Shown: one piece after another, positions 1 to 64,000 of the stretch
How positions within the stretch are numbered: the stretch's first letter is position 1
How the letters are laid out: each line of letters opens with the position of its first letter
Origin: Chitinophaga vietnamensis
GTDB lineage: Bacteria; Bacteroidota; Bacteroidia; Chitinophagales; Chitinophagaceae
Direction of reading: 5' to 3'
Assembly (NCBI RefSeq): GCF_902167635.1
Contig: NZ_CABHMS010000009.1
Span: 248,001 to 312,000, forward strand
DNA: 64,000 nucleotides
Translations under genes and position numbers: made by a program
The notes under the pieces: model-generated
What the model saw: the letters and a program-made list of their open reading frames with translations, nothing else
Database searches by the model: none
Told to the model about the DNA's origin: nothing

Positions 1-691
1 TAACGGATTTGGAAGTTTTCGTTAAACCCAGTGCGGTTACTACTGTTTCCTGTAGCTTGTTCACCGCTACTTTCAGGGTGATCGTTACCATCACGTCGCC
101 ATCTTCCACTTTTACGATTTTCTCCTGCGGTTCAAAACCAATAAAGGTAACACTAAGCGTATAAGTACCCGGCATAATCCCCCGAATATTGAATTTGCCG
201 GAGGGATTGGTGAGAGTACCCTTTTTAAGTTCGCGGATATAGACCGTGGCGCCGGGTACGGCCTGCCCGGCTTCGTCTACTACCTGGCCGTTGATCACTT
301 GTGGCGGAGGCACGGGCAGCAGTTCGTCGGTCTTCTTTCGGATGATGATAATATTTTTTGTGATGACGTAAGAAAGGGGTTGCCCTTTCAAACACTCTTC
401 CAGCACGGATTCTACCGATGCGTCTTTCACATCGATATCAATATTGCCGCTATGACGGATCAATTTATTGTCATAGAGCATAGAGAGACCGCTCTGTTCC
501 TGAATGGCGGTCAGTACCTTTCCCAGGGGTACATTCTTCCTGGAGATCGTGATCTTCTGCGAGTATCCGGCGGCACTTACGTGGAGAAAGCCGACCAGAA
601 GCAGCACGGTAGTTAGTTTCATTATCCACAACAGTTTTGACAGCAAAGAACCGCGGGCGGACACGGTTTTGCATAGTACGAGCAGATGCAT
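1..691 (-). CDS. SusC/RagA-family TonB-dependent outer-membrane receptor, N-terminal part (runs off the left edge)
   Basis: This is the first 230 codons of a SusC-like receptor, the outer-membrane channel that imports glycans or other large substrates using TonB energy. The start at 691 gives a long N-terminus (MHLLVLCKTV...) ahead of the hydrophobic signal segment MKLTTVLLLVGFLHVSAAGYS; this layout is common in Chitinophaga SusC proteins. A later in-frame ATG at 622 is the alternative start. Next comes an STN domain (KITISRKNVPLGKVLTAI to YVITKNIIIIRKK), found in receptors that signal to a FecR anti-sigma factor. A CarboxypepD-like domain follows (INGQVVDEAGQAVPGATVYI to FIGFEPQ). The window ends inside the plug entry, at LQETVVTALGLTKTSKSV. 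The fecR and fecI genes directly upstream on the same strand fit transcription control by its substrate. Barrel, substrate and any SusD partner lie outside the window. Confidence 0.9.
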   Translation of the reverse strand, partial: MHLLVLCKTVSARGSLLSKLLWIMKLTTVLLLVGFLHVSAAGYSQKITISRKNVPLGKVLTAIQEQSGLSMLYDNKLIRHSGNIDIDVKDASVESVLEECLKGQPLSYVITKNIIIIRKKTDELLPVPPPQVINGQVVDEAGQAVPGATVYIRELKKGTLTNPSGKFNIRGIMPGTYTLSVTFIGFEPQEKIVKVEDGDVMVTITLKVAVNKLQETVVTALGLTKTSKSV

Positions 692-898
692 ACCTTTGTT
701 TAGTTTAGGTTTAATAAAAAATAGCAGTAAAGGGCATTTTTTTGAACCTGGGCATATCAGGCCGGGAGTGCTTCCAACGCTCCTGGCTTATTTTTACCGC
801 AGGTTCAACCGGGATATTTATTGTTGTATCATTGTTTTTCCCACACGTGGCGGGTGGTTATCACGACATATTTATTTTGGTTTGATTTACAGGTGGAA

Positions 899-2080
899 TT
901 ATTGCATTACGATCAATTGTTTTCCATTCAATTTACAGTGCACATCGCTTAGTTCCAGTGCTTTCAGCACTTCTGACAGATATACTGCTCTTGATATTTT
1001 ACCAGTGAATTCATGGTCGGGTACCTGACCCACGTATACTACGCTCAGGTCGTACCAGCGTGCGATCTGCCGCATCAGTTCCGGCAAGCTGTTACCGTCG
1101 AACTGGAAGTAGCCATTTTTCCAGGCCACGGCTTGTTCGATATCGGCGTGTTGCGCCAGCAGCGGGTTAGCGCCAGGTATCAGTTGTCCTTGCTGGCCCG
1201 GCGACAGTTGCAATGCGCCATTCATACCGTTGATCCTCACTGCTCCTTTCAGCAGGGTAGTTTTCACGGCTGCTTCTTCCGCATAGGCATTCACATTGAA
1301 TTGCGTGCCCAACACGTCTACGGTGCCTCCTCTCATTTTTACGGAAAAAGGTTTGCCTGCCGATGCAGCTACATCAAAGTAAGCTTCGCCGGTGAGTTCC
1401 ACCATGCGGGAGGTACCATTCATGCTGGCCGGGAAACGCAGAGATGACGCGGCATTCAGCCATACATGGCTGCCATCCGGCAGCTCGATATGATACTGGC
1501 CGCCATTAGGAGTGGTGATGGTATTGTATTGCACCGGGCCGGAAGTACCGTCGGTATTATATGCCAGCTTGCCGCTGGCCAGTTTGATCACCTTGGTACC
1601 GCCTTGTTGTGATAACACACCGTCGTGGGCGCTGTCGAGCACGATGGTGGAACCATCTGCCAGAGTAAGCACGGCACGGTTTCCACCGGGCGCGGGGTCG
1701 AGGCGCTGTGTCGCGCTGATCTCCGGCCTGGCTTTGCGATATTGTTTATATACAACCGAACCTGCTATCACCATTAGTGCGAGTGTGGCGGCAACGGCTA
1801 TTTTTTTGCCATACAGTACAAAGAAGCCAGGACGGGGCGCTGGTTCCTCTGCCAGGTCGAGCTGGTCGAGCCTAGCCTCCAGCGCGGCTTTCGCGGCTTC
1901 GGGCATAGCGGGGTATGCACGAAATTCTTCGGGCACATTTTCACACTGATCCAGTGTAGCGTGAAAGTCTGCAGGCGCTACTTCGTGCAGCCAGGAGGCC
2001 AGCAGCTGCGCCTCCTCAGGAGATAAGGTGATCCCCTGTGCATACTTCCCGATAATAGATATAATTTCTCCCTGGTTCAT
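899..2080 (-). CDS. FecR-family anti-sigma factor with C-terminal DUF4974
   Basis: Inner-membrane anti-sigma factor that should hold the neighbouring FecI-type sigma factor until the SusC receptor signals. The N-terminal cytoplasmic part is followed by one membrane helix (IAVAATLALMVIAGSVVY). The periplasmic FecR domain spans TITTPNGGQYHIELPDGSHV through VDVLGTQFNVNAY, with the family hallmarks LPDGSxVWLNAASSLRFP and LTGEAYFDVA. The C-terminal DUF4974 region (GYFQFDGNSLPELMRQIARW to the end) is thought to contact the receptor STN domain. The start is uncertain: 2107, 2089 and 2080 are all in-frame ATGs without a clear ribosome-binding site; 2080 (MNQGEII) gives the usual N-terminus. It lies between fecI and the receptor gene, all on the minus strand. 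Confidence 0.93.
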   Translation of the reverse strand: MNQGEIISIIGKYAQGITLSPEEAQLLASWLHEVAPADFHATLDQCENVPEEFRAYPAMPEAAKAALEARLDQLDLAEEPAPRPGFFVLYGKKIAVAATLALMVIAGSVVYKQYRKARPEISATQRLDPAPGGNRAVLTLADGSTIVLDSAHDGVLSQQGGTKVIKLASGKLAYNTDGTSGPVQYNTITTPNGGQYHIELPDGSHVWLNAASSLRFPASMNGTSRMVELTGEAYFDVAASAGKPFSVKMRGGTVDVLGTQFNVNAYAEEAAVKTTLLKGAVRINGMNGALQLSPGQQGQLIPGANPLLAQHADIEQAVAWKNGYFQFDGNSLPELMRQIARWYDLSVVYVGQVPDHEFTGKISRAVYLSEVLKALELSDVHCKLNGKQLIVMQ

Positions 2081-2166
2081 GAGCTTCATTAATATAAAGA
2101 CGGACAAGTATAAAAACCGGACACCCGGATGATGAAATTTTTTTAATTTTTTTCAGAGAGAGGGAT

Positions 2167-2769
2167 TCAGCGGTGGGCGAGCACACAGCACAACACCAGT
2201 ACAGTGGTCCATTCCGCGTGATGACGAAGGTATTCTTTGATGAACCGGATGGCGGCATAGAGCTGCTTTTTCACGGCCGAGCGCGAAAGCTGCATGGCTT
2301 CGGCGATCTCGTCGAGGGTCATTTCGTCCTGTGCGCTCATCAGGAAGATCGCTCTTCTGCGTTCGGGCAGCTGCTCGATGGCGGCTACGGCAGTCTGATA
2401 GTAGAGGCGATAGATCAGGTCCTTTTCGGTTTTGTTGTCGGCCTCGGGAAGCCGCTGTGCTACCTGTTGTACGGCCTTGGTGCGCGTGCTGTTGCGGCGG
2501 GCCAGGTCAGTAAGCTTGTTCCTGGCCATGCGGAACACATAATCTTCAAAGGAAGCGATACCTACGAGTACGGCACGTTTCTCCCATATCTTCAACAATA
2601 CCTCCTGGATGATCTCCTCTGTATCTTCCTGAGATTGGCTGATAAAATAAATAAACCTGTACAGCAAAGGGTAATAATGACTATACAGGATGGCATAAGA
2701 TGCTCTGTCGCCCTCCGATATTCGCTGCAACAAGTCCTTTTCATCCACCAGACGCGGTTTGTACTTCAT
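2167..2769 (-). CDS. FecI-type RNA polymerase ECF sigma factor (sigma-70 family)
   Basis: ECF sigma factor of 200 residues that should direct transcription of the adjacent receptor operon. Region 2 is visible as YSHYYPLLYRFIYFISQSQ...EEIIQEVLLKIWEKR, with the typical D/E-rich core-binding segment. Region 4 (AIEQLPERRRAIFLMSAQDE, then MTLDEIAEAMQLSRSAVKKQ) carries the helix-turn-helix for the -35 element. The last 20 or so residues (WTTVLVLCCVLAHR) are hydrophobic; this tail is frequent in Bacteroidota FecI proteins. The gene is first in the fecI-fecR-susC series and divergent from the Dabb gene. No clear TAnnTTTG box was seen upstream. Confidence 0.95.
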   Translation of the reverse strand: MKYKPRLVDEKDLLQRISEGDRASYAILYSHYYPLLYRFIYFISQSQEDTEEIIQEVLLKIWEKRAVLVGIASFEDYVFRMARNKLTDLARRNSTRTKAVQQVAQRLPEADNKTEKDLIYRLYYQTAVAAIEQLPERRRAIFLMSAQDEMTLDEIAEAMQLSRSAVKKQLYAAIRFIKEYLRHHAEWTTVLVLCCVLAHR

Positions 2770-2894
2770 AAGCTCCCTGTGGAATTATTAGATCGGAACT
2801 AAGATTAATGACAATTAACCGTGAATATAGGAAATACTCACATTTGAATAATGCACTGCGTTTATTATTTTCAGGGCTTTAAGTGATTATTCCC

Positions 2895-3305
2895 ATGCAA
2901 ACATCCAACAGACGGAAATTCCTGGGCACTGCCGCTGCCCTCTGCGCGGGCGCTGCTACGGCATCTGCCATGCCGCTCATGCCGGCGAAATCAACATATC
3001 CGCTGGCGCATCATGTATTCTTCTGGTTAAAAAACCCGGACTCCGAAGAGGACCGCAAAAAATTGATCGAAGGTGTGAAAACACTTGCCAAAATAGAAAC
3101 GGTGCGTTCCCTGCACGTAGGCATAGTAGCTAACACAGAGAAACGGGAGGTCGTAGACGCCAGCTGGCATGTATCAGAGCTGATCTTCTTCAGCGATCTG
3201 GCCGGACAGGCCACCTATCAGACACACCCCGTTCATCTGGCCTTCATTAAGCAGTACGGACACCTCTGGGAGAAAGTAGTGGTGTACGATGCCATGGAGG
3301 TATAG
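2895..3305 (+). CDS. Dabb-domain (stress-responsive alpha/beta barrel) protein with Tat signal
   Basis: Small exported protein of the Dabb family, a ferredoxin-like dimeric barrel with no single defined reaction. The start at 2895 (MQTSNRRKFLGT) gives a twin-arginine motif N-R-R-K-F-L followed by an alanine-rich segment. The in-frame ATG at 2883 would add only four residues. The barrel runs from YPLAHHVFFWLKNPDSEED to KVVVYDAMEV and keeps the family pattern H-x-V-F-F-W-L near its start and HPVHLAFIKQY near its end. It is transcribed away from fecI. Its role is unknown; similar exported Dabb proteins often sit near sugar-utilisation genes, so a link to the receptor locus is possible but inferred. 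Confidence 0.88.
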   Translation: MQTSNRRKFLGTAAALCAGAATASAMPLMPAKSTYPLAHHVFFWLKNPDSEEDRKKLIEGVKTLAKIETVRSLHVGIVANTEKREVVDASWHVSELIFFSDLAGQATYQTHPVHLAFIKQYGHLWEKVVVYDAMEV

Positions 3306-3332
3306 TATACAGGTATAGGTACAATGGTCCGC

Positions 3333-3785
3333 TCAGTGTTGCCCGCTATAGCGAACGAGCTCCTGGCCAAAGCGCTGGCGGTAGGCTGCATAGCCGATAA
3401 ACCCGATGATCTCCGCTTCCGCATGCGGCGTGGCTTTGGAAGGATCTGCCGATATCAGCTGAGAATAGGCGGCGCCCATGCCTACAATGAAAGCGCGCGC
3501 ATACGGGAAACCTTCTTCGGAAGCGGATGTAAAGGCGCGCAGCTCATCGCGGTCCAGCAGGCGTAATTGCGCTTCCATGATGTGAATGAACTGCACCAGC
3601 GATTCCTTGTCCAGCTGCAAAAGCCGCTGTTCCAGCATCGCCGCAATATCGCTGCCGAGTATTTCGCTCAGCTCAAATACCAACTCCGGTTCATTGGTTT
3701 TCAAACCAATCTTCCTCAGTTCATTGGCTTCAGGAATATCCTGCCAGGCCGCGTCAATGATTTGCCAGAAGCGTTGCTCGTTCAT
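3333..3785 (-). CDS. DUF4240-domain protein
   Basis: Cytoplasmic protein of 150 residues resembling DUF4240. The N-terminal MNEQRFWQIIDAAW and the later segment EEGFPYARAFIVGMGAAYSQ match the family pattern of FW-x-x-I near the start and a GF-x-Y-x-RAF-x-x-G motif in the second half. No signal peptide or membrane segment is visible. It is convergent with the Dabb gene, with only 27 bp between the stops. DUF4240 proteins have no established biochemical function; some lie near toxin or polymorphic-toxin loci, but nothing of that kind is seen here. Confidence 0.75.
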   Translation of the reverse strand: MNEQRFWQIIDAAWQDIPEANELRKIGLKTNEPELVFELSEILGSDIAAMLEQRLLQLDKESLVQFIHIMEAQLRLLDRDELRAFTSASEEGFPYARAFIVGMGAAYSQLISADPSKATPHAEAEIIGFIGYAAYRQRFGQELVRYSGQH

Positions 3786-3853
3786 CGCTCATTGCTTTGT
3801 TTCAACAAATGTAGCGGCAGCAAACGCATTGGATATGCGCACTAAAATTTCTG

Positions 3854-4543
3854 CTAACGGCTCCACACTTCATGCACAGGTTTGCCCTGTGTGCTAACGC
3901 CATTGTGTTCCCAGATAGTGTCAGTGACTTTATCGTTGAAGGTAAGCGACAGGCCAGCCTTGCTGTCGTCGCGGGAGAAAAATTCGATATGCTCCGTATA
4001 TTTTCCGTTATCAAAAGTATAGGCGCCACCGCCGGAGCCCATGAACTCGCCGGTATCGGTGTTGATAGCCATCCATTGAAAACGGCCGCCACTCAGTACT
4101 TTCAGCGTTTTGCGGGCGCCCTCAGGTATCGGGTTCATCTTACCATCCTGCTCTCTTGCCGTGATGCGCCAGGCGCCGGCCAGCGGGCCTTTCCCTTCAT
4201 CTACACGGCTCCACTCCTGCGCGCTGCCCTGCTGTGTGACCACCAGCTTGTCGTTGATAAAATCTACCGGCACGCTTGCAGATTGCCCTACCTGTGATTT
4301 ATCATCACTGTTAAATTCAATAGATACCACCACTTCCTTCTCCCCCTGCGGTTTCCAGGTACCGCCATAAGTGCCATAGAATTTGTTGCCGGCATAAGTT
4401 GCAATCGTGAAATAAGTGGGCGTGATGATCATCACATTCCTCACTTCTCCCTGCTGGTACTGCCATGCGCCCAGGAAATTATTCTGCGCCATACCGCGGG
4501 ATGCTACAAACAGCAAAAAGATAAAAAAGAAGAGCTTCTTCAT
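3854..4543 (-). CDS. Secreted lipocalin-like hypothetical protein
   Basis: Exported protein of 229 residues. MKKLFFFIFLLFVASRGMAQ is a clear signal peptide with cleavage after A-Q typical of Bacteroidota. The mature part looks like two related beta-rich halves. Each starts with an LGAWQYQQGE / LAGAWRITAREQDG motif and continues with a FYGTYGGTWK / FMGSGGGAYTF motif, which suggests an internal duplication of a lipocalin-like fold. No catalytic motif was recognised. The nearest upstream gene is HxlR on the same strand, 125 bp away, so it probably has its own promoter. Confidence 0.7.
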   Translation of the reverse strand: MKKLFFFIFLLFVASRGMAQNNFLGAWQYQQGEVRNVMIITPTYFTIATYAGNKFYGTYGGTWKPQGEKEVVVSIEFNSDDKSQVGQSASVPVDFINDKLVVTQQGSAQEWSRVDEGKGPLAGAWRITAREQDGKMNPIPEGARKTLKVLSGGRFQWMAINTDTGEFMGSGGGAYTFDNGKYTEHIEFFSRDDSKAGLSLTFNDKVTDTIWEHNGVSTQGKPVHEVWSR

Positions 4544-4668
4544 AAAACGGGTTTAAGGTGCCTAAAAATTAATAAAATTTCCCGGCAACACGAACAGGAC
4601 CGTGTTAAATTATTTGAATGCCAGCGCTTCTATCCCGATGCGATGCACAATATTATCAGGAGTCCTGA

Positions 4669-5031
4669 TTATTTATCAAACAAGGCCTTGTGCTTTTGCC
4701 CCCATTTATCCAGCATTCTGATCACGGGTATGAGATCCTTACCGATATCAGTAAGCTCATACTCAACGCGGACAGGCACTTCCGCGTACACGTTCCTCAA
4801 CACCAAACCATTGTCTTCCATCTTCCTCAACTCCAGGGTGAGCATACGGTCAGTGATCGTTCCCAATAACTTTTTCAATTCTCCAAAACGCATCTTCCCA
4901 TGCGCCAGGTAGCAACAGATCGCCAGGGTCCATTGCCCGTTGATCAGCCTGGAAGCATATACCTCCATGCATTCTGCCATCAGCAAACGCTTGTTCTCTT
5001 CATGTGTTGATGCAGGTTTCACTTTACTCAT
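4669..5031 (-). CDS. HxlR-family winged-helix transcriptional regulator
   Basis: A 120-residue DNA-binding protein with the HxlR core: INGQWTLAICCYLAHGKMRF, then FGELKKLLGTITDRMLTLELRKMEDNGLV, then the wing YAEVPVRVEYELTDIGKDL. A cysteine in C-M-E-V-Y and a CC pair in the first helix could be redox sensors, as in QorR- or HypR-type members, but this is inference. It is transcribed divergently from an NAD(P)H quinone reductase gene. That arrangement is typical of HxlR regulators that sense electrophiles or quinones and control the neighbouring reductase. Confidence 0.93.
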   Translation of the reverse strand: MSKVKPASTHEENKRLLMAECMEVYASRLINGQWTLAICCYLAHGKMRFGELKKLLGTITDRMLTLELRKMEDNGLVLRNVYAEVPVRVEYELTDIGKDLIPVIRMLDKWGQKHKALFDK

Positions 5032-5044
5032 ACTTACACGAATG

Positions 5045-5092
5045 TTAGTTGCTCACACTGGGTTACCATCGCTTATTTCACCAGCAACTTAA
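5045..5092. promoter_or_regulatory. Candidate HxlR operator between the divergent genes
   Basis: The 94-bp intergenic region holds TTAGTTGCT (5045-5053) and, in inverted orientation, AGCAACTTAA (5083-5092), two near-perfect arms about 30 bp apart. Their position between the HxlR gene and its divergent quinone-reductase target suits an operator pair. The assignment rests only on symmetry and position. Confidence 0.35.
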
Positions 5093-5125
5093 ATATTTTT
5101 ACCCGGATTTTAAAACCACAAGCAC

Positions 5126-5662
5126 ATGAGTAAGACACTGGTAATTGTTATTCATCCCGACATGCAAACATCGGTAGTGAATAAAAGATGGATAACTGAA
5201 TTAAAGAAATATCCGGATCACTATTTCATCCACGACCTGCACGCAGCCTATCCATCAGGAGAAATAGACATAGCAAGCGAACAGGCATTGCTGGAACAAC
5301 ACAACACCATCATCTTCCAGTTCCCCTTCTATTGGTTTAATTGTCCGCCCCTCTTAAAAAAATGGCTCGACGATGTACTCACCGATGGCTGGGCATATGG
5401 CCGCAACAGCGGCTATAAAATGGGCGGGAAGAAAGTGGCGCTGGCCATCTCCGCCGGCATCGCCGAAACAGCGTACACCGCCGGCGGAAAATATAAATAC
5501 ACGCTCGAACAACTCACCGCACCCTTCGAGATCACCTTTCAATATGTTCGCGCCAACTACCGCCCCCTGTTTGCTTTCTATGGCGGCGGAAAACGTTCCA
5601 CACCCGAAAAGGTAGACCAGAGCGCACGTGATTATCTCGCCTTTGTGCAGGCGCTGAATTAA
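5126..5662 (+). CDS. NAD(P)H dehydrogenase (quinone), flavodoxin-like fold
   Basis: FMN-dependent NAD(P)H:quinone oxidoreductase of the KefF/MdaB/NQO family, 178 residues, cytoplasmic. It performs two-electron reduction of quinones to limit redox cycling. Visible motifs are the N-terminal strand TLVIVIHPDMQTSVVNKRW, the characteristic IIFQFPFYWFNCPPLLKKWLDDV (flavin and substrate pocket), and the GKKVALAISAGIAETAYTAGG segment. The divergent HxlR regulator suggests induction by quinones or electrophiles. The gene ends 7 bp before the damaged MerR-TipAS coding region. Confidence 0.92.
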   Translation: MSKTLVIVIHPDMQTSVVNKRWITELKKYPDHYFIHDLHAAYPSGEIDIASEQALLEQHNTIIFQFPFYWFNCPPLLKKWLDDVLTDGWAYGRNSGYKMGGKKVALAISAGIAETAYTAGGKYKYTLEQLTAPFEITFQYVRANYRPLFAFYGGGKRSTPEKVDQSARDYLAFVQALN

Positions 5663-5669
5663 AAAAAAT

Positions 5670-6267
5670 TTGAAATTCCTCTTGACTTTCCCCCTAGGTC
5701 ATACCCTCGATGATCCAGACTTCGATCTGGTGCAGGCATTGGAAGCACACAAGCAAGCGCTGCTCGCCCGGAAGGAAAGGATAAACACATTGGTTGGCAC
5801 CATAGAAAAAACATTGGTAACACTAAAAAAACAACACGATGTTACAGGTAGAAGATTTATACGAAGGCATCTCCAGAGACAAGATGGATGCCTACCGGTC
5901 CGAAGCCATGGCCAAATGGGGTAAAGACACCGTTCACAGTGTGGAAGATACCCTGCGCAGTTTCAGCAAACAGGAAATGGAAACGCTGAAACAAGACCTG
6001 AACGATATCACCGCCCGGCTCACCACACTCATGACCAGCGACCCTGCCAGCGATGAAGTACAACAATGCATCGCGCAACGCTATCAGATCATCCTCAGGA
6101 TCACCGGTGGAAAAATAACGATGGACAAGCTGGAATATTTCAGAAAACTGGGAGAGCTGTATGTAGAAGATAACCGCTACACGCCCGTAAATGGCATGCC
6201 CAGCATGGAACTGGCGCTGTTTATAAAAGAAGCGACGGCGTATTATGTGAGGCAGCTGAGGAAATAA
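5670..6267 (+). pseudogene. Decayed MerR-family regulator with TipAS drug-binding domain
   Basis: Two overlapping frames together encode the C-terminal two thirds of a MerR-TipAS regulator. The first (about 5700-5838) gives LDDPDFDLVQALEAHKQALL and NTLVGTIEKTLVTLKKQ, the long dimerisation helix. The second (5839-6267, 142 residues) gives MLQVEDLYEGISRDKMDAYR through YYVRQLRK, a TipAS domain with the usual LYEG...W-G start. The N-terminal winged helix is missing. The frames join at a run of seven A near 5825-5831; removing one A would restore L-K-N-N-T-M-L-Q-V-E-D-L-Y-E-G. The TipAS part could still be made from its own ATG at 5839, as TipAS is in Streptomyces, and would bind ligand without binding DNA. 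Confidence 0.7.
5681..5704 (+). promoter_or_regulatory. Remnant MerR-type operator/promoter
   Basis: The sequence CTTGACTTTCCCC followed by CTAGGTCAT resembles the -35 side of MerR-family operators (compare the copA-type TTGACCTTCCCC half-site) and has a weak TTGAC...GTCA dyad. It runs directly into sequence coding for the middle of a MerR-TipAS protein. This suggests that the rest of the promoter, the start codon and the helix-turn-helix region were deleted. Confidence 0.4.
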
Positions 6268-6270
6268 AAA

Positions 6271-6299
6271 AAAGGCAATTCAATCCTGAATTGCCTTTT
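6271..6299. terminator. Bidirectional hairpin terminator between the TipAS remnant and tmRNA
   Basis: AAAGGCAATTCA, loop ATCC, then TGAATTGCCTTTT. It is flanked by A-runs on the left and T on the right, so it gives a U-tract in both directions. It can end the TipAS transcript (plus) and the tmRNA transcript (minus). Confidence 0.85.
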
Positions 6300-6305
6300 A
6301 TCCTG

Positions 6306-6677
6306 TGGAGTTGGCGGGAATCGAACCCGCGTCCAAACATATTCGCCGAAAGCTTTCTACATGCTTATTTATGCATTGGGATGTCGGAACTCAGCAGGGG
6401 CATAACGAACCAACCTCGTTCTTATCCGTTAGTGTTTCAGTGCTCACTCACAGAAACCATGAGCACCTATCCCTATGGGTTTGATGATTCAGCGGCGGGA
6501 GTCGCATAAGGCAACAACTCCGGGCGGCTATAATGGGTGTCTAATCTCTGATTAGGCAGCCATGGCGTAGTTAGATTCGCCATTTGAAGTTTGAATATTC
6601 AGATTATCGTGCTAATTATCCAACGCACGGCATGCTTACACTCTCAAAGAACTATGCTGTCAAAACCAGGCAACCCC
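6306..6677 (-). ncRNA. ssrA: tmRNA (transfer-messenger RNA)
   Basis: The tmRNA rescues stalled ribosomes and tags the nascent peptide for degradation. On the minus strand the 5' end GGGGTTG pairs with the 3' acceptor segment CAACTCC. The T-arm GGACGCGGGTTCGATTCCCGCC is intact; the 3' CCA is not encoded. The tag reading frame ends N-G-E-S-N-Y-A-M-A-A followed by TAA (stop at 6552-6554), close to the Bacteroidota ALAA-type degron. The resume codon is not certain; GAT (D-N-L-N-I-Q-T-S-N-G-E...) is a reasonable guess. The length of about 372 nt is normal. Mature 3' and 5' ends are set from the acceptor pairing. Confidence 0.95.
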
Positions 6678-6687
6678 GGTAAGTCTG

Positions 6688-6718
6688 CAAATATACAACA
6701 ATAATTACGGATTACGAA
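6688..6718 (-). promoter_or_regulatory. Promoter of ssrA (Bacteroidota -7/-33 type)
   Basis: On the minus strand TATATTTG (6688-6695) matches the Bacteroidota -7 consensus TAnnTTTG and lies 10 nt before the mature tmRNA 5' end. TTCG, one base off the TTTG -33 element, lies 19 nt further upstream. The -33 region falls inside the neighbouring inverted repeat. Confidence 0.65.
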
Positions 6719-6788
6719 TTAAGAATTACGGCCTACTGCGTAGAACACGCAGTAGGCCGTAATTCTTAATTCGTAATCCGTAATTATT
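6700..6788. repeat. Perfect 42-bp inverted repeat (hairpin element) between ssrA and rseP
   Basis: Arms 6700-6741 and 6747-6788 are exact reverse complements around a 5-nt loop. The sequence is built from GTAATTCGTAATCC/TTAATTCG-like words. The right arm covers the rseP stop codon (6784-6786), and the left arm supplies the -33 region of ssrA. It has a terminator shape but no T-run, so it looks more like a repeat element that landed at the 3' end of rseP. Confidence 0.9.
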
Positions 6789-8112
6789 TATGGAAGATGC
6801 TTCTCCAGATATCCAGTCCGTTTGCATACAGCAGCAATCCCAGCAGGATCACCATACCTACGATCTGTGCATACTCCAGGAACTTCTCACTGGGCTTGCG
6901 GCCGGTGATGATCTCATAGAGCAGGAACAGCACGTGACCGCCATCCAGCGCAGGGATCGGCAGGATATTCATGAACGCCAGTATGATAGACAGAAAAGCA
7001 GTCAGCTCCCAGAACATGCCCCAGTCCCACATTTCAGGGAACAGCTTGGCGATGCTGCCAAAGCCGCCCAGCGATTCACTCATCTTCACTTCCTTGGAAA
7101 CGAACATCAGGCGCAGCTGCTGCACATAAGATACGAGCTTGTCGATACCACGATGGAAGCCCGCCGGGAATGACTCCAGCAAAGTATATTTCTTCACTTT
7201 ATACTCAAACGGATCCTGGCCGGTGATGCCCAGCACGCCTTTGTCGGACAGCTTTGGATGCAGTGTGAGCGTATCATTGCCGCGGATCACGCCGAGCGCG
7301 ATCTCTTGTCCTTTGTGTTTGAGTATCTCTCTTTTAAAGCCGATCATGTAAGGGAATGACTGGCCATTGACAGCAACAAGGCGATCATTTTTTTGCAGGG
7401 AGACAGCCGCCGCGGCAGTGCCCGGCGCCACGCTATCCACTACATAAGGCGCTGCCGGTACGGCGAATGGCGCTTTCTGCTTCAGCAATGCGTTGATGAA
7501 ACCATCCGGCACAGCGATGTTCATCTGCTGGCCATTGCGTTCTACCTGAATGCTTTTCACTTCATGCAGGATCAGGTAGCCGGTGATCTTCTCAAATTCT
7601 TCTACCTGGTGATTATCCAGGGAGAGGATCTTGTCGCCATCGCGCAGGCCGATGCTCTTACCCAGCGAATCCACCTCCACACCATATTTGGCGTTGGCGG
7701 TAGGCAGGTAGGTATCGCCGTAATGCCAAAGCAGCATGGCATAGATGAAGAAGGCAAGCAGGATGTTGACCGTTACGCCGCCAATCATGATGATGAGGCG
7801 CTGCCAGGCCGGCTTGGCCCGGAACTCCCATGGCTGCGGGGGTTTCATCATCTGCTCCTTGTCCATACTTTCATCTATCATCCCGGAGATCTTCACATAG
7901 CCACCCAGCGGCAGCCAGCCGATCCCGTATTCCGTTTCACCTTTCTTTACTTTGAAGAGAGAGAACCAGGGATCAAAGAACAAATAGAATTTTTCTACCC
8001 TGGTTTTGAATAATTTGGCGGGGATAAAGTGGCCCAACTCATGCAGTACAACCAAAATAGAGAGCGACAGCAACAGCTGCCCGGCTTTCACCAATATTAC
8101 CTCTGTTGTCAT
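6784..8112 (-). CDS. rseP: Site-2 intramembrane zinc protease, RseP family
   Basis: Intramembrane metalloprotease that cleaves membrane-bound anti-sigma factors and signal-peptide remnants. The zinc site HELGH is at residues 24-28 in the first membrane helix. The third ligand lies in the C-terminal MNILPIPALDGGHVLF, the classic N-x-x-P-x-P-x-LDGG motif. Two PDZ-like regions lie between (around VDSLGKSIGLRDGDKILSLD and VDSVAPGTAAAAVSLQKNDR). The length of 442 residues is normal. It follows dxr on the same strand (89 bp gap), a pairing common in bacteria. In this genome possible substrates include FecR proteins, which is inference. Confidence 0.96.
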   Translation of the reverse strand: MTTEVILVKAGQLLLSLSILVVLHELGHFIPAKLFKTRVEKFYLFFDPWFSLFKVKKGETEYGIGWLPLGGYVKISGMIDESMDKEQMMKPPQPWEFRAKPAWQRLIIMIGGVTVNILLAFFIYAMLLWHYGDTYLPTANAKYGVEVDSLGKSIGLRDGDKILSLDNHQVEEFEKITGYLILHEVKSIQVERNGQQMNIAVPDGFINALLKQKAPFAVPAAPYVVDSVAPGTAAAAVSLQKNDRLVAVNGQSFPYMIGFKREILKHKGQEIALGVIRGNDTLTLHPKLSDKGVLGITGQDPFEYKVKKYTLLESFPAGFHRGIDKLVSYVQQLRLMFVSKEVKMSESLGGFGSIAKLFPEMWDWGMFWELTAFLSIILAFMNILPIPALDGGHVLFLLYEIITGRKPSEKFLEYAQIVGMVILLGLLLYANGLDIWRSIFHK

Positions 8113-8201
8113 TTACTTGTTTTCAGCTTTAATTCTGCCTGTTAATATATCAGATTTTGCATATACAGAAAGCAGAAGCATTGTTAATTTTTTAATGATT
8201 A

Positions 8202-9368
8202 TCAGATCACGATAGAATTGATGAGGGAGGCCGCATGTTCCCGGGCGGCGTTATCTGCCTCATAATAATCGCTCAGGGTGGGCGTTTCCACGAACGGTAT
8301 TTTAACCATTGTTTCTTCTATCACCTCTGTCATTTGCAGGAAGCCGATCCTGTTTTTCAGGAAGGCGTTCACCACCTCTTCGTTGGCCGCATTCATGACG
8401 CAGGCGGCATTACCGCCCTTCTGCATCGCTTCCATTGCGATGGCAAGGTTACGGAATGTTTTTGTATCCGGCTGCTCAAATGTGAGGGAAGGATAATTCC
8501 TGAAGGAGAAACGTGGAAATTCGTTGGCCAGGCGGTCGGGATAACCGAGTGCGTACTGGATGGGCAACTTCATGTCGGGCAGGCCCATCTGGGCTTTCAG
8601 GGAGCCGTCTATAAATTGCACCATGGAATGTATGATCGACTGCGGATGCACCACCACTTCTATATTCTCCGGAGAAAGACCGAAAAGCCAGCGTGCCTCG
8701 ATCATTTCCAGCCCTTTGTTCATAAGGGTGGCGGAGTCGATCGTGATCTTGGCGCCCATGCTCCAGTTGGGATGTTGCAGGGCATGGTCTTTCTTAACAT
8801 TGATAAGGAAATTCGGTTTCTTGCCGAGAAAAGGACCGCCGGAAGCGGTGAGTATCACTTTCTCCACTTTGCTGAAAGGCTCTCCCAGCAAGCATTGGAA
8901 GATGGCCGAATGTTCTGAGTCCACCGGGATAATGGGCACGTTCTTGCGACGGGCAGTGGCCATTACAATATCACCGGCTACCACCAATGTTTCTTTGTTG
9001 GCCAGCGCGATGGGCGTTCCCTGCTCAATGGCTGCCAGCGTAGGAGCCAATCCGGCAAAGCCCATAATAGCTGCCAGCATCATATCTATCGTGGACCAGG
9101 AAGCCACTTCCACCATGGCTTTCGCGCCTGCGAATACTTTGATGCCTTTATCAAACAATACATCCTTTACCAGTTTGTATTTCTCTTCATTTCCTATCAC
9201 AACGGCATTGGGCTTGAATTTCAATGCCTGTTCAATCAGCAGGTCTGCGTTCTGCTGTGCGGTCAGCACTTCCACACTAAACCTGTCGGGATGCGCCGCT
9301 ATCACATCCAGTGCCTGTATGCCAATTGAGCCGGTAGACCCGAAGATGGCAATTTTTCGTTTATTCAT
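8202..9368 (-). CDS. dxr: 1-deoxy-D-xylulose-5-phosphate reductoisomerase
   Basis: Second enzyme of the MEP isoprenoid pathway: rearranges and reduces DXP to 2-C-methyl-D-erythritol 4-phosphate with NADPH and a divalent metal. The NADPH-binding motif IFGSTGSIGIQALDVI is at the N-terminus. ANKETLVVAGD, the metal site VDSEHSAIFQCL, the substrate loop TASGGPFLGKKP, and WSMGAKITIDSATLMNKGLE are all present. The 388 residues match the family. It lies upstream of rseP and downstream of the GH3 gene, all on the minus strand, probably co-transcribed with rseP. Confidence 0.97.
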   Translation of the reverse strand: MNKRKIAIFGSTGSIGIQALDVIAAHPDRFSVEVLTAQQNADLLIEQALKFKPNAVVIGNEEKYKLVKDVLFDKGIKVFAGAKAMVEVASWSTIDMMLAAIMGFAGLAPTLAAIEQGTPIALANKETLVVAGDIVMATARRKNVPIIPVDSEHSAIFQCLLGEPFSKVEKVILTASGGPFLGKKPNFLINVKKDHALQHPNWSMGAKITIDSATLMNKGLEMIEARWLFGLSPENIEVVVHPQSIIHSMVQFIDGSLKAQMGLPDMKLPIQYALGYPDRLANEFPRFSFRNYPSLTFEQPDTKTFRNLAIAMEAMQKGGNAACVMNAANEEVVNAFLKNRIGFLQMTEVIEETMVKIPFVETPTLSDYYEADNAAREHAASLINSIVI

Positions 9369-9453
9369 TACGGTGATTTACTTTTTCAGATAACAAAAAC
9401 GACGCGCAGCCCGGAAAGCCTCCGGCCGCCGCGTATTACGGTCCATTCAGCCA

Positions 9454-10950
9454 TCATTGCAAATACTGCTTCAGTTCATCTGCCAGTTTGCGGTCGTTAC
9501 TCAAACGTGGCACTTTGTTCTGACCGCCCAGTTTTCCAATAGCTTTCATATAGTCGATAAAGCCGTGTTTGCGCACTGGCCTGATCTTCAGGGGTTGTAA
9601 TATGTTTCCTGTTAAAAGGTCGTTATAATAAATGTTCTTCTGTCGCAGGTTAATATCCACTTTCTTCGCAAACGCTTCCATGTTCAACGGCAGGTTCTCA
9701 AATTCAACGAACCATTCGTGGAATGGCAGTTCGCCATTGGTTTGTACCATGGGCGCCACGGTAAATTCCGTGATGTGCACATTCTCTTCTGCGGCGGCTT
9801 TCATCAGGCTGTGCTCTACTTCTTCCCCGATTACGTGCTCGCCGAAAGCGGAGATGAAATGTTTGATACGGCCTGTTACCAGCAAGCGGTAAGGGTTGGT
9901 GGAGACGAACTTCACGGTATCGCCGATGTTATATCCCCAGAGCCCGGCGTTATTGTTGATGATCAGAGCGTAATTTACGCCGGTTTGTACATCTTTGAGC
10001 GACAGTCGCGTAGGATTTTCATCAAAAATTTCCTGTGCGGGGATAAACTCGTAATAGATGCCGGAATTGGTGTTGAGCAGGAGCCCTTCCTGTTCCTGCG
10101 AATCCTGGAAAGCAAAGAAGCCTTCCGAGGCCGGGAATGTTTCGATGGTGTGGATCGGCGCGCCGATAGAGGCCATGAGCTTGGCGCGGTAAGGTTCAAA
10201 GTTCACGCCGCCATATACCATCACATCAAAATTCTTGAATATCTCTTTGATCCGTTTGCCATTGCTGCGTTCCATGAGGCGGTCGAAATACATCTGCACC
10301 CATGGCGGTATGCCGCTGATCAGCGTCATATCCTGGTTGAAGGTTTCTTCTACTATTTTGTCCAGTTTGGTCTCCCAGTCGTCAATGCAATTGGTTTCGT
10401 AGGAAGGCAGCTGGTTGGTACGGAGGTAGCGCGGGATGTGATGGTTCACGATACCGCTGAGACGCCCGGTGGGTATGCCTCCTACCCTTTCCAGCTCGGG
10501 GGAGCCGGAGAGGAATATCATCTTGCCATCGGCGAAGCTGGAGTTCCCCGTTTCTCCCATATAGTTCAGCAGCGCGTTGCGGGCAGTGTCTATATGATTG
10601 GAGATAGAGTCTTTGGAGATGGGAATATATTTAACCCCGCTGGTGGTGCCGGATGTTTTGGCCAGATAGATGGGCTGTCCTTTCCAGAGTACGTTCTGTT
10701 TTCCTTCTTTGATCCTTTCTATATAAGGTTTGAACTGCTCGTAATCGCGCACCGGGATGGCCTGTTTAAAATCATCATAGGTGTGTACGGCCTCCAGTTT
10801 GTGTTCTGTCCCGAACTCTGTTTTCTTGCCTGTCTTGATCAGCTCCTCCAGGATGTTTGCCTGGTCTTCCACCGCCCTTGTCATCTCCTTCCTGATCTTG
10901 TTGTAGACGATGGAAGCAAATGGTTTGGCCAGCAGTGATTTAAACTTCAT
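9454..10950 (-). CDS. GH3 auxin-responsive-promoter family protein (ANL-type acyl-adenylate ligase)
   Basis: Protein of 498 residues of the GH3 family, which adenylates a carboxylic acid and conjugates it to an amine or thiol. The ATP-binding P-loop is visible as LAKTSGTTSGVKYIPIS; the second ANL motif is ETFPASEGFFAFQD and the third is LWGYNIGDTVKFVS, followed by VTGRIKHFISAFGEHV. These are the usual catalytic signatures, so it should be active. The substrate is unknown; bacterial GH3 proteins are widespread in Bacteroidota and need not act on auxins. A single CAAATGTA (TAnnTTTG on the minus strand, 11067-11074) upstream is a possible -7 box without a well-spaced -33 element. Confidence 0.9.
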   Translation of the reverse strand: MKFKSLLAKPFASIVYNKIRKEMTRAVEDQANILEELIKTGKKTEFGTEHKLEAVHTYDDFKQAIPVRDYEQFKPYIERIKEGKQNVLWKGQPIYLAKTSGTTSGVKYIPISKDSISNHIDTARNALLNYMGETGNSSFADGKMIFLSGSPELERVGGIPTGRLSGIVNHHIPRYLRTNQLPSYETNCIDDWETKLDKIVEETFNQDMTLISGIPPWVQMYFDRLMERSNGKRIKEIFKNFDVMVYGGVNFEPYRAKLMASIGAPIHTIETFPASEGFFAFQDSQEQEGLLLNTNSGIYYEFIPAQEIFDENPTRLSLKDVQTGVNYALIINNNAGLWGYNIGDTVKFVSTNPYRLLVTGRIKHFISAFGEHVIGEEVEHSLMKAAAEENVHITEFTVAPMVQTNGELPFHEWFVEFENLPLNMEAFAKKVDINLRQKNIYYNDLLTGNILQPLKIRPVRKHGFIDYMKAIGKLGGQNKVPRLSNDRKLADELKQYLQ

Positions 10951-11249
10951 GCCCTTTATTTTATGATTGAGAGATTGAGGGGCCGTGTATCCGGAGGCAG
11001 CACGCAGCTGGTGTTGGCGCCCGGGTACGCGGACCTGTACATCTTGTTTAATCCTTGTGTAAACGACAAATGTATATAAAATTGCGTTGCTTTGTATGGC
11101 AAAATAACTGTTTTTCGCGGACGAGGGCCATATATAAGATTTTGTTAAAAAAATCTAAAATTCAGGAAAGTACGTATCTTTGAAATGATTAAGCTTTAGG
11201 GTGTTGAATACATGATTTTACGCATGTGAATTAAAAAATGCCTTAAAAC
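10951..11249. other. Divergent intergenic region between the GH3 gene and rplU
   Basis: About 300 bp without a gene. It contains minus-strand TACATTTG (11067-11074) upstream of the GH3 gene and plus-strand TATCTTTG (11175-11182) upstream of rplU; neither has a -33 box at standard spacing. The L21/L27 leader may hold an autogenous control site, but no structure was recognised. Confidence 0.5.
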
Positions 11250-11281
11250 TTTGTCAATTCAAAAAACAAATGGTACTTTTG
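11250..11281 (+). promoter_or_regulatory. Promoter of rplU-rpmA (TTTG-N20-TACTTTTG)
   Basis: TTTG at 11250-11253 and TACTTTTG at 11274-11281, spaced by 20 bp, fit the Bacteroidota primary sigma consensus. Transcription would start around 11288, leaving a short leader before the rplU ATG at 11305. Confidence 0.75.
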
Positions 11282-11304
11282 CGGAAATTATATTTTGGAT
11301 AATT

Positions 11305-11607
11305 ATGTTTGCAGTTGTAAAAATCGCAGGTCAGCAATTTAAAGTACAAAAAGACCAGGAAATTTTTGTACAGCAGTTACAAGGAAATATCGGTGATAAA
11401 GTGGAGTTTTCCGAAGTACTGTTGACAGACAATGCTGGTAAGCTGGCTGTAGGTACTGATGTAAAATCAGTAGTAAAAGCAGAAATCTTGGGACATGTTC
11501 AGGGCGATAAAGTAATCGCTTTCAAAATGAAGAGAAGAAAAGGCTTCAGAAAGAAAGTTGGTCACCGTACCCATTTCACTAAGATCAAAATCAACGATAT
11601 CGCTTAA
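11305..11607 (+). CDS. rplU: 50S ribosomal protein L21
   Basis: Large-subunit protein that binds 23S rRNA. The ATG at 11305 gives the standard N-terminus MFAVVKIAGQQFKVQKDQEI and a 100-residue protein. An earlier alternative start at 11251 would overlap the promoter and is unlikely. The C-terminal KMKRRKGFRKKVGHRTHFTK, continuing IKINDIA, is the L21 rRNA-binding signature. It is followed 56 bp later by rpmA, the conserved order. Confidence 0.98.
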   Translation: MFAVVKIAGQQFKVQKDQEIFVQQLQGNIGDKVEFSEVLLTDNAGKLAVGTDVKSVVKAEILGHVQGDKVIAFKMKRRKGFRKKVGHRTHFTKIKINDIA

Positions 11608-11663
11608 TTTGTACGTTAAGTGAACTTATTTTATTAGACAACGTTTTTTAAAGTTATTATACA

Positions 11664-11942
11664 ATGGCACATAAAAAGGGTGAAGGTAGTGTAAAGAACG
11701 GCCGCGACTCCCAAAGCAAAAGGCTGGGCGTTAAAATTTTTGGTGGTCAACCTGCTATCGCTGGCAACATTATTGTACGTCAGAGAGGCACAGTTTATCA
11801 CGCTGGTCAAAACGTAGGTATTGGTAAAGATTTTACCATTTTCGCAGTAGCTGACGGTGTAGTAGAATTCAGAAAAGGTCGCGAAAACAAAACTTACGTT
11901 TCTGTTAAAGCATTTGACACCACTGCTCAGGCGGAAGCCTAA
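11664..11942 (+). CDS. rpmA: 50S ribosomal protein L27
   Basis: Peptidyl-transferase-centre protein L27, 92 residues. It starts [20 protein letters not shown], without the N-terminal extension that Firmicutes cleave, so no Prp protease is needed. The conserved [20 protein letters not shown] and GRDHTIFA-like [12 protein letters not shown] are present. It is co-directional with rplU and the histone-like gene. Confidence 0.98.
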
Positions 11943-12007
11943 GTCAGTGTTTGCCATAAAGTTTTTTTATACCCAATTATTTTTTACTAACCCAAATTCA
12001 AAAAACA

Positions 12008-12388
12008 ATGGCAACAATTAAAAAAGCGGCTGCTAAAAAAGCTGCGCCTAAAAAGAAAGCTGCTGCTAAGAAAGCCGCTCCTAAAAAGAAAGCTGCTGCT
12101 AAAAAAGCAACTGCTAAAAAAGCTGCTCCTAAAAAGAAAGCTGCCGCTAAAAAAGCAACTGCTAAGAAAGCTGCTCCTAAAAAAGCCGCTGCTAAAAAAG
12201 CAACTGCTAAGAAAGCTGCTCCTAAAAAGAAAGCTGCTGCTAAGAAAGCCGCTCCTAAAAAGAAAGCTGCTGCTAAGAAAGCTGCTCCTAAAAAGAAAGC
12301 CGCTGCTAAAAAACCTGCTGCTAAGAAGAAAGCTCCTGCTAAAAAAGCACCTGCCGCTCCTGCAGCACCAGCATCTCCGGCTATGTAA
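12008..12388 (+). CDS. Lysine/alanine-rich histone H1-like DNA-binding protein
   Basis: A 126-residue protein made almost entirely of short repeats of the type A-A-K-K-A-A-P-K-K-K and A-A-K-K-A-T-A-K-K, ending in an Ala/Pro tail (APAAPASPAM). Such tails resemble eukaryotic H1 and bacterial Hc1, AlgP or mycobacterial HupB tails and bind DNA or RNA by charge. There is no globular domain, so it is a free-standing tail protein. The DNA is correspondingly repetitive (GCTGCTAAGAAAGC words), so copy number may vary between strains. It lies 65 bp after rpmA and before a strong terminator, so it is probably made together with L21 and L27 at high level. Confidence 0.85.
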   Translation: MATIKKAAAKKAAPKKKAAAKKAAPKKKAAAKKATAKKAAPKKKAAAKKATAKKAAPKKAAAKKATAKKAAPKKKAAAKKAAPKKKAAAKKAAPKKKAAAKKPAAKKKAPAKKAPAAPAAPASPAM

Positions 12389-12416
12389 GATCGGATTTAC
12401 AAAATGTAGTTATAAG

Positions 12417-12446
12417 GGTCCTGGTAATACCAGGACCTTTTTTTTT
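12417..12446 (+). terminator. Rho-independent terminator of the rplU-rpmA-histone-like unit
   Basis: GGTCCTGGT, loop AAT, ACCAGGACC, then nine T. A textbook intrinsic terminator 28 bp after the stop codon. Confidence 0.95.
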
Positions 12447-12449
12447 GCG

Positions 12450-12627
12450 CGCGAAGGTTGTCTGGCTCAGGATTTAATGATTGAAAGGATTACCAGGATT
12501 TTTTTACAGGATTAATAAAGATTAAAAAAAGATTTTCGAGTAGATCTTCGCGATCCCTTCTTTAATCCTGTAAAAAAATCCTGGTAATCCTTTCAATCAT
12601 TAAATCCTGAGCCAGACAACCTTCGCG
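12450..12627. repeat. Perfect 66-bp inverted repeat element
   Basis: Arms 12450-12515 and 12562-12627 are exact reverse complements around a 46-bp loop. The outer end reads CGCGAAGGTTGTCTGGCTCAG and the arm continues with AGGATT-type words (CAGGATTTAATGATTG, AGGATTACCAGG, ACAGGATTAA). The outer end is shared with the element at 20698-20857. It lies between a terminator and the PolX gene, with no coding capacity. It is probably a non-autonomous, hairpin-forming intergenic repeat. Confidence 0.9.
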
Positions 12628-12649
12628 AAAATCTCCGTAATTTCACTAC

Positions 12650-14338
12650 ATGGACAATTACTCAATAGCCGATAACTTCTCCCTCCTGTCTAAACTCATG
12701 GACATACACGGAGAAAATAGCTTCAAAGCAAAATCATTTGCCAGCGCCGCTTTTACCATAGAAAAGCTACCCACCCAACTGAAAGATACCCCCCGCGAAG
12801 ATATCTTCCGCATCAAAGGCATTGGAGAATCTACCGGGAAAAGCATCCTCGAAATGCTCGATACACAACAGTTTGGCCTGCTCGATCACTACCTGCAGGT
12901 CACACCGCCGGGCATCCTTGAGATCATGAAAATAAAAGGCCTCGGCCCCAAGAAAATAGCCACCATCTGGAAAGAACTGGAAGTGGAAACCATGGGCGAA
13001 CTACTCTATGCCTGCAACGAAAACCGCCTGCTGCTACTCAAAGGCTTCGGCGAAAAAACGCAGGACAACGTCCGCCAGAATATCGAATTCTATCTCTCTA
13101 ACCGGCACCGCTTCCTCTTCGCTGAAGTAGAAGCCATCGGTAACAACCTGGAAAAACAGTTACAGGAACTGTTCGCTCCCGCGAAAGTGGCGCTCACCGG
13201 CGCTTTCCGCCGCAACCTTCCCATCATTGATGAAATAGAAATACTTATCGCCGCACCTGCGGATACAATACAACAAAAGCTCGCCGCATTGCCAGGCCTT
13301 CAACTGCAATCCGCCACCAACGGAGATAGCGTATGGACGCTGGAAGAAAGGATCAAAGTGGTGACACACGCCTGCGAAGCCGCCGATTTCTATCAACAAC
13401 TCTTTCTTACTACCGGCGCCCCGGCATTCATCGATCAATTCAATGCCGCCGGCGGCCATACCGCACTGCTGCAAGCCAATTCGGAAGAAGATATCTTCAC
13501 GGCCGCCGGCATGGACTATATCGAGCCATGCCTCCGTGAAGGCGGCGCAGAAATCGCACAGGCACGCCAGCATCAGCTGCCAGCGCTCATCACCACCGCT
13601 GATATCAAAGGGATCATCCACTCCCACAGCCAGTGGAGCGATGGCCTCGACACACTCGAAGAAATGGCGCTTGCCGCCAGGAACCAGGGCTTCGAATATC
13701 TCGCGATTAGCGACCACTCCCGCTCCGCTTTCTATGCCAATGGCCTCGATGCAGAAAGAGTGCTCGCACAACAATCTCAGATCGATGAACTGAATCAGCA
13801 ACTCGCGCCCTTCCGCATCTTCAAAAGCATTGAAGCAGATATCCTCAACGATGGCGCACTCGACTATCCGGATGAGATATTAGCCACCTTCGACCTGGTC
13901 ATCGCCTCGGTGCACTCCAACCTGAAAATGACGGAAGATAAAGCCATGGCGCGTTTGCTCAAAGCGATAGAAAACCCGTACACCACCATACTCGGCCACA
14001 TGACCGGCCGGCTGCTCCTCAGCAGGAACGGATACCCCGTAGATCATAAAGCCATCATCGACGCCTGCGCTGCCCACAACGTAGCCATCGAACTCAACGC
14101 CCATCCACGCCGCCTCGATATCGACTGGACCTGGCTTTCCTATGCACGCGAAAAAAATGTGCTCATCTCCATCGATCCGGATGCGCATAGCATCAAAGGA
14201 TTTCATGACGTGCATTATGGCGCCCTCGCAGCACGTAAAGGCGGTATCACAAAAGCTAACAATCTTAGCAGCTTCTCCGCCGATATGCTCGGGAACTACC
14301 TGATCAACAGAAAAAAAAGTAAAAACCTGCTCCCATGA
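12650..14338 (+). CDS. PolX-type DNA polymerase/PHP phosphoesterase, polymerase site apparently lost
   Basis: A 562-residue protein with bacterial PolX architecture: an N-terminal helix-hairpin-helix region (FRIKGIGESTGKSILEML, MKIKGLGPKKIATIWKEL, LLLKGFGEKTQDNVRQ), a family-X palm, and a C-terminal PHP domain. The PHP metal ligands look complete: IIHSHSQWSDG, LAISDHSRS, KSIEADIL, ASVHSNL, ILGHMTGR, IELNAHPRR, SIDPDAHS. This domain gives 3'-5' exonuclease or phosphatase activity in PolX proteins. The palm motif, normally G-S-x-R-R...D-I-D, reads GAFRRNLPIIDEIEILI, so both aspartates are glutamates. The third acidic position is in EERIKVV, also non-canonical. It probably acts in DNA repair as a nuclease rather than a polymerase. 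It overlaps prsW by 4 bp. Confidence 0.85.
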   Translation: MDNYSIADNFSLLSKLMDIHGENSFKAKSFASAAFTIEKLPTQLKDTPREDIFRIKGIGESTGKSILEMLDTQQFGLLDHYLQVTPPGILEIMKIKGLGPKKIATIWKELEVETMGELLYACNENRLLLLKGFGEKTQDNVRQNIEFYLSNRHRFLFAEVEAIGNNLEKQLQELFAPAKVALTGAFRRNLPIIDEIEILIAAPADTIQQKLAALPGLQLQSATNGDSVWTLEERIKVVTHACEAADFYQQLFLTTGAPAFIDQFNAAGGHTALLQANSEEDIFTAAGMDYIEPCLREGGAEIAQARQHQLPALITTADIKGIIHSHSQWSDGLDTLEEMALAARNQGFEYLAISDHSRSAFYANGLDAERVLAQQSQIDELNQQLAPFRIFKSIEADILNDGALDYPDEILATFDLVIASVHSNLKMTEDKAMARLLKAIENPYTTILGHMTGRLLLSRNGYPVDHKAIIDACAAHNVAIELNAHPRRLDIDWTWLSYAREKNVLISIDPDAHSIKGFHDVHYGALAARKGGITKANNLSSFSADMLGNYLINRKKSKNLLP

Positions 14339-15054
14339 AACTATTGGCACTAGCCGTTGCACCAGGGTTTGCCATCTCCCTGCTCTTCTACAAGCTGGAC
14401 AAATACGACCGCGAACCGGTAGGCCTGCTCCTGCGTTGCTTTCTGCTGGGAATGGTATGCGTAATACTGCCCCTGTTCATACAAGGCTATGCCACCTCCG
14501 TACTCGGATTGCACGAAAACGACGGCACCATCGTCGGCACTGCGGCCTTTGCATACGGCATTGTAGGCGTATCTGAAGAACTGGCAAAGTTCCTCGTATT
14601 ACGCTTCTACGCGTATCCTAAAAAGGATTTCAATGAACCGATGGATGGTATCGTATATGCCGTAATGATAGGAATGGGATTCGCTACATTGGAGAACATC
14701 GCATATGTGGCGCGTTTCGGCGTAGGCACCGGCGTAGCGCGCATGTTCCTCTCGGTGCCCGCCCATGCTACATTTGCCGTGCTGATGGGCTATTACGCCG
14801 GTCTTGCCAAATTTATACCGGCACAAAGGGAAGCCCTGCTGCTGCGCGCTTTCACCATCGCGGTATTCTTCCACGGCACCTATGATTTCTTCCTCTTCAC
14901 CGGTAATAGTATATTGCTGCTCGGCGCATCGGTGATCACTTTGCTGTTTGCGGTGAGACTATCGATAAAGGCTATACGAAAAGACAGGGAGCTCTCCCGG
15001 CAGCTGCATGAAAATCATTACTTTGAGGAGCAACAAAACAATGAGCATACATGA
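14335..15054 (+). CDS. PrsW-family intramembrane metalloprotease
   Basis: Polytopic membrane protein of 239 residues of the PrsW/CPBP-like superfamily. The conserved motifs are SEELAKFLVLRF (the EE pair), GFATLENIAYV (E-N), PAHATFAVLMGYYAG (His) and FFHGTYDFFLF (His). These supply the glutamates and histidines of the proposed metal site. PrsW cleaves anti-sigma factor RsiW in Bacillus; the substrate here is unknown. It overlaps the PolX gene by 4 bp and the DsbA-like gene by 4 bp, so the three genes are translationally coupled. Confidence 0.9.
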   Translation: MKLLALAVAPGFAISLLFYKLDKYDREPVGLLLRCFLLGMVCVILPLFIQGYATSVLGLHENDGTIVGTAAFAYGIVGVSEELAKFLVLRFYAYPKKDFNEPMDGIVYAVMIGMGFATLENIAYVARFGVGTGVARMFLSVPAHATFAVLMGYYAGLAKFIPAQREALLLRAFTIAVFFHGTYDFFLFTGNSILLLGASVITLLFAVRLSIKAIRKDRELSRQLHENHYFEEQQNNEHT

Positions 15055-15686
15055 AACTGATATACGTCTATGATCCTCTCTGCGGCTGGTGCTACGGTTT
15101 TACGCCCGTGATACAGCAATTACAGGCCGCGCAGGGCAACAATATGACATTTGAAATACTCACTGGCGGCATGATCACCGGCAGTAACCGTCATCCCTTC
15201 TCTACCATGGAAGCTTATATTCAAAAAGCGCATACCAGTGTGGAAGAGATGACCGGCGTGAAATTCGGAGCGGCTTTCCTCCATAAACTGCTCCCCTCGC
15301 AGGAATTGATGGATTCGGAAAAGCCGGGTATTGCGCTGACGGTGTTCAAAGGTTATCAACCTGATAATGCCATCAACTTTACACATGATATGCAGGTGGC
15401 CATGAATTATGATGGCATCAGCCTCAATCACGACGATACCTACCGCACGTTGATCAGTAAATATCATCTGCCGGAAGATGAGTTCATCAGCCGCCTGCAT
15501 GATGAACATTACCGTTACGAAACACAGCAGGAGTTCCAGCTGGTACAGAACTGGGGCATCACCGGCTTTCCTGCTGCCATACTGGATACAGGCAAGCAAC
15601 TCTACCTCTGCGCAAGAGGATATACGCCGCTTGAGCGCCTGCAACAAACCATCGACAACATTATCAAAGAAAGCAACGCCTCTTAA
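15051..15686 (+). CDS. DsbA-family thioredoxin-fold protein
   Basis: A 211-residue protein with the DsbA/FrnE-like fold. The active-site C-x-x-C is C-G-W-C in IYVYDPLCGWCYGFTPVIQQ near the N-terminus, and the cis-proline region is GITGFPAAILDTGKQLYL. No signal peptide is seen, so it probably acts in the cytoplasm, as FrnE-like oxidoreductases do. It overlaps prsW at its start and is followed 12 bp later by a GNAT gene. Confidence 0.92.
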   Translation: MKLIYVYDPLCGWCYGFTPVIQQLQAAQGNNMTFEILTGGMITGSNRHPFSTMEAYIQKAHTSVEEMTGVKFGAAFLHKLLPSQELMDSEKPGIALTVFKGYQPDNAINFTHDMQVAMNYDGISLNHDDTYRTLISKYHLPEDEFISRLHDEHYRYETQQEFQLVQNWGITGFPAAILDTGKQLYLCARGYTPLERLQQTIDNIIKESNAS

Positions 15687-15698
15687 AAAATCTTTCAG

Positions 15699-16193
15699 AT
15701 GTATCAGATAAAAGCCGCTACCACCGCTGAAATCCCGGTTATACAGGATCTTACAGAAAAGATATGGCGCCCGACCTACCGGGAGCTGCTTACACCGGAA
15801 CAGATCAACTATATGATCGATATGATGTACAGCACCGCTTCGCTGAACCGCCAGATCAATGAACTGAGCCATCATTTCGTGATCCTCCATGATGATGAAA
15901 CACCCATCGGGTTTGCCGCTTACAGTCATACAGATCGCCCGGAAGTGTATAAACTGCATAAGATATATCTCTCGCTCGACTATCAGGGAAAAGGCGTGGG
16001 CAAGTTCCTGCTCAATGGCGTGGCCGATCGCGTGAAAGCGCTGGGCGCCCATATATTGGAACTGGATGTGAACCGCTTCAATAAGGCAAGGAATTTTTAC
16101 GAAAAGCAGGGATTTACCGTGATCAAAGAGAAGGTAACAGATATCGGGAATGGTTATATCATGGATGATTATGTAATGCAAAAACCATTATAA
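15699..16193 (+). CDS. GNAT-family N-acetyltransferase
   Basis: A 164-residue acetyltransferase. The acetyl-CoA-binding motif A is LHKIYLSLDYQGKGVGKFLLN (Q-x-x-G-x-G). Motif B follows as LELDVNRFNKARNFYEKQGF and a C-terminal strand as DIGNGYIMDDYVMQKPL. The N-terminal YQIKAATTAEIPVIQDLTEK is the usual beta-1/alpha-1. The substrate cannot be predicted. It is the last gene of the polX-prsW-dsbA-like-GNAT run and is followed by a terminator. Confidence 0.93.
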   Translation: MYQIKAATTAEIPVIQDLTEKIWRPTYRELLTPEQINYMIDMMYSTASLNRQINELSHHFVILHDDETPIGFAAYSHTDRPEVYKLHKIYLSLDYQGKGVGKFLLNGVADRVKALGAHILELDVNRFNKARNFYEKQGFTVIKEKVTDIGNGYIMDDYVMQKPL

Positions 16194-16200
16194 AAAAAGA

Positions 16201-16226
16201 GCCCGGTAAGGACATACCAGGCTTTT
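16201..16226 (+). terminator. Terminator after the GNAT gene
   Basis: GCCCGGTA, loop AGGACA, TACCAGGC (one C-A mismatch), then TTTT; preceded by an A-run. Confidence 0.7.
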
Positions 16227-16403
16227 CCCAAGTTAACCATTAAAAGACACAACTCTTATATTCTTAAATATGTTGATTCGGTTAATAGCAGATTAAGAAA
16301 GATGATGAATTAATACGGGGCCGATCCAAGGTGCCTCATGCTTAATTACTCACCTTCACTTTTACATACGGCTAATTAATGCAGCCGGATTTAGCTTTAC
16401 ATA

Positions 16404-16449
16404 AAAAACCTGCATCTTTTATATTTTAATATAAAAGATGCAGGTTTTT
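16404..16449. terminator. Strong bidirectional terminator at the end of the di-heme oxidoreductase operon
   Basis: Two perfect 21-nt arms (16404-16424 and 16429-16449) with loop TTTA. The stem begins AAAAACCTGCATC and ends GATGCAGGTTTTT, so it works for the minus-strand operon ending at 16463 and also blocks read-through from the plus-strand genes. The roughly 170 bp between this and the terminator at 16201 holds no recognisable feature. Confidence 0.9.
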
Positions 16450-16462
16450 AGTTTATTAATTC

Positions 16463-17842
16463 TTATAAAGACTTCAGAAAGAGGATGAGATGTTCCCTTT
16501 CAGTTGCCGTGAGGCGGGTGAACTGCGTTTTGGCGGCAGCGGCTTCGCCATCGTGCCAGAGGATGGCTTCTTCCAGGCTGCGTGCGCGGCCATCGTGGAG
16601 ATAATAAGGCGTGCCATTTGTTTTTTCGAAGAGGCCTATTCCCCACAGCGCGGGCGTTTTCCATTCGTTGCCATCGGCTTTGAAATCAGGGCGGCCATCT
16701 GCGAGTCCGGCGCCCATATCGTGCAATAACAGATCCGTGTAAGGATGGATACGTTGATTACTCAGCGCTTTAAATCGTACATCCGTTCCCGTTTGTACAG
16801 ACGGGATATGGCAGCTGGCGCACCCGATCTGTGCAAACAGCATCTCCCCTTGTTTCACCAGCGGATGCGTGGTATTGCGGCGCGCTGGCACCGCCAGCGT
16901 TTTGATATAGAACACGGTGGCATCGAGGATAGAATCCGGCAGTTCGGGATCATCGGCGAGGCCATCGTATTGCGGCTGGCCATAGCAGCTCTCCTGTGGA
17001 AACACACGGCTGGTAACGCCCATATCCTGTTGATATGCCGCGGCCACCTGCGTGAGCAAGGTGCCGGTATTGGCTTTCATGCCATAGCGGCCAAGGATGG
17101 TAGCACCTGTAACCGCATCATACACGTAGTTGGGCTTACCACTGATACCCCGGTTCTCTGCAGCCTGTTGCTGCGCGAAGCCAAGGATGGTAGCTTCGGG
17201 TATCAGGTCCAGCAGGCCGAGGCCAAAGAAAGGCGGCGCCATACGCGCCGATGTGAGCACATTGCCGGGCATCGGCGCATAGGGCGACGCAATGGTATAA
17301 GCGGGCTTGTACAAAGTAGTTTGATGACCATCCGGATACGTTACCACCTGTTCGGTATAGTTGATCAGCACTTTGGCCTCGGGCTGTTTGCCGAAGATGG
17401 CGAGGTCCTGTAACTGAAGCCCATAGCCAGGTACAGGCAAGGGTGCGCCATGCGCATCACTACCGGGCACGCTTAAACGTACCAGCATCGAAGAAGTGTT
17501 GAGGCCTGTAGTGGGGTTGCCCTTGCCATCATTATGATGACAGCTCTTGCAGCTCACATTGTTGTAGATCGGCCCCAGGCCGCTGTTTACCGGTGCGGGA
17601 GCGGTCACAAAGGTTTGCTCGGACTGTTTATCACCGAGGTCATGTACGTGTTGATCGCGTGCATTCAGTCCGGGTATGGCATGCCCGAAAGCTTTACTGG
17701 TGATATCAAAAACGGTAGACTCGCCGCCGCTGAGCTGCGGATCATAGCCGCTTTCAGCGAAGGGTTCCGCCTTGCGGCACATCATGAGCCAGGCGGGCAT
17801 CGACAGCAACAAGGCCGCGATATAAATTTTTCTTATCTGCAT
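16463..17842 (-). CDS. Di-heme oxidoreductase (DHOR/DUF1111-type c-type cytochrome)
   Basis: Exported c-type cytochrome of about 459 residues. Two heme-binding motifs are present: C-K-S-C-H in YNNVSCKSCHHNDGKGN and C-A-S-C-H in AQIGCASCHIPSVQTG, in the arrangement of the di-heme oxidoreductase family related to MauG and cytochrome c peroxidases. The start at 17842 (MQIRKIYIAALLLSMP) gives a signal peptide with lipobox-like LMMC, so it is probably a lipoprotein. An upstream in-frame start at 17875 would overlap the imelysin gene. It lies 7 bp after the imelysin gene. Imelysin and di-heme cytochrome genes are often paired in iron-uptake loci (IrpA/IrpB type), which suggests redox chemistry on iron in the periplasm. 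Confidence 0.9.
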   Translation of the reverse strand: MQIRKIYIAALLLSMPAWLMMCRKAEPFAESGYDPQLSGGESTVFDITSKAFGHAIPGLNARDQHVHDLGDKQSEQTFVTAPAPVNSGLGPIYNNVSCKSCHHNDGKGNPTTGLNTSSMLVRLSVPGSDAHGAPLPVPGYGLQLQDLAIFGKQPEAKVLINYTEQVVTYPDGHQTTLYKPAYTIASPYAPMPGNVLTSARMAPPFFGLGLLDLIPEATILGFAQQQAAENRGISGKPNYVYDAVTGATILGRYGMKANTGTLLTQVAAAYQQDMGVTSRVFPQESCYGQPQYDGLADDPELPDSILDATVFYIKTLAVPARRNTTHPLVKQGEMLFAQIGCASCHIPSVQTGTDVRFKALSNQRIHPYTDLLLHDMGAGLADGRPDFKADGNEWKTPALWGIGLFEKTNGTPYYLHDGRARSLEEAILWHDGEAAAAKTQFTRLTATEREHLILFLKSL

Positions 17843-17849
17843 CAGGAAC

Positions 17850-18923
17850 CTAGTCGGTAATATTCTTGGTAACAAAATCTTTCAAAGGCCCGCTGAGCGT
17901 AGCATTGAGATCGCTGATCGCATTCATGACCTGCTGGCATTGCGTACGCTGGGAAATGATCGCCTGTTCATAAGGCACCGTGATCGCATTGAAGGAGTTG
18001 ATCGCCGCCTGGAACTTTTCCTGCAAATCCTTGTTCAGTGCGGCATTGCGGGCAGATACCAGCTGATCGAGGCCTACGCCTTTGTTGCCGAGGAAATTGC
18101 CCGTATATACGTTGTATGCACCGATGATATTATTCTTGAAATCAGTAAGTGAGTTGCCGCTGAATGGCGATTCTACTGTCTTCGGGTCCTGGGCATCAAA
18201 GGGTTCTTTCATCTTACCATCTCCCACCTCTCCACAAATGCTGGTCATCGCATTCACTACTGCAATGAACACCTCCTGCTTTTTGAGATAGAGCGTGCTG
18301 CTGCCGCCGGCATTGAGCACTTTGGCGGCATAGTTGCCGCCGGAAGGCAACCAGCTGTTATGCAGCTGCTGGCAAGTGTTTTTCAGATCGGTGGTAAGGC
18401 TGATGATATATTTCATCTCCCGCGCATTGATATCGGTTGCTTTGCGTTTTCCATCTGCTCCCCATAAAATATATTCTATCGGGTGATAACCTCTGAGCGA
18501 TAACGCGAGCTTTTCAATGTCAGCTACTTCCAGCGGATTGCTGCTGTTGATGATAGAATCCAGCTGCACGCGGTCTACCGGCCAGGTATCCATGCTGGGA
18601 TCGTAATTATCATCTTCTACCGGGCCGAAAAGATAACCTTCACATTGTTCCCAGGTGCTGCGCATATCGCGCCAGGCCTGTTTGGCGGCGGCGAGATTTT
18701 CTTCTGTAGGCGTGGCTTTGAGGATCGTTACCTTATCATTGAAAGTGCCGGAACGCTGCGACAGATCAGCATATCCGTTGATAGCCGTTCTGTTAACGAA
18801 GTCGGTGATAAAAGTATTTTTCAGGGTATTGAAGTCTGTGCCACCTGTTGCCGGCGCATCGCTTTTGGAGCAGGAAACAGCGGTGGCTATCATCAGTCCG
18901 AAGACAATGTATCTGATCTTCAT
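17850..18923 (-). CDS. Imelysin-family (M75-like) lipoprotein, probable iron-uptake component
   Basis: A 357-residue helical-bundle lipoprotein of the imelysin/IrpA/EfeO family. MKIRYIVFGLMIATAVSCSK has a clear lipobox (V-S-C). The family signature G-x-H-x-x-E is present in SLRGYHPIEYILWGADGKRK. The helical repeats run through FVTKNITD at the C-terminus. Imelysins are not proteases despite their name and are linked to iron acquisition. It sits between a Rieske gene (9 bp upstream) and the di-heme oxidoreductase gene (7 bp downstream), in one operon. Confidence 0.92.
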   Translation of the reverse strand: MKIRYIVFGLMIATAVSCSKSDAPATGGTDFNTLKNTFITDFVNRTAINGYADLSQRSGTFNDKVTILKATPTEENLAAAKQAWRDMRSTWEQCEGYLFGPVEDDNYDPSMDTWPVDRVQLDSIINSSNPLEVADIEKLALSLRGYHPIEYILWGADGKRKATDINAREMKYIISLTTDLKNTCQQLHNSWLPSGGNYAAKVLNAGGSSTLYLKKQEVFIAVVNAMTSICGEVGDGKMKEPFDAQDPKTVESPFSGNSLTDFKNNIIGAYNVYTGNFLGNKGVGLDQLVSARNAALNKDLQEKFQAAINSFNAITVPYEQAIISQRTQCQQVMNAISDLNATLSGPLKDFVTKNITD

Positions 18924-18932
18924 AAATAAAAA

Positions 18933-19367
18933 TTATACGTGTATGATGAGATGTTGTTGTTGGATATCTGTTTTCAATTGCAGCAGATGCATTTCCGCAG
19001 GGCCTTTTTTCACGTTACCGTCCTTGTCGAACTGGCTGCCATGTACGCTGCAATAATATCCGCTGCCAGTGGGCACCAGCGGGTTATGCTGGTGTGTACA
19101 ACGGAGCAACAATGCCTCGTAACTGTTATCGTTATTTTTACGCACCGCAATTTCGTAGGCATAATTTTTCGGGCTGATGATCTGTAGAGGAGCCGTATTG
19201 AAAAGATCGAGCGGTATTTCCACCTGGTTATTGTTCATCGCGGTCTTGAAGGTTTTAGCAGGCGTGCTACATGAAGAAAGAAAATCTGCAAGACCTACGC
19301 CCACAGCGCCTGCCACACAGGCTTTACAGGCATCTTTCAAAAAACTGCGTCTGGATGAAGCATGCAT
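18933..19367 (-). CDS. Exported Rieske [2Fe-2S] protein
   Basis: A 144-residue electron carrier. The Tat motif S-R-R-S-F-L-K at the N-terminus suits export of a folded iron-sulfur protein, and a lipobox-like F-L-S-S-C could anchor it. The two cluster motifs are CTHQHN and CSVHGSQFD, giving the two Cys and two His ligands. The remaining residues, as in LVPTGSGYYCSVHG, match stand-alone Rieske proteins and not the cytochrome bc1 subunit. It is located between the porin (10 bp) and imelysin (9 bp) genes. It could pass electrons to or from the di-heme protein of the same operon, which is inference. Confidence 0.93.
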   Translation of the reverse strand: MHASSRRSFLKDACKACVAGAVGVGLADFLSSCSTPAKTFKTAMNNNQVEIPLDLFNTAPLQIISPKNYAYEIAVRKNNDNSYEALLLRCTHQHNPLVPTGSGYYCSVHGSQFDKDGNVKKGPAEMHLLQLKTDIQQQHLIIHV

Positions 19368-19377
19368 AAGAAGTGAT

Positions 19378-20625
19378 TTAGAAAGAATAACCGATGCCGA
19401 TATTGAGGAATGAGTTGTTTGTTTTATACGGTATGCGCGATGGCGAGGGATTGATCACGAGATCAGGATTTTCATCTCCTGTATGCATCAATCTTACATC
19501 TGCCTTGATCACTACATTGGGTACCGGCAGGTATCCGAGGCCTATGATCAGGTGTTGTTGCTTTTGCGTGCCATCATAAATCCCGTTATAAGGAATGGAG
19601 CTGTTGAGATCAAACATTTCATAGCGGGCGAAAACATTGAGCTGTTGCGCTTTCAGGCGGCAATGTTCCAGCACATTGTAGGCAGCTTCTGCATAAGCGC
19701 CATACATGGATTTGCTGACGTTATTAGCATAGGCGCGGTTCACCTGCGCGGCATCGGGGAAGGTAACGGCGGCGCCGAGCAACTTGAAAGCAAAACCATC
19801 GCGGGCATATTGCACATCGGCCTCGCCAAGATACATGGGCAGCGCCGCCATACCATAGCTCAGTTCCAGGCTGTCGGACTTCCGCTTATTCAACCCGTTC
19901 GTACCGCCCGCATAGCCGGACACCTGGAATTTGAAATCGTTCCAGAAGTATTGCAGGGAAGCGGTAATGGCGAGATTATTGGCGAAGGCCCCCTGGCCTT
20001 CGGCACGTCCTTCTTTAAAGCCGGTGCCATGCGAGAAAGCGGCGGAGTTAAGGCCATTCACCACCGCAATGCTGTAGCTCAGGGGCAGACGGCGCAAGCG
20101 GCCATAGAAGCCGACGCCCAGCTCCCGCCAGGTGGCGGGTATCACCACTTGCTCTACCAGCGGCCTTTCCACGCCATTGAAGTTAACCGGCAGGTGGTTT
20201 TCATTCAGCAAGCCAATACGCGGGATGAACAAACCTGCCACCACATACTGACGGGGATTGAGGTTGAAACGCAGGTAAGCCTGTTCCATGGCTATTTCGC
20301 CGGCAAAGCCATTATTTTCCTGGCCTACGCCAGCTTTGGCATTTTCCAGTTCCATCTCACTAAAAAAAGATATCTTCTGATTGAACTGATGCCCTACAAA
20401 CAACACGGCACGTTCCAGTGTGGCAAAAGACATCTGCTCATTAAAGTTCCTTTGATAATAGGCCGACCCGTAGCCCGAGATCACAGTTTTGTTTTTGGCA
20501 ACGCCAGCATTCAGGGAGTCTTCGTTGGTTGATAATACCAGTTTTTGTGCGGGCGTCAGCTGCTGTGCCGAAGCAACAGATACAGCCATCACACCACATA
20601 CAACGGCGGAGATAATCGTTTTCAT
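19378..20625 (-). CDS. Outer-membrane porin-like beta-barrel protein
   Basis: A 415-residue protein with signal peptide MKTIISAVVCGVMAVSVASA and a mature sequence made of alternating amphipathic strands ending in the aromatic residue F (NIGIGYSF), the outer-membrane insertion signal. Segments such as SGYGSAYYQRNFNEQMSFAT, FVGHQFNQKISFFSEMELEN and YLRFNLNPRQYVVAGLFIPR resemble the phosphate-selective or carbohydrate porin-like families of Bacteroidota. It is the first gene of the porin-Rieske-imelysin-di-heme operon, so it may admit the metal or small redox substrate used by the downstream proteins. Confidence 0.85.
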   Translation of the reverse strand: MKTIISAVVCGVMAVSVASAQQLTPAQKLVLSTNEDSLNAGVAKNKTVISGYGSAYYQRNFNEQMSFATLERAVLFVGHQFNQKISFFSEMELENAKAGVGQENNGFAGEIAMEQAYLRFNLNPRQYVVAGLFIPRIGLLNENHLPVNFNGVERPLVEQVVIPATWRELGVGFYGRLRRLPLSYSIAVVNGLNSAAFSHGTGFKEGRAEGQGAFANNLAITASLQYFWNDFKFQVSGYAGGTNGLNKRKSDSLELSYGMAALPMYLGEADVQYARDGFAFKLLGAAVTFPDAAQVNRAYANNVSKSMYGAYAEAAYNVLEHCRLKAQQLNVFARYEMFDLNSSIPYNGIYDGTQKQQHLIIGLGYLPVPNVVIKADVRLMHTGDENPDLVINPSPSRIPYKTNNSFLNIGIGYSF

Positions 20626-20697
20626 GTTGCAAATTTTGCATATCTCCAGAGACCGTTTCCCGCGAATGCGGAAAATGAGTGATCAAAGCGGAATAGT

Positions 20698-20857
20698 GAA
20701 GAGTTGTTTGCTCAGTTATACTGATTATAGGATTAGTTTTTCATCAGATAATAGGATTCACGAAGATCAAATCGAAATAATCTTCGTGAATTTATTTAAT
20801 CGTGAAAAAAAACCTTATAACTTTAATCAGTATAATCTGAGCAAAGACAACCTTCGC
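20698..20857. repeat. Imperfect hairpin element sharing its end with the 12450 repeat
   Basis: A long imperfect inverted repeat between two minus-strand transcription units. The right end, read on the minus strand, is GCGAAGGTTGTCTTTGCTCAG. The left end is GAAGAGTTGTTTGCTCAG. The arms continue with TTATACTGATTA and are joined by a perfect 12-bp core, ATTCACGAAGAT (20756-20767) against ATCTTCGTGAAT (20780-20791). The shared GCGAAGGTTGTCT...GCTCAG end makes it a second member of the element at 12450-12627. The rest of the 312-bp gap (20626-20937) holds the porin operon promoter region, with no clear TAnnTTTG box. Confidence 0.75.
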
Positions 20858-20937
20858 AAAGAAATTCCCGCAAGGCGAAAGCCATGCGGGAATGTGTTGG
20901 TGCTTGAAACGCGTATATCGGTAATAGTATCAAGCCA

Positions 20938-23421
20938 TTATTTGGCGGAGAGCATGGTGCCGTCGTCGGTATCGTCATCGTGGATGACGGCAACGGCTTT
21001 GTTGAGTTTAATATCCGGTGAAACGTGCAACTGGCCGGCAGTAGCGGCGGCGGTGGCATCACGGAGTTTTACGACTACGAGCGCATCGGGTTCTTTGATA
21101 CGGTCGTTCACGAGGGCCACCTGGATATCAGTTTCGCTGAAGGCACAGTCGCCGGTGATCTTCACCATATCGCCGTTCATGATGATGTATTTTTTGCCGT
21201 AACGCGCCGTGCTGGATGAATCAACACCGAAATAGATATTGATATCGCTGCCGGTGCAATTGGTTTGTACGGACTGGTCGGCGGCTTTCACCAGTATACA
21301 TTTGAACATGCTTACCGGAGCAGTGGCTGATTCGTTGGCGTCAGTAAGTTTGACAAGCGTTACGTAGGCCGGCTGATCCTGGATGTATTGTGATGCAGAG
21401 ATGGACGTTACATCACCATTATATCCAACTACCGCTTCGTTGTCTGCTTTGATCTCGCTCAATACCAGCACTACTGTTTCTGCGAGCTCAAAACGGTTGT
21501 CGTCTTTCACTTTCACATTCAGACTGGCGGTGGAAGCGCCGCTATCAATGACGAAAGGCGCTTTGATGCTGTTCACGAAATCCGCGCCAGGCAAGGCGGT
21601 ACCGTTACCGAACTTGTAGGTGAGACGTACCGGTTTAGCGGTAGCGTTGATCAATGGCGAGTTGTCGCGTTTGAAGATACCGGCGGAGAACACCACATCG
21701 GTGTTAGGTTCTGCGCCATTGCTGCCTCCTACAAATTTCACGATGGCAGGCTGGTCGAGGATAGTCACTTCTCCTTTGGCTTTGGTAAGATAGAGATCAG
21801 AGGCATCGAGCACTTCTACGTGGAAGGCTTCTTTTCCTTCGAGGAGGTTATCGCTCTTGATCGGTATCTGGATGGTTTTGGAGATGATAGCGCCGGCAGC
21901 AAATTCAGATGGAACAAAAGAGATCGTACCTTCCGTTACGTCAAAATCGCCGGGGCCCGCGCCATTCTTATGCGGGATAGTTTTATAATGTACATTCACA
22001 GGCGTGCGCACACCATTGTTTCTCAGGAAGCCGGAGAGGGTGATGGTGAGCGTGGCATTTGACAAGCCATTGAGCGGCTCTGATACTACGATATCATTGA
22101 TAGATACACCGTGGCTGATCTTGATGATGCGGTTACCATCTTCATCACCGCCGCCAGCGGCGAGGATTTCGCCGGCAGGGCTCATCACCAGTGATGCCAG
22201 CGATGTTTTGGCATCGTATTTACCGAGTTGTTTGTCGAACATCAGTTCCCCGTCAGGACTGAGTTTCAGCAGGCGGTAACCTTCTTTGGTGACTACGCAC
22301 ATTTCATCATCTTCCGTGAGCAGCAGGTGCTGGAATACGGAGCCGATGTTTTTATTAACGACCATGCTACCGTCGGGCAGGAGTTTCACGATTTTGCCGG
22401 TACCGTTGCCGAGGTTACCACCGGCGGCCACTACTTTACCGTTCTTGCCTACTTCGAGGGCATAGAGGGCGGCATCTACTTCTTTGTTGAAAAGCTCGGT
22501 GCCATCGGGGCGGAGCTTCACGATGCGACCTTTATCTTTCTCTTCTGCGCAGGCGAATATCTGGCCGAGGTCATTTACTTTCATCGCGTTGAACTTACCG
22601 TCTACCGTGCTGTATTCTTTGTCGAATACTACTTGTCCTTCCGCGTTGATCTTGGCGATGCGGCTGGCATTGCCGGTACCATAGGCTCCGCCGCCCATAG
22701 CGAGGATAGCGCCATCTTCGAGGAGCAGCATCTTTTCAAATACGGCGCCGGGTTTGCCGAAGCTGAGTTCATATTGTTTTTCTCCCTTACCATCTACCTT
22801 CACGATGAAAGCCTTGCCCTGTCCATCTCCTACGTCGCCGCCTACGGCAACGATGTTTTCATCTTCATCGATCAGTACATTGGTGAATACGTTATGTGCG
22901 CCGAAGCCTTTATCAAATTCTACTTTACCATCGGGTGCAAACTTGGTGATGCGGGCCTGTGCAGGCTTGCTGCCATCTACGCCTACGGCGATCAGGCCAC
23001 CACGGCGGTCGGCGATGATCTTGTCAAAATAGCCGCCCTGGCCATTGCCGATGCTTTTGTCAAACACTACTTCACCGGTGGCCGACAGCTTCGTGATACG
23101 GGCATTGCCGTATGCGATGGTACCGCCGCCTACCACTACCAGCTCGTTCTTTGGCAGCAGCAGCAGGTCCTGGTAAGCTACCAGCCCGCCTTTGTTCAGT
23201 TTGGTGTTATAAATAAGATTTCCACTGGCCGACAATTTGGTAATGCAACCATTGTCTGTACCGCCACCGATAGCTACAATTGCATTGTTCTCTGCAATTG
23301 CCAGTTTCTTGTACTGGTTCTTCGGCGTACCGAAGCTTTTGTTGAAGACTACCGGCATTTCCTGTGCAATGGCCTGTGCGCCTATTGCCAGGAAGAGCAT
23401 TAATGAAGCAATTTTGTTCAT
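20938..23421 (-). CDS. Secreted delta-60-repeat / Calx-beta protein
   Basis: An 827-residue exported protein with signal peptide MNKIASLMLFLAIGAQAIAQ. The N-terminal half has about nine repeats of the form A-R-I-T-K-L-S-A-x-G-x-V-x-F-D-K (delta-60-type, probably a beta-propeller). The C-terminal half holds Calx-beta-like domains, seen in DVTEGTISFVPSEFAAGAII followed by SDNLLEGKEAFHVEVLDASD and in DDNRFELAETVVLVLSEIKA. No T9SS C-terminal signal is apparent, so how it reaches the surface is unclear. It is last in the giant-adhesin operon, 32 bp after the OmpA gene, and its Calx-beta domains resemble those of the adhesin. Confidence 0.8.
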   Translation of the reverse strand: MNKIASLMLFLAIGAQAIAQEMPVVFNKSFGTPKNQYKKLAIAENNAIVAIGGGTDNGCITKLSASGNLIYNTKLNKGGLVAYQDLLLLPKNELVVVGGGTIAYGNARITKLSATGEVVFDKSIGNGQGGYFDKIIADRRGGLIAVGVDGSKPAQARITKFAPDGKVEFDKGFGAHNVFTNVLIDEDENIVAVGGDVGDGQGKAFIVKVDGKGEKQYELSFGKPGAVFEKMLLLEDGAILAMGGGAYGTGNASRIAKINAEGQVVFDKEYSTVDGKFNAMKVNDLGQIFACAEEKDKGRIVKLRPDGTELFNKEVDAALYALEVGKNGKVVAAGGNLGNGTGKIVKLLPDGSMVVNKNIGSVFQHLLLTEDDEMCVVTKEGYRLLKLSPDGELMFDKQLGKYDAKTSLASLVMSPAGEILAAGGGDEDGNRIIKISHGVSINDIVVSEPLNGLSNATLTITLSGFLRNNGVRTPVNVHYKTIPHKNGAGPGDFDVTEGTISFVPSEFAAGAIISKTIQIPIKSDNLLEGKEAFHVEVLDASDLYLTKAKGEVTILDQPAIVKFVGGSNGAEPNTDVVFSAGIFKRDNSPLINATAKPVRLTYKFGNGTALPGADFVNSIKAPFVIDSGASTASLNVKVKDDNRFELAETVVLVLSEIKADNEAVVGYNGDVTSISASQYIQDQPAYVTLVKLTDANESATAPVSMFKCILVKAADQSVQTNCTGSDINIYFGVDSSSTARYGKKYIIMNGDMVKITGDCAFSETDIQVALVNDRIKEPDALVVVKLRDATAAATAGQLHVSPDIKLNKAVAVIHDDDTDDGTMLSAK

Positions 23422-23453
23422 CTCTGTAATTTTGATATACGCAAAAAAGTTAT

Positions 23454-25574
23454 TTACAAGATCCTCACTTCACAGCGGCGGTTCACGCCCTGTACCTTTA
23501 TGAACAGCTCCCTGTCGGCTGCCAGGGAATATTGTTTGGCGATCATCACCGGTTTCGTAGAGCCGTAATAGTTAACCCGGATACGGTCCGGATCCACTCC
23601 CCTGCTGCGCAGGCATTCCTGTATGTATACGGCGCGGTTCCTCGACAATGCCAGGTTATATTTCTCTGCGCCGATCACATCGGTGTGGCCATTGATCAGG
23701 ATGAGGCGTTGCGGATGCGCTTTCCATACCTGGAAGATGGAATCCAGCTTGCGCCATTCCCGGTCTTGCGGCACATACGAGTTGAGATCGAAATAGATCA
23801 CCCCGGGGATATGCCACAATACCCCGGCTACTTTGGCGAGGCTGTCGCCTTTCTGGGTAGCGGGATTCGGGTTTTCAGGCTGGCGCCATCCGATCCTGTC
23901 GGGAGCGGCATTGGCGCTGCGGCTGTCGCTGAAGGCGGCGGGCGCGGCTTGCGCGGCCGCTGCTGTTGGCGCTGTTACAGTGTTCACGGTATTTTGCCAG
24001 GGAATGATCTCTGGTGAGCTGTTCACGGGTTCATCGGCATAGTCCGCAACCGGGCGCTCGTTGTTGGCAATAACGGGCTCGGCTACACGTTTCACAGGCA
24101 CAGGTAAAGGCTGCTGAACGGAATCATTTGAGATGTTGTCGTAGCGCTTGTCTCCTACTAAAGTCTGCTGACGGCGATCATCCGTCTGGTTCATCGTATA
24201 GGGCACTTTATCGTCATCTTTCAGCGGCTTGCCGGGATCGGGCAGGTCCAGCTGTTTCAAAGGATTTTTCTTCAGGTTGAGCACATAAATATGATCATTG
24301 TCGTGCACACCGGAGCGGTCAGAGGTAAAGTACAACAGCCGCTTATTCACATCCAGCACGGGATTCAGGTCATCGAACTGTGTATTCACCGGGTAAGGCA
24401 GATGCGCCACCCCTTCTTCCGGTTTCTTCACATTGATCACAAATATATCTTGTCCGCCAAAACCTTGCAGACCATTGGAAGAGAAAAATAACTGGTCTCC
24501 GGATACGAACGGATAAAGTTCATTACCATTGGTATTCACCGCAGGACCCATATTTACCGGCGCTTTCCACCGCTTCTCTTCCTTGTCCCAGTCGGTATAG
24601 TAGATGTCTGTTCCGCCATAACCGCCGGGCATATCGGATGCAAAGTACAAACGTTTCCCATTCGGAGCAACAGATGGATGCAGGAAAGAATAGTTATCTG
24701 CATTTTTCCCGATCTTCACCGGCACGGGTTTGCTCCAGTTGTCGTGCTCCGGCTGATAAGTGGCCTGGAGCAACTGGGTATTGTTGTTATAATTGATATA
24801 GGAATTTTTCTCGTTCTTCACCGCATCGAAACGATTGGAAGTATAGATCACTTTTTTACCATGATCGAAGAAAGAGGCCGGCCCTACTTGCAGTACGCCT
24901 TTCAGGCTGTTGCTGAAGGGTTCTACGCCATCTTCCGACACCATGTATAATTTTGAATTGGTGTAGAACGACTGTGCATCGTTCTTTTTAAAATCATTCG
25001 ACAGAAATACGATGTTGTCGTTATACAATGCCAGTCCGTACTGATACCCCGGAAGGTTCAGCCGTAAACTGTCTACCCGCACATTCCGCATGGAATCGCG
25101 GTTAAAGAAAGTGTAGTAGTTCGTCAGTGATTCCTGCAGGTTGGTGAAACGTGCGTTATTCTTGTAGTTCTTCGCATAGGTTTCGGCCACTTCTTTGGCT
25201 TTGAGCACGCGGCCGGTGCGCTTCAGCAGGTCCATGTAATTGGTCACATCGCTTACCAGCACATCATTGCCGGGTTTGTACAGCAGCTCATCATAGAGGC
25301 TGAGCGTTTTTTCGAACTGCCGTGTTTCAAAATAGATGCGCGCCAGCTGCAGCTTGGCCGCGCGTAATACTTCTTCTCTTCCGCCGTTGTTGATCACGTC
25401 ATTGCACAGGCTCACTGCATGCTCATATTCCTGTCTTTTGAACAGGCGGTCCGCACGCCTTACTTTGGCCATGCCATTTCCGCCTGTATGATCTTTCACG
25501 AATGCACAGGAAACAAACAGGATTACCGTACTCAGGAAAAGTATGAAGTTTCTAAAAGTTAGCATACGATCCAT
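23454..25574 (-). CDS. OmpA-family lipoprotein with TPR and PD40 propeller (T9SS-associated)
   Basis: A 706-residue envelope protein. MDRMLTFRNFILFLSTVILF with V-S-C-A gives a lipoprotein signal; the ATG at 25565 is an alternative start. Tetratricopeptide-like helices (residues about 30-150) are followed by a PD40/WD40-like propeller (HPSVAPNGKRLYFASDMPGG, NELYPFVSGDQLFFSSNGLQ, NPVLDVNKRLLYFTSDRSG) and a low-complexity linker. The C-terminal OmpA domain binds peptidoglycan (VIYFDLNSYVPQ, LILINGHTDVIGAEKYNLAL, LSRNRAVYIQECLRSRGVDP). The architecture resembles PorE-type T9SS anchors. Its place next to a PorP/SprF gene and a T9SS-dependent adhesin supports that role. Confidence 0.88.
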   Translation of the reverse strand: MDRMLTFRNFILFLSTVILFVSCAFVKDHTGGNGMAKVRRADRLFKRQEYEHAVSLCNDVINNGGREEVLRAAKLQLARIYFETRQFEKTLSLYDELLYKPGNDVLVSDVTNYMDLLKRTGRVLKAKEVAETYAKNYKNNARFTNLQESLTNYYTFFNRDSMRNVRVDSLRLNLPGYQYGLALYNDNIVFLSNDFKKNDAQSFYTNSKLYMVSEDGVEPFSNSLKGVLQVGPASFFDHGKKVIYTSNRFDAVKNEKNSYINYNNNTQLLQATYQPEHDNWSKPVPVKIGKNADNYSFLHPSVAPNGKRLYFASDMPGGYGGTDIYYTDWDKEEKRWKAPVNMGPAVNTNGNELYPFVSGDQLFFSSNGLQGFGGQDIFVINVKKPEEGVAHLPYPVNTQFDDLNPVLDVNKRLLYFTSDRSGVHDNDHIYVLNLKKNPLKQLDLPDPGKPLKDDDKVPYTMNQTDDRRQQTLVGDKRYDNISNDSVQQPLPVPVKRVAEPVIANNERPVADYADEPVNSSPEIIPWQNTVNTVTAPTAAAAQAAPAAFSDSRSANAAPDRIGWRQPENPNPATQKGDSLAKVAGVLWHIPGVIYFDLNSYVPQDREWRKLDSIFQVWKAHPQRLILINGHTDVIGAEKYNLALSRNRAVYIQECLRSRGVDPDRIRVNYYGSTKPVMIAKQYSLAADRELFIKVQGVNRRCEVRIL

Positions 25575-25595
25575 GATTGATGAATAGTTATTTTG

Positions 25596-26507
25596 TTAGA
25601 AATATCTTGGCGCTACCACTTTCCATTTCGACCAGGCGAAGCGATAGTTTACCATCAGCTCGTGCGATACGGTTTGCGCGCCCTTCAGGTTCGATTGCGT
25701 GGGCGTATCATACGAATAGCCGATCTGCAGGTTTTTGGTGGCCTGCACCTGCACCAGGCCTGTCACGGTTTTTTCAGAACGCCAGGAAGCGCCCAGCCAT
25801 ACCAGGTTTTTCAGCAGTATATTGGCATTGAGGTCGTATTGTACCCCACTGCCTTTTACCGCACGGATCAAAATGTTCGGCTTGATCTTTACCGCATCAT
25901 TGATCGTGAAGAGATAAGCAGTTTGCAGATAGTAATGCGATTGCACCGCTACTTTATTTACACTGTTGCCCAGGTCAAAACTTTTGAAGGTGGGAGAAGA
26001 GACGCCCACAAAGAAATGATCGGTGAACAGCATGAAACCGAAGCCCACATCCGTTTTCCAGTAACTCTGGTTTTTTGCAAATACAGGATCGGAAGTGTTG
26101 AGCGCCCAGTTATCTTCCTTGTACTGCGATACGCCTCCTTTGATACCCATCGCCAGGTACAGCTTCTCATTCAGTTTCACACGCTGCGATACATTGAAGT
26201 TGACCTGCGTTTGTGAGTTCACCGTGATCTTTTCATTCATCAGCGAAAAACCCAGGCTGGTATTGGTGGCCTTCACAGGCGTATAAAATGAGGCCGTAGC
26301 CGTTTTAGGTGCACCATCCACGCCCACCCACTGGTTGCGGCCCACAGCCGTGAGGCTGGACGACTCGTCCATAGAAGGATACGCAGGGTTGATCACCATG
26401 TTGTTGAACATATATTGCGAGTAGATAGGCTCCTGCTGCGCCTGCACTTTCGCGCCGCAACAGCAGATGACCACTATACCTAGCGCTTTTATGATGTACT
26501 TTTTCAT
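25596..26507 (-). CDS. PorP/SprF-family type IX secretion outer-membrane protein
   Basis: A roughly 303-residue outer-membrane barrel. The start at 26507 (MKKYIIKALGIVVICCCGAK) gives the signal peptide. The diagnostic family motif appears right after it: QEPIYSQYMFNNMVINPAYP. Repeated strands such as TVNSQTQVNFNVSQRVKLNE and KLYLAMGIKGGVSQYKEDNW follow. PorP/SprF proteins carry type B-CTD cargo through T9SS and keep it on the surface, as SprF does for SprB in Flavobacterium. The gene begins 14 bp after the giant adhesin gene, which has a type B C-terminal domain, so the adhesin is the likely cargo. Confidence 0.95.
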   Translation of the reverse strand: MKKYIIKALGIVVICCCGAKVQAQQEPIYSQYMFNNMVINPAYPSMDESSSLTAVGRNQWVGVDGAPKTATASFYTPVKATNTSLGFSLMNEKITVNSQTQVNFNVSQRVKLNEKLYLAMGIKGGVSQYKEDNWALNTSDPVFAKNQSYWKTDVGFGFMLFTDHFFVGVSSPTFKSFDLGNSVNKVAVQSHYYLQTAYLFTINDAVKIKPNILIRAVKGSGVQYDLNANILLKNLVWLGASWRSEKTVTGLVQVQATKNLQIGYSYDTPTQSNLKGAQTVSHELMVNYRFAWSKWKVVAPRYF

Positions 26508-26521
26508 AGGTATCAACTTGT

Positions 26522-29500
26522 TTAACGTTTGATGACAATGTAGCCCGTATACCTTTCCGTTTTACCATTGGTACGTACCTCGATCACATAGAAGTAAGAA
26601 CCATCCGGCACCTCTTGTCCCGAGCTGCCGCCGGTATTGGCATGGCCGTCAAAGTTGTTGGACTTGTTATCGTAGTTGTTTGTTTTGAAGACAGTGCCGC
26701 CCCAACGGTTGAAGATCACCACCTTGTTATCCGGATATTTATTGATGTTCTCAATGTACATCACCTCATTACCCATGCCATCATGATTCGGCGAAATACC
26801 AGGATACACGCGGATCTTGCCATCTACCCCATCTACATAATTGAGCTGGCGGTTTTTGTCGAGATAGAACCTGCTCACGGAATCCGGTACGCCATCGTTG
26901 GCAGAATCCAGGTCGAGGAAGTTGGGGATACCATCTCCATCGCTGTCATCATCCCAGGGGTTACCATTGTGGTTGATATCTTCCTGGTCATTGGTCAAAC
27001 CATCGCCATCGGTATCACAAGGGCCGCACATCGGATCATCATTGAGGATCACACCGGTGGCCTTTACAGGATCAGTGAGTGTGGGCGTATTCTGGCCGGA
27101 AGGCACAGATACCGTCATCATATGTACAATGAACGACTGATCCATTTCAAACACGGTATCACCAATCATGCGCACAGTGAGCGTACCTTCCGACGCCATC
27201 GGCGGGATGATAGTTTGTGTGATGTTATCTTCGAAATCCTTACCAGGTATGGCTTTGTAGCTCATGAAAGGCATCTCGGTACCATTGGTATCTTCTTCAA
27301 ACACATAGTTCACCGTGATCGGGCGCGAGCTCTTCCGGCTCATCTTCAGTTTGAAGTCGAGCGGCAGGCGTTCACCGAGGTTACCTTCTTTCGCAGAGAA
27401 TTTAAGCGCAGCGAAAGAGATGCTCAGCGGATCATTATCTGTAATCGCTACCTGTGCAACATTATTGGCGCCGGCTGTATACAGCGGCGTACTGTTGCTG
27501 CCATTATAAGGCAGGATCGTCGCCTTCAGGAATCCGTTATCATCATTTACGTCATTATCAGTAACGGTGATGGTAAAGGTGTACTGCGTTTGCATAGCGG
27601 GCAGGTTCACCGTAAGAACGTTACCGGAGAGCGTACCGGCGCTGGTGGCGAAGCTGCGGGCCGAATCCTGATCGATCTGCAGGCGTACCGGCACATCGGA
27701 CTTGGCGCGGGTAGGCGAGTTGAACGTAAACTGTATCGCGTCGCCTTCTACCGCTGTGGCAACGGCGCTGGCGATATTGAGCACCAGCGTGTCGTTATCG
27801 TGGATGATCACATCGGCGGTGGATTGTGAAGAGATAGGCCAGGTCACGCCTGCGAGCGTGCTGCTCACCGTCTTCAGTTGCAGTTGCACATTTTCATCTC
27901 CCTCTACGATATTATCATCTATCGGATTCACTGTTACAATCGCTTCATGCTGGCCCGCCGGGATGGTAACGCTGCCACCCAGTTTTTGATAACGTACATC
28001 GGGCGTAGCGCTGCCGCCAACGGTATAATTCACAGTTACATCTTTCACGGCAGAGAGCTGCGTATCTGTGAAGCGGATGCGGAAAGCGCCTTGTGTGGCC
28101 GGTTCGGCGGCATCTTTTACTTTTTCCACGAGCATCTGGCGGGCAAGGGCTTTAGGGCCGGTAGCGTCGCTCTCATCATCATGTACCGTCACTATTACGG
28201 TATCTGCTTCGTTGACGTTGAAGCCGATGAACTTGTTGAAACGTTTCATCTGTGCCAGCATCAGGGCGGCTTTCACCTGCTCATCGCCTTCTATCACATA
28301 GTTATCGATCACATTAACGGGAACGGATACACTGGTTTTACCGGCAGGTATCGTTACCGATGTGGGTATAGGTGCAATATTGGTGGTACCTGCGATGCTG
28401 CTAACGTAGAACACTACTTTCACATCGGCGGCGGCGGTGTCGGTACCGGGCAGGCTGAACACGAAACTGCCATTGGTGGCGGGTTCCGCGGCATCGCTGC
28501 CTTTGGTAAGTATTACGCGCATATCGCCGGTTTCAGGGATCAGCACCGCGGCAGGCTGTTGCAGCGTATAGGCAAAGCTGCCGGGTTGCAGTGCGGCTTT
28601 GAACACCAGCTGCTCATCGCCTTCGAGTGCATGATCGTTGATGGCGTTCAAAGTATAAGTAAGGCTATGCGTGCCCGCCGGCAGTTTCACCTGCGCCGGC
28701 ATGCCGCTGTAATCTGCATCATCAGCGGTAGATGAAGGATCACGGGCAATATTGATGATGATATCTTCTGAGGATACAATCTGATCGGCAGTGAAGCCAA
28801 CAGTTACCTGGCTGCTATGGCCTTCCATCAGGGAAGTAGAATCGATCTTCACCGCGAGTTGCAGATTGGCGGGATCGCGGCGGGTAGCATCATCTATCGT
28901 CAGGTCTATATGATCGCTTGTAAGGCCCGGATAGTTTTGAGATACAGCTACAAGGCGCAGCAACTCATCCGGCTCAATTACCTTGTCTGCCACCGCAGTA
29001 AAGGAGAACTGTACTGCTGATTGACCCGCAGGTATCACCACTGTTGAAGGCAGGCCGCTGACATCTGTTGCTTTGGCGGCAGATGCAGGGTCTATCGATA
29101 TGCCTACGGCGATATCCCGGTTACAGGTCACGCCAGGCGCCAGGCTCACCTGCAGGGTGTAGCTGTTGCCTTCAAGCACATGTGTGCCGGTGGTGATGCC
29201 GGTCAGCTTCAGCACATTGTACAGCGGGTTCTCATGTGTCTTATCTCTGATGATCACCGTGGTATCACGTACCGGCATATTTATATCTCCGGTATTTCCC
29301 TGAACGATCAGGCTTTCGTTATCTTCCAGTACCAGGTCGCTGTAGGCGCTCACGAGCGTAGACGAAGCCGTTTCATTATCTCCCGGGTTCATCGTAATAG
29401 ATGCAGGCAATGCGCTGTGATCGTTGGTGGTGGCCGTAGATGCCGCGCCTTTGTTGAGGTTCACCGTGATCAGCCTGCCCGCTTGCCAGCCATTCGGCAA

Positions 29501-32500
29501 TTGCACAGAGAGCTTCGTGCCGGCGCCACCTTCATCAATACTGTCTGGCGTAGCCTTGATCAATATCGGCGATGGCAAGGGATATTGTTTATCAGTAATC
29601 GTATAGTCGAGCGGGTTAATCGTGAATGTAGAGATGCCATCTGTTGCAGTAGCCGGGATATTCAGTGTTTCCGGCCCTTCTACGAGATTATCGTTCAACA
29701 GGTCCAATACGATTACCGTGTCTTTGTTATAGATGATGGCGTTAGGAAGATTATAATCTGCGCCTGATTGTGCGGTGCCATTACGCGGTTGCAGGGTAAT
29801 GTTGATGGGCACTTCTGTTGTTACGCCGGTAGGCAGGGTAACATTCAGGTTTACTTTATCGCCTTCCTTATAAGGTGCAGGCGTTTGTGCGGCTACGCTC
29901 AAAGTAGTATTGGCGGCCGATGCGCGCGTCATATCCTTGATAGTCAGCGGCACATTATTGACCACAAACGGGGCGGCAGCGCCATCGAGTATATAAGATT
30001 TATCTCGTTCCAATACCAGGTCGGTATTGGCTTTCAGCACGCCGGCGAATGTTTGTGAATGGGTGGCGGCTGGCAATACCAGCTGGGTAGTGGTAAGCGT
30101 AGCATCGCTATTGCCGGCCACAGAAGCCGCATCCCTGCTGAGGGTAACGGTGATCGGCGTTTTGGAAACATAAGAACCTGCCAATGATATCGTGATATCC
30201 GCACTGCTGCCTTCCGGCACTATGCTGATATTGGAGCTCATCGTCATCTGGTTGGCGCCTGGCTGGTTGATGGTATTATCTGCCACCGTGATGGTATCGG
30301 GCCGCACTTTTATATTATTATCTGAAGTGGAGCCGGTAACAATGATGGTACCGCCGTCGCCCAGCATATTGTTGGCAAAGGCGGTGATGGTGGCCGGTGT
30401 TGCTGCGGTCTGACCTTTCTTGATCACGAAAGTGCCCGGCACGGCGGAGTGGTCAGTATTGGCCAAAGTGGAAGCGGCATCTTTTATAACGTTAACGCTT
30501 ATATCAAAACCGGCGATCCAGTTATTAGGCAAGGTAACGTTAAGCGCGGTCTGGTCGCCTTCCTTGATAGAGGCCGGCGTAGCGGTGAGTTGCAATGTTA
30601 CCGGGTATTGCGCATCAATGATCGTCACATCTGCGGCGCCAATGGTATACACATAAGCGCTGCCATCGGTCACGGAAGGCGCAACATGGATGGTTTCCGG
30701 CCCTTCTACGATATTATCGGTCTTGATCACCAGCGGCACATGTACCGTATCGCCGGAAGAGAGTGTAGCCGTTGCCGGTAGTGTATAGTCTGCGCCGGCT
30801 GTGGCGGTACCGGAGGTGCTGAAGTTGATCGTCAGCGGGATTTCGGTGGTTACGCCTGCCGGCAAACTGATGATATAATCATTGCTGGCGCCTTCTGCCA
30901 GCTGCTGTGTAGCAGGGGCAATGGTGAGCGCCCTGTTGGCAGCTACCTGGCGCGTCATATCTTTAATGATGAAAGAAGCAGATGCTACGGTGTAATTGGC
31001 TGCCGTACCATCGATGATCAGCTGTTCATCATTTTCAATGATCTTATCCTGTAAAGCATTGATCACCGTAAACGGCGTAGTGGTATTGTTGGTGAATTTT
31101 GGTAATACAATGTTAGGTGACCTGAAACTGAAGTCAGTTGCGGATGCCGCAGAACCAGTGTTGCGTGAAAGCGCAATGCTCACATCTTTGGCAGAGGTAA
31201 TGCCAGCGGGCAACGACAATACAAATCGGGTACTGTCGCCTTCATTCAGCGGGTCCGTTTGCGCCGTCATCGTGATCTTGTTACTGCCCGGCGAAGTGAT
31301 CCTCGTTTTATCTGCAATGCTCAATTTCAGGCTGTCGCCCGTCGCAATATTCGGGTCCGCACTGGCCAGCGTTATGATTACATAGGAGTCATCATCAAGT
31401 ACCGTATTGGCAGGCGCGGTGATCGCCACCGGCAGCGATGCATTTTTACCGGCAGGGATGGTGATGGTTGCCGGCAACGCAGTGTACGCGCCATTAGCGG
31501 CAGTGGTTGTAAGGCCCTTGCCTATATTAAAAGTGAAATCTTTACCGGCGATCAATCCTCCCGGGAAAGCCACGGTGAGATTGGTACCGGTGGTATTGCC
31601 TTCATCAATGCTGTTGGTAGTAAGCTGCAAGGTCACCGGTGTGGTCAGCGGATAGTTTGCATCTTTGATGATCAGGGTAGTATCCTTCACGGTGAAAGCC
31701 GTGCTGGTGCCATCTGTTACGGTAGCGCTCAGGATCAGGGTCTGATCGCCATCGATCCGGTTATCGGTCGGCACATTCAGGTCAAAGTTGGCAGCGTGAT
31801 TGGTGATGGTCAGCGATTGCGGCGTCAGCGTATAGTCGGTACCGTAAGTGGCGGTGCCGCTGTAAGTAAGGTTGACGGTGATCGGCACTTCTGTTGTCAC
31901 ATTATCAGGCAGGGAAGCGCTGAAATGATACAGGTTGCCTTCCTTGATTTGTGTAACTGCGGGATCCTTCTTAAAGGAGATGACCGTATTAGCCGCATTG
32001 AGGCGGGTCATATCTTTTATCTTGAAAGCGGCAGATGTGATCGTGTAATTTGGTGCAGTACCGTCGATGATCAGCTGTTCGTCTGTTTCCAGCACCAGGT
32101 CTGATGTTGCAGTAACAACGGTGTAATCAGTGAGCGCGCTGTTCAGGCCCTTGCGCAGAACGATGTTCGGCTGGTTCAGCGTGAAATCCGCCGCGGTAGC
32201 CACAGAGGCCGGGTTGGCCGCTAAACTGATCTGAATATCTTTCGCTGAAGTAATGCCTGTTGGCAAGGCGATCTGGAATTTCGTACTGTCTCCTTCGTTC
32301 AGCAGTGCGGTTTGTGCCGTCAGCGTGATCTTGTCGCTGCCAGGTGAGGTACTTCTTGTTTTATCCGCGATCACCAGTTTGAGGCTGTCGCCTGTTTTGA
32401 TGTTCACATCCGGATGCGAGAAATTGATCACCAGCATGGAACTGTCATCCAGCACGAGGTTAGCCGGCGCTGTGATCTTCACCGGGGCAGAGGCATTTTG

Positions 32501-34795
32501 TCCGGCCGGTATCGTAATCGTTGCCGGCAGGCCACTGTAGGCTGTGTTGGCGGCGGTACCGGTCACTCCCCTGCTGATGTTGAAGACCATGTCCTTACCT
32601 GCTTTCAGGCCGTTGGGCAGTACCAGTGTGATGTCCGCACCTGTTGCATTGCCTTCGTCAATGGCAGTGGCAGTGGTATGCAAAGTAACCGGACTGGTCA
32701 ACGGGTAGTTCGCATCTATAATGGTCAGCGTGGTATCGTTTACATGATAGGTGTTGGTGATACCATCGTTACCGGTGCCGCTGAGCTGCAATGTCTTATC
32801 GCCATCTATCACACTGTCTTTCGGCACATCAATATTCAGCGTAGTGGAATGGTTGGCGATCACCAATGGCGATGGCGACAGCGTATAGTCTACACCGTTA
32901 GTGGCCGTGCCGGCAGGCGCCAGGGTAACGGTGATCGGGATATCAGTAGTGACGTTGAACGGTAATGATGCGGTAAAGTGATAGAGGTTGCCTTCTTTGA
33001 TTTCCGTTACCGCCGGGTCCTTTATCAGCTGGATGGCTGTTAAGGTAGGATCGAGGCGGGTCATATCATTGATGGTGATATCGGCGCCGGTAACAGTAGC
33101 CGGATGACCCAGCACTACTGCATCTGCCTTCACACGGAACAACTCAGGGCGCTCCAGCACACTGTCTTTCACCGCGCTGATCGTGATATTGGCCGATCCT
33201 TTATTAATATCGATCAACACGCTGTCCGGCAGGATATAATCCAGTTTAGGCGTGGCCGTTACTCCGGTCGTTGGCGCGATGCCGCTGAGTTTTACCCAGA
33301 ATGCCTCCGTAGTGGTAACACCGGATTGCAGGCTCACCTGCGCAGTGGCGGTGTTACCCTCATCGATCGATGCCGGTGATGGCGGCGTGAAGAAGATGTT
33401 ATGGTTCTCGTCATCCTGTATCACGTAAGTGGCCACCACCTTGGGGCCCAGCGTAAGGAGGCCGTTACAGCCAACGGGCACCAATTGCACTTTAAAATGA
33501 CGGTCGTATTCCAGTTTGTTATTACCGATCACGGTAAAACCATTCACCGTAACAGGGGTAGGCGTGCTGTAATCTCCGGGCGGTATCATAAAACCATTCT
33601 GGAAATTGGTATAGTCCACGCCGTCTATTGCCACATGCGTATCGCCCGGCGTGGCAGGTACCACCTGCATCTTCACGTACAAGGGCGCAGTGATCTTGCC
33701 GCCCGATACAATGATATTGAAGTTATGAGGATCATGATTATCACCTGTATTACCTTCCAGCCCGGCGAGCGTATCCTGTGCAAATTGCACGATCACCGGC
33801 GTGGAACCGGTGCTCACAGGCCTGCTGGCCATAGCGGCTTGCAGGGGAATATAATCTGAATTAAATGTGGTATCTGTACCATAGCCTACCAATACCGATG
33901 TTCCCTGCGCAACATTTCCTTGCAGGGGTTTGTTTTGATCGGAGATCTCCACGGCAATACCGCGGTTGGTGCTGGGCAGCTGTCCGAAGTTACAGGTGTT
34001 ATAAAGACTGAAACCATCCGTTTTCTTCTGGTTGCGGGAATTTACCACACCGGAATAATAAGTAGAGAACTGGTCGCGTGCAGCCAATACATGTGTGAAT
34101 GGTCCGGAAGCCGGTGTGCCAATACCTCTGAAAAGCCCTACCAGCTTGGGCGTGGTGCCTGTCGGTACTGGCGGCGGTATCTCAATGAATCCTTTGGTGT
34201 ACAGGGCCGCTGCGCCAGGATAGCCGGGCGCGGTGGGCGCCAGAGCTTCCTGTAATACATTGTATTCAGACAAATAAAGGTGCGGCACTGCATTGAGGCC
34301 GCCCGGCATATCTGCTGCTGCTACAAAAAAAGTATAGTCGAGGTAGAAATAATTGGTCCCGCTTACATAACTGATGGTGATCATCATCGTCATGTTATTG
34401 AAGAAGTTGAACCCCGCGCCGCTAACGGTACCGATCATATTCACCCGGTAAGGTTCTGCCGTGGTTCCTTTCCCCATCACGTCAGATATCTCACAGATGC
34501 TCGGCGTCAGCTCACTGCTCACGTACAGGTTATCAAGATCCTGGAATATCATGGTGCTCACGATACCCGTTGGTATTTTCTGATATGTTTCTGCATTGCC
34601 CAAACGGTAAACGCTGTAGCTGCCACTGGGATCGATCTCGATCCTCAGGTCATTGGTAGTAGCAAGGCCTCCTCCGGGGTTAATGATTTTTTTCGTTTGT
34701 GCGTGTGCGTTAATCACGAAGCCAATTATCCAGACCAGCACCATACCGCAACGTGCTGCGATACGACAGGGCATAGCTTTCTTCGTTGATTTCAT
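26522..34795 (-). CDS. Giant Calx-beta repeat surface adhesin with type B T9SS C-terminal domain
   Basis: A roughly 2757-residue secreted protein. The start at 34795 (MKSTKKAMPCRIAARCGMVL) gives a signal peptide ending A-H-A-Q. The first 300 or so mature residues are a unique domain without recognised relatives. The body is a long row of Calx-beta-like domains (IDEGN, LNEGD and IKEGN starts; DGDQTL and LEDNESL ends), some in a 3-domain higher-order repeat. A thrombospondin type 3-like calcium motif (DTDGDGLTNDQEDINHNGNP, DDSDGDGIPNFLD) precedes the CHU_C/gliding-motility CTD (GISPNHDGMGNEVMYIENIN, IFNRWGGTVF, PDGSYFYVIEV, GYIVIKR). It probably acts like SprB in surface adhesion or gliding; this is inferred. 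Confidence 0.93.
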   Translation of the reverse strand: MKSTKKAMPCRIAARCGMVLVWIIGFVINAHAQTKKIINPGGGLATTNDLRIEIDPSGSYSVYRLGNAETYQKIPTGIVSTMIFQDLDNLYVSSELTPSICEISDVMGKGTTAEPYRVNMIGTVSGAGFNFFNNMTMMITISYVSGTNYFYLDYTFFVAAADMPGGLNAVPHLYLSEYNVLQEALAPTAPGYPGAAALYTKGFIEIPPPVPTGTTPKLVGLFRGIGTPASGPFTHVLAARDQFSTYYSGVVNSRNQKKTDGFSLYNTCNFGQLPSTNRGIAVEISDQNKPLQGNVAQGTSVLVGYGTDTTFNSDYIPLQAAMASRPVSTGSTPVIVQFAQDTLAGLEGNTGDNHDPHNFNIIVSGGKITAPLYVKMQVVPATPGDTHVAIDGVDYTNFQNGFMIPPGDYSTPTPVTVNGFTVIGNNKLEYDRHFKVQLVPVGCNGLLTLGPKVVATYVIQDDENHNIFFTPPSPASIDEGNTATAQVSLQSGVTTTEAFWVKLSGIAPTTGVTATPKLDYILPDSVLIDINKGSANITISAVKDSVLERPELFRVKADAVVLGHPATVTGADITINDMTRLDPTLTAIQLIKDPAVTEIKEGNLYHFTASLPFNVTTDIPITVTLAPAGTATNGVDYTLSPSPLVIANHSTTLNIDVPKDSVIDGDKTLQLSGTGNDGITNTYHVNDTTLTIIDANYPLTSPVTLHTTATAIDEGNATGADITLVLPNGLKAGKDMVFNISRGVTGTAANTAYSGLPATITIPAGQNASAPVKITAPANLVLDDSSMLVINFSHPDVNIKTGDSLKLVIADKTRSTSPGSDKITLTAQTALLNEGDSTKFQIALPTGITSAKDIQISLAANPASVATAADFTLNQPNIVLRKGLNSALTDYTVVTATSDLVLETDEQLIIDGTAPNYTITSAAFKIKDMTRLNAANTVISFKKDPAVTQIKEGNLYHFSASLPDNVTTEVPITVNLTYSGTATYGTDYTLTPQSLTITNHAANFDLNVPTDNRIDGDQTLILSATVTDGTSTAFTVKDTTLIIKDANYPLTTPVTLQLTTNSIDEGNTTGTNLTVAFPGGLIAGKDFTFNIGKGLTTTAANGAYTALPATITIPAGKNASLPVAITAPANTVLDDDSYVIITLASADPNIATGDSLKLSIADKTRITSPGSNKITMTAQTDPLNEGDSTRFVLSLPAGITSAKDVSIALSRNTGSAASATDFSFRSPNIVLPKFTNNTTTPFTVINALQDKIIENDEQLIIDGTAANYTVASASFIIKDMTRQVAANRALTIAPATQQLAEGASNDYIISLPAGVTTEIPLTINFSTSGTATAGADYTLPATATLSSGDTVHVPLVIKTDNIVEGPETIHVAPSVTDGSAYVYTIGAADVTIIDAQYPVTLQLTATPASIKEGDQTALNVTLPNNWIAGFDISVNVIKDAASTLANTDHSAVPGTFVIKKGQTAATPATITAFANNMLGDGGTIIVTGSTSDNNIKVRPDTITVADNTINQPGANQMTMSSNISIVPEGSSADITISLAGSYVSKTPITVTLSRDAASVAGNSDATLTTTQLVLPAATHSQTFAGVLKANTDLVLERDKSYILDGAAAPFVVNNVPLTIKDMTRASAANTTLSVAAQTPAPYKEGDKVNLNVTLPTGVTTEVPINITLQPRNGTAQSGADYNLPNAIIYNKDTVIVLDLLNDNLVEGPETLNIPATATDGISTFTINPLDYTITDKQYPLPSPILIKATPDSIDEGGAGTKLSVQLPNGWQAGRLITVNLNKGAASTATTNDHSALPASITMNPGDNETASSTLVSAYSDLVLEDNESLIVQGNTGDINMPVRDTTVIIRDKTHENPLYNVLKLTGITTGTHVLEGNSYTLQVSLAPGVTCNRDIAVGISIDPASAAKATDVSGLPSTVVIPAGQSAVQFSFTAVADKVIEPDELLRLVAVSQNYPGLTSDHIDLTIDDATRRDPANLQLAVKIDSTSLMEGHSSQVTVGFTADQIVSSEDIIINIARDPSSTADDADYSGMPAQVKLPAGTHSLTYTLNAINDHALEGDEQLVFKAALQPGSFAYTLQQPAAVLIPETGDMRVILTKGSDAAEPATNGSFVFSLPGTDTAAADVKVVFYVSSIAGTTNIAPIPTSVTIPAGKTSVSVPVNVIDNYVIEGDEQVKAALMLAQMKRFNKFIGFNVNEADTVIVTVHDDESDATGPKALARQMLVEKVKDAAEPATQGAFRIRFTDTQLSAVKDVTVNYTVGGSATPDVRYQKLGGSVTIPAGQHEAIVTVNPIDDNIVEGDENVQLQLKTVSSTLAGVTWPISSQSTADVIIHDNDTLVLNIASAVATAVEGDAIQFTFNSPTRAKSDVPVRLQIDQDSARSFATSAGTLSGNVLTVNLPAMQTQYTFTITVTDNDVNDDNGFLKATILPYNGSNSTPLYTAGANNVAQVAITDNDPLSISFAALKFSAKEGNLGERLPLDFKLKMSRKSSRPITVNYVFEEDTNGTEMPFMSYKAIPGKDFEDNITQTIIPPMASEGTLTVRMIGDTVFEMDQSFIVHMMTVSVPSGQNTPTLTDPVKATGVILNDDPMCGPCDTDGDGLTNDQEDINHNGNPWDDDSDGDGIPNFLDLDSANDGVPDSVSRFYLDKNRQLNYVDGVDGKIRVYPGISPNHDGMGNEVMYIENINKYPDNKVVIFNRWGGTVFKTNNYDNKSNNFDGHANTGGSSGQEVPDGSYFYVIEVRTNGKTERYTGYIVIKR
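28880..33067 (-). repeat. Three-domain higher-order repeat inside the giant adhesin (about 1.05 kb period)
   Basis: The phrase D-M-T-R (last D-A-T-R), which begins each cycle, ends at about 33067, 32014, 30961, 29935 and 28891 on the minus strand, so the period is 351, 351, 342 and 348 codons. Each cycle contains three different Calx-beta domains in a fixed order: an IKEGNLYHF-type, an IDEGN-LPNGL-type, and an LNEGD-ITSAKD-type domain. The first two cycles are most alike and later ones diverge. This points to repeated duplication of a three-domain block. Confidence 0.8.
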
Positions 34796-35088
34796 AGGAT
34801 GGGAAAGGAGTAACATAAAAACGTGTAAAATTTCTATTTATACATATAGATTTTAAGTCAGAAAAATGAATACAGTCCTTTGTAAAACCCTATATGCCTG
34901 TATGTAAATTGGCTCTCCCGGCACCAAGCTGTTATTCCTTGTAAATTCTGAAAAACCTTTGCCGGTGGTTATTTTGTTATATACTCAGCGTGTAGCGAAG
35001 ATCGACATGACTTTATAACTTTCCATATATTCTATAGATTGTCAACTATAAAAAAACAGTTTGTTATAAAATCATATATTATAATAAG

Positions 35089-35120
35089 CAAATTTATATC
35101 ATAAATTATATTTAATCAAA
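35089..35120 (-). promoter_or_regulatory. Promoter of the giant-adhesin operon (TTTG-N20-TAAATTTG)
   Basis: On the minus strand TTTG (35117-35120), a 20-bp spacer and TAAATTTG (35089-35096) match the Bacteroidota consensus with the same spacing as the rplU promoter. It lies about 290 bp upstream of the adhesin start and is the only well-formed minus-strand box found there. Confidence 0.7.
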
Positions 35121-35230
35121 TTAATTTGTTTAGCAAGATGAGATAGAAGGCAGAAGGCTGCTTAACAAAACTTTAGGGGAGAAAGGGAGAAATTTACTAC
35201 GAATGATTATGTAAAAAGATAAAATAACCA

Positions 35231-35238
35231 TAGATTTG
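35231..35238 (+). promoter_or_regulatory. Probable -7 box of ahcY (TAGATTTG)
   Basis: TAGATTTG fits TAnnTTTG and lies 16 bp before the ahcY start codon, implying a very short leader. No TTTG was found at the expected -33 distance, so support is partial. Confidence 0.45.
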
Positions 35239-35254
35239 CCAAAAAAAGAACAGA

Positions 35255-36583
35255 ATGTCTACAATTGCTAAATCTAACATTGACTTTGACCTGAAATATA
35301 AGGTAAAAGATATGTCTCTTGCTGCCTGGGGCCGCAAAGAGATCGAGCTGGCAGAAGCCGAAATGCCCGGCCTCATGTCGCTCAGAGAAGAATATGGCAA
35401 TAGCCAGCCACTGAAAGGCGCACGCATCGCCGGCTGTCTGCATATGACTATCCAGACTGCCGTACTGATCGAAACCCTGGTACACCTGGGCGCCGAAGTA
35501 CGCTGGAGCTCCTGCAACATCTTCTCTACACAGGACCACGCCGCTGCCGCTATCGCCGCTGCCGGTATTCCTGTTTTCGCCTGGAAAGGCCTCAACGAAC
35601 AAGAGTTCGACTGGTGCATTGAACAAACCCTGTTCTTCGGTTCTCCCGATCGTCCGCTCAATATGATCCTGGATGATGGCGGCGACCTCACCAACATGGT
35701 GCTCGACAAATACACAGAACTGATCCAGCACATCAAAGGCCTCAGCGAAGAAACCACTACCGGCGTTCACCGCCTCTACGAGCGCATGAAGAACGGTACC
35801 CTGCCGATGCCCGCTATCAACATCAACGACTCCGTTACCAAATCCAAATTCGATAACAAATACGGTTGCCGCGAATCCTGCGTAGATGCGATCCGCCGTG
35901 CTACCGATGTAATGATCGCTGGTAAAGTGGCGGTAGTAGCCGGTTTCGGCGATGTTGGTAAAGGTTCCGCTGAATCCCTCAGAGGCGCCGGCGCCCGCGT
36001 GATCGTTACAGAGATCGATCCGATCTGCGCACTGCAAGCCGCCATGGAAGGTTATGAAGTGAAAAAAATGAGCGATGCCATCAAAGAAGCCGATATCGTA
36101 GTAACTACTACCGGCTGCCGCGATATCATCACCGGCGAACACTTCAAACTGATGAAAGATAAATGTATCGTTTCCAATATCGGTCACTTCGATATCGAAA
36201 TCGATGTAGCATGGCTCAACAAAAACTACGGTAACACCAAAGTGGAAATCAAACCACAGGTAGATAAATACACCATCGACGGTAAAGATATCATCCTGCT
36301 GGCAGAAGGCCGCCTGGTAAACCTCGGTTGCGCTACCGGCCACCCTTCTTTCGTAATGAGCAACTCCTTCACCAACCAGACGCTCGCGCAGCTGGAACTG
36401 TGGCTGAACGCAGACAAATACGAAAACAAAGTATACGTACTGCCTAAACACCTCGATGAAAAAGTAGCCCATCTCCACCTGAAAAAAATCGGCGTGGAAC
36501 TGGACGTGCTCAGCGACGCACAGGCAGCCTACCTCGGCCTGCCTAAAGAAGGTCCGTTCAAACCAGACTACTACCGTTACTAA
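35255..36583 (+). CDS. ahcY: Adenosylhomocysteinase (S-adenosylhomocysteine hydrolase)
   Basis: NAD-dependent enzyme that splits S-adenosylhomocysteine into adenosine and homocysteine, removing product inhibition of methyltransferases. The 442 residues include the substrate site [20 protein letters not shown], the signature [17 protein letters not shown], the conserved [13 protein letters not shown], and the NAD-binding [19 protein letters not shown]. The C-terminal K-P-D-Y-Y-R-Y is the variant of the conserved PDHYRY end that reaches into the neighbouring active site. It stands alone, followed by a terminator. Confidence 0.98.
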
Positions 36584-36603
36584 TCGTAAGGGTATAATAT
36601 ATC

Positions 36604-36636
36604 AAAAAGCGTTCTGTCAAAAACAGAACGCTTTTT
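36604..36636 (+). terminator. Terminator between ahcY and pdxJ
   Basis: AAAAAGCGTTCTGT, loop CAAAA, ACAGAACGC, then TTTTT. The stem is also usable in the opposite direction. It separates ahcY from pdxJ, whose ATG is only 16 bp downstream. Confidence 0.9.
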
Positions 36637-36652
36637 GTTTTAATTTTGCACC

Positions 36653-37384
36653 ATGACAAAGCTCAGTGTAAACATCAACAAATTTGCTACGCTGCGCAAT
36701 GCGCGCGGCGGCAATCTCCCCGATATATTGAAAGTGGCCCAGGACTGCGAACGCTTCGGCGCCGATGGCATCACCGTACACCCACGCCCCGATGAACGTC
36801 ACATCCGCTACAAAGATGTGCGCGACCTGAAACCCCTCGTTACCACCGAATTCAATATCGAAGGCTATCCATCAAAAGAATTTATGGACCTCGTACTGGA
36901 AGTGAAACCACACCAATGCACACTGGTGCCCGATCCGCCAGACGCCATCACTTCCAACACCGGCTGGGACACCGTCCGCTATCAGTCGCAGTTGAAAGAT
37001 GTGATCTCCACACTCAAAAAGGCAGGTATCCGTGTATCTATCTTCCTCAACCCGGAAGCAGACAAAGTAGCTGGCGCCAAAACCGCCGGCGCCGATCGCA
37101 TCGAACTCTACACCGGCCCTTACGCGGAAGAATATACGAATGCACGCACACAACCGCAGAACCTCCAGCTGTTCAACGACTATAAGAACACCGCCCGCGA
37201 GGCCACTGCCGCCGGCCTGGAAATCAATGCCGGCCACGATCTTAACCTCGACAACCTCCGCTTCTTTAAACTGCATATCCCCCAGCTGAAAGAAGTGTCT
37301 ATCGGCCACGCCCTCGTTGCTGATGCACTCTACTACGGCCTGGAAAACACGATACAGCTTTATAAGCGCCAGCTCATCGATTAA
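36653..37384 (+). CDS. pdxJ: Pyridoxine 5'-phosphate synthase
   Basis: Last step of the DXP-dependent vitamin B6 pathway: joins 1-deoxy-D-xylulose 5-phosphate and 3-amino-2-oxopropyl phosphate to pyridoxine phosphate in a TIM barrel. The N-terminal [20 protein letters not shown], the motif [53 protein letters not shown] and [15 protein letters not shown] followed by [14 protein letters not shown] are all present; 243 residues is normal. The ATG is preceded by TAATTTTG (36641-36648), a TAnnTTTG match only 4 bp away, which could give a leaderless mRNA. The DXP it uses is also the substrate of Dxr encoded at 8202-9368. Confidence 0.97.
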
Positions 37385-37441
37385 TTACGGAGTACGCAAT
37401 AAGCATGATGGCATCGTTGCGTAAATTTGTCGCCCCGGGGG

Positions 37442-37669
37442 CTACCGAGCTATCGCTCCTACGGAGCTTAGTGCAGCGGAACATACGGTTTATCTACCGG
37501 GCTTTCGCCCCTACGGGGCGATATATTGGTAGCGGATATTGTGTCTACCAATATGCCGCCCCGTAGGGGCGGTAGCAATCGCATTGATCAAGCTCCGTAG
37601 GAGCGAAAGCCCGGTAGATAAACCGTATGTTCCGCTGCACTAAGCTCCGTAGGAGCGATAGCTCGGTAG
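37442..37669. repeat. Nested palindromic GC-rich repeat element
   Basis: Arms 37442-37508 and 37603-37669 are exact reverse complements (67 bp). Inside lies a second, looser inverted repeat (TATATTGGTAG against CTACCAATAT). Five copies of a 13-bp palindrome of the form GCYCC-TAC/GTA-GGRGC occur near 37454, 37507, 37557, 37592 and 37644. Directly after it, 37670-37735 holds further C/G-rich inverted words (ACCCGGGTGGAACCCGGGG, GTGGCCGCGGCCGG). Short palindromes of this kind recur in some Bacteroidota genomes, in my recollection. No transposase is present nearby. Other sequence between 37385 and 37899 has no gene. Confidence 0.85.
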
Positions 37670-37761
37670 ACCCGGGTGGAACCCGGGGTCCACAAACCCA
37701 CAAACCCGTGGCCGCGGCCGGTCCCGGGGTACGGCAAATTCATGCAACAACCGACATTAAT

Positions 37762-37795
37762 AACAAAGCCATTCCCTTCCAGGAATGGCTTTGTT
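37762..37795. terminator. Bidirectional hairpin between the repeat element and lon
   Basis: AACAAAGCCATTC, loop CCTTCCAG, GAATGGCTTTGTT, followed by TT. It is suitable as a terminator for lon (minus strand), about 105 bp after its stop codon. Confidence 0.75.
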
Positions 37796-37899
37796 TTAAC
37801 CCTTAAAACAATCAACATGAAGTTCATACCGGGGTCACAACAAACCAGCATGAACTCTTCTATAGTTTACCGTCATGAGTGACAGCAATGTTACGTGTG

Positions 37900-40305
37900 T
37901 TACTTCTTTAATAACGCTATTTCGAGCACTTGGTTCATTTGTTTTACATAATGAAACTTCAGTCCTTTGATATAGTCGGGATTAATTTCTTTGATATCTT
38001 TCTCATTCTGCCAGCAGAGGATGATCTCGCGGATACCGGCACGTTTGGCAGCCAGTATTTTTTCTTTGATGCCTCCTACCGGCAACACCTGCCCTCTCAG
38101 CGTAATTTCGCCGGTCATCGCGAGATACGATTTTACTTTACGGCCGGTGAAAATAGAGGTCAGCGCCGTGAGCATCGTGATACCCGCGCTGGGACCGTCT
38201 TTCGGAACGGCGCCTTCCGGGATGTGCACATGCACGCTCTTCTGCGCAAACAGTTTCGGATCGATCTTATACTGGGCAGCATTGGCCTGCAGGTAAGTGA
38301 GGGCCGTTATTGCAGACTCTTTCATCACCTGGCCGAGGTTACCGGTCAGCTTCAGTTCGCCCTTGCCTTCACTCAGGCTGCTTTCGATAAAGAGGATATC
38401 GCCGCCAACATAGGTCCAGGCGAGGCCTACAGCCACTCCCGGAGGATTACCCACTTTATATATTTCGTTGGAGTAACGCGGCTTGCCTAATATTTTTTCA
38501 ATATTTGCATCGGTGATATTCTCCGGCAGCGGACGTTCCAGCGCTACCTCCTTCGCCAGGTTACGCATGATGGAGGCAAAGAGCCGGTCCAGCTCCCGCA
38601 CGCCGCTCTCGCGGGTATAGTCCGCGATCACATGCTCTATAACGCTGTTGCTTATACGAAATTTTGTATCCTTTAACCCGTGCGCTTCCTTCTGCTTCGG
38701 CAAGAGGTGGCGTTTGGCGATCTCCACTTTCTCTTCAATAGAATAGCCGCTCAGGTCAATGATCTCCAATCGGTCGCGCAGCGCCGGGTGGATCGCATTG
38801 ATGTTGTTGGCTGTCGCGATGAACAATACTTTGCTCAGGTCGTATTCCAGTTCGAGGTAATTATCATAGAAAGAGCTGTTCTGCTCCGGGTCCAGCACTT
38901 CCAGCATGGCGGAACTGGGATCGCCGCGCAGGTCATTGCCGATCTTGTCGATCTCATCGAGGATCATTACCGGGTTAGATGATTTGATCTTCCGGATAGA
39001 TTGAATGACCCTGCCCGGCATCGCGCCGATATAGGTTTTCCGATGACCGCGTATCTCGCTTTCATCATGCAGGCCGCCAAGGCTCAGGCGCACGTACTTG
39101 CGGCCCACTGCATTGGCGATCGAGCGTCCCAGCGAGGTTTTGCCGATACCCGGAGGGCCTACGAAACAGAGGATCGGAGATTTCATGTCTCCTTTCAGTT
39201 TCAGTACAGCCAGGTATTCCAATATCCTTTCTTTGATCTTTTCCATGCCGTAATGGTCATGGTCCAATATTTTTTTCGCCTTCTTCAGGTCGTAGCTATC
39301 GGTGGTATAATCGCCCCAGGGCAGGTCCAGCAAGAGATCCAGGTGATTGTACACTACGCTGTAGTCCGGCGTGGTGGGATGCATGCGCTCCAGCTTTTCA
39401 ATGCCTTTTGCGAAGGCTTCCGCCGCGGCCGGCGACCATTTCTTCTCTTCTGCCTTGCGCTTCATCTCCCTGATCTCACGATCATTGGCATCTCCGCCCA
39501 ACTCTTCCTTGATGGATTTCATTTGCTGTTGCAGGAAGTAGTCGCGCTGTTGTTTGTCAAGATCCGCCTTGGTTTTGTTGGTGATCTTGTTTTTCAGCTC
39601 GGCCAGCTGCAATTCTGTTTGCAGCAATTTCATCAGCAGCTCCGCGCGGGTGCGCAGGTTGTTGATCTCCAGCAATTGCTGTTTATCTTTTAATTCGGAG
39701 TTGAGGTTGGAAGACACAAAATGCACAAGGAACGACGGGTTCTCGATATTCTTCAGGATGATGCCAGCTTCTGAAGGCAGGTTGGGCGACAGGTTGATGA
39801 TCTGCGCAGCCAGGTCTTTGATAGAAGAAACATAGGCGTCAAATTCCGTATCCTCGGCTACCGTCTCTTCCGGCAGTACCGTGATCCTGGCTTTGAAATA
39901 CGGATCTTCTGTAACGATCTCGTTTATTTTGAATCGTTTGCGTCCCTGGATGATGATGGTGGTGCCGCCATCCGGCATTTTGATGAGTTTCACGATACGG
40001 GCCACAGTACCTACTTCTGTGAGATCGGCCACATTGGGATCTTCTACAGTACTGTCTTTTTGCGCTACTACACCGATCATTTTGTCAGTCTTGTACGCAT
40101 CGCTCACTGCTTTTATGGACTTGTCCCTGCCAACGGTGATGGGCAATACCACCCCGGGGAATAATACTGTATTTCGTAATGGTAACAATGCCAGTTCATC
40201 GGGGATTTTGCTGTCATCCTCTTGCGCATCCCCATCTTCATTCAAAGGGATAATAGGCATGAACTCCATTTCATCTTCCGAATTTCCTAAATAAAATCTG
40301 TTCAT
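37900..40305 (-). CDS. lon: ATP-dependent protease Lon (left copy, complete)
   Basis: Cytoplasmic AAA+ serine protease that removes damaged and short-lived regulatory proteins. The 801 residues include an N-terminal substrate domain ([20 protein letters not shown]), a coiled coil, and the ATPase with Walker [10 protein letters not shown] (383-391) and Walker [12 protein letters not shown]. The protease domain has catalytic Ser706 in [12 protein letters not shown] and Lys749 in [11 protein letters not shown]. All key residues are intact. The part from 38995 to the start is repeated in mirror image at 62690-64000. No TAnnTTTG box was seen upstream. Confidence 0.98.
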
Positions 40306-40431
40306 CTGAGTTATTTAAAGCCTCCGAGGACATTCTGTCATAAAATACGGCTACAGTCCTCATTATTTAGAGCAGGGGTACATTGTCAAGTTTAATGCCA
40401 AGTGCCGGCATGGCAGCAGGAGTGATGACCG

Positions 40432-40467
40432 GAAAAAGCGATGTCCCGGCAAATTGCCGGGACATCG
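40432..40467 (-). terminator. Terminator after the small outer-membrane protein gene (left copy)
   Basis: Perfect stem CGATGTCCCGGCAA / TTGCCGGGACATCG around a single A (40439-40467), followed on the minus strand by CTTTTTCC. It is 31 bp after the gene's stop codon. The same hairpin occurs at 62528-62563 in the mirror copy. Confidence 0.88.
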
Positions 40468-40497
40468 GAAAATAACTTAATGGCATTCCGTAAATAA

Positions 40498-41115
40498 TTA
40501 CAAGGTAACGCCAACGCCAATCTGGATCGCCTGGTTTTTCCAGTTGCTGGTGTTGGTTACGCTGTTCAGGTCTTTCACGTCATTAAAGCCAATGATGTAA
40601 CGCGCACTGATGTTGATGATAGGCAATTGCAACCATAAGCCAGCCACACCGGAAATATCGCCGCCTTTGAAGGCCTGGTTAACAGCGCCGGAAGAACCAA
40701 ACACTTTCTTGTCGCTCACCAACGCACTGAATTGTGGACCTACCTGCAATTTAATGCGGGGACTGCCCAGGTCGATGTTGGCCAGCAAAGGAATGCTCAG
40801 GTAATTCATGTTGATCGTTTTTCCGTTGTCGCTCAGATTACCAGTATTGTAGATCTGGCTAAAATCGTCTGTGGTCTTGGTTTTGGTAGAAGAGAAAACA
40901 AATTCACCCTGTACTCCGAAACCTTTTACCAGGTGCAATTGCGCGAAAGCGCCAATGTGATAGCCCAGTTTAAAACCATCCTGGTAGCCGGTACCATCTA
41001 ATTTACCAAGGTTAGCTCCACCTTTGACACCAAAACGGAGCAATCTGTCTTGCGCTTTAACGGTTGAAACGGCAGTTGCGGTTAGCAGCACGACTGCGAG
41101 AAACAGTTTTTTCAT
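40498..41115 (-). CDS. PorT-type outer-membrane beta-barrel protein (left copy)
   Basis: A 205-residue protein with signal peptide MKKLFLAVVLLTATAVSTVK ending A-Q and an 8-stranded barrel pattern of the OMP_b-brl_2/PorT-like family. Strand pairs include FGVKGGANLGKLDG, LGYHIGAFAQLHLVKGFGVQ, GEFVFSSTKTKTTDD, YLSIPLLANIDLGSPRIKLQ and ISARYIIGFNDVKD. The final IQIGVGVTL lacks the usual aromatic end. The function is unknown. It stands alone between terminator 40432 and the next outer-membrane gene, and is duplicated at 61880-62497. Confidence 0.88.
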   Translation of the reverse strand: MKKLFLAVVLLTATAVSTVKAQDRLLRFGVKGGANLGKLDGTGYQDGFKLGYHIGAFAQLHLVKGFGVQGEFVFSSTKTKTTDDFSQIYNTGNLSDNGKTINMNYLSIPLLANIDLGSPRIKLQVGPQFSALVSDKKVFGSSGAVNQAFKGGDISGVAGLWLQLPIINISARYIIGFNDVKDLNSVTNTSNWKNQAIQIGVGVTL

Positions 41116-41218
41116 AAAATTGCTTTAAATAATAATGGTTAAAATATAGACGTACATCACAACATTTACCCCTACGCGACTAATTGTGATTGGCTAACTA
41201 CAAATTTTATGCTCAATA

Positions 41219-42133
41219 TTAAAAACTATACGCCACACGCGCAGTGAAATAGCTCATGATGTGCTGGTCTTCTCCGGTGAAAGGCTTGAAAACAGTGAAG
41301 GCGGGGGCGATATTCAATTTGCCGACGAGATAGGAAAAATTAAGTGTGAGATCAAGTGCGCGCGGCTCAAAACCGGAATGATCTTCCAATGCAATTTCTT
41401 TTCCGCGATGTACAACGGTCTTCTTTAACTTGGGAGAACGGGTAATATATTGAAAGGCTTTGAGGTTGCTGAAATAGTTGGCGGTGCCGCAGGTAAAGCC
41501 GATGGAGGGCGCCAGCAATATGGCATCTGTGCCGCTCAGGATGCCATTGAACAGGAAGGGATGCCGCACGGCGAAGATGACGTTGAAGTCGTTACCACGC
41601 AACGAACTGTGGGTATGCTCTCCGCTCTCATCATGCTTGCCCCAGCCGTAATCCACACTGATACCGGGTTCCAGCCACCACTTGCGGTAATAGAAATAAG
41701 CGAATATCTCATTGGTGATGGGCGTTTTAGGCACATCGCTGGAATCTGCGAAGAAATATTTAGTGTAAGAAATACCGGTGAGTACGTTATCACTTTTCGT
41801 ATAGTCGTAACCGGCAGTGAGGTCCCATTCAAACCAGGGATGTTCATTGGCATTTACCAGGTAATAGCTGCTAACGCCGCCATAGAAGCCGCTTTTATGA
41901 TAGTAGGTCAATGAAGGCGCCAGGAAGGTCTTCATTACTATCGGCCATTCATAGTTGGTGGTTTTGCTGCCGTAGGCGGGATTATTGCCATATCCCACTG
42001 CTGCAACCAGTTCACTCTTATCTTTTTTGCGTAACAACGAATCGAGCTGTTTTTCCAGCTCGGCTAAAGTTTGGCCCGCCGCGATACGGCTGCATAACAG
42101 CAACAGGAATATAAAGTAAACGCGCATGAACAT
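41219..42133 (-). CDS. Outer-membrane hypothetical protein (left copy)
   Basis: A roughly 304-residue exported protein. The start at 42133 (M-F-M-R-V-Y-F-I-F-L-L-L-L) follows an AAGGA-like ribosome-binding site; a more distant ATG at 42181 gives a less typical N-terminus. After the signal, ending A-A-G-Q, comes a short coiled-coil (TLAELEKQLDSLLRKKDKSE) and then strands of a beta-barrel (YGGVSSYYLVNANEHPWFEW, DLTAGYDYTKSDNVLTGISY, KYFFADSS, FAYFYYRKWWLEPGISVDYG). It ends in the aromatic insertion signal VAYSF. No family assignment was made. Mirror copy at 60862-61776. Confidence 0.8.
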   Translation of the reverse strand: MFMRVYFIFLLLLCSRIAAGQTLAELEKQLDSLLRKKDKSELVAAVGYGNNPAYGSKTTNYEWPIVMKTFLAPSLTYYHKSGFYGGVSSYYLVNANEHPWFEWDLTAGYDYTKSDNVLTGISYTKYFFADSSDVPKTPITNEIFAYFYYRKWWLEPGISVDYGWGKHDESGEHTHSSLRGNDFNVIFAVRHPFLFNGILSGTDAILLAPSIGFTCGTANYFSNLKAFQYITRSPKLKKTVVHRGKEIALEDHSGFEPRALDLTLNFSYLVGKLNIAPAFTVFKPFTGEDQHIMSYFTARVAYSF

Positions 42134-42258
42134 GCTTTTTCCTTGTACTACGTTCACCGCAAGATAGGTGTAATTCCGCATTTAAATGCAGTTGACAGTC
42201 GAAGAGGGCATAACTGTAGTTGTATGATGGTTATTTGTCGATAAACTCCATTTTTCGG

Positions 42259-43524
42259 TTAAACGAGATCGATGACGGTAATCTCCGGCAATACGCCTAC
42301 CCTGCCGGGGTAACCGAGGAAACCGAAGCCCCTGTTCACATACAGGTGTTGATCGCCTTCCTTGTAAAGGCCGGCCCACTCTTTATAGATATACTGCGCC
42401 GGGCTCCATTTAAGACCGGGAATCTCTATACCGAACTGCATGCCATGGGTATGGCCGGCCAGCGTAAGGGCGATGTCCGGGAAATCCGTGCGTACCTGGG
42501 CATCCCAGTGGGTAGGGTCGTGCGACATCAGTATTTTAAAGGGGATATGTTCAATGCCTTCATAGGCGCGCTTGAGGTCACCATGACGGGGAAAACGGCT
42601 CATGGCGCTCCAGTTTTCCACGCCCAGCAGGGCGATCTGCTCTCCACCCTTCTCCAGCACTGCGTTTTCATTCATCATCAATTTCCAGCCCAGTTCGCCA
42701 TGTACCTGTTTCAAACGTTCCAGGTTCTGGTGCTGAAGGGCGCTATAGCCGTTGGGCGTCTTGTCGGGCCAGGGGTAATAGTCGCCATAGTCATGATTGC
42801 CCAAGGTGGAATACACGCCCATAGGGGCTTTCACCTGACGGAACACATCCATCCAGGGCTCCATTTCGCTGGCGCGATCGTTGACCAGGTCGCCAGTGAA
42901 GAGGATGAGATCGGCCCGCTGGTCGTTGATCAGCTGCACGCCTTTGATCACTGCCTCGCGGTTGGCGAAGCTGCCGGAGTGGATATCGGATATCTGCACG
43001 ATGCGCATGCCTTTAAAGGAGGCGGGCAGGTTTTTGAGCGCCAGCTTTATTTTGTGCACACGATAATTATACTTGTTGGAAAATCCGTACACGAGCGTAG
43101 CAAAGAGGCCGCCGCCCGCGATGAGCCCCAGCCTGTTGAGGAACTGGGAGCGGGAAAGGCCATTCACGGCGGTTTCCGGGCTAATGGTTTTGGCCGCGCT
43201 GAAGCGACGGACTACCCAGGTGAGGGCGCGGCGTACATCATCCAGCAAGAGGAACACGGCGGTGAGCAGCTTGGCCACCACCAGCCCGATGATCACGGCC
43301 AGTACATAGGAACGCACGGCGGTGGGCCAGTTATGCCATTTGATGTAAGGCAGCAATGCTACGGTAATCAGGCAGGCCAGCGAAACAAACCAATATATGC
43401 TGTAAGTGACGGTACGTACCCTGGGGCTGGACATGTACACGATGGCCCGTACGGCCTGGAACACGTAAATATCCAGCAATAAAAGAAAGATCAGTAAAAA
43501 AACGGAATTAAACCCCGATCGCAT
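42259..43524 (-). CDS. Membrane-anchored metallophosphoesterase, calcineurin-like (left copy)
   Basis: A 421-residue protein: about four N-terminal membrane helices (SVFLLIFLLLLDIYVF, YSIYWFVSLACLITVALLPY, AVIIGLVVAKLLTAVFLLLD, LIAGGGLFATLVYGFS), then a phosphoesterase domain. The metal-binding motifs are complete: IVQISDIHSGS (D-x-H), LILFTGDLVND (GD), STLGNHDYGDY (GNHD), ILMSHDPTHWD and LTLAGHTHGMQFG (GHxH). It resembles YkuE/YaeI-type phosphodiesterases that act on lipid or nucleotide substrates at the inner membrane; the substrate is unknown. Mirror copy at 59471-60736. Confidence 0.92.
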   Translation of the reverse strand: MRSGFNSVFLLIFLLLLDIYVFQAVRAIVYMSSPRVRTVTYSIYWFVSLACLITVALLPYIKWHNWPTAVRSYVLAVIIGLVVAKLLTAVFLLLDDVRRALTWVVRRFSAAKTISPETAVNGLSRSQFLNRLGLIAGGGLFATLVYGFSNKYNYRVHKIKLALKNLPASFKGMRIVQISDIHSGSFANREAVIKGVQLINDQRADLILFTGDLVNDRASEMEPWMDVFRQVKAPMGVYSTLGNHDYGDYYPWPDKTPNGYSALQHQNLERLKQVHGELGWKLMMNENAVLEKGGEQIALLGVENWSAMSRFPRHGDLKRAYEGIEHIPFKILMSHDPTHWDAQVRTDFPDIALTLAGHTHGMQFGIEIPGLKWSPAQYIYKEWAGLYKEGDQHLYVNRGFGFLGYPGRVGVLPEITVIDLV

Positions 43525-43878
43525 GATGAAAATATTATATAAATATATGATAGGACAGCAAGTTAATGCAGTTTTGCTGGTCCAAAAAGTTAAAACCTTG
43601 CTGGCAGGATACGCCCTGTTTCAAGCCAGTATAAAGCCAGTATAGAGCATGTAGACGAATAACAAGCGGGGAGATTGTATGTTCTTTTAAAATTTTTCCC
43701 GGGCAGGGCGGACAGTTTGTGAATAAATAAATATACTGCCACGCCGGACTTTTGGGTAATCGTTGTATTTTTGTCCGATTGGCGAAATAAGGTAAATGGT
43801 AATTTGTAAATGGTAAATCGTAAATTACGGGGTACCATTGGCTGATTACATTTTTACTATTCAAACCGGTTCAAGCAT
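43525..43878. other. Divergent intergenic region (left copy)
   Basis: About 350 bp between the phosphoesterase and UPF0173 genes. It contains a short tandem repeat AGCCAGTATA (around 43625-43645), a plus-strand TATTTTTG (43766-43773) that could be a -7 box for UPF0173, and direct repeats of GTAAATGGTAA (43791-43818) followed by GTAAATTACGG. No convincing gene. The mirror copy is 59117-59470. Confidence 0.5.
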
Positions 43879-44559
43879 ATGAAATACACCTGTTACGGAC
43901 ATTCCTGCTTTGCGATTGAAGTGAAAGGCAAGAGGATATTATTTGATCCTTTTATCAGACATAATGAGCTGGCGAAGAAAGTAGACATTGATGCCATAAC
44001 GGCGGATTACATTTTTGTTTCTCATGGTCATGAGGATCATACGGCCGACCTGATCGAGCTGGCAAAGCGTACAGGCGCCACCGTGGTATCGAATTTCGAG
44101 ATTGTGACCTGGGTGAGCAAGCAGGGAGTGGAAAAGGTACACCCGATGAATACCGGCGGCAAGTGGAAATTTGATTTCGGTACGGTAAAATGCGTGGTGG
44201 CACAGCATTCCAGCAGTTTGCCCGACGGCGCTTACGGCGGCAACCCCATGGGTTTTGTATTCATCACCGACGATGCCAACTTTTATTATAGCGGCGATAC
44301 CGCGCTCACTTTCGATATGGAACTGGTACCGTCTATCGCCACGCTCGATTTTGCCGTGCTGCCGATCGGCGATAATTTCACCATGGGCGTGGAAGATGCC
44401 ATCGCCGCAGCTGAGCTGATCGAATGTGATAAAATAGTAGGCGTACACTACGATACCTTTGGTTACGTTAAGATAGACAAGAAAGCGGCACAACAACAAT
44501 TTGACGAAGCTGGCCTGGAACTGTTGCTGCCTGAAATAGGAAGCACCATAGAGGTTTGA
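43879..44559 (+). CDS. UPF0173-family metallo-beta-lactamase-fold hydrolase (left copy)
   Basis: A 226-residue metal-dependent hydrolase. The N-terminal MKYTCYGHSCFAIEVKGKRI, the LFDPFI segment, and the H-x-H-x-D-H metal site S-H-G-H-E-D-H (His49-His54) are diagnostic for UPF0173/YtkL. Later metal ligands are in CVVAQHSSSLPDG, FYYSGDTALTFDM and GVHYDTFGYVK. Its physiological substrate is not established. It is 47 bp upstream of parA and may be co-transcribed with it. Mirror copy at 58436-59116. Confidence 0.95.
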   Translation: MKYTCYGHSCFAIEVKGKRILFDPFIRHNELAKKVDIDAITADYIFVSHGHEDHTADLIELAKRTGATVVSNFEIVTWVSKQGVEKVHPMNTGGKWKFDFGTVKCVVAQHSSSLPDGAYGGNPMGFVFITDDANFYYSGDTALTFDMELVPSIATLDFAVLPIGDNFTMGVEDAIAAAELIECDKIVGVHYDTFGYVKIDKKAAQQQFDEAGLELLLPEIGSTIEV

Positions 44560-44606
44560 TTTATCCTTTATCCTATAAATAAACCTTAGAATTTTTAATT
44601 TACACA

Positions 44607-45428
44607 ATGGCTAGAATAATCGCAATCGCTAACCAGAAAGGTGGCGTAGGAAAAACTACAAGTGCAATAAACCTGGCAAGCAGCCTGGCTGTGCTGGAAT
44701 TTAAGACACTGCTGGTTGATGCCGATCCTCAGGCCAACAGCACTACAGGACTGGGCTTCGACCTGCGCAATGTACAGCAGAGCCTTTACGATTGTATGGT
44801 GAATGACGTGCAGGCAAAAGATGTAGTGCTGGAATCCGATACCCCCAACCTGAAAGTACTCCCCTCACATATAGACCTGGTAGGCGCCGAACTGGAACTC
44901 ATCAATCATCCCAACAGGGAAAGAGTGATGAAACAGGTGATCGACAGCGTGAAAGATGATTACGATTTCGTGATCGTAGACTGCTCTCCTTCTCTCGGCC
45001 TGATCACCGTAAATGCCCTGGTAGCCTCCAATTCCGTGATCATCCCCGTACAGTGCGAATTTTTTGCACTGGAAGGTTTGGGCAAACTGCTCAATACCAT
45101 CAAGATCGTACAAAGCCGCCTGAATACCGACCTGGAAATTGAAGGTATCCTGATGACCATGTACGACGGGCGTTTGCGCCTGAGCAACCAGGTAGTGGAT
45201 GAAGTAAAACAACATTTCGAGGAAAGCGTATTCAATACCATCATACACCGTAATACCAAACTGGGTGAGGCGCCCAGCTTTGGCAAATCCGTGATTATGT
45301 ACGACGCTGCCAGCACCGGGGCCATCAATTACCTCAACCTGGCCAAAGAGATCCTGCAGAAACATAATTACACACAAATAAAATCCAAAGACAAAATCTT
45401 AGCTATTAACGATGACCAATCCAAGTAA
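44607..45428 (+). CDS. parA: Chromosome-partitioning ATPase ParA/Soj (left copy)
   Basis: A 273-residue ParA-type ATPase that drives origin segregation with ParB. The deviant Walker A K-G-G-V-G-K-T-T is at residues 11-18 in IIAIANQKGGVGKTTSAINL. The A' motif LLVDADPQANSTTGLGF and Walker B DFVIVDCSPSLGLITVNAL follow. There is no N-terminal DNA-binding extension, so it is the chromosomal Soj type. It overlaps parB by 17 bp. The parA-parB-DUF5683-dapB order is typical for Bacteroidota chromosomes. Mirror copy at 57567-58388. Confidence 0.97.
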   Translation: MARIIAIANQKGGVGKTTSAINLASSLAVLEFKTLLVDADPQANSTTGLGFDLRNVQQSLYDCMVNDVQAKDVVLESDTPNLKVLPSHIDLVGAELELINHPNRERVMKQVIDSVKDDYDFVIVDCSPSLGLITVNALVASNSVIIPVQCEFFALEGLGKLLNTIKIVQSRLNTDLEIEGILMTMYDGRLRLSNQVVDEVKQHFEESVFNTIIHRNTKLGEAPSFGKSVIMYDAASTGAINYLNLAKEILQKHNYTQIKSKDKILAINDDQSK

Positions 45429-46332
45429 GAAAGAGGCGTTGGGTAAAGGCATCCGCTCGCTGCTCCAAAACATTGACACCGATCTGAAACAAACTGCCGG
45501 CGCGCTGGGCGACAAAGCCGTGGCGGCCGCTACCGGCATTGAACGTGTTCCGTTAGACCAGATCGTGACTAACCCGAAGCAGCCGCGCCGTGACTTTGAT
45601 GAGCTGTCATTACAGGAGCTGAGTCAGTCGATAAAACTGCACGATGTCATCCAGCCCATCACCATTGCCAAAATAAGCAACAAAAAGTACCAGCTGATTG
45701 CCGGCGAGCGCAGACTGAGAGCCAGCAAGATGGCGGGCCTGAAAGATATTCCTGCATATATCCGCCAGGTGAATGACCAGGAACTGCTGGAACTGGCCCT
45801 GCTGGAGAACCTGCAGCGTGAAAACCTCAACGCGATCGAGGTGGGCCTGAGCTATAAAAGGCTGATGGAAGAATGTTCCCTCACACAGGAACAGGTGGCC
45901 GAACGTATGGGCAAAGAAAGAAGCACAGTTACCAACTATATCCGCCTGCTCAAACTGCCGCCGGATATCCAGGTGGCGGTGCGCAACACGCAGCTGAGCA
46001 TGGGCCATGCCCGCGTGCTCACCGGTGTGGAGAATGTGGAGAACCAGTTATTCATCTATAACGAAATATTGAGGAGCGGCCTTTCTGTACGACAAACAGA
46101 GGAGCTGGCCCGCAAAGTGAACCAGGCTGCTGAAAAAAATCCGCAGCTGAAAGCCGCCAAAGCCAAGCTGCCACCGGCTTTCCAGAAGATCCAGGACAAC
46201 CTGGCCTCCCACTTTGCCACAAAAGTTAAACTGGACAGAGGAAGAAACGGAAAAGGAAGTATTTTGATCGAATTCTATTCAGATGAAGAACTGGATAGTA
46301 TCCTGGAAAAAATAGATATATACGGTGGCTAA
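45412..46332 (+). CDS. parB: Chromosome-partitioning protein ParB/Spo0J (left copy)
   Basis: A 306-residue parS-binding CTPase switch. The N-terminal ParA-activating lysine/arginine tail is KKEALGKGIRSLL. The CTP-binding ParB domain has IVTNPKQPRRDFDELSLQEL, QLIAGERRLRASKMAGL (G-E-R-R) and LLENLQRENLNAIEVGL (E-N-x-Q-R). A helix-turn-helix follows (LTQEQVAERMGKERSTVTNY) and then a C-terminal dimerisation region. All motifs are intact. It overlaps parA (17 bp) and the DUF5683 gene (8 bp). No parS site was found by eye in the window. Mirror copy at 56663-57583. Confidence 0.97.
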   Translation: MTNPSKKEALGKGIRSLLQNIDTDLKQTAGALGDKAVAAATGIERVPLDQIVTNPKQPRRDFDELSLQELSQSIKLHDVIQPITIAKISNKKYQLIAGERRLRASKMAGLKDIPAYIRQVNDQELLELALLENLQRENLNAIEVGLSYKRLMEECSLTQEQVAERMGKERSTVTNYIRLLKLPPDIQVAVRNTQLSMGHARVLTGVENVENQLFIYNEILRSGLSVRQTEELARKVNQAAEKNPQLKAAKAKLPPAFQKIQDNLASHFATKVKLDRGRNGKGSILIEFYSDEELDSILEKIDIYGG

Positions 46333-47050
46333 GCTGGCTGGAAACATCATCAATTTAGTACGTAGCGCTTTACTGATCCTGGCAATATTCCTGGCCGCTC
46401 CTGCCGGAGCCGCGCCCACACCGCAAGGTATGGCAGATACCACTGTAGCGGCCGCACCCCGTGTAGCCGACACCGTGAAACCATTGCAGCATATTGCCAC
46501 AGATACCGCTAAAAACATCGCTCCCAGGCGCGATTCCATCGTGTTCAGACCAGATATGCCCCTGCCGCACAGCCCGCGCAAAGCGGCTCTGTACTCGGCT
46601 ATACTGCCCGGGCTCGGACAGGCCTACAACAGGGAGTACTGGAAAATTCCGCTGATATACGCCGCCATGGGCACCTGTACCGGTTTCTTCATCTTCAATA
46701 TGGACCAGTACAAACAATACCGCGATGCCTACCGCATCCGCATGGCCGGCAACCCGGATGTTAAAGACAAGTTCATTGTACAATATCCAAATGCACAATC
46801 CCTGAAAGTGTTGAGAGATACCTACCGTGAGTGGGTTGACTATTCCGTGCTGTTCTTCGTATTATCGTACGGCCTGAATATCATTGATGCCACTGTGTTT
46901 GCGCACCTGCGCACCTTTGACATCTCCAATGATCTCACCTTGCAGGTGACGCCAACGATCATCAATAACCGCACGCCGGGGATCGGTGTTAATATTTCAT
47001 TGGGAGGCAAAAAGGCCAGCAGAAAGGCTTTCTACTATGCGGGCCGTTGA
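46325..47050 (+). CDS. DUF5683 membrane protein (left copy)
   Basis: A 241-residue envelope protein that starts with GTG inside the end of parB. The first segment (AGNIINLVRSALLILAIFLA) is a signal or membrane anchor. It is followed by a Pro/Ala/Thr-rich linker, and the DUF5683 core RKAALYSAILPGLGQAYNRE, then YWKIPLIYAAMGTCTGFFIF, with a further helix around YSVLFFVLSYGLNIIDATVF. DUF5683 genes are found between parB and dapB in many Bacteroidota; the function is unknown, possibly linked to envelope growth near the origin. Mirror copy at 55945-56670. Confidence 0.93.
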   Translation: MAKLAGNIINLVRSALLILAIFLAAPAGAAPTPQGMADTTVAAAPRVADTVKPLQHIATDTAKNIAPRRDSIVFRPDMPLPHSPRKAALYSAILPGLGQAYNREYWKIPLIYAAMGTCTGFFIFNMDQYKQYRDAYRIRMAGNPDVKDKFIVQYPNAQSLKVLRDTYREWVDYSVLFFVLSYGLNIIDATVFAHLRTFDISNDLTLQVTPTIINNRTPGIGVNISLGGKKASRKAFYYAGR

Positions 47051-47092
47051 GCCGCATCTCCCTTTATCATAAAATCATAACAGATCAGGGAC

Positions 47093-47809
47093 ATGAAAAT
47101 TGCGCTTATCGGCTATGGCAAAATGGGTAAAGCTATCGATGCCATCGCTACAGCAAAGGGTCACGAAGTAATTTTAAGGGTGGAGCATAATACCCCGCAG
47201 CTGCTCGACAAGGAGCACCTGGGGCAGGCAGATGTAGCCATCGAATTCACTACGCCGGAAACGGCCTACCATAACGTGCTCAAATGCTTCGAGGCCAATG
47301 TGCCCGTGGTTTGCGGCACCACCGGCTGGCTGGATAAATTGCCGGAAGTGGAAAAACTTTGCAAAGAAAAAAAGCAGGCTTTTTTACACGCCACCAATTT
47401 CAGCATCGGCGTAAATATCTTTTTTGAAGTGAACAAGCGACTGGCCGCTCTGATGGCCAGTCAGCCGCAATACGACGTGTGGATGGAAGAGATCCACCAC
47501 ACCCAGAAGAAAGACGCGCCCAGCGGCACTGCGCTCACCCTGGCCGAACAACTGATGGCCAGCGTTAGCCGCAAGAAAACCTGGGTGAATGAGGAAAGCC
47601 ATGAAGCGGGCGTGCTGTCGATCATTTCCAAACGTATCGATCCCGCGCCAGGCACGCATTCCATCACGTATACCTCCGCCATCGACGACATTACCATCAC
47701 GCATACGGCCCATTCCCGCGAGGGTTTTGCCGCCGGCGCCGTGATCGCCGCCGAATGGCTGAAAGGCAAAACAGGAGTGTTTTCCATGAAGGATGTACTG
47801 AACCTCTAA
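47093..47809 (+). CDS. dapB: 4-hydroxy-tetrahydrodipicolinate reductase (left copy)
   Basis: Lysine and diaminopimelate biosynthesis enzyme that reduces HTPA to tetrahydrodipicolinate with NAD(P)H. The nucleotide-binding motif is MKIALIGYGKMGKAIDAIA, with VVCGTTGWLDKLPEVEKL (C-G-T-T-G) and the catalytic signature EEIHHTQKKDAPSGTALTL (E-x-H-H...K-x-D-A-P-S-G-T-A) both intact. The 238 residues fit the short Bacteroidota form. It is the last gene of the parA-parB-DUF5683-dapB unit. Mirror copy at 55186-55902. Confidence 0.97.
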   Translation: MKIALIGYGKMGKAIDAIATAKGHEVILRVEHNTPQLLDKEHLGQADVAIEFTTPETAYHNVLKCFEANVPVVCGTTGWLDKLPEVEKLCKEKKQAFLHATNFSIGVNIFFEVNKRLAALMASQPQYDVWMEEIHHTQKKDAPSGTALTLAEQLMASVSRKKTWVNEESHEAGVLSIISKRIDPAPGTHSITYTSAIDDITITHTAHSREGFAAGAVIAAEWLKGKTGVFSMKDVLNL

Positions 47810-47852
47810 CAGCTGCTAAACAACAAGCCGCTGTTTACCATTCACTTTTACT

Positions 47853-47860
47853 TATATTTG
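47853..47860 (+). promoter_or_regulatory. Probable -7 box of the Rrf2 gene (TATATTTG, left copy)
   Basis: TATATTTG, about 60 bp before the Rrf2 ATG, matches TAnnTTTG. A convincing TTTG -33 element is missing at 19-21 bp, which may mean an activator is needed or the match is chance. The mirror match is at 55135-55142. Confidence 0.4.
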
Positions 47861-47919
47861 TTAAGTTAAAAATGTTCGTGCAATCTTAGTACATCCGGGA
47901 GGGATGCAAATCAGTCAGT

Positions 47920-48339
47920 ATGTTATCTAAAAAAACGCAATACGCATTTCACGCTTTAATTTACCTGGCAGAGAATGTAGATAAAGGTCCTATCCTTATT
48001 TCCGAAATTGCGCAGGAAAAGAATATCTCCATCAAATTTTTGGAAAATATCCTGCTGGAGCTGAAAAACTCCGGTATCCTCGGCAGCAAAAAAGGAAAGG
48101 GTGGCGGCTATTACCTGATGCGGCCTCCCAAAGAGATCGCGTTGGCCAGGATTATACGTCTGCTGGATGGTCCGATTGCGCTGCTCCCCTGCGTTAGCCT
48201 CAACTATTATGAGCGCTGCGAAAACTGCCGGGACGAAGCAGTTTGCGGACTGAATGAAGTGATGGGGAAAGTGAGGGACTCCGCATTGAAAATTCTCGAA
48301 AACAAAACTTTGAAAGATATCCTCACCCGGGGCAGCTGA
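47920..48339 (+). CDS. Rrf2-family transcriptional regulator (left copy)
   Basis: A 139-residue winged-helix regulator. The N-terminal MLSKKTQYAFHALIYLAENV and EIAQEKNISIKFLENILLEL are the Rrf2 DNA-binding region, followed by GILGSKKGKGGGYYLMRPPK, the wing. A cysteine-rich segment CVSLNYYERCENCRDEAVCG resembles the Fe-S or thiol-sensing part of IscR, NsrR and CymR. It lies directly upstream of the sulfate-assimilation genes cysH-cysD-cysN, separated by a terminator. A role like CymR as cysteine or sulfur regulator is an inference from position. Mirror copy at 54656-55075. Confidence 0.93.
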   Translation: MLSKKTQYAFHALIYLAENVDKGPILISEIAQEKNISIKFLENILLELKNSGILGSKKGKGGGYYLMRPPKEIALARIIRLLDGPIALLPCVSLNYYERCENCRDEAVCGLNEVMGKVRDSALKILENKTLKDILTRGS

Positions 48340-48362
48340 GGCAAATCCCGGTATCAACTTTA

Positions 48363-48400
48363 AAGCCCTTGAAGCGCCTGGAGCGCTTCAAGGGCTTTTT
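48363..48400 (+). terminator. Terminator after the Rrf2 gene (left copy)
   Basis: AAAGCCCTTGAAGCGC, loop CTGGA, GCGCTTCAAGGGCTTT, then TT. It is a strong stem 23 bp past the Rrf2 stop codon. It implies that the cys genes have their own promoter; a TATTTTTG (48471-48478) lies upstream of cysH, followed by a small leader hairpin CCCG-CTAAAAA-CGGG (about 48487-48501). Confidence 0.9.
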
Positions 48401-48538
48401 GTTTTGCTACGGCCTCAAGCCCTTTTTTAATTATTTCTCCTTTTAGTCTATCTTTTTTATAGGATTTATGTATTTTTGTAGACGATCCCGCTAAAAACGG
48501 GAACTGGCACTAGGCATTTCACAATAAGGAAGATTTAC

Positions 48539-49222
48539 ATGACAGACATTACCACAGCGCTGGACAATAAGTCGGTGGTGGAGTCGATACAATACCTGGC
48601 GGAACAATACCCCGGTGGCGTGGCCTTCTCCACTTCTTTTGGCCAGGAAGACCAGGTGATCGCTGATATTATCTGGCGCAATCAATTGCCCGTTAGAGTA
48701 TTCACACTGGACACAGGAAGGCTGTTCCAGGAAACGTACGACCTCATAGACCTCACCATGGCGCGCTACAAGCAGCCAATAGATGTGTATTTCCCCGACA
48801 CCGCAGCCGTGGAGAAACTGGTGGGCGCCAAAGGCCCCAACAGCTTCTACGAATCCGTTGAAAACCGCAAGGAATGCTGTGGCATCCGCAAAGTAGTGCC
48901 CCTCAACCGCGCACTGGAAGGCGTGAAAGTATGGATCACCGGCCTCCGTGCCGAACAATCCGAGAACCGCCACGATATGCAAGTGATCGAATGGGACGAA
49001 AAACGTCATCTCTATAAATATAATCCCCTCATCCATTGGGGCTACGACGAAGTAGTGAACTACCTCAAAGAAAATAAAGTGCCTTACAACAAGCTGCACG
49101 ACAAAGGCTTCATCAGCATAGGCTGCGCGCCGTGTACACGCGCCATCGAGCCGGGAGAACATCCGCGCGCCGGCCGGTGGTGGTGGGAACAATCGCACAA
49201 AGAGTGCGGATTGCACGGATAA
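48539..49222 (+). CDS. cysH: Adenylyl-sulfate (APS) reductase, CysH family with 4Fe-4S motif (left copy)
   Basis: Assimilatory reductase of 227 residues that converts activated sulfate to sulfite using thioredoxin. The PP-loop-like AFSTSFGQEDQVIADII and VFTLDTGRLFQETYDL are visible. Cys pairs E-C-C-G-I-R-K and G-C-A-P-C-T-R are the 4Fe-4S ligands that mark APS reductases rather than PAPS reductases. The C-terminal catalytic Cys is in E-C-G-L-H-G. No APS kinase (cysC) is in the cluster, in line with direct APS reduction. cysD follows after 43 bp. Mirror copy at 53773-54456. Confidence 0.96.
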   Translation: MTDITTALDNKSVVESIQYLAEQYPGGVAFSTSFGQEDQVIADIIWRNQLPVRVFTLDTGRLFQETYDLIDLTMARYKQPIDVYFPDTAAVEKLVGAKGPNSFYESVENRKECCGIRKVVPLNRALEGVKVWITGLRAEQSENRHDMQVIEWDEKRHLYKYNPLIHWGYDEVVNYLKENKVPYNKLHDKGFISIGCAPCTRAIEPGEHPRAGRWWWEQSHKECGLHG

Positions 49223-49265
49223 TATACCTGTAACAACATTTGAACATTACACTTAATTATAGTCT

Positions 49266-50174
49266 ATGACGAATCAGATCAATTGGGAATTTCCGCAGGC
49301 ACTGGAAGATGAAGCGATCTACATTCTTCGTGAAACAGCCGCCCAGTTTGAAAAGCCCGTGCTGCTCTTCTCCGGCGGCAAGGACTCCATTACCCTTGTA
49401 CGCCTCGCCCAGAAAGCTTTCTACCCGGGCAAGATACCTTTTGCTTTATTACATGTAGATACCGGTCACAATTTTCCTGAAACCATCGAATTCCGCGACT
49501 GGCTCGTCAATTCACTTGGTTTGGATATCATCGTGAGAAACGTGCAGGACAGCATCGACCAGGGCAAAGTACAGGAAGAAACCGGCAAATACGCCAGCCG
49601 TAACGCTTTGCAGACCGTTACCCTCCTCGATGCCATCGAAGAAGGCAAGTTCGACGCCTGCATCGGCGGCGCACGCCGCGATGAAGAAAAAGCGCGCGCC
49701 AAAGAAAGGATCTTCTCCGTACGCGATGAATTTGGCCAATGGAACGCCAAAATGCAGCGCCCGGAACTATTCGATATCCTCAACGGAAAAATTAATATAG
49801 GCGAGAACGTGAGAGTATTCCCCATCTCCAACTGGACAGAACTGGATGTATGGAACTATATCCGCCGGGAAGGCCTCCGCATCCCTTCTATCTATTTTGC
49901 GCATGAAAGAGAGATCATCGAACGCGATGGCCTCTACTGGCCGTATTCTACGTTCCTCAACACTACCGCCGACGAAGTACCGTTCCGCCAAAAGGTGCGC
50001 TTCCGCACCGTAGGCGATATGACCTGTACCGCCGCCGTATTATCCGAAGCCGACAAACTGGAAGATATCATCGCTGAAATCATGGAAGCCAAGATATCCG
50101 AACGGGGCGCCCGCATCGATGATAAACGCTCCGAAGCCGCCATGGAAAAGAGAAAACAGGCCGGCTACTTCTAA
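49266..50174 (+). CDS. cysD: Sulfate adenylyltransferase subunit 2 (left copy)
   Basis: Catalytic ATP-sulfurylase subunit, 302 residues, which makes APS from ATP and sulfate. The PP-loop S-G-G-K-D-S is at residues 36-41. It is followed by IPFALLHVDTGHNFPETIEF, CIGGARRDEEKARAKERIFS, and the C-terminal conserved MTCTAAVLSEADKLEDIIAE and GARIDDKRSEAAMEKRKQAG. It works as a complex with the GTPase CysN, whose gene follows after 42 bp. Mirror copy at 52821-53729. Confidence 0.98.
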   Translation: MTNQINWEFPQALEDEAIYILRETAAQFEKPVLLFSGGKDSITLVRLAQKAFYPGKIPFALLHVDTGHNFPETIEFRDWLVNSLGLDIIVRNVQDSIDQGKVQEETGKYASRNALQTVTLLDAIEEGKFDACIGGARRDEEKARAKERIFSVRDEFGQWNAKMQRPELFDILNGKINIGENVRVFPISNWTELDVWNYIRREGLRIPSIYFAHEREIIERDGLYWPYSTFLNTTADEVPFRQKVRFRTVGDMTCTAAVLSEADKLEDIIAEIMEAKISERGARIDDKRSEAAMEKRKQAGYF

Positions 50175-50216
50175 TTGTTACACGCATTTTCAACACAGGA
50201 AATAAAAATATTGATC

Positions 50217-51464
50217 ATGGAAGTTTTACGTATAGCCACTTCCGGTAGTGTAGATGACGGCAAAAGCACATTGATTGGCCGCTTGTTGTATGATACCCAT
50301 TCCATCCCGCAGGATAAAATGGAAGCGCTGCACGCCGCCAGTAAACGCAAAGGGCTTGATTTCACAGACCTCTCGCTGCTCACCGACGGCCTCGTAGCCG
50401 AGCGTGAGCAAGGCATCACCATCGATGTGGCGCATATCTACTTCTCCACCCCTACCCGTAAATACATTATCGCCGATACGCCCGGCCATATTGAATATAC
50501 CCGCAACATGGTCACCGGCGCTTCCAATGCGCAGGTATCGCTCATCCTCATCGATGCGCGCAAAGGCATCGTGGAGCAAACTTACCGTCACTTTTTCATC
50601 GCCAACCTGCTGCGTATCCCGCACCTGGCCGTATGCGTGAACAAGATGGACCTGGTAGAATACAGCGAAGCGCGCTTCAACCAGATCGTGGAAGACTTCC
50701 AGCAATTGCTGAACAATGCGGCCTTCAAAGGACAAGAGGTAGCTTTCATCCCGGTATCTTCCCTCTATGGCGAAAACGTAGCGGCCAGCAATGGCGCCAT
50801 CAACTGGTACAAAGGCCCTACCCTGCTGGATTACCTGGAGCAGATATCTTTTGATCATGAAGATAAACAGCATCCGGCCCGCTTCCCCATCCAGAGCGTG
50901 ATACGCCCCAGAACAACGGAATATCACGATTTTCGCGGCTTTGCCGGCAAAGTAGCCAGCGGCCATTTCAGTGTAGGCGATGAAGTGGTATCACTGCCTT
51001 CCGGACAAAAAAGCCGGATCAAAACCATCGAACAATTTGAAAAGCAACTAACGGCAGCGCATACACGTGAAAGCGTGGTGATCACATTGGAAGATGAGAT
51101 CGACAGCAGCCGCGGCAACATGCTCGTAAAGCCTGATCAGCAGCCGCAGCAGCTGAAAGAGATCAGCGCCAGCATCTGCTGGATGGACCAGCAGAAACTT
51201 ACCCCGGGCAAAACCTATCTGCTGCAGCACGGCGTAAACCGCGTGAAAGCAAAGGTGCAGCAGATCAACTACGTTACAGATGTGACCAATCATCTGCAAA
51301 CCATCGATAAAAATGAAATGGGCCTGAACGATATTGGTAAAGTAACGTTGAAGACCGCACAGCCCATCTTCGCAGATACTTATCAGTCCAACCCCGCCAA
51401 CGGTGCATTCATCCTGATCGATGAATATAATAACACCACGGTGGGCGTAGGATTCATCGAATAG
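50217..51464 (+). CDS. cysN: Sulfate adenylyltransferase subunit 1, GTPase (left copy)
   Basis: Regulatory GTPase partner of CysD; GTP hydrolysis drives APS formation. The ATG at 50217 gives MEVLRIATSGSVDDGKSTLI with G1 GSVDDGKST. G3 is IIADTPGHIEYTRNM and G4 is VCVNKMDLVEY; EF-Tu-like domains 2 and 3 follow (FPIQSVIRPRTTEYHDFRGF and later). A TTG start at 50175 would be a longer alternative but gives an unusual extension. The 415 residues lack a fused CysC kinase, as expected with an APS reductase. The stop codon is 33 bp before the palindrome axis. Mirror copy at 51531-52778. Confidence 0.96.
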   Translation: MEVLRIATSGSVDDGKSTLIGRLLYDTHSIPQDKMEALHAASKRKGLDFTDLSLLTDGLVAEREQGITIDVAHIYFSTPTRKYIIADTPGHIEYTRNMVTGASNAQVSLILIDARKGIVEQTYRHFFIANLLRIPHLAVCVNKMDLVEYSEARFNQIVEDFQQLLNNAAFKGQEVAFIPVSSLYGENVAASNGAINWYKGPTLLDYLEQISFDHEDKQHPARFPIQSVIRPRTTEYHDFRGFAGKVASGHFSVGDEVVSLPSGQKSRIKTIEQFEKQLTAAHTRESVVITLEDEIDSSRGNMLVKPDQQPQQLKEISASICWMDQQKLTPGKTYLLQHGVNRVKAKVQQINYVTDVTNHLQTIDKNEMGLNDIGKVTLKTAQPIFADTYQSNPANGAFILIDEYNNTTVGVGFIE

Positions 51465-51530
51465 ATTACAATAAAAAGAAGAAGGGATTGCCCGCAGCTG
51501 CGGGCAATCCCTTCTTCTTTTTATTGTAAT
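51465..51530. terminator. Perfect hairpin at the palindrome axis (cysN terminator)
   Basis: The axis lies between 51497 and 51498, in CCCGCAG|CTGCGGG. Reading out, the stem is GAAGGGATTGCCCGCAG on one side and its complement on the other, flanked by AAAAAGAA and TTCTTTTT, so it can act as an intrinsic terminator in both directions. The stem continues through ATTACAAT right to the cysN stop codons. A natural terminator would normally have a small unpaired loop; here the symmetry is perfect. Confidence 0.85.
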
Positions 51531-52778
51531 CTATTCGATGAATCCTACGCCCACCGTGGTGTTATTATATTCATCGATCAGGATGAATGCACCGTTGGCG
51601 GGGTTGGACTGATAAGTATCTGCGAAGATGGGCTGTGCGGTCTTCAACGTTACTTTACCAATATCGTTCAGGCCCATTTCATTTTTATCGATGGTTTGCA
51701 GATGATTGGTCACATCTGTAACGTAGTTGATCTGCTGCACCTTTGCTTTCACGCGGTTTACGCCGTGCTGCAGCAGATAGGTTTTGCCCGGGGTAAGTTT
51801 CTGCTGGTCCATCCAGCAGATGCTGGCGCTGATCTCTTTCAGCTGCTGCGGCTGCTGATCAGGCTTTACGAGCATGTTGCCGCGGCTGCTGTCGATCTCA
51901 TCTTCCAATGTGATCACCACGCTTTCACGTGTATGCGCTGCCGTTAGTTGCTTTTCAAATTGTTCGATGGTTTTGATCCGGCTTTTTTGTCCGGAAGGCA
52001 GTGATACCACTTCATCGCCTACACTGAAATGGCCGCTGGCTACTTTGCCGGCAAAGCCGCGAAAATCGTGATATTCCGTTGTTCTGGGGCGTATCACGCT
52101 CTGGATGGGGAAGCGGGCCGGATGCTGTTTATCTTCATGATCAAAAGATATCTGCTCCAGGTAATCCAGCAGGGTAGGGCCTTTGTACCAGTTGATGGCG
52201 CCATTGCTGGCCGCTACGTTTTCGCCATAGAGGGAAGATACCGGGATGAAAGCTACCTCTTGTCCTTTGAAGGCCGCATTGTTCAGCAATTGCTGGAAGT
52301 CTTCCACGATCTGGTTGAAGCGCGCTTCGCTGTATTCTACCAGGTCCATCTTGTTCACGCATACGGCCAGGTGCGGGATACGCAGCAGGTTGGCGATGAA
52401 AAAGTGACGGTAAGTTTGCTCCACGATGCCTTTGCGCGCATCGATGAGGATGAGCGATACCTGCGCATTGGAAGCGCCGGTGACCATGTTGCGGGTATAT
52501 TCAATATGGCCGGGCGTATCGGCGATAATGTATTTACGGGTAGGGGTGGAGAAGTAGATATGCGCCACATCGATGGTGATGCCTTGCTCACGCTCGGCTA
52601 CGAGGCCGTCGGTGAGCAGCGAGAGGTCTGTGAAATCAAGCCCTTTGCGTTTACTGGCGGCGTGCAGCGCTTCCATTTTATCCTGCGGGATGGAATGGGT
52701 ATCATACAACAAGCGGCCAATCAATGTGCTTTTGCCGTCATCTACACTACCGGAAGTGGCTATACGTAAAACTTCCAT
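51531..52778 (-). CDS. cysN: Sulfate adenylyltransferase subunit 1, mirror copy
   Basis: Identical in sequence to the cysN gene at 50217-51464, in opposite orientation, with the two stop codons facing each other across a 66-bp hairpin. It is very unusual for two intact copies to converge like this, and the lack of a single change suggests the copy may not exist in the genome. Confidence 0.8.
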   Translation of the reverse strand: MEVLRIATSGSVDDGKSTLIGRLLYDTHSIPQDKMEALHAASKRKGLDFTDLSLLTDGLVAEREQGITIDVAHIYFSTPTRKYIIADTPGHIEYTRNMVTGASNAQVSLILIDARKGIVEQTYRHFFIANLLRIPHLAVCVNKMDLVEYSEARFNQIVEDFQQLLNNAAFKGQEVAFIPVSSLYGENVAASNGAINWYKGPTLLDYLEQISFDHEDKQHPARFPIQSVIRPRTTEYHDFRGFAGKVASGHFSVGDEVVSLPSGQKSRIKTIEQFEKQLTAAHTRESVVITLEDEIDSSRGNMLVKPDQQPQQLKEISASICWMDQQKLTPGKTYLLQHGVNRVKAKVQQINYVTDVTNHLQTIDKNEMGLNDIGKVTLKTAQPIFADTYQSNPANGAFILIDEYNNTTVGVGFIE

Positions 52779-52820
52779 GATCAATATTTTTATTTCCTGT
52801 GTTGAAAATGCGTGTAACAA

Positions 52821-53729
52821 TTAGAAGTAGCCGGCCTGTTTTCTCTTTTCCATGGCGGCTTCGGAGCGTTTATCATCGATGCGGGCGCCCCGTTCGGATA
52901 TCTTGGCTTCCATGATTTCAGCGATGATATCTTCCAGTTTGTCGGCTTCGGATAATACGGCGGCGGTACAGGTCATATCGCCTACGGTGCGGAAGCGCAC
53001 CTTTTGGCGGAACGGTACTTCGTCGGCGGTAGTGTTGAGGAACGTAGAATACGGCCAGTAGAGGCCATCGCGTTCGATGATCTCTCTTTCATGCGCAAAA
53101 TAGATAGAAGGGATGCGGAGGCCTTCCCGGCGGATATAGTTCCATACATCCAGTTCTGTCCAGTTGGAGATGGGGAATACTCTCACGTTCTCGCCTATAT
53201 TAATTTTTCCGTTGAGGATATCGAATAGTTCCGGGCGCTGCATTTTGGCGTTCCATTGGCCAAATTCATCGCGTACGGAGAAGATCCTTTCTTTGGCGCG
53301 CGCTTTTTCTTCATCGCGGCGTGCGCCGCCGATGCAGGCGTCGAACTTGCCTTCTTCGATGGCATCGAGGAGGGTAACGGTCTGCAAAGCGTTACGGCTG
53401 GCGTATTTGCCGGTTTCTTCCTGTACTTTGCCCTGGTCGATGCTGTCCTGCACGTTTCTCACGATGATATCCAAACCAAGTGAATTGACGAGCCAGTCGC
53501 GGAATTCGATGGTTTCAGGAAAATTGTGACCGGTATCTACATGTAATAAAGCAAAAGGTATCTTGCCCGGGTAGAAAGCTTTCTGGGCGAGGCGTACAAG
53601 GGTAATGGAGTCCTTGCCGCCGGAGAAGAGCAGCACGGGCTTTTCAAACTGGGCGGCTGTTTCACGAAGAATGTAGATCGCTTCATCTTCCAGTGCCTGC
53701 GGAAATTCCCAATTGATCTGATTCGTCAT
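52821..53729 (-). CDS. cysD: Sulfate adenylyltransferase subunit 2, mirror copy
   Basis: Exact reverse-complement copy of 49266-50174 with the same 42-bp spacing to cysN. PP-loop and C-terminal signature are unchanged. Confidence 0.8.
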   Translation of the reverse strand: MTNQINWEFPQALEDEAIYILRETAAQFEKPVLLFSGGKDSITLVRLAQKAFYPGKIPFALLHVDTGHNFPETIEFRDWLVNSLGLDIIVRNVQDSIDQGKVQEETGKYASRNALQTVTLLDAIEEGKFDACIGGARRDEEKARAKERIFSVRDEFGQWNAKMQRPELFDILNGKINIGENVRVFPISNWTELDVWNYIRREGLRIPSIYFAHEREIIERDGLYWPYSTFLNTTADEVPFRQKVRFRTVGDMTCTAAVLSEADKLEDIIAEIMEAKISERGARIDDKRSEAAMEKRKQAGYF

Positions 53730-53772
53730 AGACTATAATTAAGTGTAATGTTCAAATGTTGTTACAGGTATA

Positions 53773-54456
53773 TTATCCGTGCAATCCGCACTCTTTGTGC
53801 GATTGTTCCCACCACCACCGGCCGGCGCGCGGATGTTCTCCCGGCTCGATGGCGCGTGTACACGGCGCGCAGCCTATGCTGATGAAGCCTTTGTCGTGCA
53901 GCTTGTTGTAAGGCACTTTATTTTCTTTGAGGTAGTTCACTACTTCGTCGTAGCCCCAATGGATGAGGGGATTATATTTATAGAGATGACGTTTTTCGTC
54001 CCATTCGATCACTTGCATATCGTGGCGGTTCTCGGATTGTTCGGCACGGAGGCCGGTGATCCATACTTTCACGCCTTCCAGTGCGCGGTTGAGGGGCACT
54101 ACTTTGCGGATGCCACAGCATTCCTTGCGGTTTTCAACGGATTCGTAGAAGCTGTTGGGGCCTTTGGCGCCCACCAGTTTCTCCACGGCTGCGGTGTCGG
54201 GGAAATACACATCTATTGGCTGCTTGTAGCGCGCCATGGTGAGGTCTATGAGGTCGTACGTTTCCTGGAACAGCCTTCCTGTGTCCAGTGTGAATACTCT
54301 AACGGGCAATTGATTGCGCCAGATAATATCAGCGATCACCTGGTCTTCCTGGCCAAAAGAAGTGGAGAAGGCCACGCCACCGGGGTATTGTTCCGCCAGG
54401 TATTGTATCGACTCCACCACCGACTTATTGTCCAGCGCTGTGGTAATGTCTGTCAT
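53773..54456 (-). CDS. cysH: Adenylyl-sulfate reductase, mirror copy
   Basis: Exact reverse-complement copy of 48539-49222, including the cluster cysteines (C-C-G-I-R-K, G-C-A-P-C) and the leader region with TATTTTTG, now on the minus strand at 54517-54524. Confidence 0.8.
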   Translation of the reverse strand: MTDITTALDNKSVVESIQYLAEQYPGGVAFSTSFGQEDQVIADIIWRNQLPVRVFTLDTGRLFQETYDLIDLTMARYKQPIDVYFPDTAAVEKLVGAKGPNSFYESVENRKECCGIRKVVPLNRALEGVKVWITGLRAEQSENRHDMQVIEWDEKRHLYKYNPLIHWGYDEVVNYLKENKVPYNKLHDKGFISIGCAPCTRAIEPGEHPRAGRWWWEQSHKECGLHG

Positions 54457-54594
54457 GTAAATCTTCCTTATTGTGAAATGCCTAGTGCCAGTTCCCGTTT
54501 TTAGCGGGATCGTCTACAAAAATACATAAATCCTATAAAAAAGATAGACTAAAAGGAGAAATAATTAAAAAAGGGCTTGAGGCCGTAGCAAAAC

Positions 54595-54632
54595 AAAAAG
54601 CCCTTGAAGCGCTCCAGGCGCTTCAAGGGCTT
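54595..54632 (-). terminator. Terminator after Rrf2, mirror copy
   Basis: Same stem as at 48363-48400, facing the other way and ending the minus-strand Rrf2 gene. Confidence 0.8.
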
Positions 54633-54655
54633 TAAAGTTGATACCGGGATTTGCC

Positions 54656-55075
54656 TCAGCTGCCCCGGGTGAGGATATCTTTCAAAGTTTTGTTTTCGAG
54701 AATTTTCAATGCGGAGTCCCTCACTTTCCCCATCACTTCATTCAGTCCGCAAACTGCTTCGTCCCGGCAGTTTTCGCAGCGCTCATAATAGTTGAGGCTA
54801 ACGCAGGGGAGCAGCGCAATCGGACCATCCAGCAGACGTATAATCCTGGCCAACGCGATCTCTTTGGGAGGCCGCATCAGGTAATAGCCGCCACCCTTTC
54901 CTTTTTTGCTGCCGAGGATACCGGAGTTTTTCAGCTCCAGCAGGATATTTTCCAAAAATTTGATGGAGATATTCTTTTCCTGCGCAATTTCGGAAATAAG
55001 GATAGGACCTTTATCTACATTCTCTGCCAGGTAAATTAAAGCGTGAAATGCGTATTGCGTTTTTTTAGATAACAT
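54656..55075 (-). CDS. Rrf2-family transcriptional regulator, mirror copy
   Basis: Identical to the 139-residue regulator at 47920-48339, with the same cysteine segment CVSLNYYERCENC and the same TATATTTG upstream (55135-55142, minus strand). Confidence 0.8.
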   Translation of the reverse strand: MLSKKTQYAFHALIYLAENVDKGPILISEIAQEKNISIKFLENILLELKNSGILGSKKGKGGGYYLMRPPKEIALARIIRLLDGPIALLPCVSLNYYERCENCRDEAVCGLNEVMGKVRDSALKILENKTLKDILTRGS

Positions 55076-55185
55076 ACTGACTGATTTGCATCCCTCCCGG
55101 ATGTACTAAGATTGCACGAACATTTTTAACTTAACAAATATAAGTAAAAGTGAATGGTAAACAGCGGCTTGTTGTTTAGCAGCTG

Positions 55186-55902
55186 TTAGAGGTTCAGTAC
55201 ATCCTTCATGGAAAACACTCCTGTTTTGCCTTTCAGCCATTCGGCGGCGATCACGGCGCCGGCGGCAAAACCCTCGCGGGAATGGGCCGTATGCGTGATG
55301 GTAATGTCGTCGATGGCGGAGGTATACGTGATGGAATGCGTGCCTGGCGCGGGATCGATACGTTTGGAAATGATCGACAGCACGCCCGCTTCATGGCTTT
55401 CCTCATTCACCCAGGTTTTCTTGCGGCTAACGCTGGCCATCAGTTGTTCGGCCAGGGTGAGCGCAGTGCCGCTGGGCGCGTCTTTCTTCTGGGTGTGGTG
55501 GATCTCTTCCATCCACACGTCGTATTGCGGCTGACTGGCCATCAGAGCGGCCAGTCGCTTGTTCACTTCAAAAAAGATATTTACGCCGATGCTGAAATTG
55601 GTGGCGTGTAAAAAAGCCTGCTTTTTTTCTTTGCAAAGTTTTTCCACTTCCGGCAATTTATCCAGCCAGCCGGTGGTGCCGCAAACCACGGGCACATTGG
55701 CCTCGAAGCATTTGAGCACGTTATGGTAGGCCGTTTCCGGCGTAGTGAATTCGATGGCTACATCTGCCTGCCCCAGGTGCTCCTTGTCGAGCAGCTGCGG
55801 GGTATTATGCTCCACCCTTAAAATTACTTCGTGACCCTTTGCTGTAGCGATGGCATCGATAGCTTTACCCATTTTGCCATAGCCGATAAGCGCAATTTTC
55901 AT
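55186..55902 (-). CDS. dapB: 4-hydroxy-tetrahydrodipicolinate reductase, mirror copy
   Basis: Identical to the reductase gene at 47093-47809; catalytic E-x-H-H...K-x-D-A-P-S-G-T-A unchanged. Confidence 0.8.
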   Translation of the reverse strand: MKIALIGYGKMGKAIDAIATAKGHEVILRVEHNTPQLLDKEHLGQADVAIEFTTPETAYHNVLKCFEANVPVVCGTTGWLDKLPEVEKLCKEKKQAFLHATNFSIGVNIFFEVNKRLAALMASQPQYDVWMEEIHHTQKKDAPSGTALTLAEQLMASVSRKKTWVNEESHEAGVLSIISKRIDPAPGTHSITYTSAIDDITITHTAHSREGFAAGAVIAAEWLKGKTGVFSMKDVLNL

Positions 55903-55944
55903 GTCCCTGATCTGTTATGATTTTATGATAAAGGGAGATGCGGC

Positions 55945-56670
55945 TCAACGGCCCGCATAGTAGAAAGCCTTTCTGCTGGCCTTTTTGCCTCCCAATGAAA
56001 TATTAACACCGATCCCCGGCGTGCGGTTATTGATGATCGTTGGCGTCACCTGCAAGGTGAGATCATTGGAGATGTCAAAGGTGCGCAGGTGCGCAAACAC
56101 AGTGGCATCAATGATATTCAGGCCGTACGATAATACGAAGAACAGCACGGAATAGTCAACCCACTCACGGTAGGTATCTCTCAACACTTTCAGGGATTGT
56201 GCATTTGGATATTGTACAATGAACTTGTCTTTAACATCCGGGTTGCCGGCCATGCGGATGCGGTAGGCATCGCGGTATTGTTTGTACTGGTCCATATTGA
56301 AGATGAAGAAACCGGTACAGGTGCCCATGGCGGCGTATATCAGCGGAATTTTCCAGTACTCCCTGTTGTAGGCCTGTCCGAGCCCGGGCAGTATAGCCGA
56401 GTACAGAGCCGCTTTGCGCGGGCTGTGCGGCAGGGGCATATCTGGTCTGAACACGATGGAATCGCGCCTGGGAGCGATGTTTTTAGCGGTATCTGTGGCA
56501 ATATGCTGCAATGGTTTCACGGTGTCGGCTACACGGGGTGCGGCCGCTACAGTGGTATCTGCCATACCTTGCGGTGTGGGCGCGGCTCCGGCAGGAGCGG
56601 CCAGGAATATTGCCAGGATCAGTAAAGCGCTACGTACTAAATTGATGATGTTTCCAGCCAGCTTAGCCAC
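55945..56670 (-). CDS. DUF5683 membrane protein, mirror copy
   Basis: Identical to 46325-47050; same GTG start overlapping the end of the parB copy by 8 bp. Confidence 0.8.
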   Translation of the reverse strand: MAKLAGNIINLVRSALLILAIFLAAPAGAAPTPQGMADTTVAAAPRVADTVKPLQHIATDTAKNIAPRRDSIVFRPDMPLPHSPRKAALYSAILPGLGQAYNREYWKIPLIYAAMGTCTGFFIFNMDQYKQYRDAYRIRMAGNPDVKDKFIVQYPNAQSLKVLRDTYREWVDYSVLFFVLSYGLNIIDATVFAHLRTFDISNDLTLQVTPTIINNRTPGIGVNISLGGKKASRKAFYYAGR

Positions 56671-57583
56671 CGTATATATCTATTTTTTCCAGGATACTAT
56701 CCAGTTCTTCATCTGAATAGAATTCGATCAAAATACTTCCTTTTCCGTTTCTTCCTCTGTCCAGTTTAACTTTTGTGGCAAAGTGGGAGGCCAGGTTGTC
56801 CTGGATCTTCTGGAAAGCCGGTGGCAGCTTGGCTTTGGCGGCTTTCAGCTGCGGATTTTTTTCAGCAGCCTGGTTCACTTTGCGGGCCAGCTCCTCTGTT
56901 TGTCGTACAGAAAGGCCGCTCCTCAATATTTCGTTATAGATGAATAACTGGTTCTCCACATTCTCCACACCGGTGAGCACGCGGGCATGGCCCATGCTCA
57001 GCTGCGTGTTGCGCACCGCCACCTGGATATCCGGCGGCAGTTTGAGCAGGCGGATATAGTTGGTAACTGTGCTTCTTTCTTTGCCCATACGTTCGGCCAC
57101 CTGTTCCTGTGTGAGGGAACATTCTTCCATCAGCCTTTTATAGCTCAGGCCCACCTCGATCGCGTTGAGGTTTTCACGCTGCAGGTTCTCCAGCAGGGCC
57201 AGTTCCAGCAGTTCCTGGTCATTCACCTGGCGGATATATGCAGGAATATCTTTCAGGCCCGCCATCTTGCTGGCTCTCAGTCTGCGCTCGCCGGCAATCA
57301 GCTGGTACTTTTTGTTGCTTATTTTGGCAATGGTGATGGGCTGGATGACATCGTGCAGTTTTATCGACTGACTCAGCTCCTGTAATGACAGCTCATCAAA
57401 GTCACGGCGCGGCTGCTTCGGGTTAGTCACGATCTGGTCTAACGGAACACGTTCAATGCCGGTAGCGGCCGCCACGGCTTTGTCGCCCAGCGCGCCGGCA
57501 GTTTGTTTCAGATCGGTGTCAATGTTTTGGAGCAGCGAGCGGATGCCTTTACCCAACGCCTCTTTCTTACTTGGATTGGTCAT
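56663..57583 (-). CDS. parB: Chromosome-partitioning protein ParB, mirror copy
   Basis: Identical to 45412-46332. A second chromosomal parAB would normally diverge or disturb segregation, which weighs against a true duplication. Confidence 0.8.
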   Translation of the reverse strand: MTNPSKKEALGKGIRSLLQNIDTDLKQTAGALGDKAVAAATGIERVPLDQIVTNPKQPRRDFDELSLQELSQSIKLHDVIQPITIAKISNKKYQLIAGERRLRASKMAGLKDIPAYIRQVNDQELLELALLENLQRENLNAIEVGLSYKRLMEECSLTQEQVAERMGKERSTVTNYIRLLKLPPDIQVAVRNTQLSMGHARVLTGVENVENQLFIYNEILRSGLSVRQTEELARKVNQAAEKNPQLKAAKAKLPPAFQKIQDNLASHFATKVKLDRGRNGKGSILIEFYSDEELDSILEKIDIYGG

Positions 57584-58388
57584 CGTTAATAGCTAAGATT
57601 TTGTCTTTGGATTTTATTTGTGTGTAATTATGTTTCTGCAGGATCTCTTTGGCCAGGTTGAGGTAATTGATGGCCCCGGTGCTGGCAGCGTCGTACATAA
57701 TCACGGATTTGCCAAAGCTGGGCGCCTCACCCAGTTTGGTATTACGGTGTATGATGGTATTGAATACGCTTTCCTCGAAATGTTGTTTTACTTCATCCAC
57801 TACCTGGTTGCTCAGGCGCAAACGCCCGTCGTACATGGTCATCAGGATACCTTCAATTTCCAGGTCGGTATTCAGGCGGCTTTGTACGATCTTGATGGTA
57901 TTGAGCAGTTTGCCCAAACCTTCCAGTGCAAAAAATTCGCACTGTACGGGGATGATCACGGAATTGGAGGCTACCAGGGCATTTACGGTGATCAGGCCGA
58001 GAGAAGGAGAGCAGTCTACGATCACGAAATCGTAATCATCTTTCACGCTGTCGATCACCTGTTTCATCACTCTTTCCCTGTTGGGATGATTGATGAGTTC
58101 CAGTTCGGCGCCTACCAGGTCTATATGTGAGGGGAGTACTTTCAGGTTGGGGGTATCGGATTCCAGCACTACATCTTTTGCCTGCACGTCATTCACCATA
58201 CAATCGTAAAGGCTCTGCTGTACATTGCGCAGGTCGAAGCCCAGTCCTGTAGTGCTGTTGGCCTGAGGATCGGCATCAACCAGCAGTGTCTTAAATTCCA
58301 GCACAGCCAGGCTGCTTGCCAGGTTTATTGCACTTGTAGTTTTTCCTACGCCACCTTTCTGGTTAGCGATTGCGATTATTCTAGCCAT
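57567..58388 (-). CDS. parA: Chromosome-partitioning ATPase ParA, mirror copy
   Basis: Identical to 44607-45428, with the same 17-bp overlap with parB. Confidence 0.8.
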   Translation of the reverse strand: MARIIAIANQKGGVGKTTSAINLASSLAVLEFKTLLVDADPQANSTTGLGFDLRNVQQSLYDCMVNDVQAKDVVLESDTPNLKVLPSHIDLVGAELELINHPNRERVMKQVIDSVKDDYDFVIVDCSPSLGLITVNALVASNSVIIPVQCEFFALEGLGKLLNTIKIVQSRLNTDLEIEGILMTMYDGRLRLSNQVVDEVKQHFEESVFNTIIHRNTKLGEAPSFGKSVIMYDAASTGAINYLNLAKEILQKHNYTQIKSKDKILAINDDQSK

Positions 58389-58435
58389 TGTGTAAATTAA
58401 AAATTCTAAGGTTTATTTATAGGATAAAGGATAAA

Positions 58436-59116
58436 TCAAACCTCTATGGTGCTTCCTATTTCAGGCAGCAACAGTTCCAGGCCAGCTTCGTCAAATTGTT
58501 GTTGTGCCGCTTTCTTGTCTATCTTAACGTAACCAAAGGTATCGTAGTGTACGCCTACTATTTTATCACATTCGATCAGCTCAGCTGCGGCGATGGCATC
58601 TTCCACGCCCATGGTGAAATTATCGCCGATCGGCAGCACGGCAAAATCGAGCGTGGCGATAGACGGTACCAGTTCCATATCGAAAGTGAGCGCGGTATCG
58701 CCGCTATAATAAAAGTTGGCATCGTCGGTGATGAATACAAAACCCATGGGGTTGCCGCCGTAAGCGCCGTCGGGCAAACTGCTGGAATGCTGTGCCACCA
58801 CGCATTTTACCGTACCGAAATCAAATTTCCACTTGCCGCCGGTATTCATCGGGTGTACCTTTTCCACTCCCTGCTTGCTCACCCAGGTCACAATCTCGAA
58901 ATTCGATACCACGGTGGCGCCTGTACGCTTTGCCAGCTCGATCAGGTCGGCCGTATGATCCTCATGACCATGAGAAACAAAAATGTAATCCGCCGTTATG
59001 GCATCAATGTCTACTTTCTTCGCCAGCTCATTATGTCTGATAAAAGGATCAAATAATATCCTCTTGCCTTTCACTTCAATCGCAAAGCAGGAATGTCCGT
59101 AACAGGTGTATTTCAT
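58436..59116 (-). CDS. UPF0173-family metal-dependent hydrolase, mirror copy
   Basis: Identical to 43879-44559, including the H-x-H-x-D-H metal site. Confidence 0.8.
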   Translation of the reverse strand: MKYTCYGHSCFAIEVKGKRILFDPFIRHNELAKKVDIDAITADYIFVSHGHEDHTADLIELAKRTGATVVSNFEIVTWVSKQGVEKVHPMNTGGKWKFDFGTVKCVVAQHSSSLPDGAYGGNPMGFVFITDDANFYYSGDTALTFDMELVPSIATLDFAVLPIGDNFTMGVEDAIAAAELIECDKIVGVHYDTFGYVKIDKKAAQQQFDEAGLELLLPEIGSTIEV

Positions 59117-59470
59117 ATGCTTGAACCGGTTTGAATAGTAAAAATGTAATCAGCCAATGGTACCCCGTAATTTACGATTTACCATTTACAAATTACCATT
59201 TACCTTATTTCGCCAATCGGACAAAAATACAACGATTACCCAAAAGTCCGGCGTGGCAGTATATTTATTTATTCACAAACTGTCCGCCCTGCCCGGGAAA
59301 AATTTTAAAAGAACATACAATCTCCCCGCTTGTTATTCGTCTACATGCTCTATACTGGCTTTATACTGGCTTGAAACAGGGCGTATCCTGCCAGCAAGGT
59401 TTTAACTTTTTGGACCAGCAAAACTGCATTAACTTGCTGTCCTATCATATATTTATATAATATTTTCATC
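59117..59470. other. Divergent intergenic region, mirror copy
   Basis: Reverse complement of 43525-43878, carrying the same short repeats; nothing further seen. Confidence 0.5.
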
Positions 59471-60736
59471 ATGCGATCGGGGTTTAATTCCGTTTTTTTA
59501 CTGATCTTTCTTTTATTGCTGGATATTTACGTGTTCCAGGCCGTACGGGCCATCGTGTACATGTCCAGCCCCAGGGTACGTACCGTCACTTACAGCATAT
59601 ATTGGTTTGTTTCGCTGGCCTGCCTGATTACCGTAGCATTGCTGCCTTACATCAAATGGCATAACTGGCCCACCGCCGTGCGTTCCTATGTACTGGCCGT
59701 GATCATCGGGCTGGTGGTGGCCAAGCTGCTCACCGCCGTGTTCCTCTTGCTGGATGATGTACGCCGCGCCCTCACCTGGGTAGTCCGTCGCTTCAGCGCG
59801 GCCAAAACCATTAGCCCGGAAACCGCCGTGAATGGCCTTTCCCGCTCCCAGTTCCTCAACAGGCTGGGGCTCATCGCGGGCGGCGGCCTCTTTGCTACGC
59901 TCGTGTACGGATTTTCCAACAAGTATAATTATCGTGTGCACAAAATAAAGCTGGCGCTCAAAAACCTGCCCGCCTCCTTTAAAGGCATGCGCATCGTGCA
60001 GATATCCGATATCCACTCCGGCAGCTTCGCCAACCGCGAGGCAGTGATCAAAGGCGTGCAGCTGATCAACGACCAGCGGGCCGATCTCATCCTCTTCACT
60101 GGCGACCTGGTCAACGATCGCGCCAGCGAAATGGAGCCCTGGATGGATGTGTTCCGTCAGGTGAAAGCCCCTATGGGCGTGTATTCCACCTTGGGCAATC
60201 ATGACTATGGCGACTATTACCCCTGGCCCGACAAGACGCCCAACGGCTATAGCGCCCTTCAGCACCAGAACCTGGAACGTTTGAAACAGGTACATGGCGA
60301 ACTGGGCTGGAAATTGATGATGAATGAAAACGCAGTGCTGGAGAAGGGTGGAGAGCAGATCGCCCTGCTGGGCGTGGAAAACTGGAGCGCCATGAGCCGT
60401 TTTCCCCGTCATGGTGACCTCAAGCGCGCCTATGAAGGCATTGAACATATCCCCTTTAAAATACTGATGTCGCACGACCCTACCCACTGGGATGCCCAGG
60501 TACGCACGGATTTCCCGGACATCGCCCTTACGCTGGCCGGCCATACCCATGGCATGCAGTTCGGTATAGAGATTCCCGGTCTTAAATGGAGCCCGGCGCA
60601 GTATATCTATAAAGAGTGGGCCGGCCTTTACAAGGAAGGCGATCAACACCTGTATGTGAACAGGGGCTTCGGTTTCCTCGGTTACCCCGGCAGGGTAGGC
60701 GTATTGCCGGAGATTACCGTCATCGATCTCGTTTAA
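59471..60736 (+). CDS. Membrane-anchored metallophosphoesterase, mirror copy
   Basis: Identical to 42259-43524; D-x-H, GNHD and GHTH motifs and the four N-terminal membrane helices unchanged. Confidence 0.8.
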   Translation: MRSGFNSVFLLIFLLLLDIYVFQAVRAIVYMSSPRVRTVTYSIYWFVSLACLITVALLPYIKWHNWPTAVRSYVLAVIIGLVVAKLLTAVFLLLDDVRRALTWVVRRFSAAKTISPETAVNGLSRSQFLNRLGLIAGGGLFATLVYGFSNKYNYRVHKIKLALKNLPASFKGMRIVQISDIHSGSFANREAVIKGVQLINDQRADLILFTGDLVNDRASEMEPWMDVFRQVKAPMGVYSTLGNHDYGDYYPWPDKTPNGYSALQHQNLERLKQVHGELGWKLMMNENAVLEKGGEQIALLGVENWSAMSRFPRHGDLKRAYEGIEHIPFKILMSHDPTHWDAQVRTDFPDIALTLAGHTHGMQFGIEIPGLKWSPAQYIYKEWAGLYKEGDQHLYVNRGFGFLGYPGRVGVLPEITVIDLV

Positions 60737-60861
60737 CCGAAAAATGGAGTTTATCGACAAATAACCATCATACAACTACAGTTATGCCCTCTTCGACTGT
60801 CAACTGCATTTAAATGCGGAATTACACCTATCTTGCGGTGAACGTAGTACAAGGAAAAAGC

Positions 60862-61776
60862 ATGTTCATGCGCGTTTACTTTATATTCCTGTTGCTGTTA
60901 TGCAGCCGTATCGCGGCGGGCCAAACTTTAGCCGAGCTGGAAAAACAGCTCGATTCGTTGTTACGCAAAAAAGATAAGAGTGAACTGGTTGCAGCAGTGG
61001 GATATGGCAATAATCCCGCCTACGGCAGCAAAACCACCAACTATGAATGGCCGATAGTAATGAAGACCTTCCTGGCGCCTTCATTGACCTACTATCATAA
61101 AAGCGGCTTCTATGGCGGCGTTAGCAGCTATTACCTGGTAAATGCCAATGAACATCCCTGGTTTGAATGGGACCTCACTGCCGGTTACGACTATACGAAA
61201 AGTGATAACGTACTCACCGGTATTTCTTACACTAAATATTTCTTCGCAGATTCCAGCGATGTGCCTAAAACGCCCATCACCAATGAGATATTCGCTTATT
61301 TCTATTACCGCAAGTGGTGGCTGGAACCCGGTATCAGTGTGGATTACGGCTGGGGCAAGCATGATGAGAGCGGAGAGCATACCCACAGTTCGTTGCGTGG
61401 TAACGACTTCAACGTCATCTTCGCCGTGCGGCATCCCTTCCTGTTCAATGGCATCCTGAGCGGCACAGATGCCATATTGCTGGCGCCCTCCATCGGCTTT
61501 ACCTGCGGCACCGCCAACTATTTCAGCAACCTCAAAGCCTTTCAATATATTACCCGTTCTCCCAAGTTAAAGAAGACCGTTGTACATCGCGGAAAAGAAA
61601 TTGCATTGGAAGATCATTCCGGTTTTGAGCCGCGCGCACTTGATCTCACACTTAATTTTTCCTATCTCGTCGGCAAATTGAATATCGCCCCCGCCTTCAC
61701 TGTTTTCAAGCCTTTCACCGGAGAAGACCAGCACATCATGAGCTATTTCACTGCGCGTGTGGCGTATAGTTTTTAA
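60862..61776 (+). CDS. Outer-membrane hypothetical protein, mirror copy
   Basis: Identical to 41219-42133, with the same AAGGA-like ribosome-binding site before the ATG at 60862. Confidence 0.75.
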   Translation: MFMRVYFIFLLLLCSRIAAGQTLAELEKQLDSLLRKKDKSELVAAVGYGNNPAYGSKTTNYEWPIVMKTFLAPSLTYYHKSGFYGGVSSYYLVNANEHPWFEWDLTAGYDYTKSDNVLTGISYTKYFFADSSDVPKTPITNEIFAYFYYRKWWLEPGISVDYGWGKHDESGEHTHSSLRGNDFNVIFAVRHPFLFNGILSGTDAILLAPSIGFTCGTANYFSNLKAFQYITRSPKLKKTVVHRGKEIALEDHSGFEPRALDLTLNFSYLVGKLNIAPAFTVFKPFTGEDQHIMSYFTARVAYSF

Positions 61777-61879
61777 TATTGAGCATAAAATTTGTAGTTA
61801 GCCAATCACAATTAGTCGCGTAGGGGTAAATGTTGTGATGTACGTCTATATTTTAACCATTATTATTTAAAGCAATTTT

Positions 61880-62497
61880 ATGAAAAAACTGTTTCTCGCA
61901 GTCGTGCTGCTAACCGCAACTGCCGTTTCAACCGTTAAAGCGCAAGACAGATTGCTCCGTTTTGGTGTCAAAGGTGGAGCTAACCTTGGTAAATTAGATG
62001 GTACCGGCTACCAGGATGGTTTTAAACTGGGCTATCACATTGGCGCTTTCGCGCAATTGCACCTGGTAAAAGGTTTCGGAGTACAGGGTGAATTTGTTTT
62101 CTCTTCTACCAAAACCAAGACCACAGACGATTTTAGCCAGATCTACAATACTGGTAATCTGAGCGACAACGGAAAAACGATCAACATGAATTACCTGAGC
62201 ATTCCTTTGCTGGCCAACATCGACCTGGGCAGTCCCCGCATTAAATTGCAGGTAGGTCCACAATTCAGTGCGTTGGTGAGCGACAAGAAAGTGTTTGGTT
62301 CTTCCGGCGCTGTTAACCAGGCCTTCAAAGGCGGCGATATTTCCGGTGTGGCTGGCTTATGGTTGCAATTGCCTATCATCAACATCAGTGCGCGTTACAT
62401 CATTGGCTTTAATGACGTGAAAGACCTGAACAGCGTAACCAACACCAGCAACTGGAAAAACCAGGCGATCCAGATTGGCGTTGGCGTTACCTTGTAA
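61880..62497 (+). CDS. PorT-type outer-membrane beta-barrel protein, mirror copy
   Basis: Identical to 40498-41115, with signal peptide and barrel strands unchanged. Confidence 0.8.
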   Translation: MKKLFLAVVLLTATAVSTVKAQDRLLRFGVKGGANLGKLDGTGYQDGFKLGYHIGAFAQLHLVKGFGVQGEFVFSSTKTKTTDDFSQIYNTGNLSDNGKTINMNYLSIPLLANIDLGSPRIKLQVGPQFSALVSDKKVFGSSGAVNQAFKGGDISGVAGLWLQLPIINISARYIIGFNDVKDLNSVTNTSNWKNQAIQIGVGVTL

Positions 62498-62527
62498 TTA
62501 TTTACGGAATGCCATTAAGTTATTTTC

Positions 62528-62563
62528 CGATGTCCCGGCAATTTGCCGGGACATCGCTTTTTC
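62528..62563 (+). terminator. Terminator after the outer-membrane protein gene, mirror copy
   Basis: Same CGATGTCCCGGCAA stem as at 40432-40467, followed by CTTTTTCC on the plus strand. Confidence 0.8.
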
Positions 62564-62689
62564 CGGTCATCACTCCTGCTGCCATGCCGGCACTTGGCAT
62601 TAAACTTGACAATGTACCCCTGCTCTAAATAATGAGGACTGTAGCCGTATTTTATGACAGAATGTCCTCGGAGGCTTTAAATAACTCAG

Positions 62690-64000
62690 ATGAACAGATT
62701 TTATTTAGGAAATTCGGAAGATGAAATGGAGTTCATGCCTATTATCCCTTTGAATGAAGATGGGGATGCGCAAGAGGATGACAGCAAAATCCCCGATGAA
62801 CTGGCATTGTTACCATTACGAAATACAGTATTATTCCCCGGGGTGGTATTGCCCATCACCGTTGGCAGGGACAAGTCCATAAAAGCAGTGAGCGATGCGT
62901 ACAAGACTGACAAAATGATCGGTGTAGTAGCGCAAAAAGACAGTACTGTAGAAGATCCCAATGTGGCCGATCTCACAGAAGTAGGTACTGTGGCCCGTAT
63001 CGTGAAACTCATCAAAATGCCGGATGGCGGCACCACCATCATCATCCAGGGACGCAAACGATTCAAAATAAACGAGATCGTTACAGAAGATCCGTATTTC
63101 AAAGCCAGGATCACGGTACTGCCGGAAGAGACGGTAGCCGAGGATACGGAATTTGACGCCTATGTTTCTTCTATCAAAGACCTGGCTGCGCAGATCATCA
63201 ACCTGTCGCCCAACCTGCCTTCAGAAGCTGGCATCATCCTGAAGAATATCGAGAACCCGTCGTTCCTTGTGCATTTTGTGTCTTCCAACCTCAACTCCGA
63301 ATTAAAAGATAAACAGCAATTGCTGGAGATCAACAACCTGCGCACCCGCGCGGAGCTGCTGATGAAATTGCTGCAAACAGAATTGCAGCTGGCCGAGCTG
63401 AAAAACAAGATCACCAACAAAACCAAGGCGGATCTTGACAAACAACAGCGCGACTACTTCCTGCAACAGCAAATGAAATCCATCAAGGAAGAGTTGGGCG
63501 GAGATGCCAATGATCGTGAGATCAGGGAGATGAAGCGCAAGGCAGAAGAGAAGAAATGGTCGCCGGCCGCGGCGGAAGCCTTCGCAAAAGGCATTGAAAA
63601 GCTGGAGCGCATGCATCCCACCACGCCGGACTACAGCGTAGTGTACAATCACCTGGATCTCTTGCTGGACCTGCCCTGGGGCGATTATACCACCGATAGC
63701 TACGACCTGAAGAAGGCGAAAAAAATATTGGACCATGACCATTACGGCATGGAAAAGATCAAAGAAAGGATATTGGAATACCTGGCTGTACTGAAACTGA
63801 AAGGAGACATGAAATCTCCGATCCTCTGTTTCGTAGGCCCTCCGGGTATCGGCAAAACCTCGCTGGGACGCTCGATCGCCAATGCAGTGGGCCGCAAGTA
63901 CGTGCGCCTGAGCCTTGGCGGCCTGCATGATGAAAGCGAGATACGCGGTCATCGGAAAACCTATATCGGCGCGATGCCGGGCAGGGTCATTCAATCTATC
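62690..64000 (+). CDS. lon: ATP-dependent protease Lon, mirror copy (first 437 codons; cut by the window edge)
   Basis: Identical to the first 437 codons of the lon gene at 37900-40305. It includes the N-terminal domain, the coiled coil and Walker A (residues 383-391), and stops at the window end inside the ATPase domain, in RVIQSI. Whether the rest follows, and where the arm ends, cannot be seen here. Confidence 0.8.
   Translation, partial: MNRFYLGNSEDEMEFMPIIPLNEDGDAQEDDSKIPDELALLPLRNTVLFPGVVLPITVGRDKSIKAVSDAYKTDKMIGVVAQKDSTVEDPNVADLTEVGTVARIVKLIKMPDGGTTIIIQGRKRFKINEIVTEDPYFKARITVLPEETVAEDTEFDAYVSSIKDLAAQIINLSPNLPSEAGIILKNIENPSFLVHFVSSNLNSELKDKQQLLEINNLRTRAELLMKLLQTELQLAELKNKITNKTKADLDKQQRDYFLQQQMKSIKEELGGDANDREIREMKRKAEEKKWSPAAAEAFAKGIEKLERMHPTTPDYSVVYNHLDLLLDLPWGDYTTDSYDLKKAKKILDHDHYGMEKIKERILEYLAVLKLKGDMKSPILCFVGPPGIGKTSLGRSIANAVGRKYVRLSLGGLHDESEIRGHRKTYIGAMPGRVIQSI

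Follow-up and report, generated by a model that had tools for sequence, protein, structure and literature searches.

The window analysed here, a stretch of 64,000 nucleotides, corresponds to C9:248001-312000, within the 330,271-bp contig C9 of the Chitinophaga vietnamensis assembly. It encodes a Lon protease on the reverse strand (37900..40305; Pfam Lon_C and LON_substr_bdg) and, on the forward strand, a ParA-type ATPase (44607..45428; AAA_31), ParB (45412..46332; ParB_N, HTH_ParB and ParB_C) and DapB (47093..47809; DapB_N and DapB_C). Two more forward genes follow, which we take to be cysD (49266..50174; PAPS_reduct) and cysN, the latter encoding sulfate adenylyltransferase subunit 1 (50175..51464; GTP_EFTU and GTP-eEF1A_C).

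cysN is the last gene before the axis of a very large palindrome. Positions 38995-64000 are identical to their own reverse complement, with 0 mismatches over 12,503 pairs and no N, about an axis at 51497|51498 that leaves a spacer of 0 nt between the arms. This exact comparison confirms the perfect spacer-free palindrome described in the first-pass annotation, whose estimate of arms of at least 12.5 kb is true and exceeded: the match runs on perfectly past the window, to the equivalent of position 82138 (C9:330138), whose partner is 20857. Each arm thus measures 30,641 bp, and a full-length comparison of left and right arms found 0 mismatches. The same annotation had wondered where the right arm stops outside the window; the first mismatch is at 20856/82139, and the palindrome ends at C9:330138, 133 bp short of the contig end. 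A perfect match of 30 kb cannot have arisen by chance, and the absence of mismatches would also be expected of a very recent real inverted duplication.

The final 133 bp of C9 diverge from their left counterpart in an ungapped comparison. A gapped alignment, however, indicates that the two are the same place, the left copy (20737..20856) lacking 13 bases in 9 gaps and differing by 1 substitution. This place is a second hairpin, which is clean at the contig end, with a 34-bp stem, and error-like in the left copy, where we detected no inverted repeat of at least 20 bp. Other natural hairpins lie farther left: a long one at 12450..12627, with a 66-bp perfect stem and a 46-nt loop, belongs to a dispersed family, and one at 6700..6788, with a 42-bp perfect stem, to a second family (families were sorted by eye). 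An Rfam scan of window positions 1-51560 at gathering scores returned no RNA family at the axis, its sole match being a tmRNA at 6303-6677.

A palindrome shared with another contig end

The axis lies in a natural 72-bp perfect palindrome (51462..51533) that runs from the TAG stop codon of cysN to that of a convergent epimerase gene. Its length is partly inferred: contig C1 ends with 36 bp of it up to the axis plus 13 bp beyond, and we joined this end to the cysN side. The 36 bp have a single other occurrence in the whole genome, 13 bp from the C1 end, and 49 bp of the axis region are identical to that end. The palindrome folds at -57.5 kcal/mol (z -15.4). It lies between convergent genes and presents, on either strand, a terminator-like G+C-rich hairpin followed by a run of T, which makes it a putative bidirectional intrinsic terminator.

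Which sequence follows cysN in related genomes? We collected at least 80 cysN loci, 28 from the Chitinophaga clade and 52 others. Among the matches listed, cysD, cysN, an opposite-strand epimerase gene and kdsA occur in all 28 clade loci, and aconitase in 27 of them; this is the order (epimerase, kdsA, aconitase) found at the C1 end. The epimerase gene adjoins cysN directly in 18 of the 28 listed clade loci, with a gap of 1.6-3.4 kb in the other 10, and is absent at E<=1e-20 from all 52 non-clade loci among the matches listed. It is also seen in 25 of 29 short loci from the genus, some of the same species, and is missing within the 1.5-kb flank in four. In relatives such as G057, cysN sits inside single long contigs. 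The C. vietnamensis assembly has 2 copies of cysN, whereas 59 other genomes of the genus each have a single full-length copy.

Because the half-palindrome matches C1 and the gene order is that of relatives, we take the C1 end as the true continuation after cysN. As in a fold-back, then, the arms are identical and lack a spacer, and the proper continuation appears to lie elsewhere in the assembly, beside a neighbour conserved in relatives. The exact axis, the half-palindrome at C1 and the conserved order are direct observations. We are confident that the palindrome of 25 kb or more is a misassembly, in which the sequence was folded back (mirrored) at a short natural palindrome, and its genes probably occur in one copy rather than two. 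Given its agreement with the right arm and the conserved order after cysN, the left arm (20857..51497, forward), with lon, parAB, dapB, the cys genes and others, is read as the true single copy; the right arm inside the window (51498..64000, reverse), its exact reverse complement, is read as the fold-back copy continuing to C9:330138.

The real chromosome order would be the left arm, cysN, the short natural palindrome and the reverse of C1, with epimerase, kdsA and aconitase. Because the 72 bp around the axis read the same on both strands, a graph with k below 72 would offer two exits, one to the next gene and one back along the other strand. Strong hairpins may have led to read drop-out and so to loss of the exit into C1; the sole path would then reverse, the assembler writing the reverse complement until the next hairpin, 30.6 kb off. 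What we infer in this account is that the assembly came from a short-read graph, that reads dropped out, and which k gave rise to the mirror.

A second mirror and hairpins at contig ends

The same phenomenon recurs elsewhere in the assembly. Contig C7 was compared in pieces: C7:26017-30100 is the reverse complement of C7:94717-98800 (0 mismatches in 4,084), and C7:1-2300 is C7:122517-124816 reversed. The axis, at 62408.5, is the centre of a 78-bp palindrome, and the mirror, with arms of up to 62.4 kb each, extends to the contig start; it therefore ends at a contig end, and that of C9 133 bp from one. We had predicted beforehand, from what the C10 start looks like, that it would match the C7 axis, which it did exactly. 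The two genes flanking this C7-C10 junction, a GMC oxidoreductase gene and a GH35 gene, are neighbours in the one single-contig relative compared, G057. Fold-back of the assembly was already the leading view of the first-pass annotation, and both the continuation at the C1 end and this second fold-back support it. The site is not arbitrary, though, its centre being a natural palindromic, terminator-like sequence.

Hairpins are frequent where contigs stop. Of the 27 visible contig ends, 8 carry a complete hairpin, compared with 20 among roughly 3,000 cuts placed at random in contig interiors, and by inspection halves or wholes of hairpins occur at 19 of the 27. The second mirror and these ends in hairpins are likewise seen directly; the natural long hairpins are taken to be the cause of the assembly error. 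The starts of C5 and C14 overlap by exactly 127 bp; exact end overlaps are typical of de Bruijn graph contigs. In a toy graph from which the exit was lost, a mirror arose at k=55, at that value alone among six, and it needed cysN-side reads spanning the whole palindrome; none formed when both sides stopped early.

On this fold-back reading, the two mirrors would falsely double up to ~93 kb (1.5 percent) of a reference assembly, making the copy numbers of lon, parAB, dapB, the cys genes and everything in C7:1-62408 wrong, and two chromosome links, C9-C1 and C7-C10, would be missing. It would also offer a simple test for draft genomes: a contig that is its own mirror image around a short perfect palindrome, the other half of which forms the end of a different contig. 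A similar breakage is described in the accessible part of a study of Nematomorpha mitochondria, where coverage falls and SPAdes contigs built from short reads break at perfect inverted repeats of up to 284 bp (PMC6649704). The likeness lies in contigs that stop at long repeats of this kind; the excerpt concerns broken contigs only, however, whereas here, in a bacterium, two contigs are also mirrored, one over 30.6 kb and the other over as much as 62.4 kb.

Is the mirror a property of the chromosome?

Hairpin-primed replication in a cell without SbcCD might produce a real inverted duplication around the natural palindrome, either fixed or carried by part of the culture. A variant would be a triplication (U, reversed U, U) through two template switches at two hairpins, in which the link to C1 is also kept. 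The axis and the arm end both lie at hairpins, a palindrome occupies the axis, and the genome lacks a match to SbcD at E<=1e-3 and a convincing match to SbcC (one 21.5-bit match only). The first-pass annotation had argued that SbcCD-type cutting makes such palindromes unstable; this argument fails here, since with no SbcD found it cannot be used. Moreover, in the available part of one report, E. coli without SbcCD and RecA formed large inverted duplications centred on a 246-bp interrupted palindrome (PMC3315005). That system resembles ours in its palindrome-centred mirror image and its lack of SbcCD, but as excerpted it additionally required loss of RecA and involved an observed chromosomal rearrangement, whereas in C. 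vietnamensis the normal junction survives as the end of another contig and the copies resemble graph reflections. Two events would be needed, one of 30.6 kb and one of as much as 62.4 kb, both mismatch-free where read and ending at or near contig ends. In both mirrors the normal continuation exists as another contig end, and the one-sided deletions in the left copy of the second hairpin are what sequencing noise would be expected to give. We regard a real duplication as very unlikely.

Two other chromosomal readings are more improbable still. Reading round a covalently closed DNA end gives a perfect spacer-free palindrome, so that a chromosome end with a hairpin telomere could yield the observed structure. 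However, the genome has no match to the telomere resolvase family PF16684 (a control search was positive in one of 14 genomes), cysN is internal to long contigs in relatives such as G057, where its neighbour is conserved, and two such axes are present, on C9 and C7; with the PF16684 search empty, we rejected the telomere. No more credible is a very large inverted repeat at the replication terminus, as in Lactobacillus delbrueckii ssp. bulgaricus. The size is comparable, with repeats of tens of kb that total 38-76 kb in that species, but the part of the source available to us gives them unique centres of 1-8.8 kb (PMC5345009), against 0 nt here, and the conserved gene order passes straight across our axis.

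Long hairpins and SbcCD in Chitinophaga

C. vietnamensis and some relatives carry hairpins with perfect stems of 30-97 bp that tend to abut stop codons and reach 224 bp in total. It is quite possible, though we would stop short of calling it probable, that Chitinophaga lineages losing SbcCD have taken to ending their genes with very long perfect hairpins, that template switching at the hairpin in replication keeps the arms alike, and that such hairpins break and mirror the assembly; a few cells might even contain real duplications centred on a palindrome. The hairpins would form families of about 60-225 bp particular to each species, abutting stop codons and, where the pattern is clearest, occupying the whole interval between the stop codons of neighbouring genes, the arms being alike within each copy while copies differ. 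Perfect arms as an effect of the assembler (bubble popping) were considered and set aside: two single-contig relatives show a similar density and perfect arms, which argues, though not decisively, against it.

Known elements offer partial parallels. REP-related repeats (PMC3733652) and inverted repeats close to E. coli stop codons (PMC6060812) are, in the excerpts available, also palindromes 3' of genes, often between convergent genes; REPs, however, are given there as 20-40 bp, whereas the hairpins described here are up to 224 bp long and have perfect stems of as much as 97 bp. A REP element in the strict sense carries a GTAG or CGTC tag and is accompanied by a RAYT transposase gene. Template switching that makes or mends hairpin arms (PMC8794818, PMC8604942, each available in part) could explain near-identical arms and private changes common to both; what was measured here is arm similarity. 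Our literature searches, mostly without subscription papers, found nothing on Chitinophaga inverted repeats, convergent genes and terminators, or on SbcCD and perfect palindromes in bacterial genomes; Chitinophaga palindromic inverted repeats returned only Bacteroides CRISPR work, and Bacteroidetes palindromic repeats and terminators only a Bacteroides transcriptome. Long perfect hairpins without SbcCD would make the tolerance and upkeep of bacterial palindromes testable across one genus.

Long stems occur in 6 of 13 SbcD-negative versus 0 of 10 SbcD-positive genomes (p = 0.019, uncorrected for kinship), a count that adds G000 (the window's own genome), G057 and G030, sampled more deeply as own, close or complete. 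Restricted to the 20 genomes that were sampled equally, the figures are 3/10 without SbcD and 0/10 with it (p = 0.21, again uncorrected for kinship). Seven of the 13 SbcD-negative genomes showed no long stem; loss of SbcD is therefore not sufficient. The fit to stop codons, compared with short hairpins, is strong in G000 (p = 2e-5), where hairpin counts may be biased upwards because the pieces counted include many contig ends. In G057 and G030, whose pieces are evenly spaced, the fit is less strong (p = 0.056 and p = 0.083, respectively). Repeat elements L187 and L188 are two images of one element in the C7 mirror, and counts exclude L188. At the single locus sampled across genomes, the 28 clade cys loci hold 4 long stems in 583 kb; the outgroup count used 49 of the 52 non-clade loci, with L060, L062 and L063 excluded.

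A palindrome at the end of contig C9

The perfect spacer-free palindrome that the first-pass annotation placed at window positions 38995-64000 was borne out, with an axis at 51497|51498, 0 mismatches and 0 nucleotides between the arms. The window spans positions 248001-312000 of contig C9 (330,271 bp, in an assembly of 6,308,408 bp and 15 contigs). We followed the right arm beyond the window along C9 and found it mismatch-free up to C9:330138, each arm measuring 30,641 bp (left arm, window 20857-51497). The arms disagree only over the terminal 133 bp of C9, and these prove to be the same place once gaps are allowed. A clean hairpin (34-bp stem) forms this contig end; relative to it, the left copy at window 20737-20856 is short of 13 bases, spread over 9 gaps, and carries one substitution, the length differences being all on one side. 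The left copy looks like badly read sequence rather than the product of evolution. Many small deletions also mark a hairpin at L018:13740-13918 (judged by eye), and both have the appearance of noisy bridging reads. Within the left arm, window 26522-34816 encodes a protein of 2,764 aa that carries Calx-beta domains and a type IX secretion signal, adjoined by a PorP/SprF-like gene (25596-26516); a tmRNA gene lies outside the arm at 6303-6677 on the minus strand.

The 25-kb palindrome is almost certainly not a chromosomal feature, but one of two fold-back errors that we found, both situated at short natural palindromes. The final 36 bp before the axis begin at the TAG stop of cysN and occur once elsewhere in the genome. 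That second site, C1:1097662-1097697, lies 13 bp short of the end of contig C1, and there the sequence opens with the TAG stop codon of an epimerase gene. In all, 49 bp are identical between the axis region and the C1 end. The simplest reading is that the axis is a single natural palindrome of 72 bp (a length obtained by joining the two sides) between two convergent genes, of which one side lies in C9 and the other in C1. It is built like a two-way terminator, both strands showing a T-run and a stem of 20 or more pairs, and folds at -57.5 kcal/mol (z-score -15.4). Terminator-like hairpins in the cysN-epimerase gap differ by species, from small ones up to a 52-bp perfect stem (for example, L035:11242-11373).

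Conserved gene order decides the case for a continuation from C9 into C1. Our scan of cysN relatives covered at least 80 loci, 28 from Chitinophaga and one near relative and 52 others. Among the matches listed, all 28 loci of the Chitinophaga clade have cysD-cysN, then an epimerase on the opposite strand, then kdsA, with aconitase further on in 27 (it was not found in locus L057); this is the gene order at the C1 end. The gene there belongs to the Pfam family DAHP synthetase I, and we take it to be kdsA. The epimerase follows cysN immediately in 18 of the 28 listed loci, is separated from it by 1.6-3.4 kb in 10, and is absent at E<=1e-20 from all 52 remaining loci among the matches listed. Short loci from the genus (n=29, partly from the same species) have it in 25 cases, the other 4 being without it inside a 1.5-kb flank. 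The 59 other genus genomes have a single full-length cysN match apiece; only the C. vietnamensis assembly has two.

A second mirror on contig C7

Self-comparison of pieces of the C. vietnamensis genome (723,111 letters, partly overlapping) revealed that C7:26017-30100 is C7:94717-98800 reversed, a perfect inverted match of 4,084 bp whose coordinates sum to 124817. The sum is the same for C7:300-2300 and C7:122517-124517, and here the match reaches base 1 of the contig. This mirror, C7:1-124816, was seen in pieces L013, L187, L188, L276 and L279 and is perfect over those. A tandem array of 51-bp units, each with a small hairpin, occupies C7:1-250 and recurs near C7:124817, and the mirror ends inside it.

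The start of contig C10 resembles the C1 end in form, a perfect palindrome (28 bp) giving way to unique sequence, and was therefore predicted to be the lost partner of the C7 axis. The first 53 bp of C10 indeed recur at C7:62370-62422 and, on the opposite strand, at C7:62395-62447, centring exactly on the axis at 62408.5, and the palindrome common to both is 78 bp long. In the single-contig relative G057, the GMC oxidoreductase whose gene ends at the C7 axis (86 percent) is directly followed by GH35, the first gene of C10 (86 percent); Pfam backs both names, as it does epimerase and aconitase. The C10 start is the true partner of the C7 axis. Together, the two mirrors account for up to 93,049 bp, or 1.47 percent of the assembly, which would fit its reported contamination value of 1.8.

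Assembly error or inverted duplication?

Is a real, palindrome-centred inverted duplication compatible with these observations? It deserves weight because we found no SbcD and no convincing SbcC in this genome, and in E. coli lacking both SbcCD and RecA a 246-bp interrupted palindrome gives rise to duplications of this kind (PMC3315005). However, two events would be needed, both mismatch-free where read and both running up to a contig end or close to one, and in both mirrors the normal continuation exists as another contig end; a real duplication is therefore unlikely. Unlike the C9 arms, which nothing separates, the inverted repeats described in L. bulgaricus enclose unique centres of 1-8.8 kb (PMC5345009). 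A hairpin telomere lacks support.

The state of the contig ends bears on why the fold-backs arose where they did. A complete hairpin starts within 30 bp of 8 of the 27 visible ends (30 in total, 3 masked), versus 20 of about 3,000 random interior cuts. By inspection, 19 of the 27 carry hairpin halves or wholes, most of them common to another end; of the others, 3 are rRNA-like by eye and 5 are neither. The starts of C5 and C14 have exactly 127 bases in common, and exact overlaps of this kind are typical of de Bruijn contigs. Read drop-out and broken SPAdes contigs have been described at perfect inverted repeats in hairworm mitochondria (PMC6649704).

If the exit into C1 were lost while the palindrome was fully read from the cysN side, the assembly path could turn back along the reverse strand. 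We modelled this with a toy graph made from the actual flanks of the C9 axis, in which the intact palindrome branches at k of 21, 33 and 55 and is trouble-free at k of at least 77. With the C1 exit lost and the palindrome read whole from cysN, k=55 gives one unbranched path reflecting along the reverse strand, while branching persists at 21 and 33; when both sides end at base 49, no mirror forms. The mirror appears only under some settings, so the mechanism is possible but condition-dependent.

Long natural hairpins

It is the natural hairpins that merit further attention. Counting perfect stems of at least 30 bp with loops of up to 60 nt, C. vietnamensis has 21 in 567 kb (37 per Mb), with stems of up to 97 bp, an unusual abundance. 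The 28 cys loci of Chitinophaga and kin have 4 in 583 kb, and 49 loci of other groups, chiefly Flavobacteriaceae judging by record titles, have none in 929 kb. Two relatives assembled into a single contig, G057 and G030, were sampled at even spacing; each has 16 such stems in 400 kb, with sequences different from those of C. vietnamensis.

SbcD scores above cut-off in 17 of 60 Chitinophaga genomes. SbcC adjoins it in all six SbcD-positive genomes tested, and was not convincingly found in the six SbcD-negative genomes tested, which are those carrying long stems (best scores only 21-26 bits). No stem of at least 30 bp was seen in ten SbcD-positive genomes (60 kb each), versus 3 of 10 equally sampled negative ones, as well as C. 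vietnamensis, G057 and G030. The 4 long stems of the cys loci fall in 3 of the 19 loci without SbcD above cut-off and in none of the 9 with it. Long stems were seen only in sampled genomes without SbcD above cut-off: a lead, not a result, with p = 0.019 for 6/13 against 0/10 genomes, or p = 0.21 if only the equal samples are used (3/10 against 0/10), kinship being ignored in both.

A dispersed family of near-perfect hairpins (178-256 bp) has 36 distinct sites in C. vietnamensis, one at window 12450-12627 and 35 elsewhere (including L005:1187-1410, L010, L023, L024 and L185-L212), mostly abutting stop codons. It gives 66 arm matches, 4 of them two images of one element in the C7 mirror; among the matches listed, 6 of 60 genus genomes are represented, C. 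vietnamensis included. We compared the arms of the 36 distinct paired copies, leaving out the C7-mirror duplicate L188. Within a copy the arms are on average 2.7 edits apart per 60 bases, left arms of different copies are 7.6 apart, and a copy's own arm is closer than the nearest left arm of any other copy in 26 cases, equal in 3 and further in 7. This likeness would fit repair of one arm from the other by template switching (PMC8794818); selection for pairing is an alternative.

Long stems also lie close to stop codons. Ends within 7 bp of a stop number 20 of 26 for stems of at least 30 bp in C. vietnamensis, versus 13 of 52 where the stem is 12-15 bp; the corresponding counts are 12/24 versus 1/9 in G057 and 10/20 versus 3/16 in G030, neither significant at 0.05. 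In the dispersed family, 23 of the 36 copies sit between convergent genes, and of 57 gene-facing ends, 48 are no more than 7 bp from a stop codon, at a median distance of 0.
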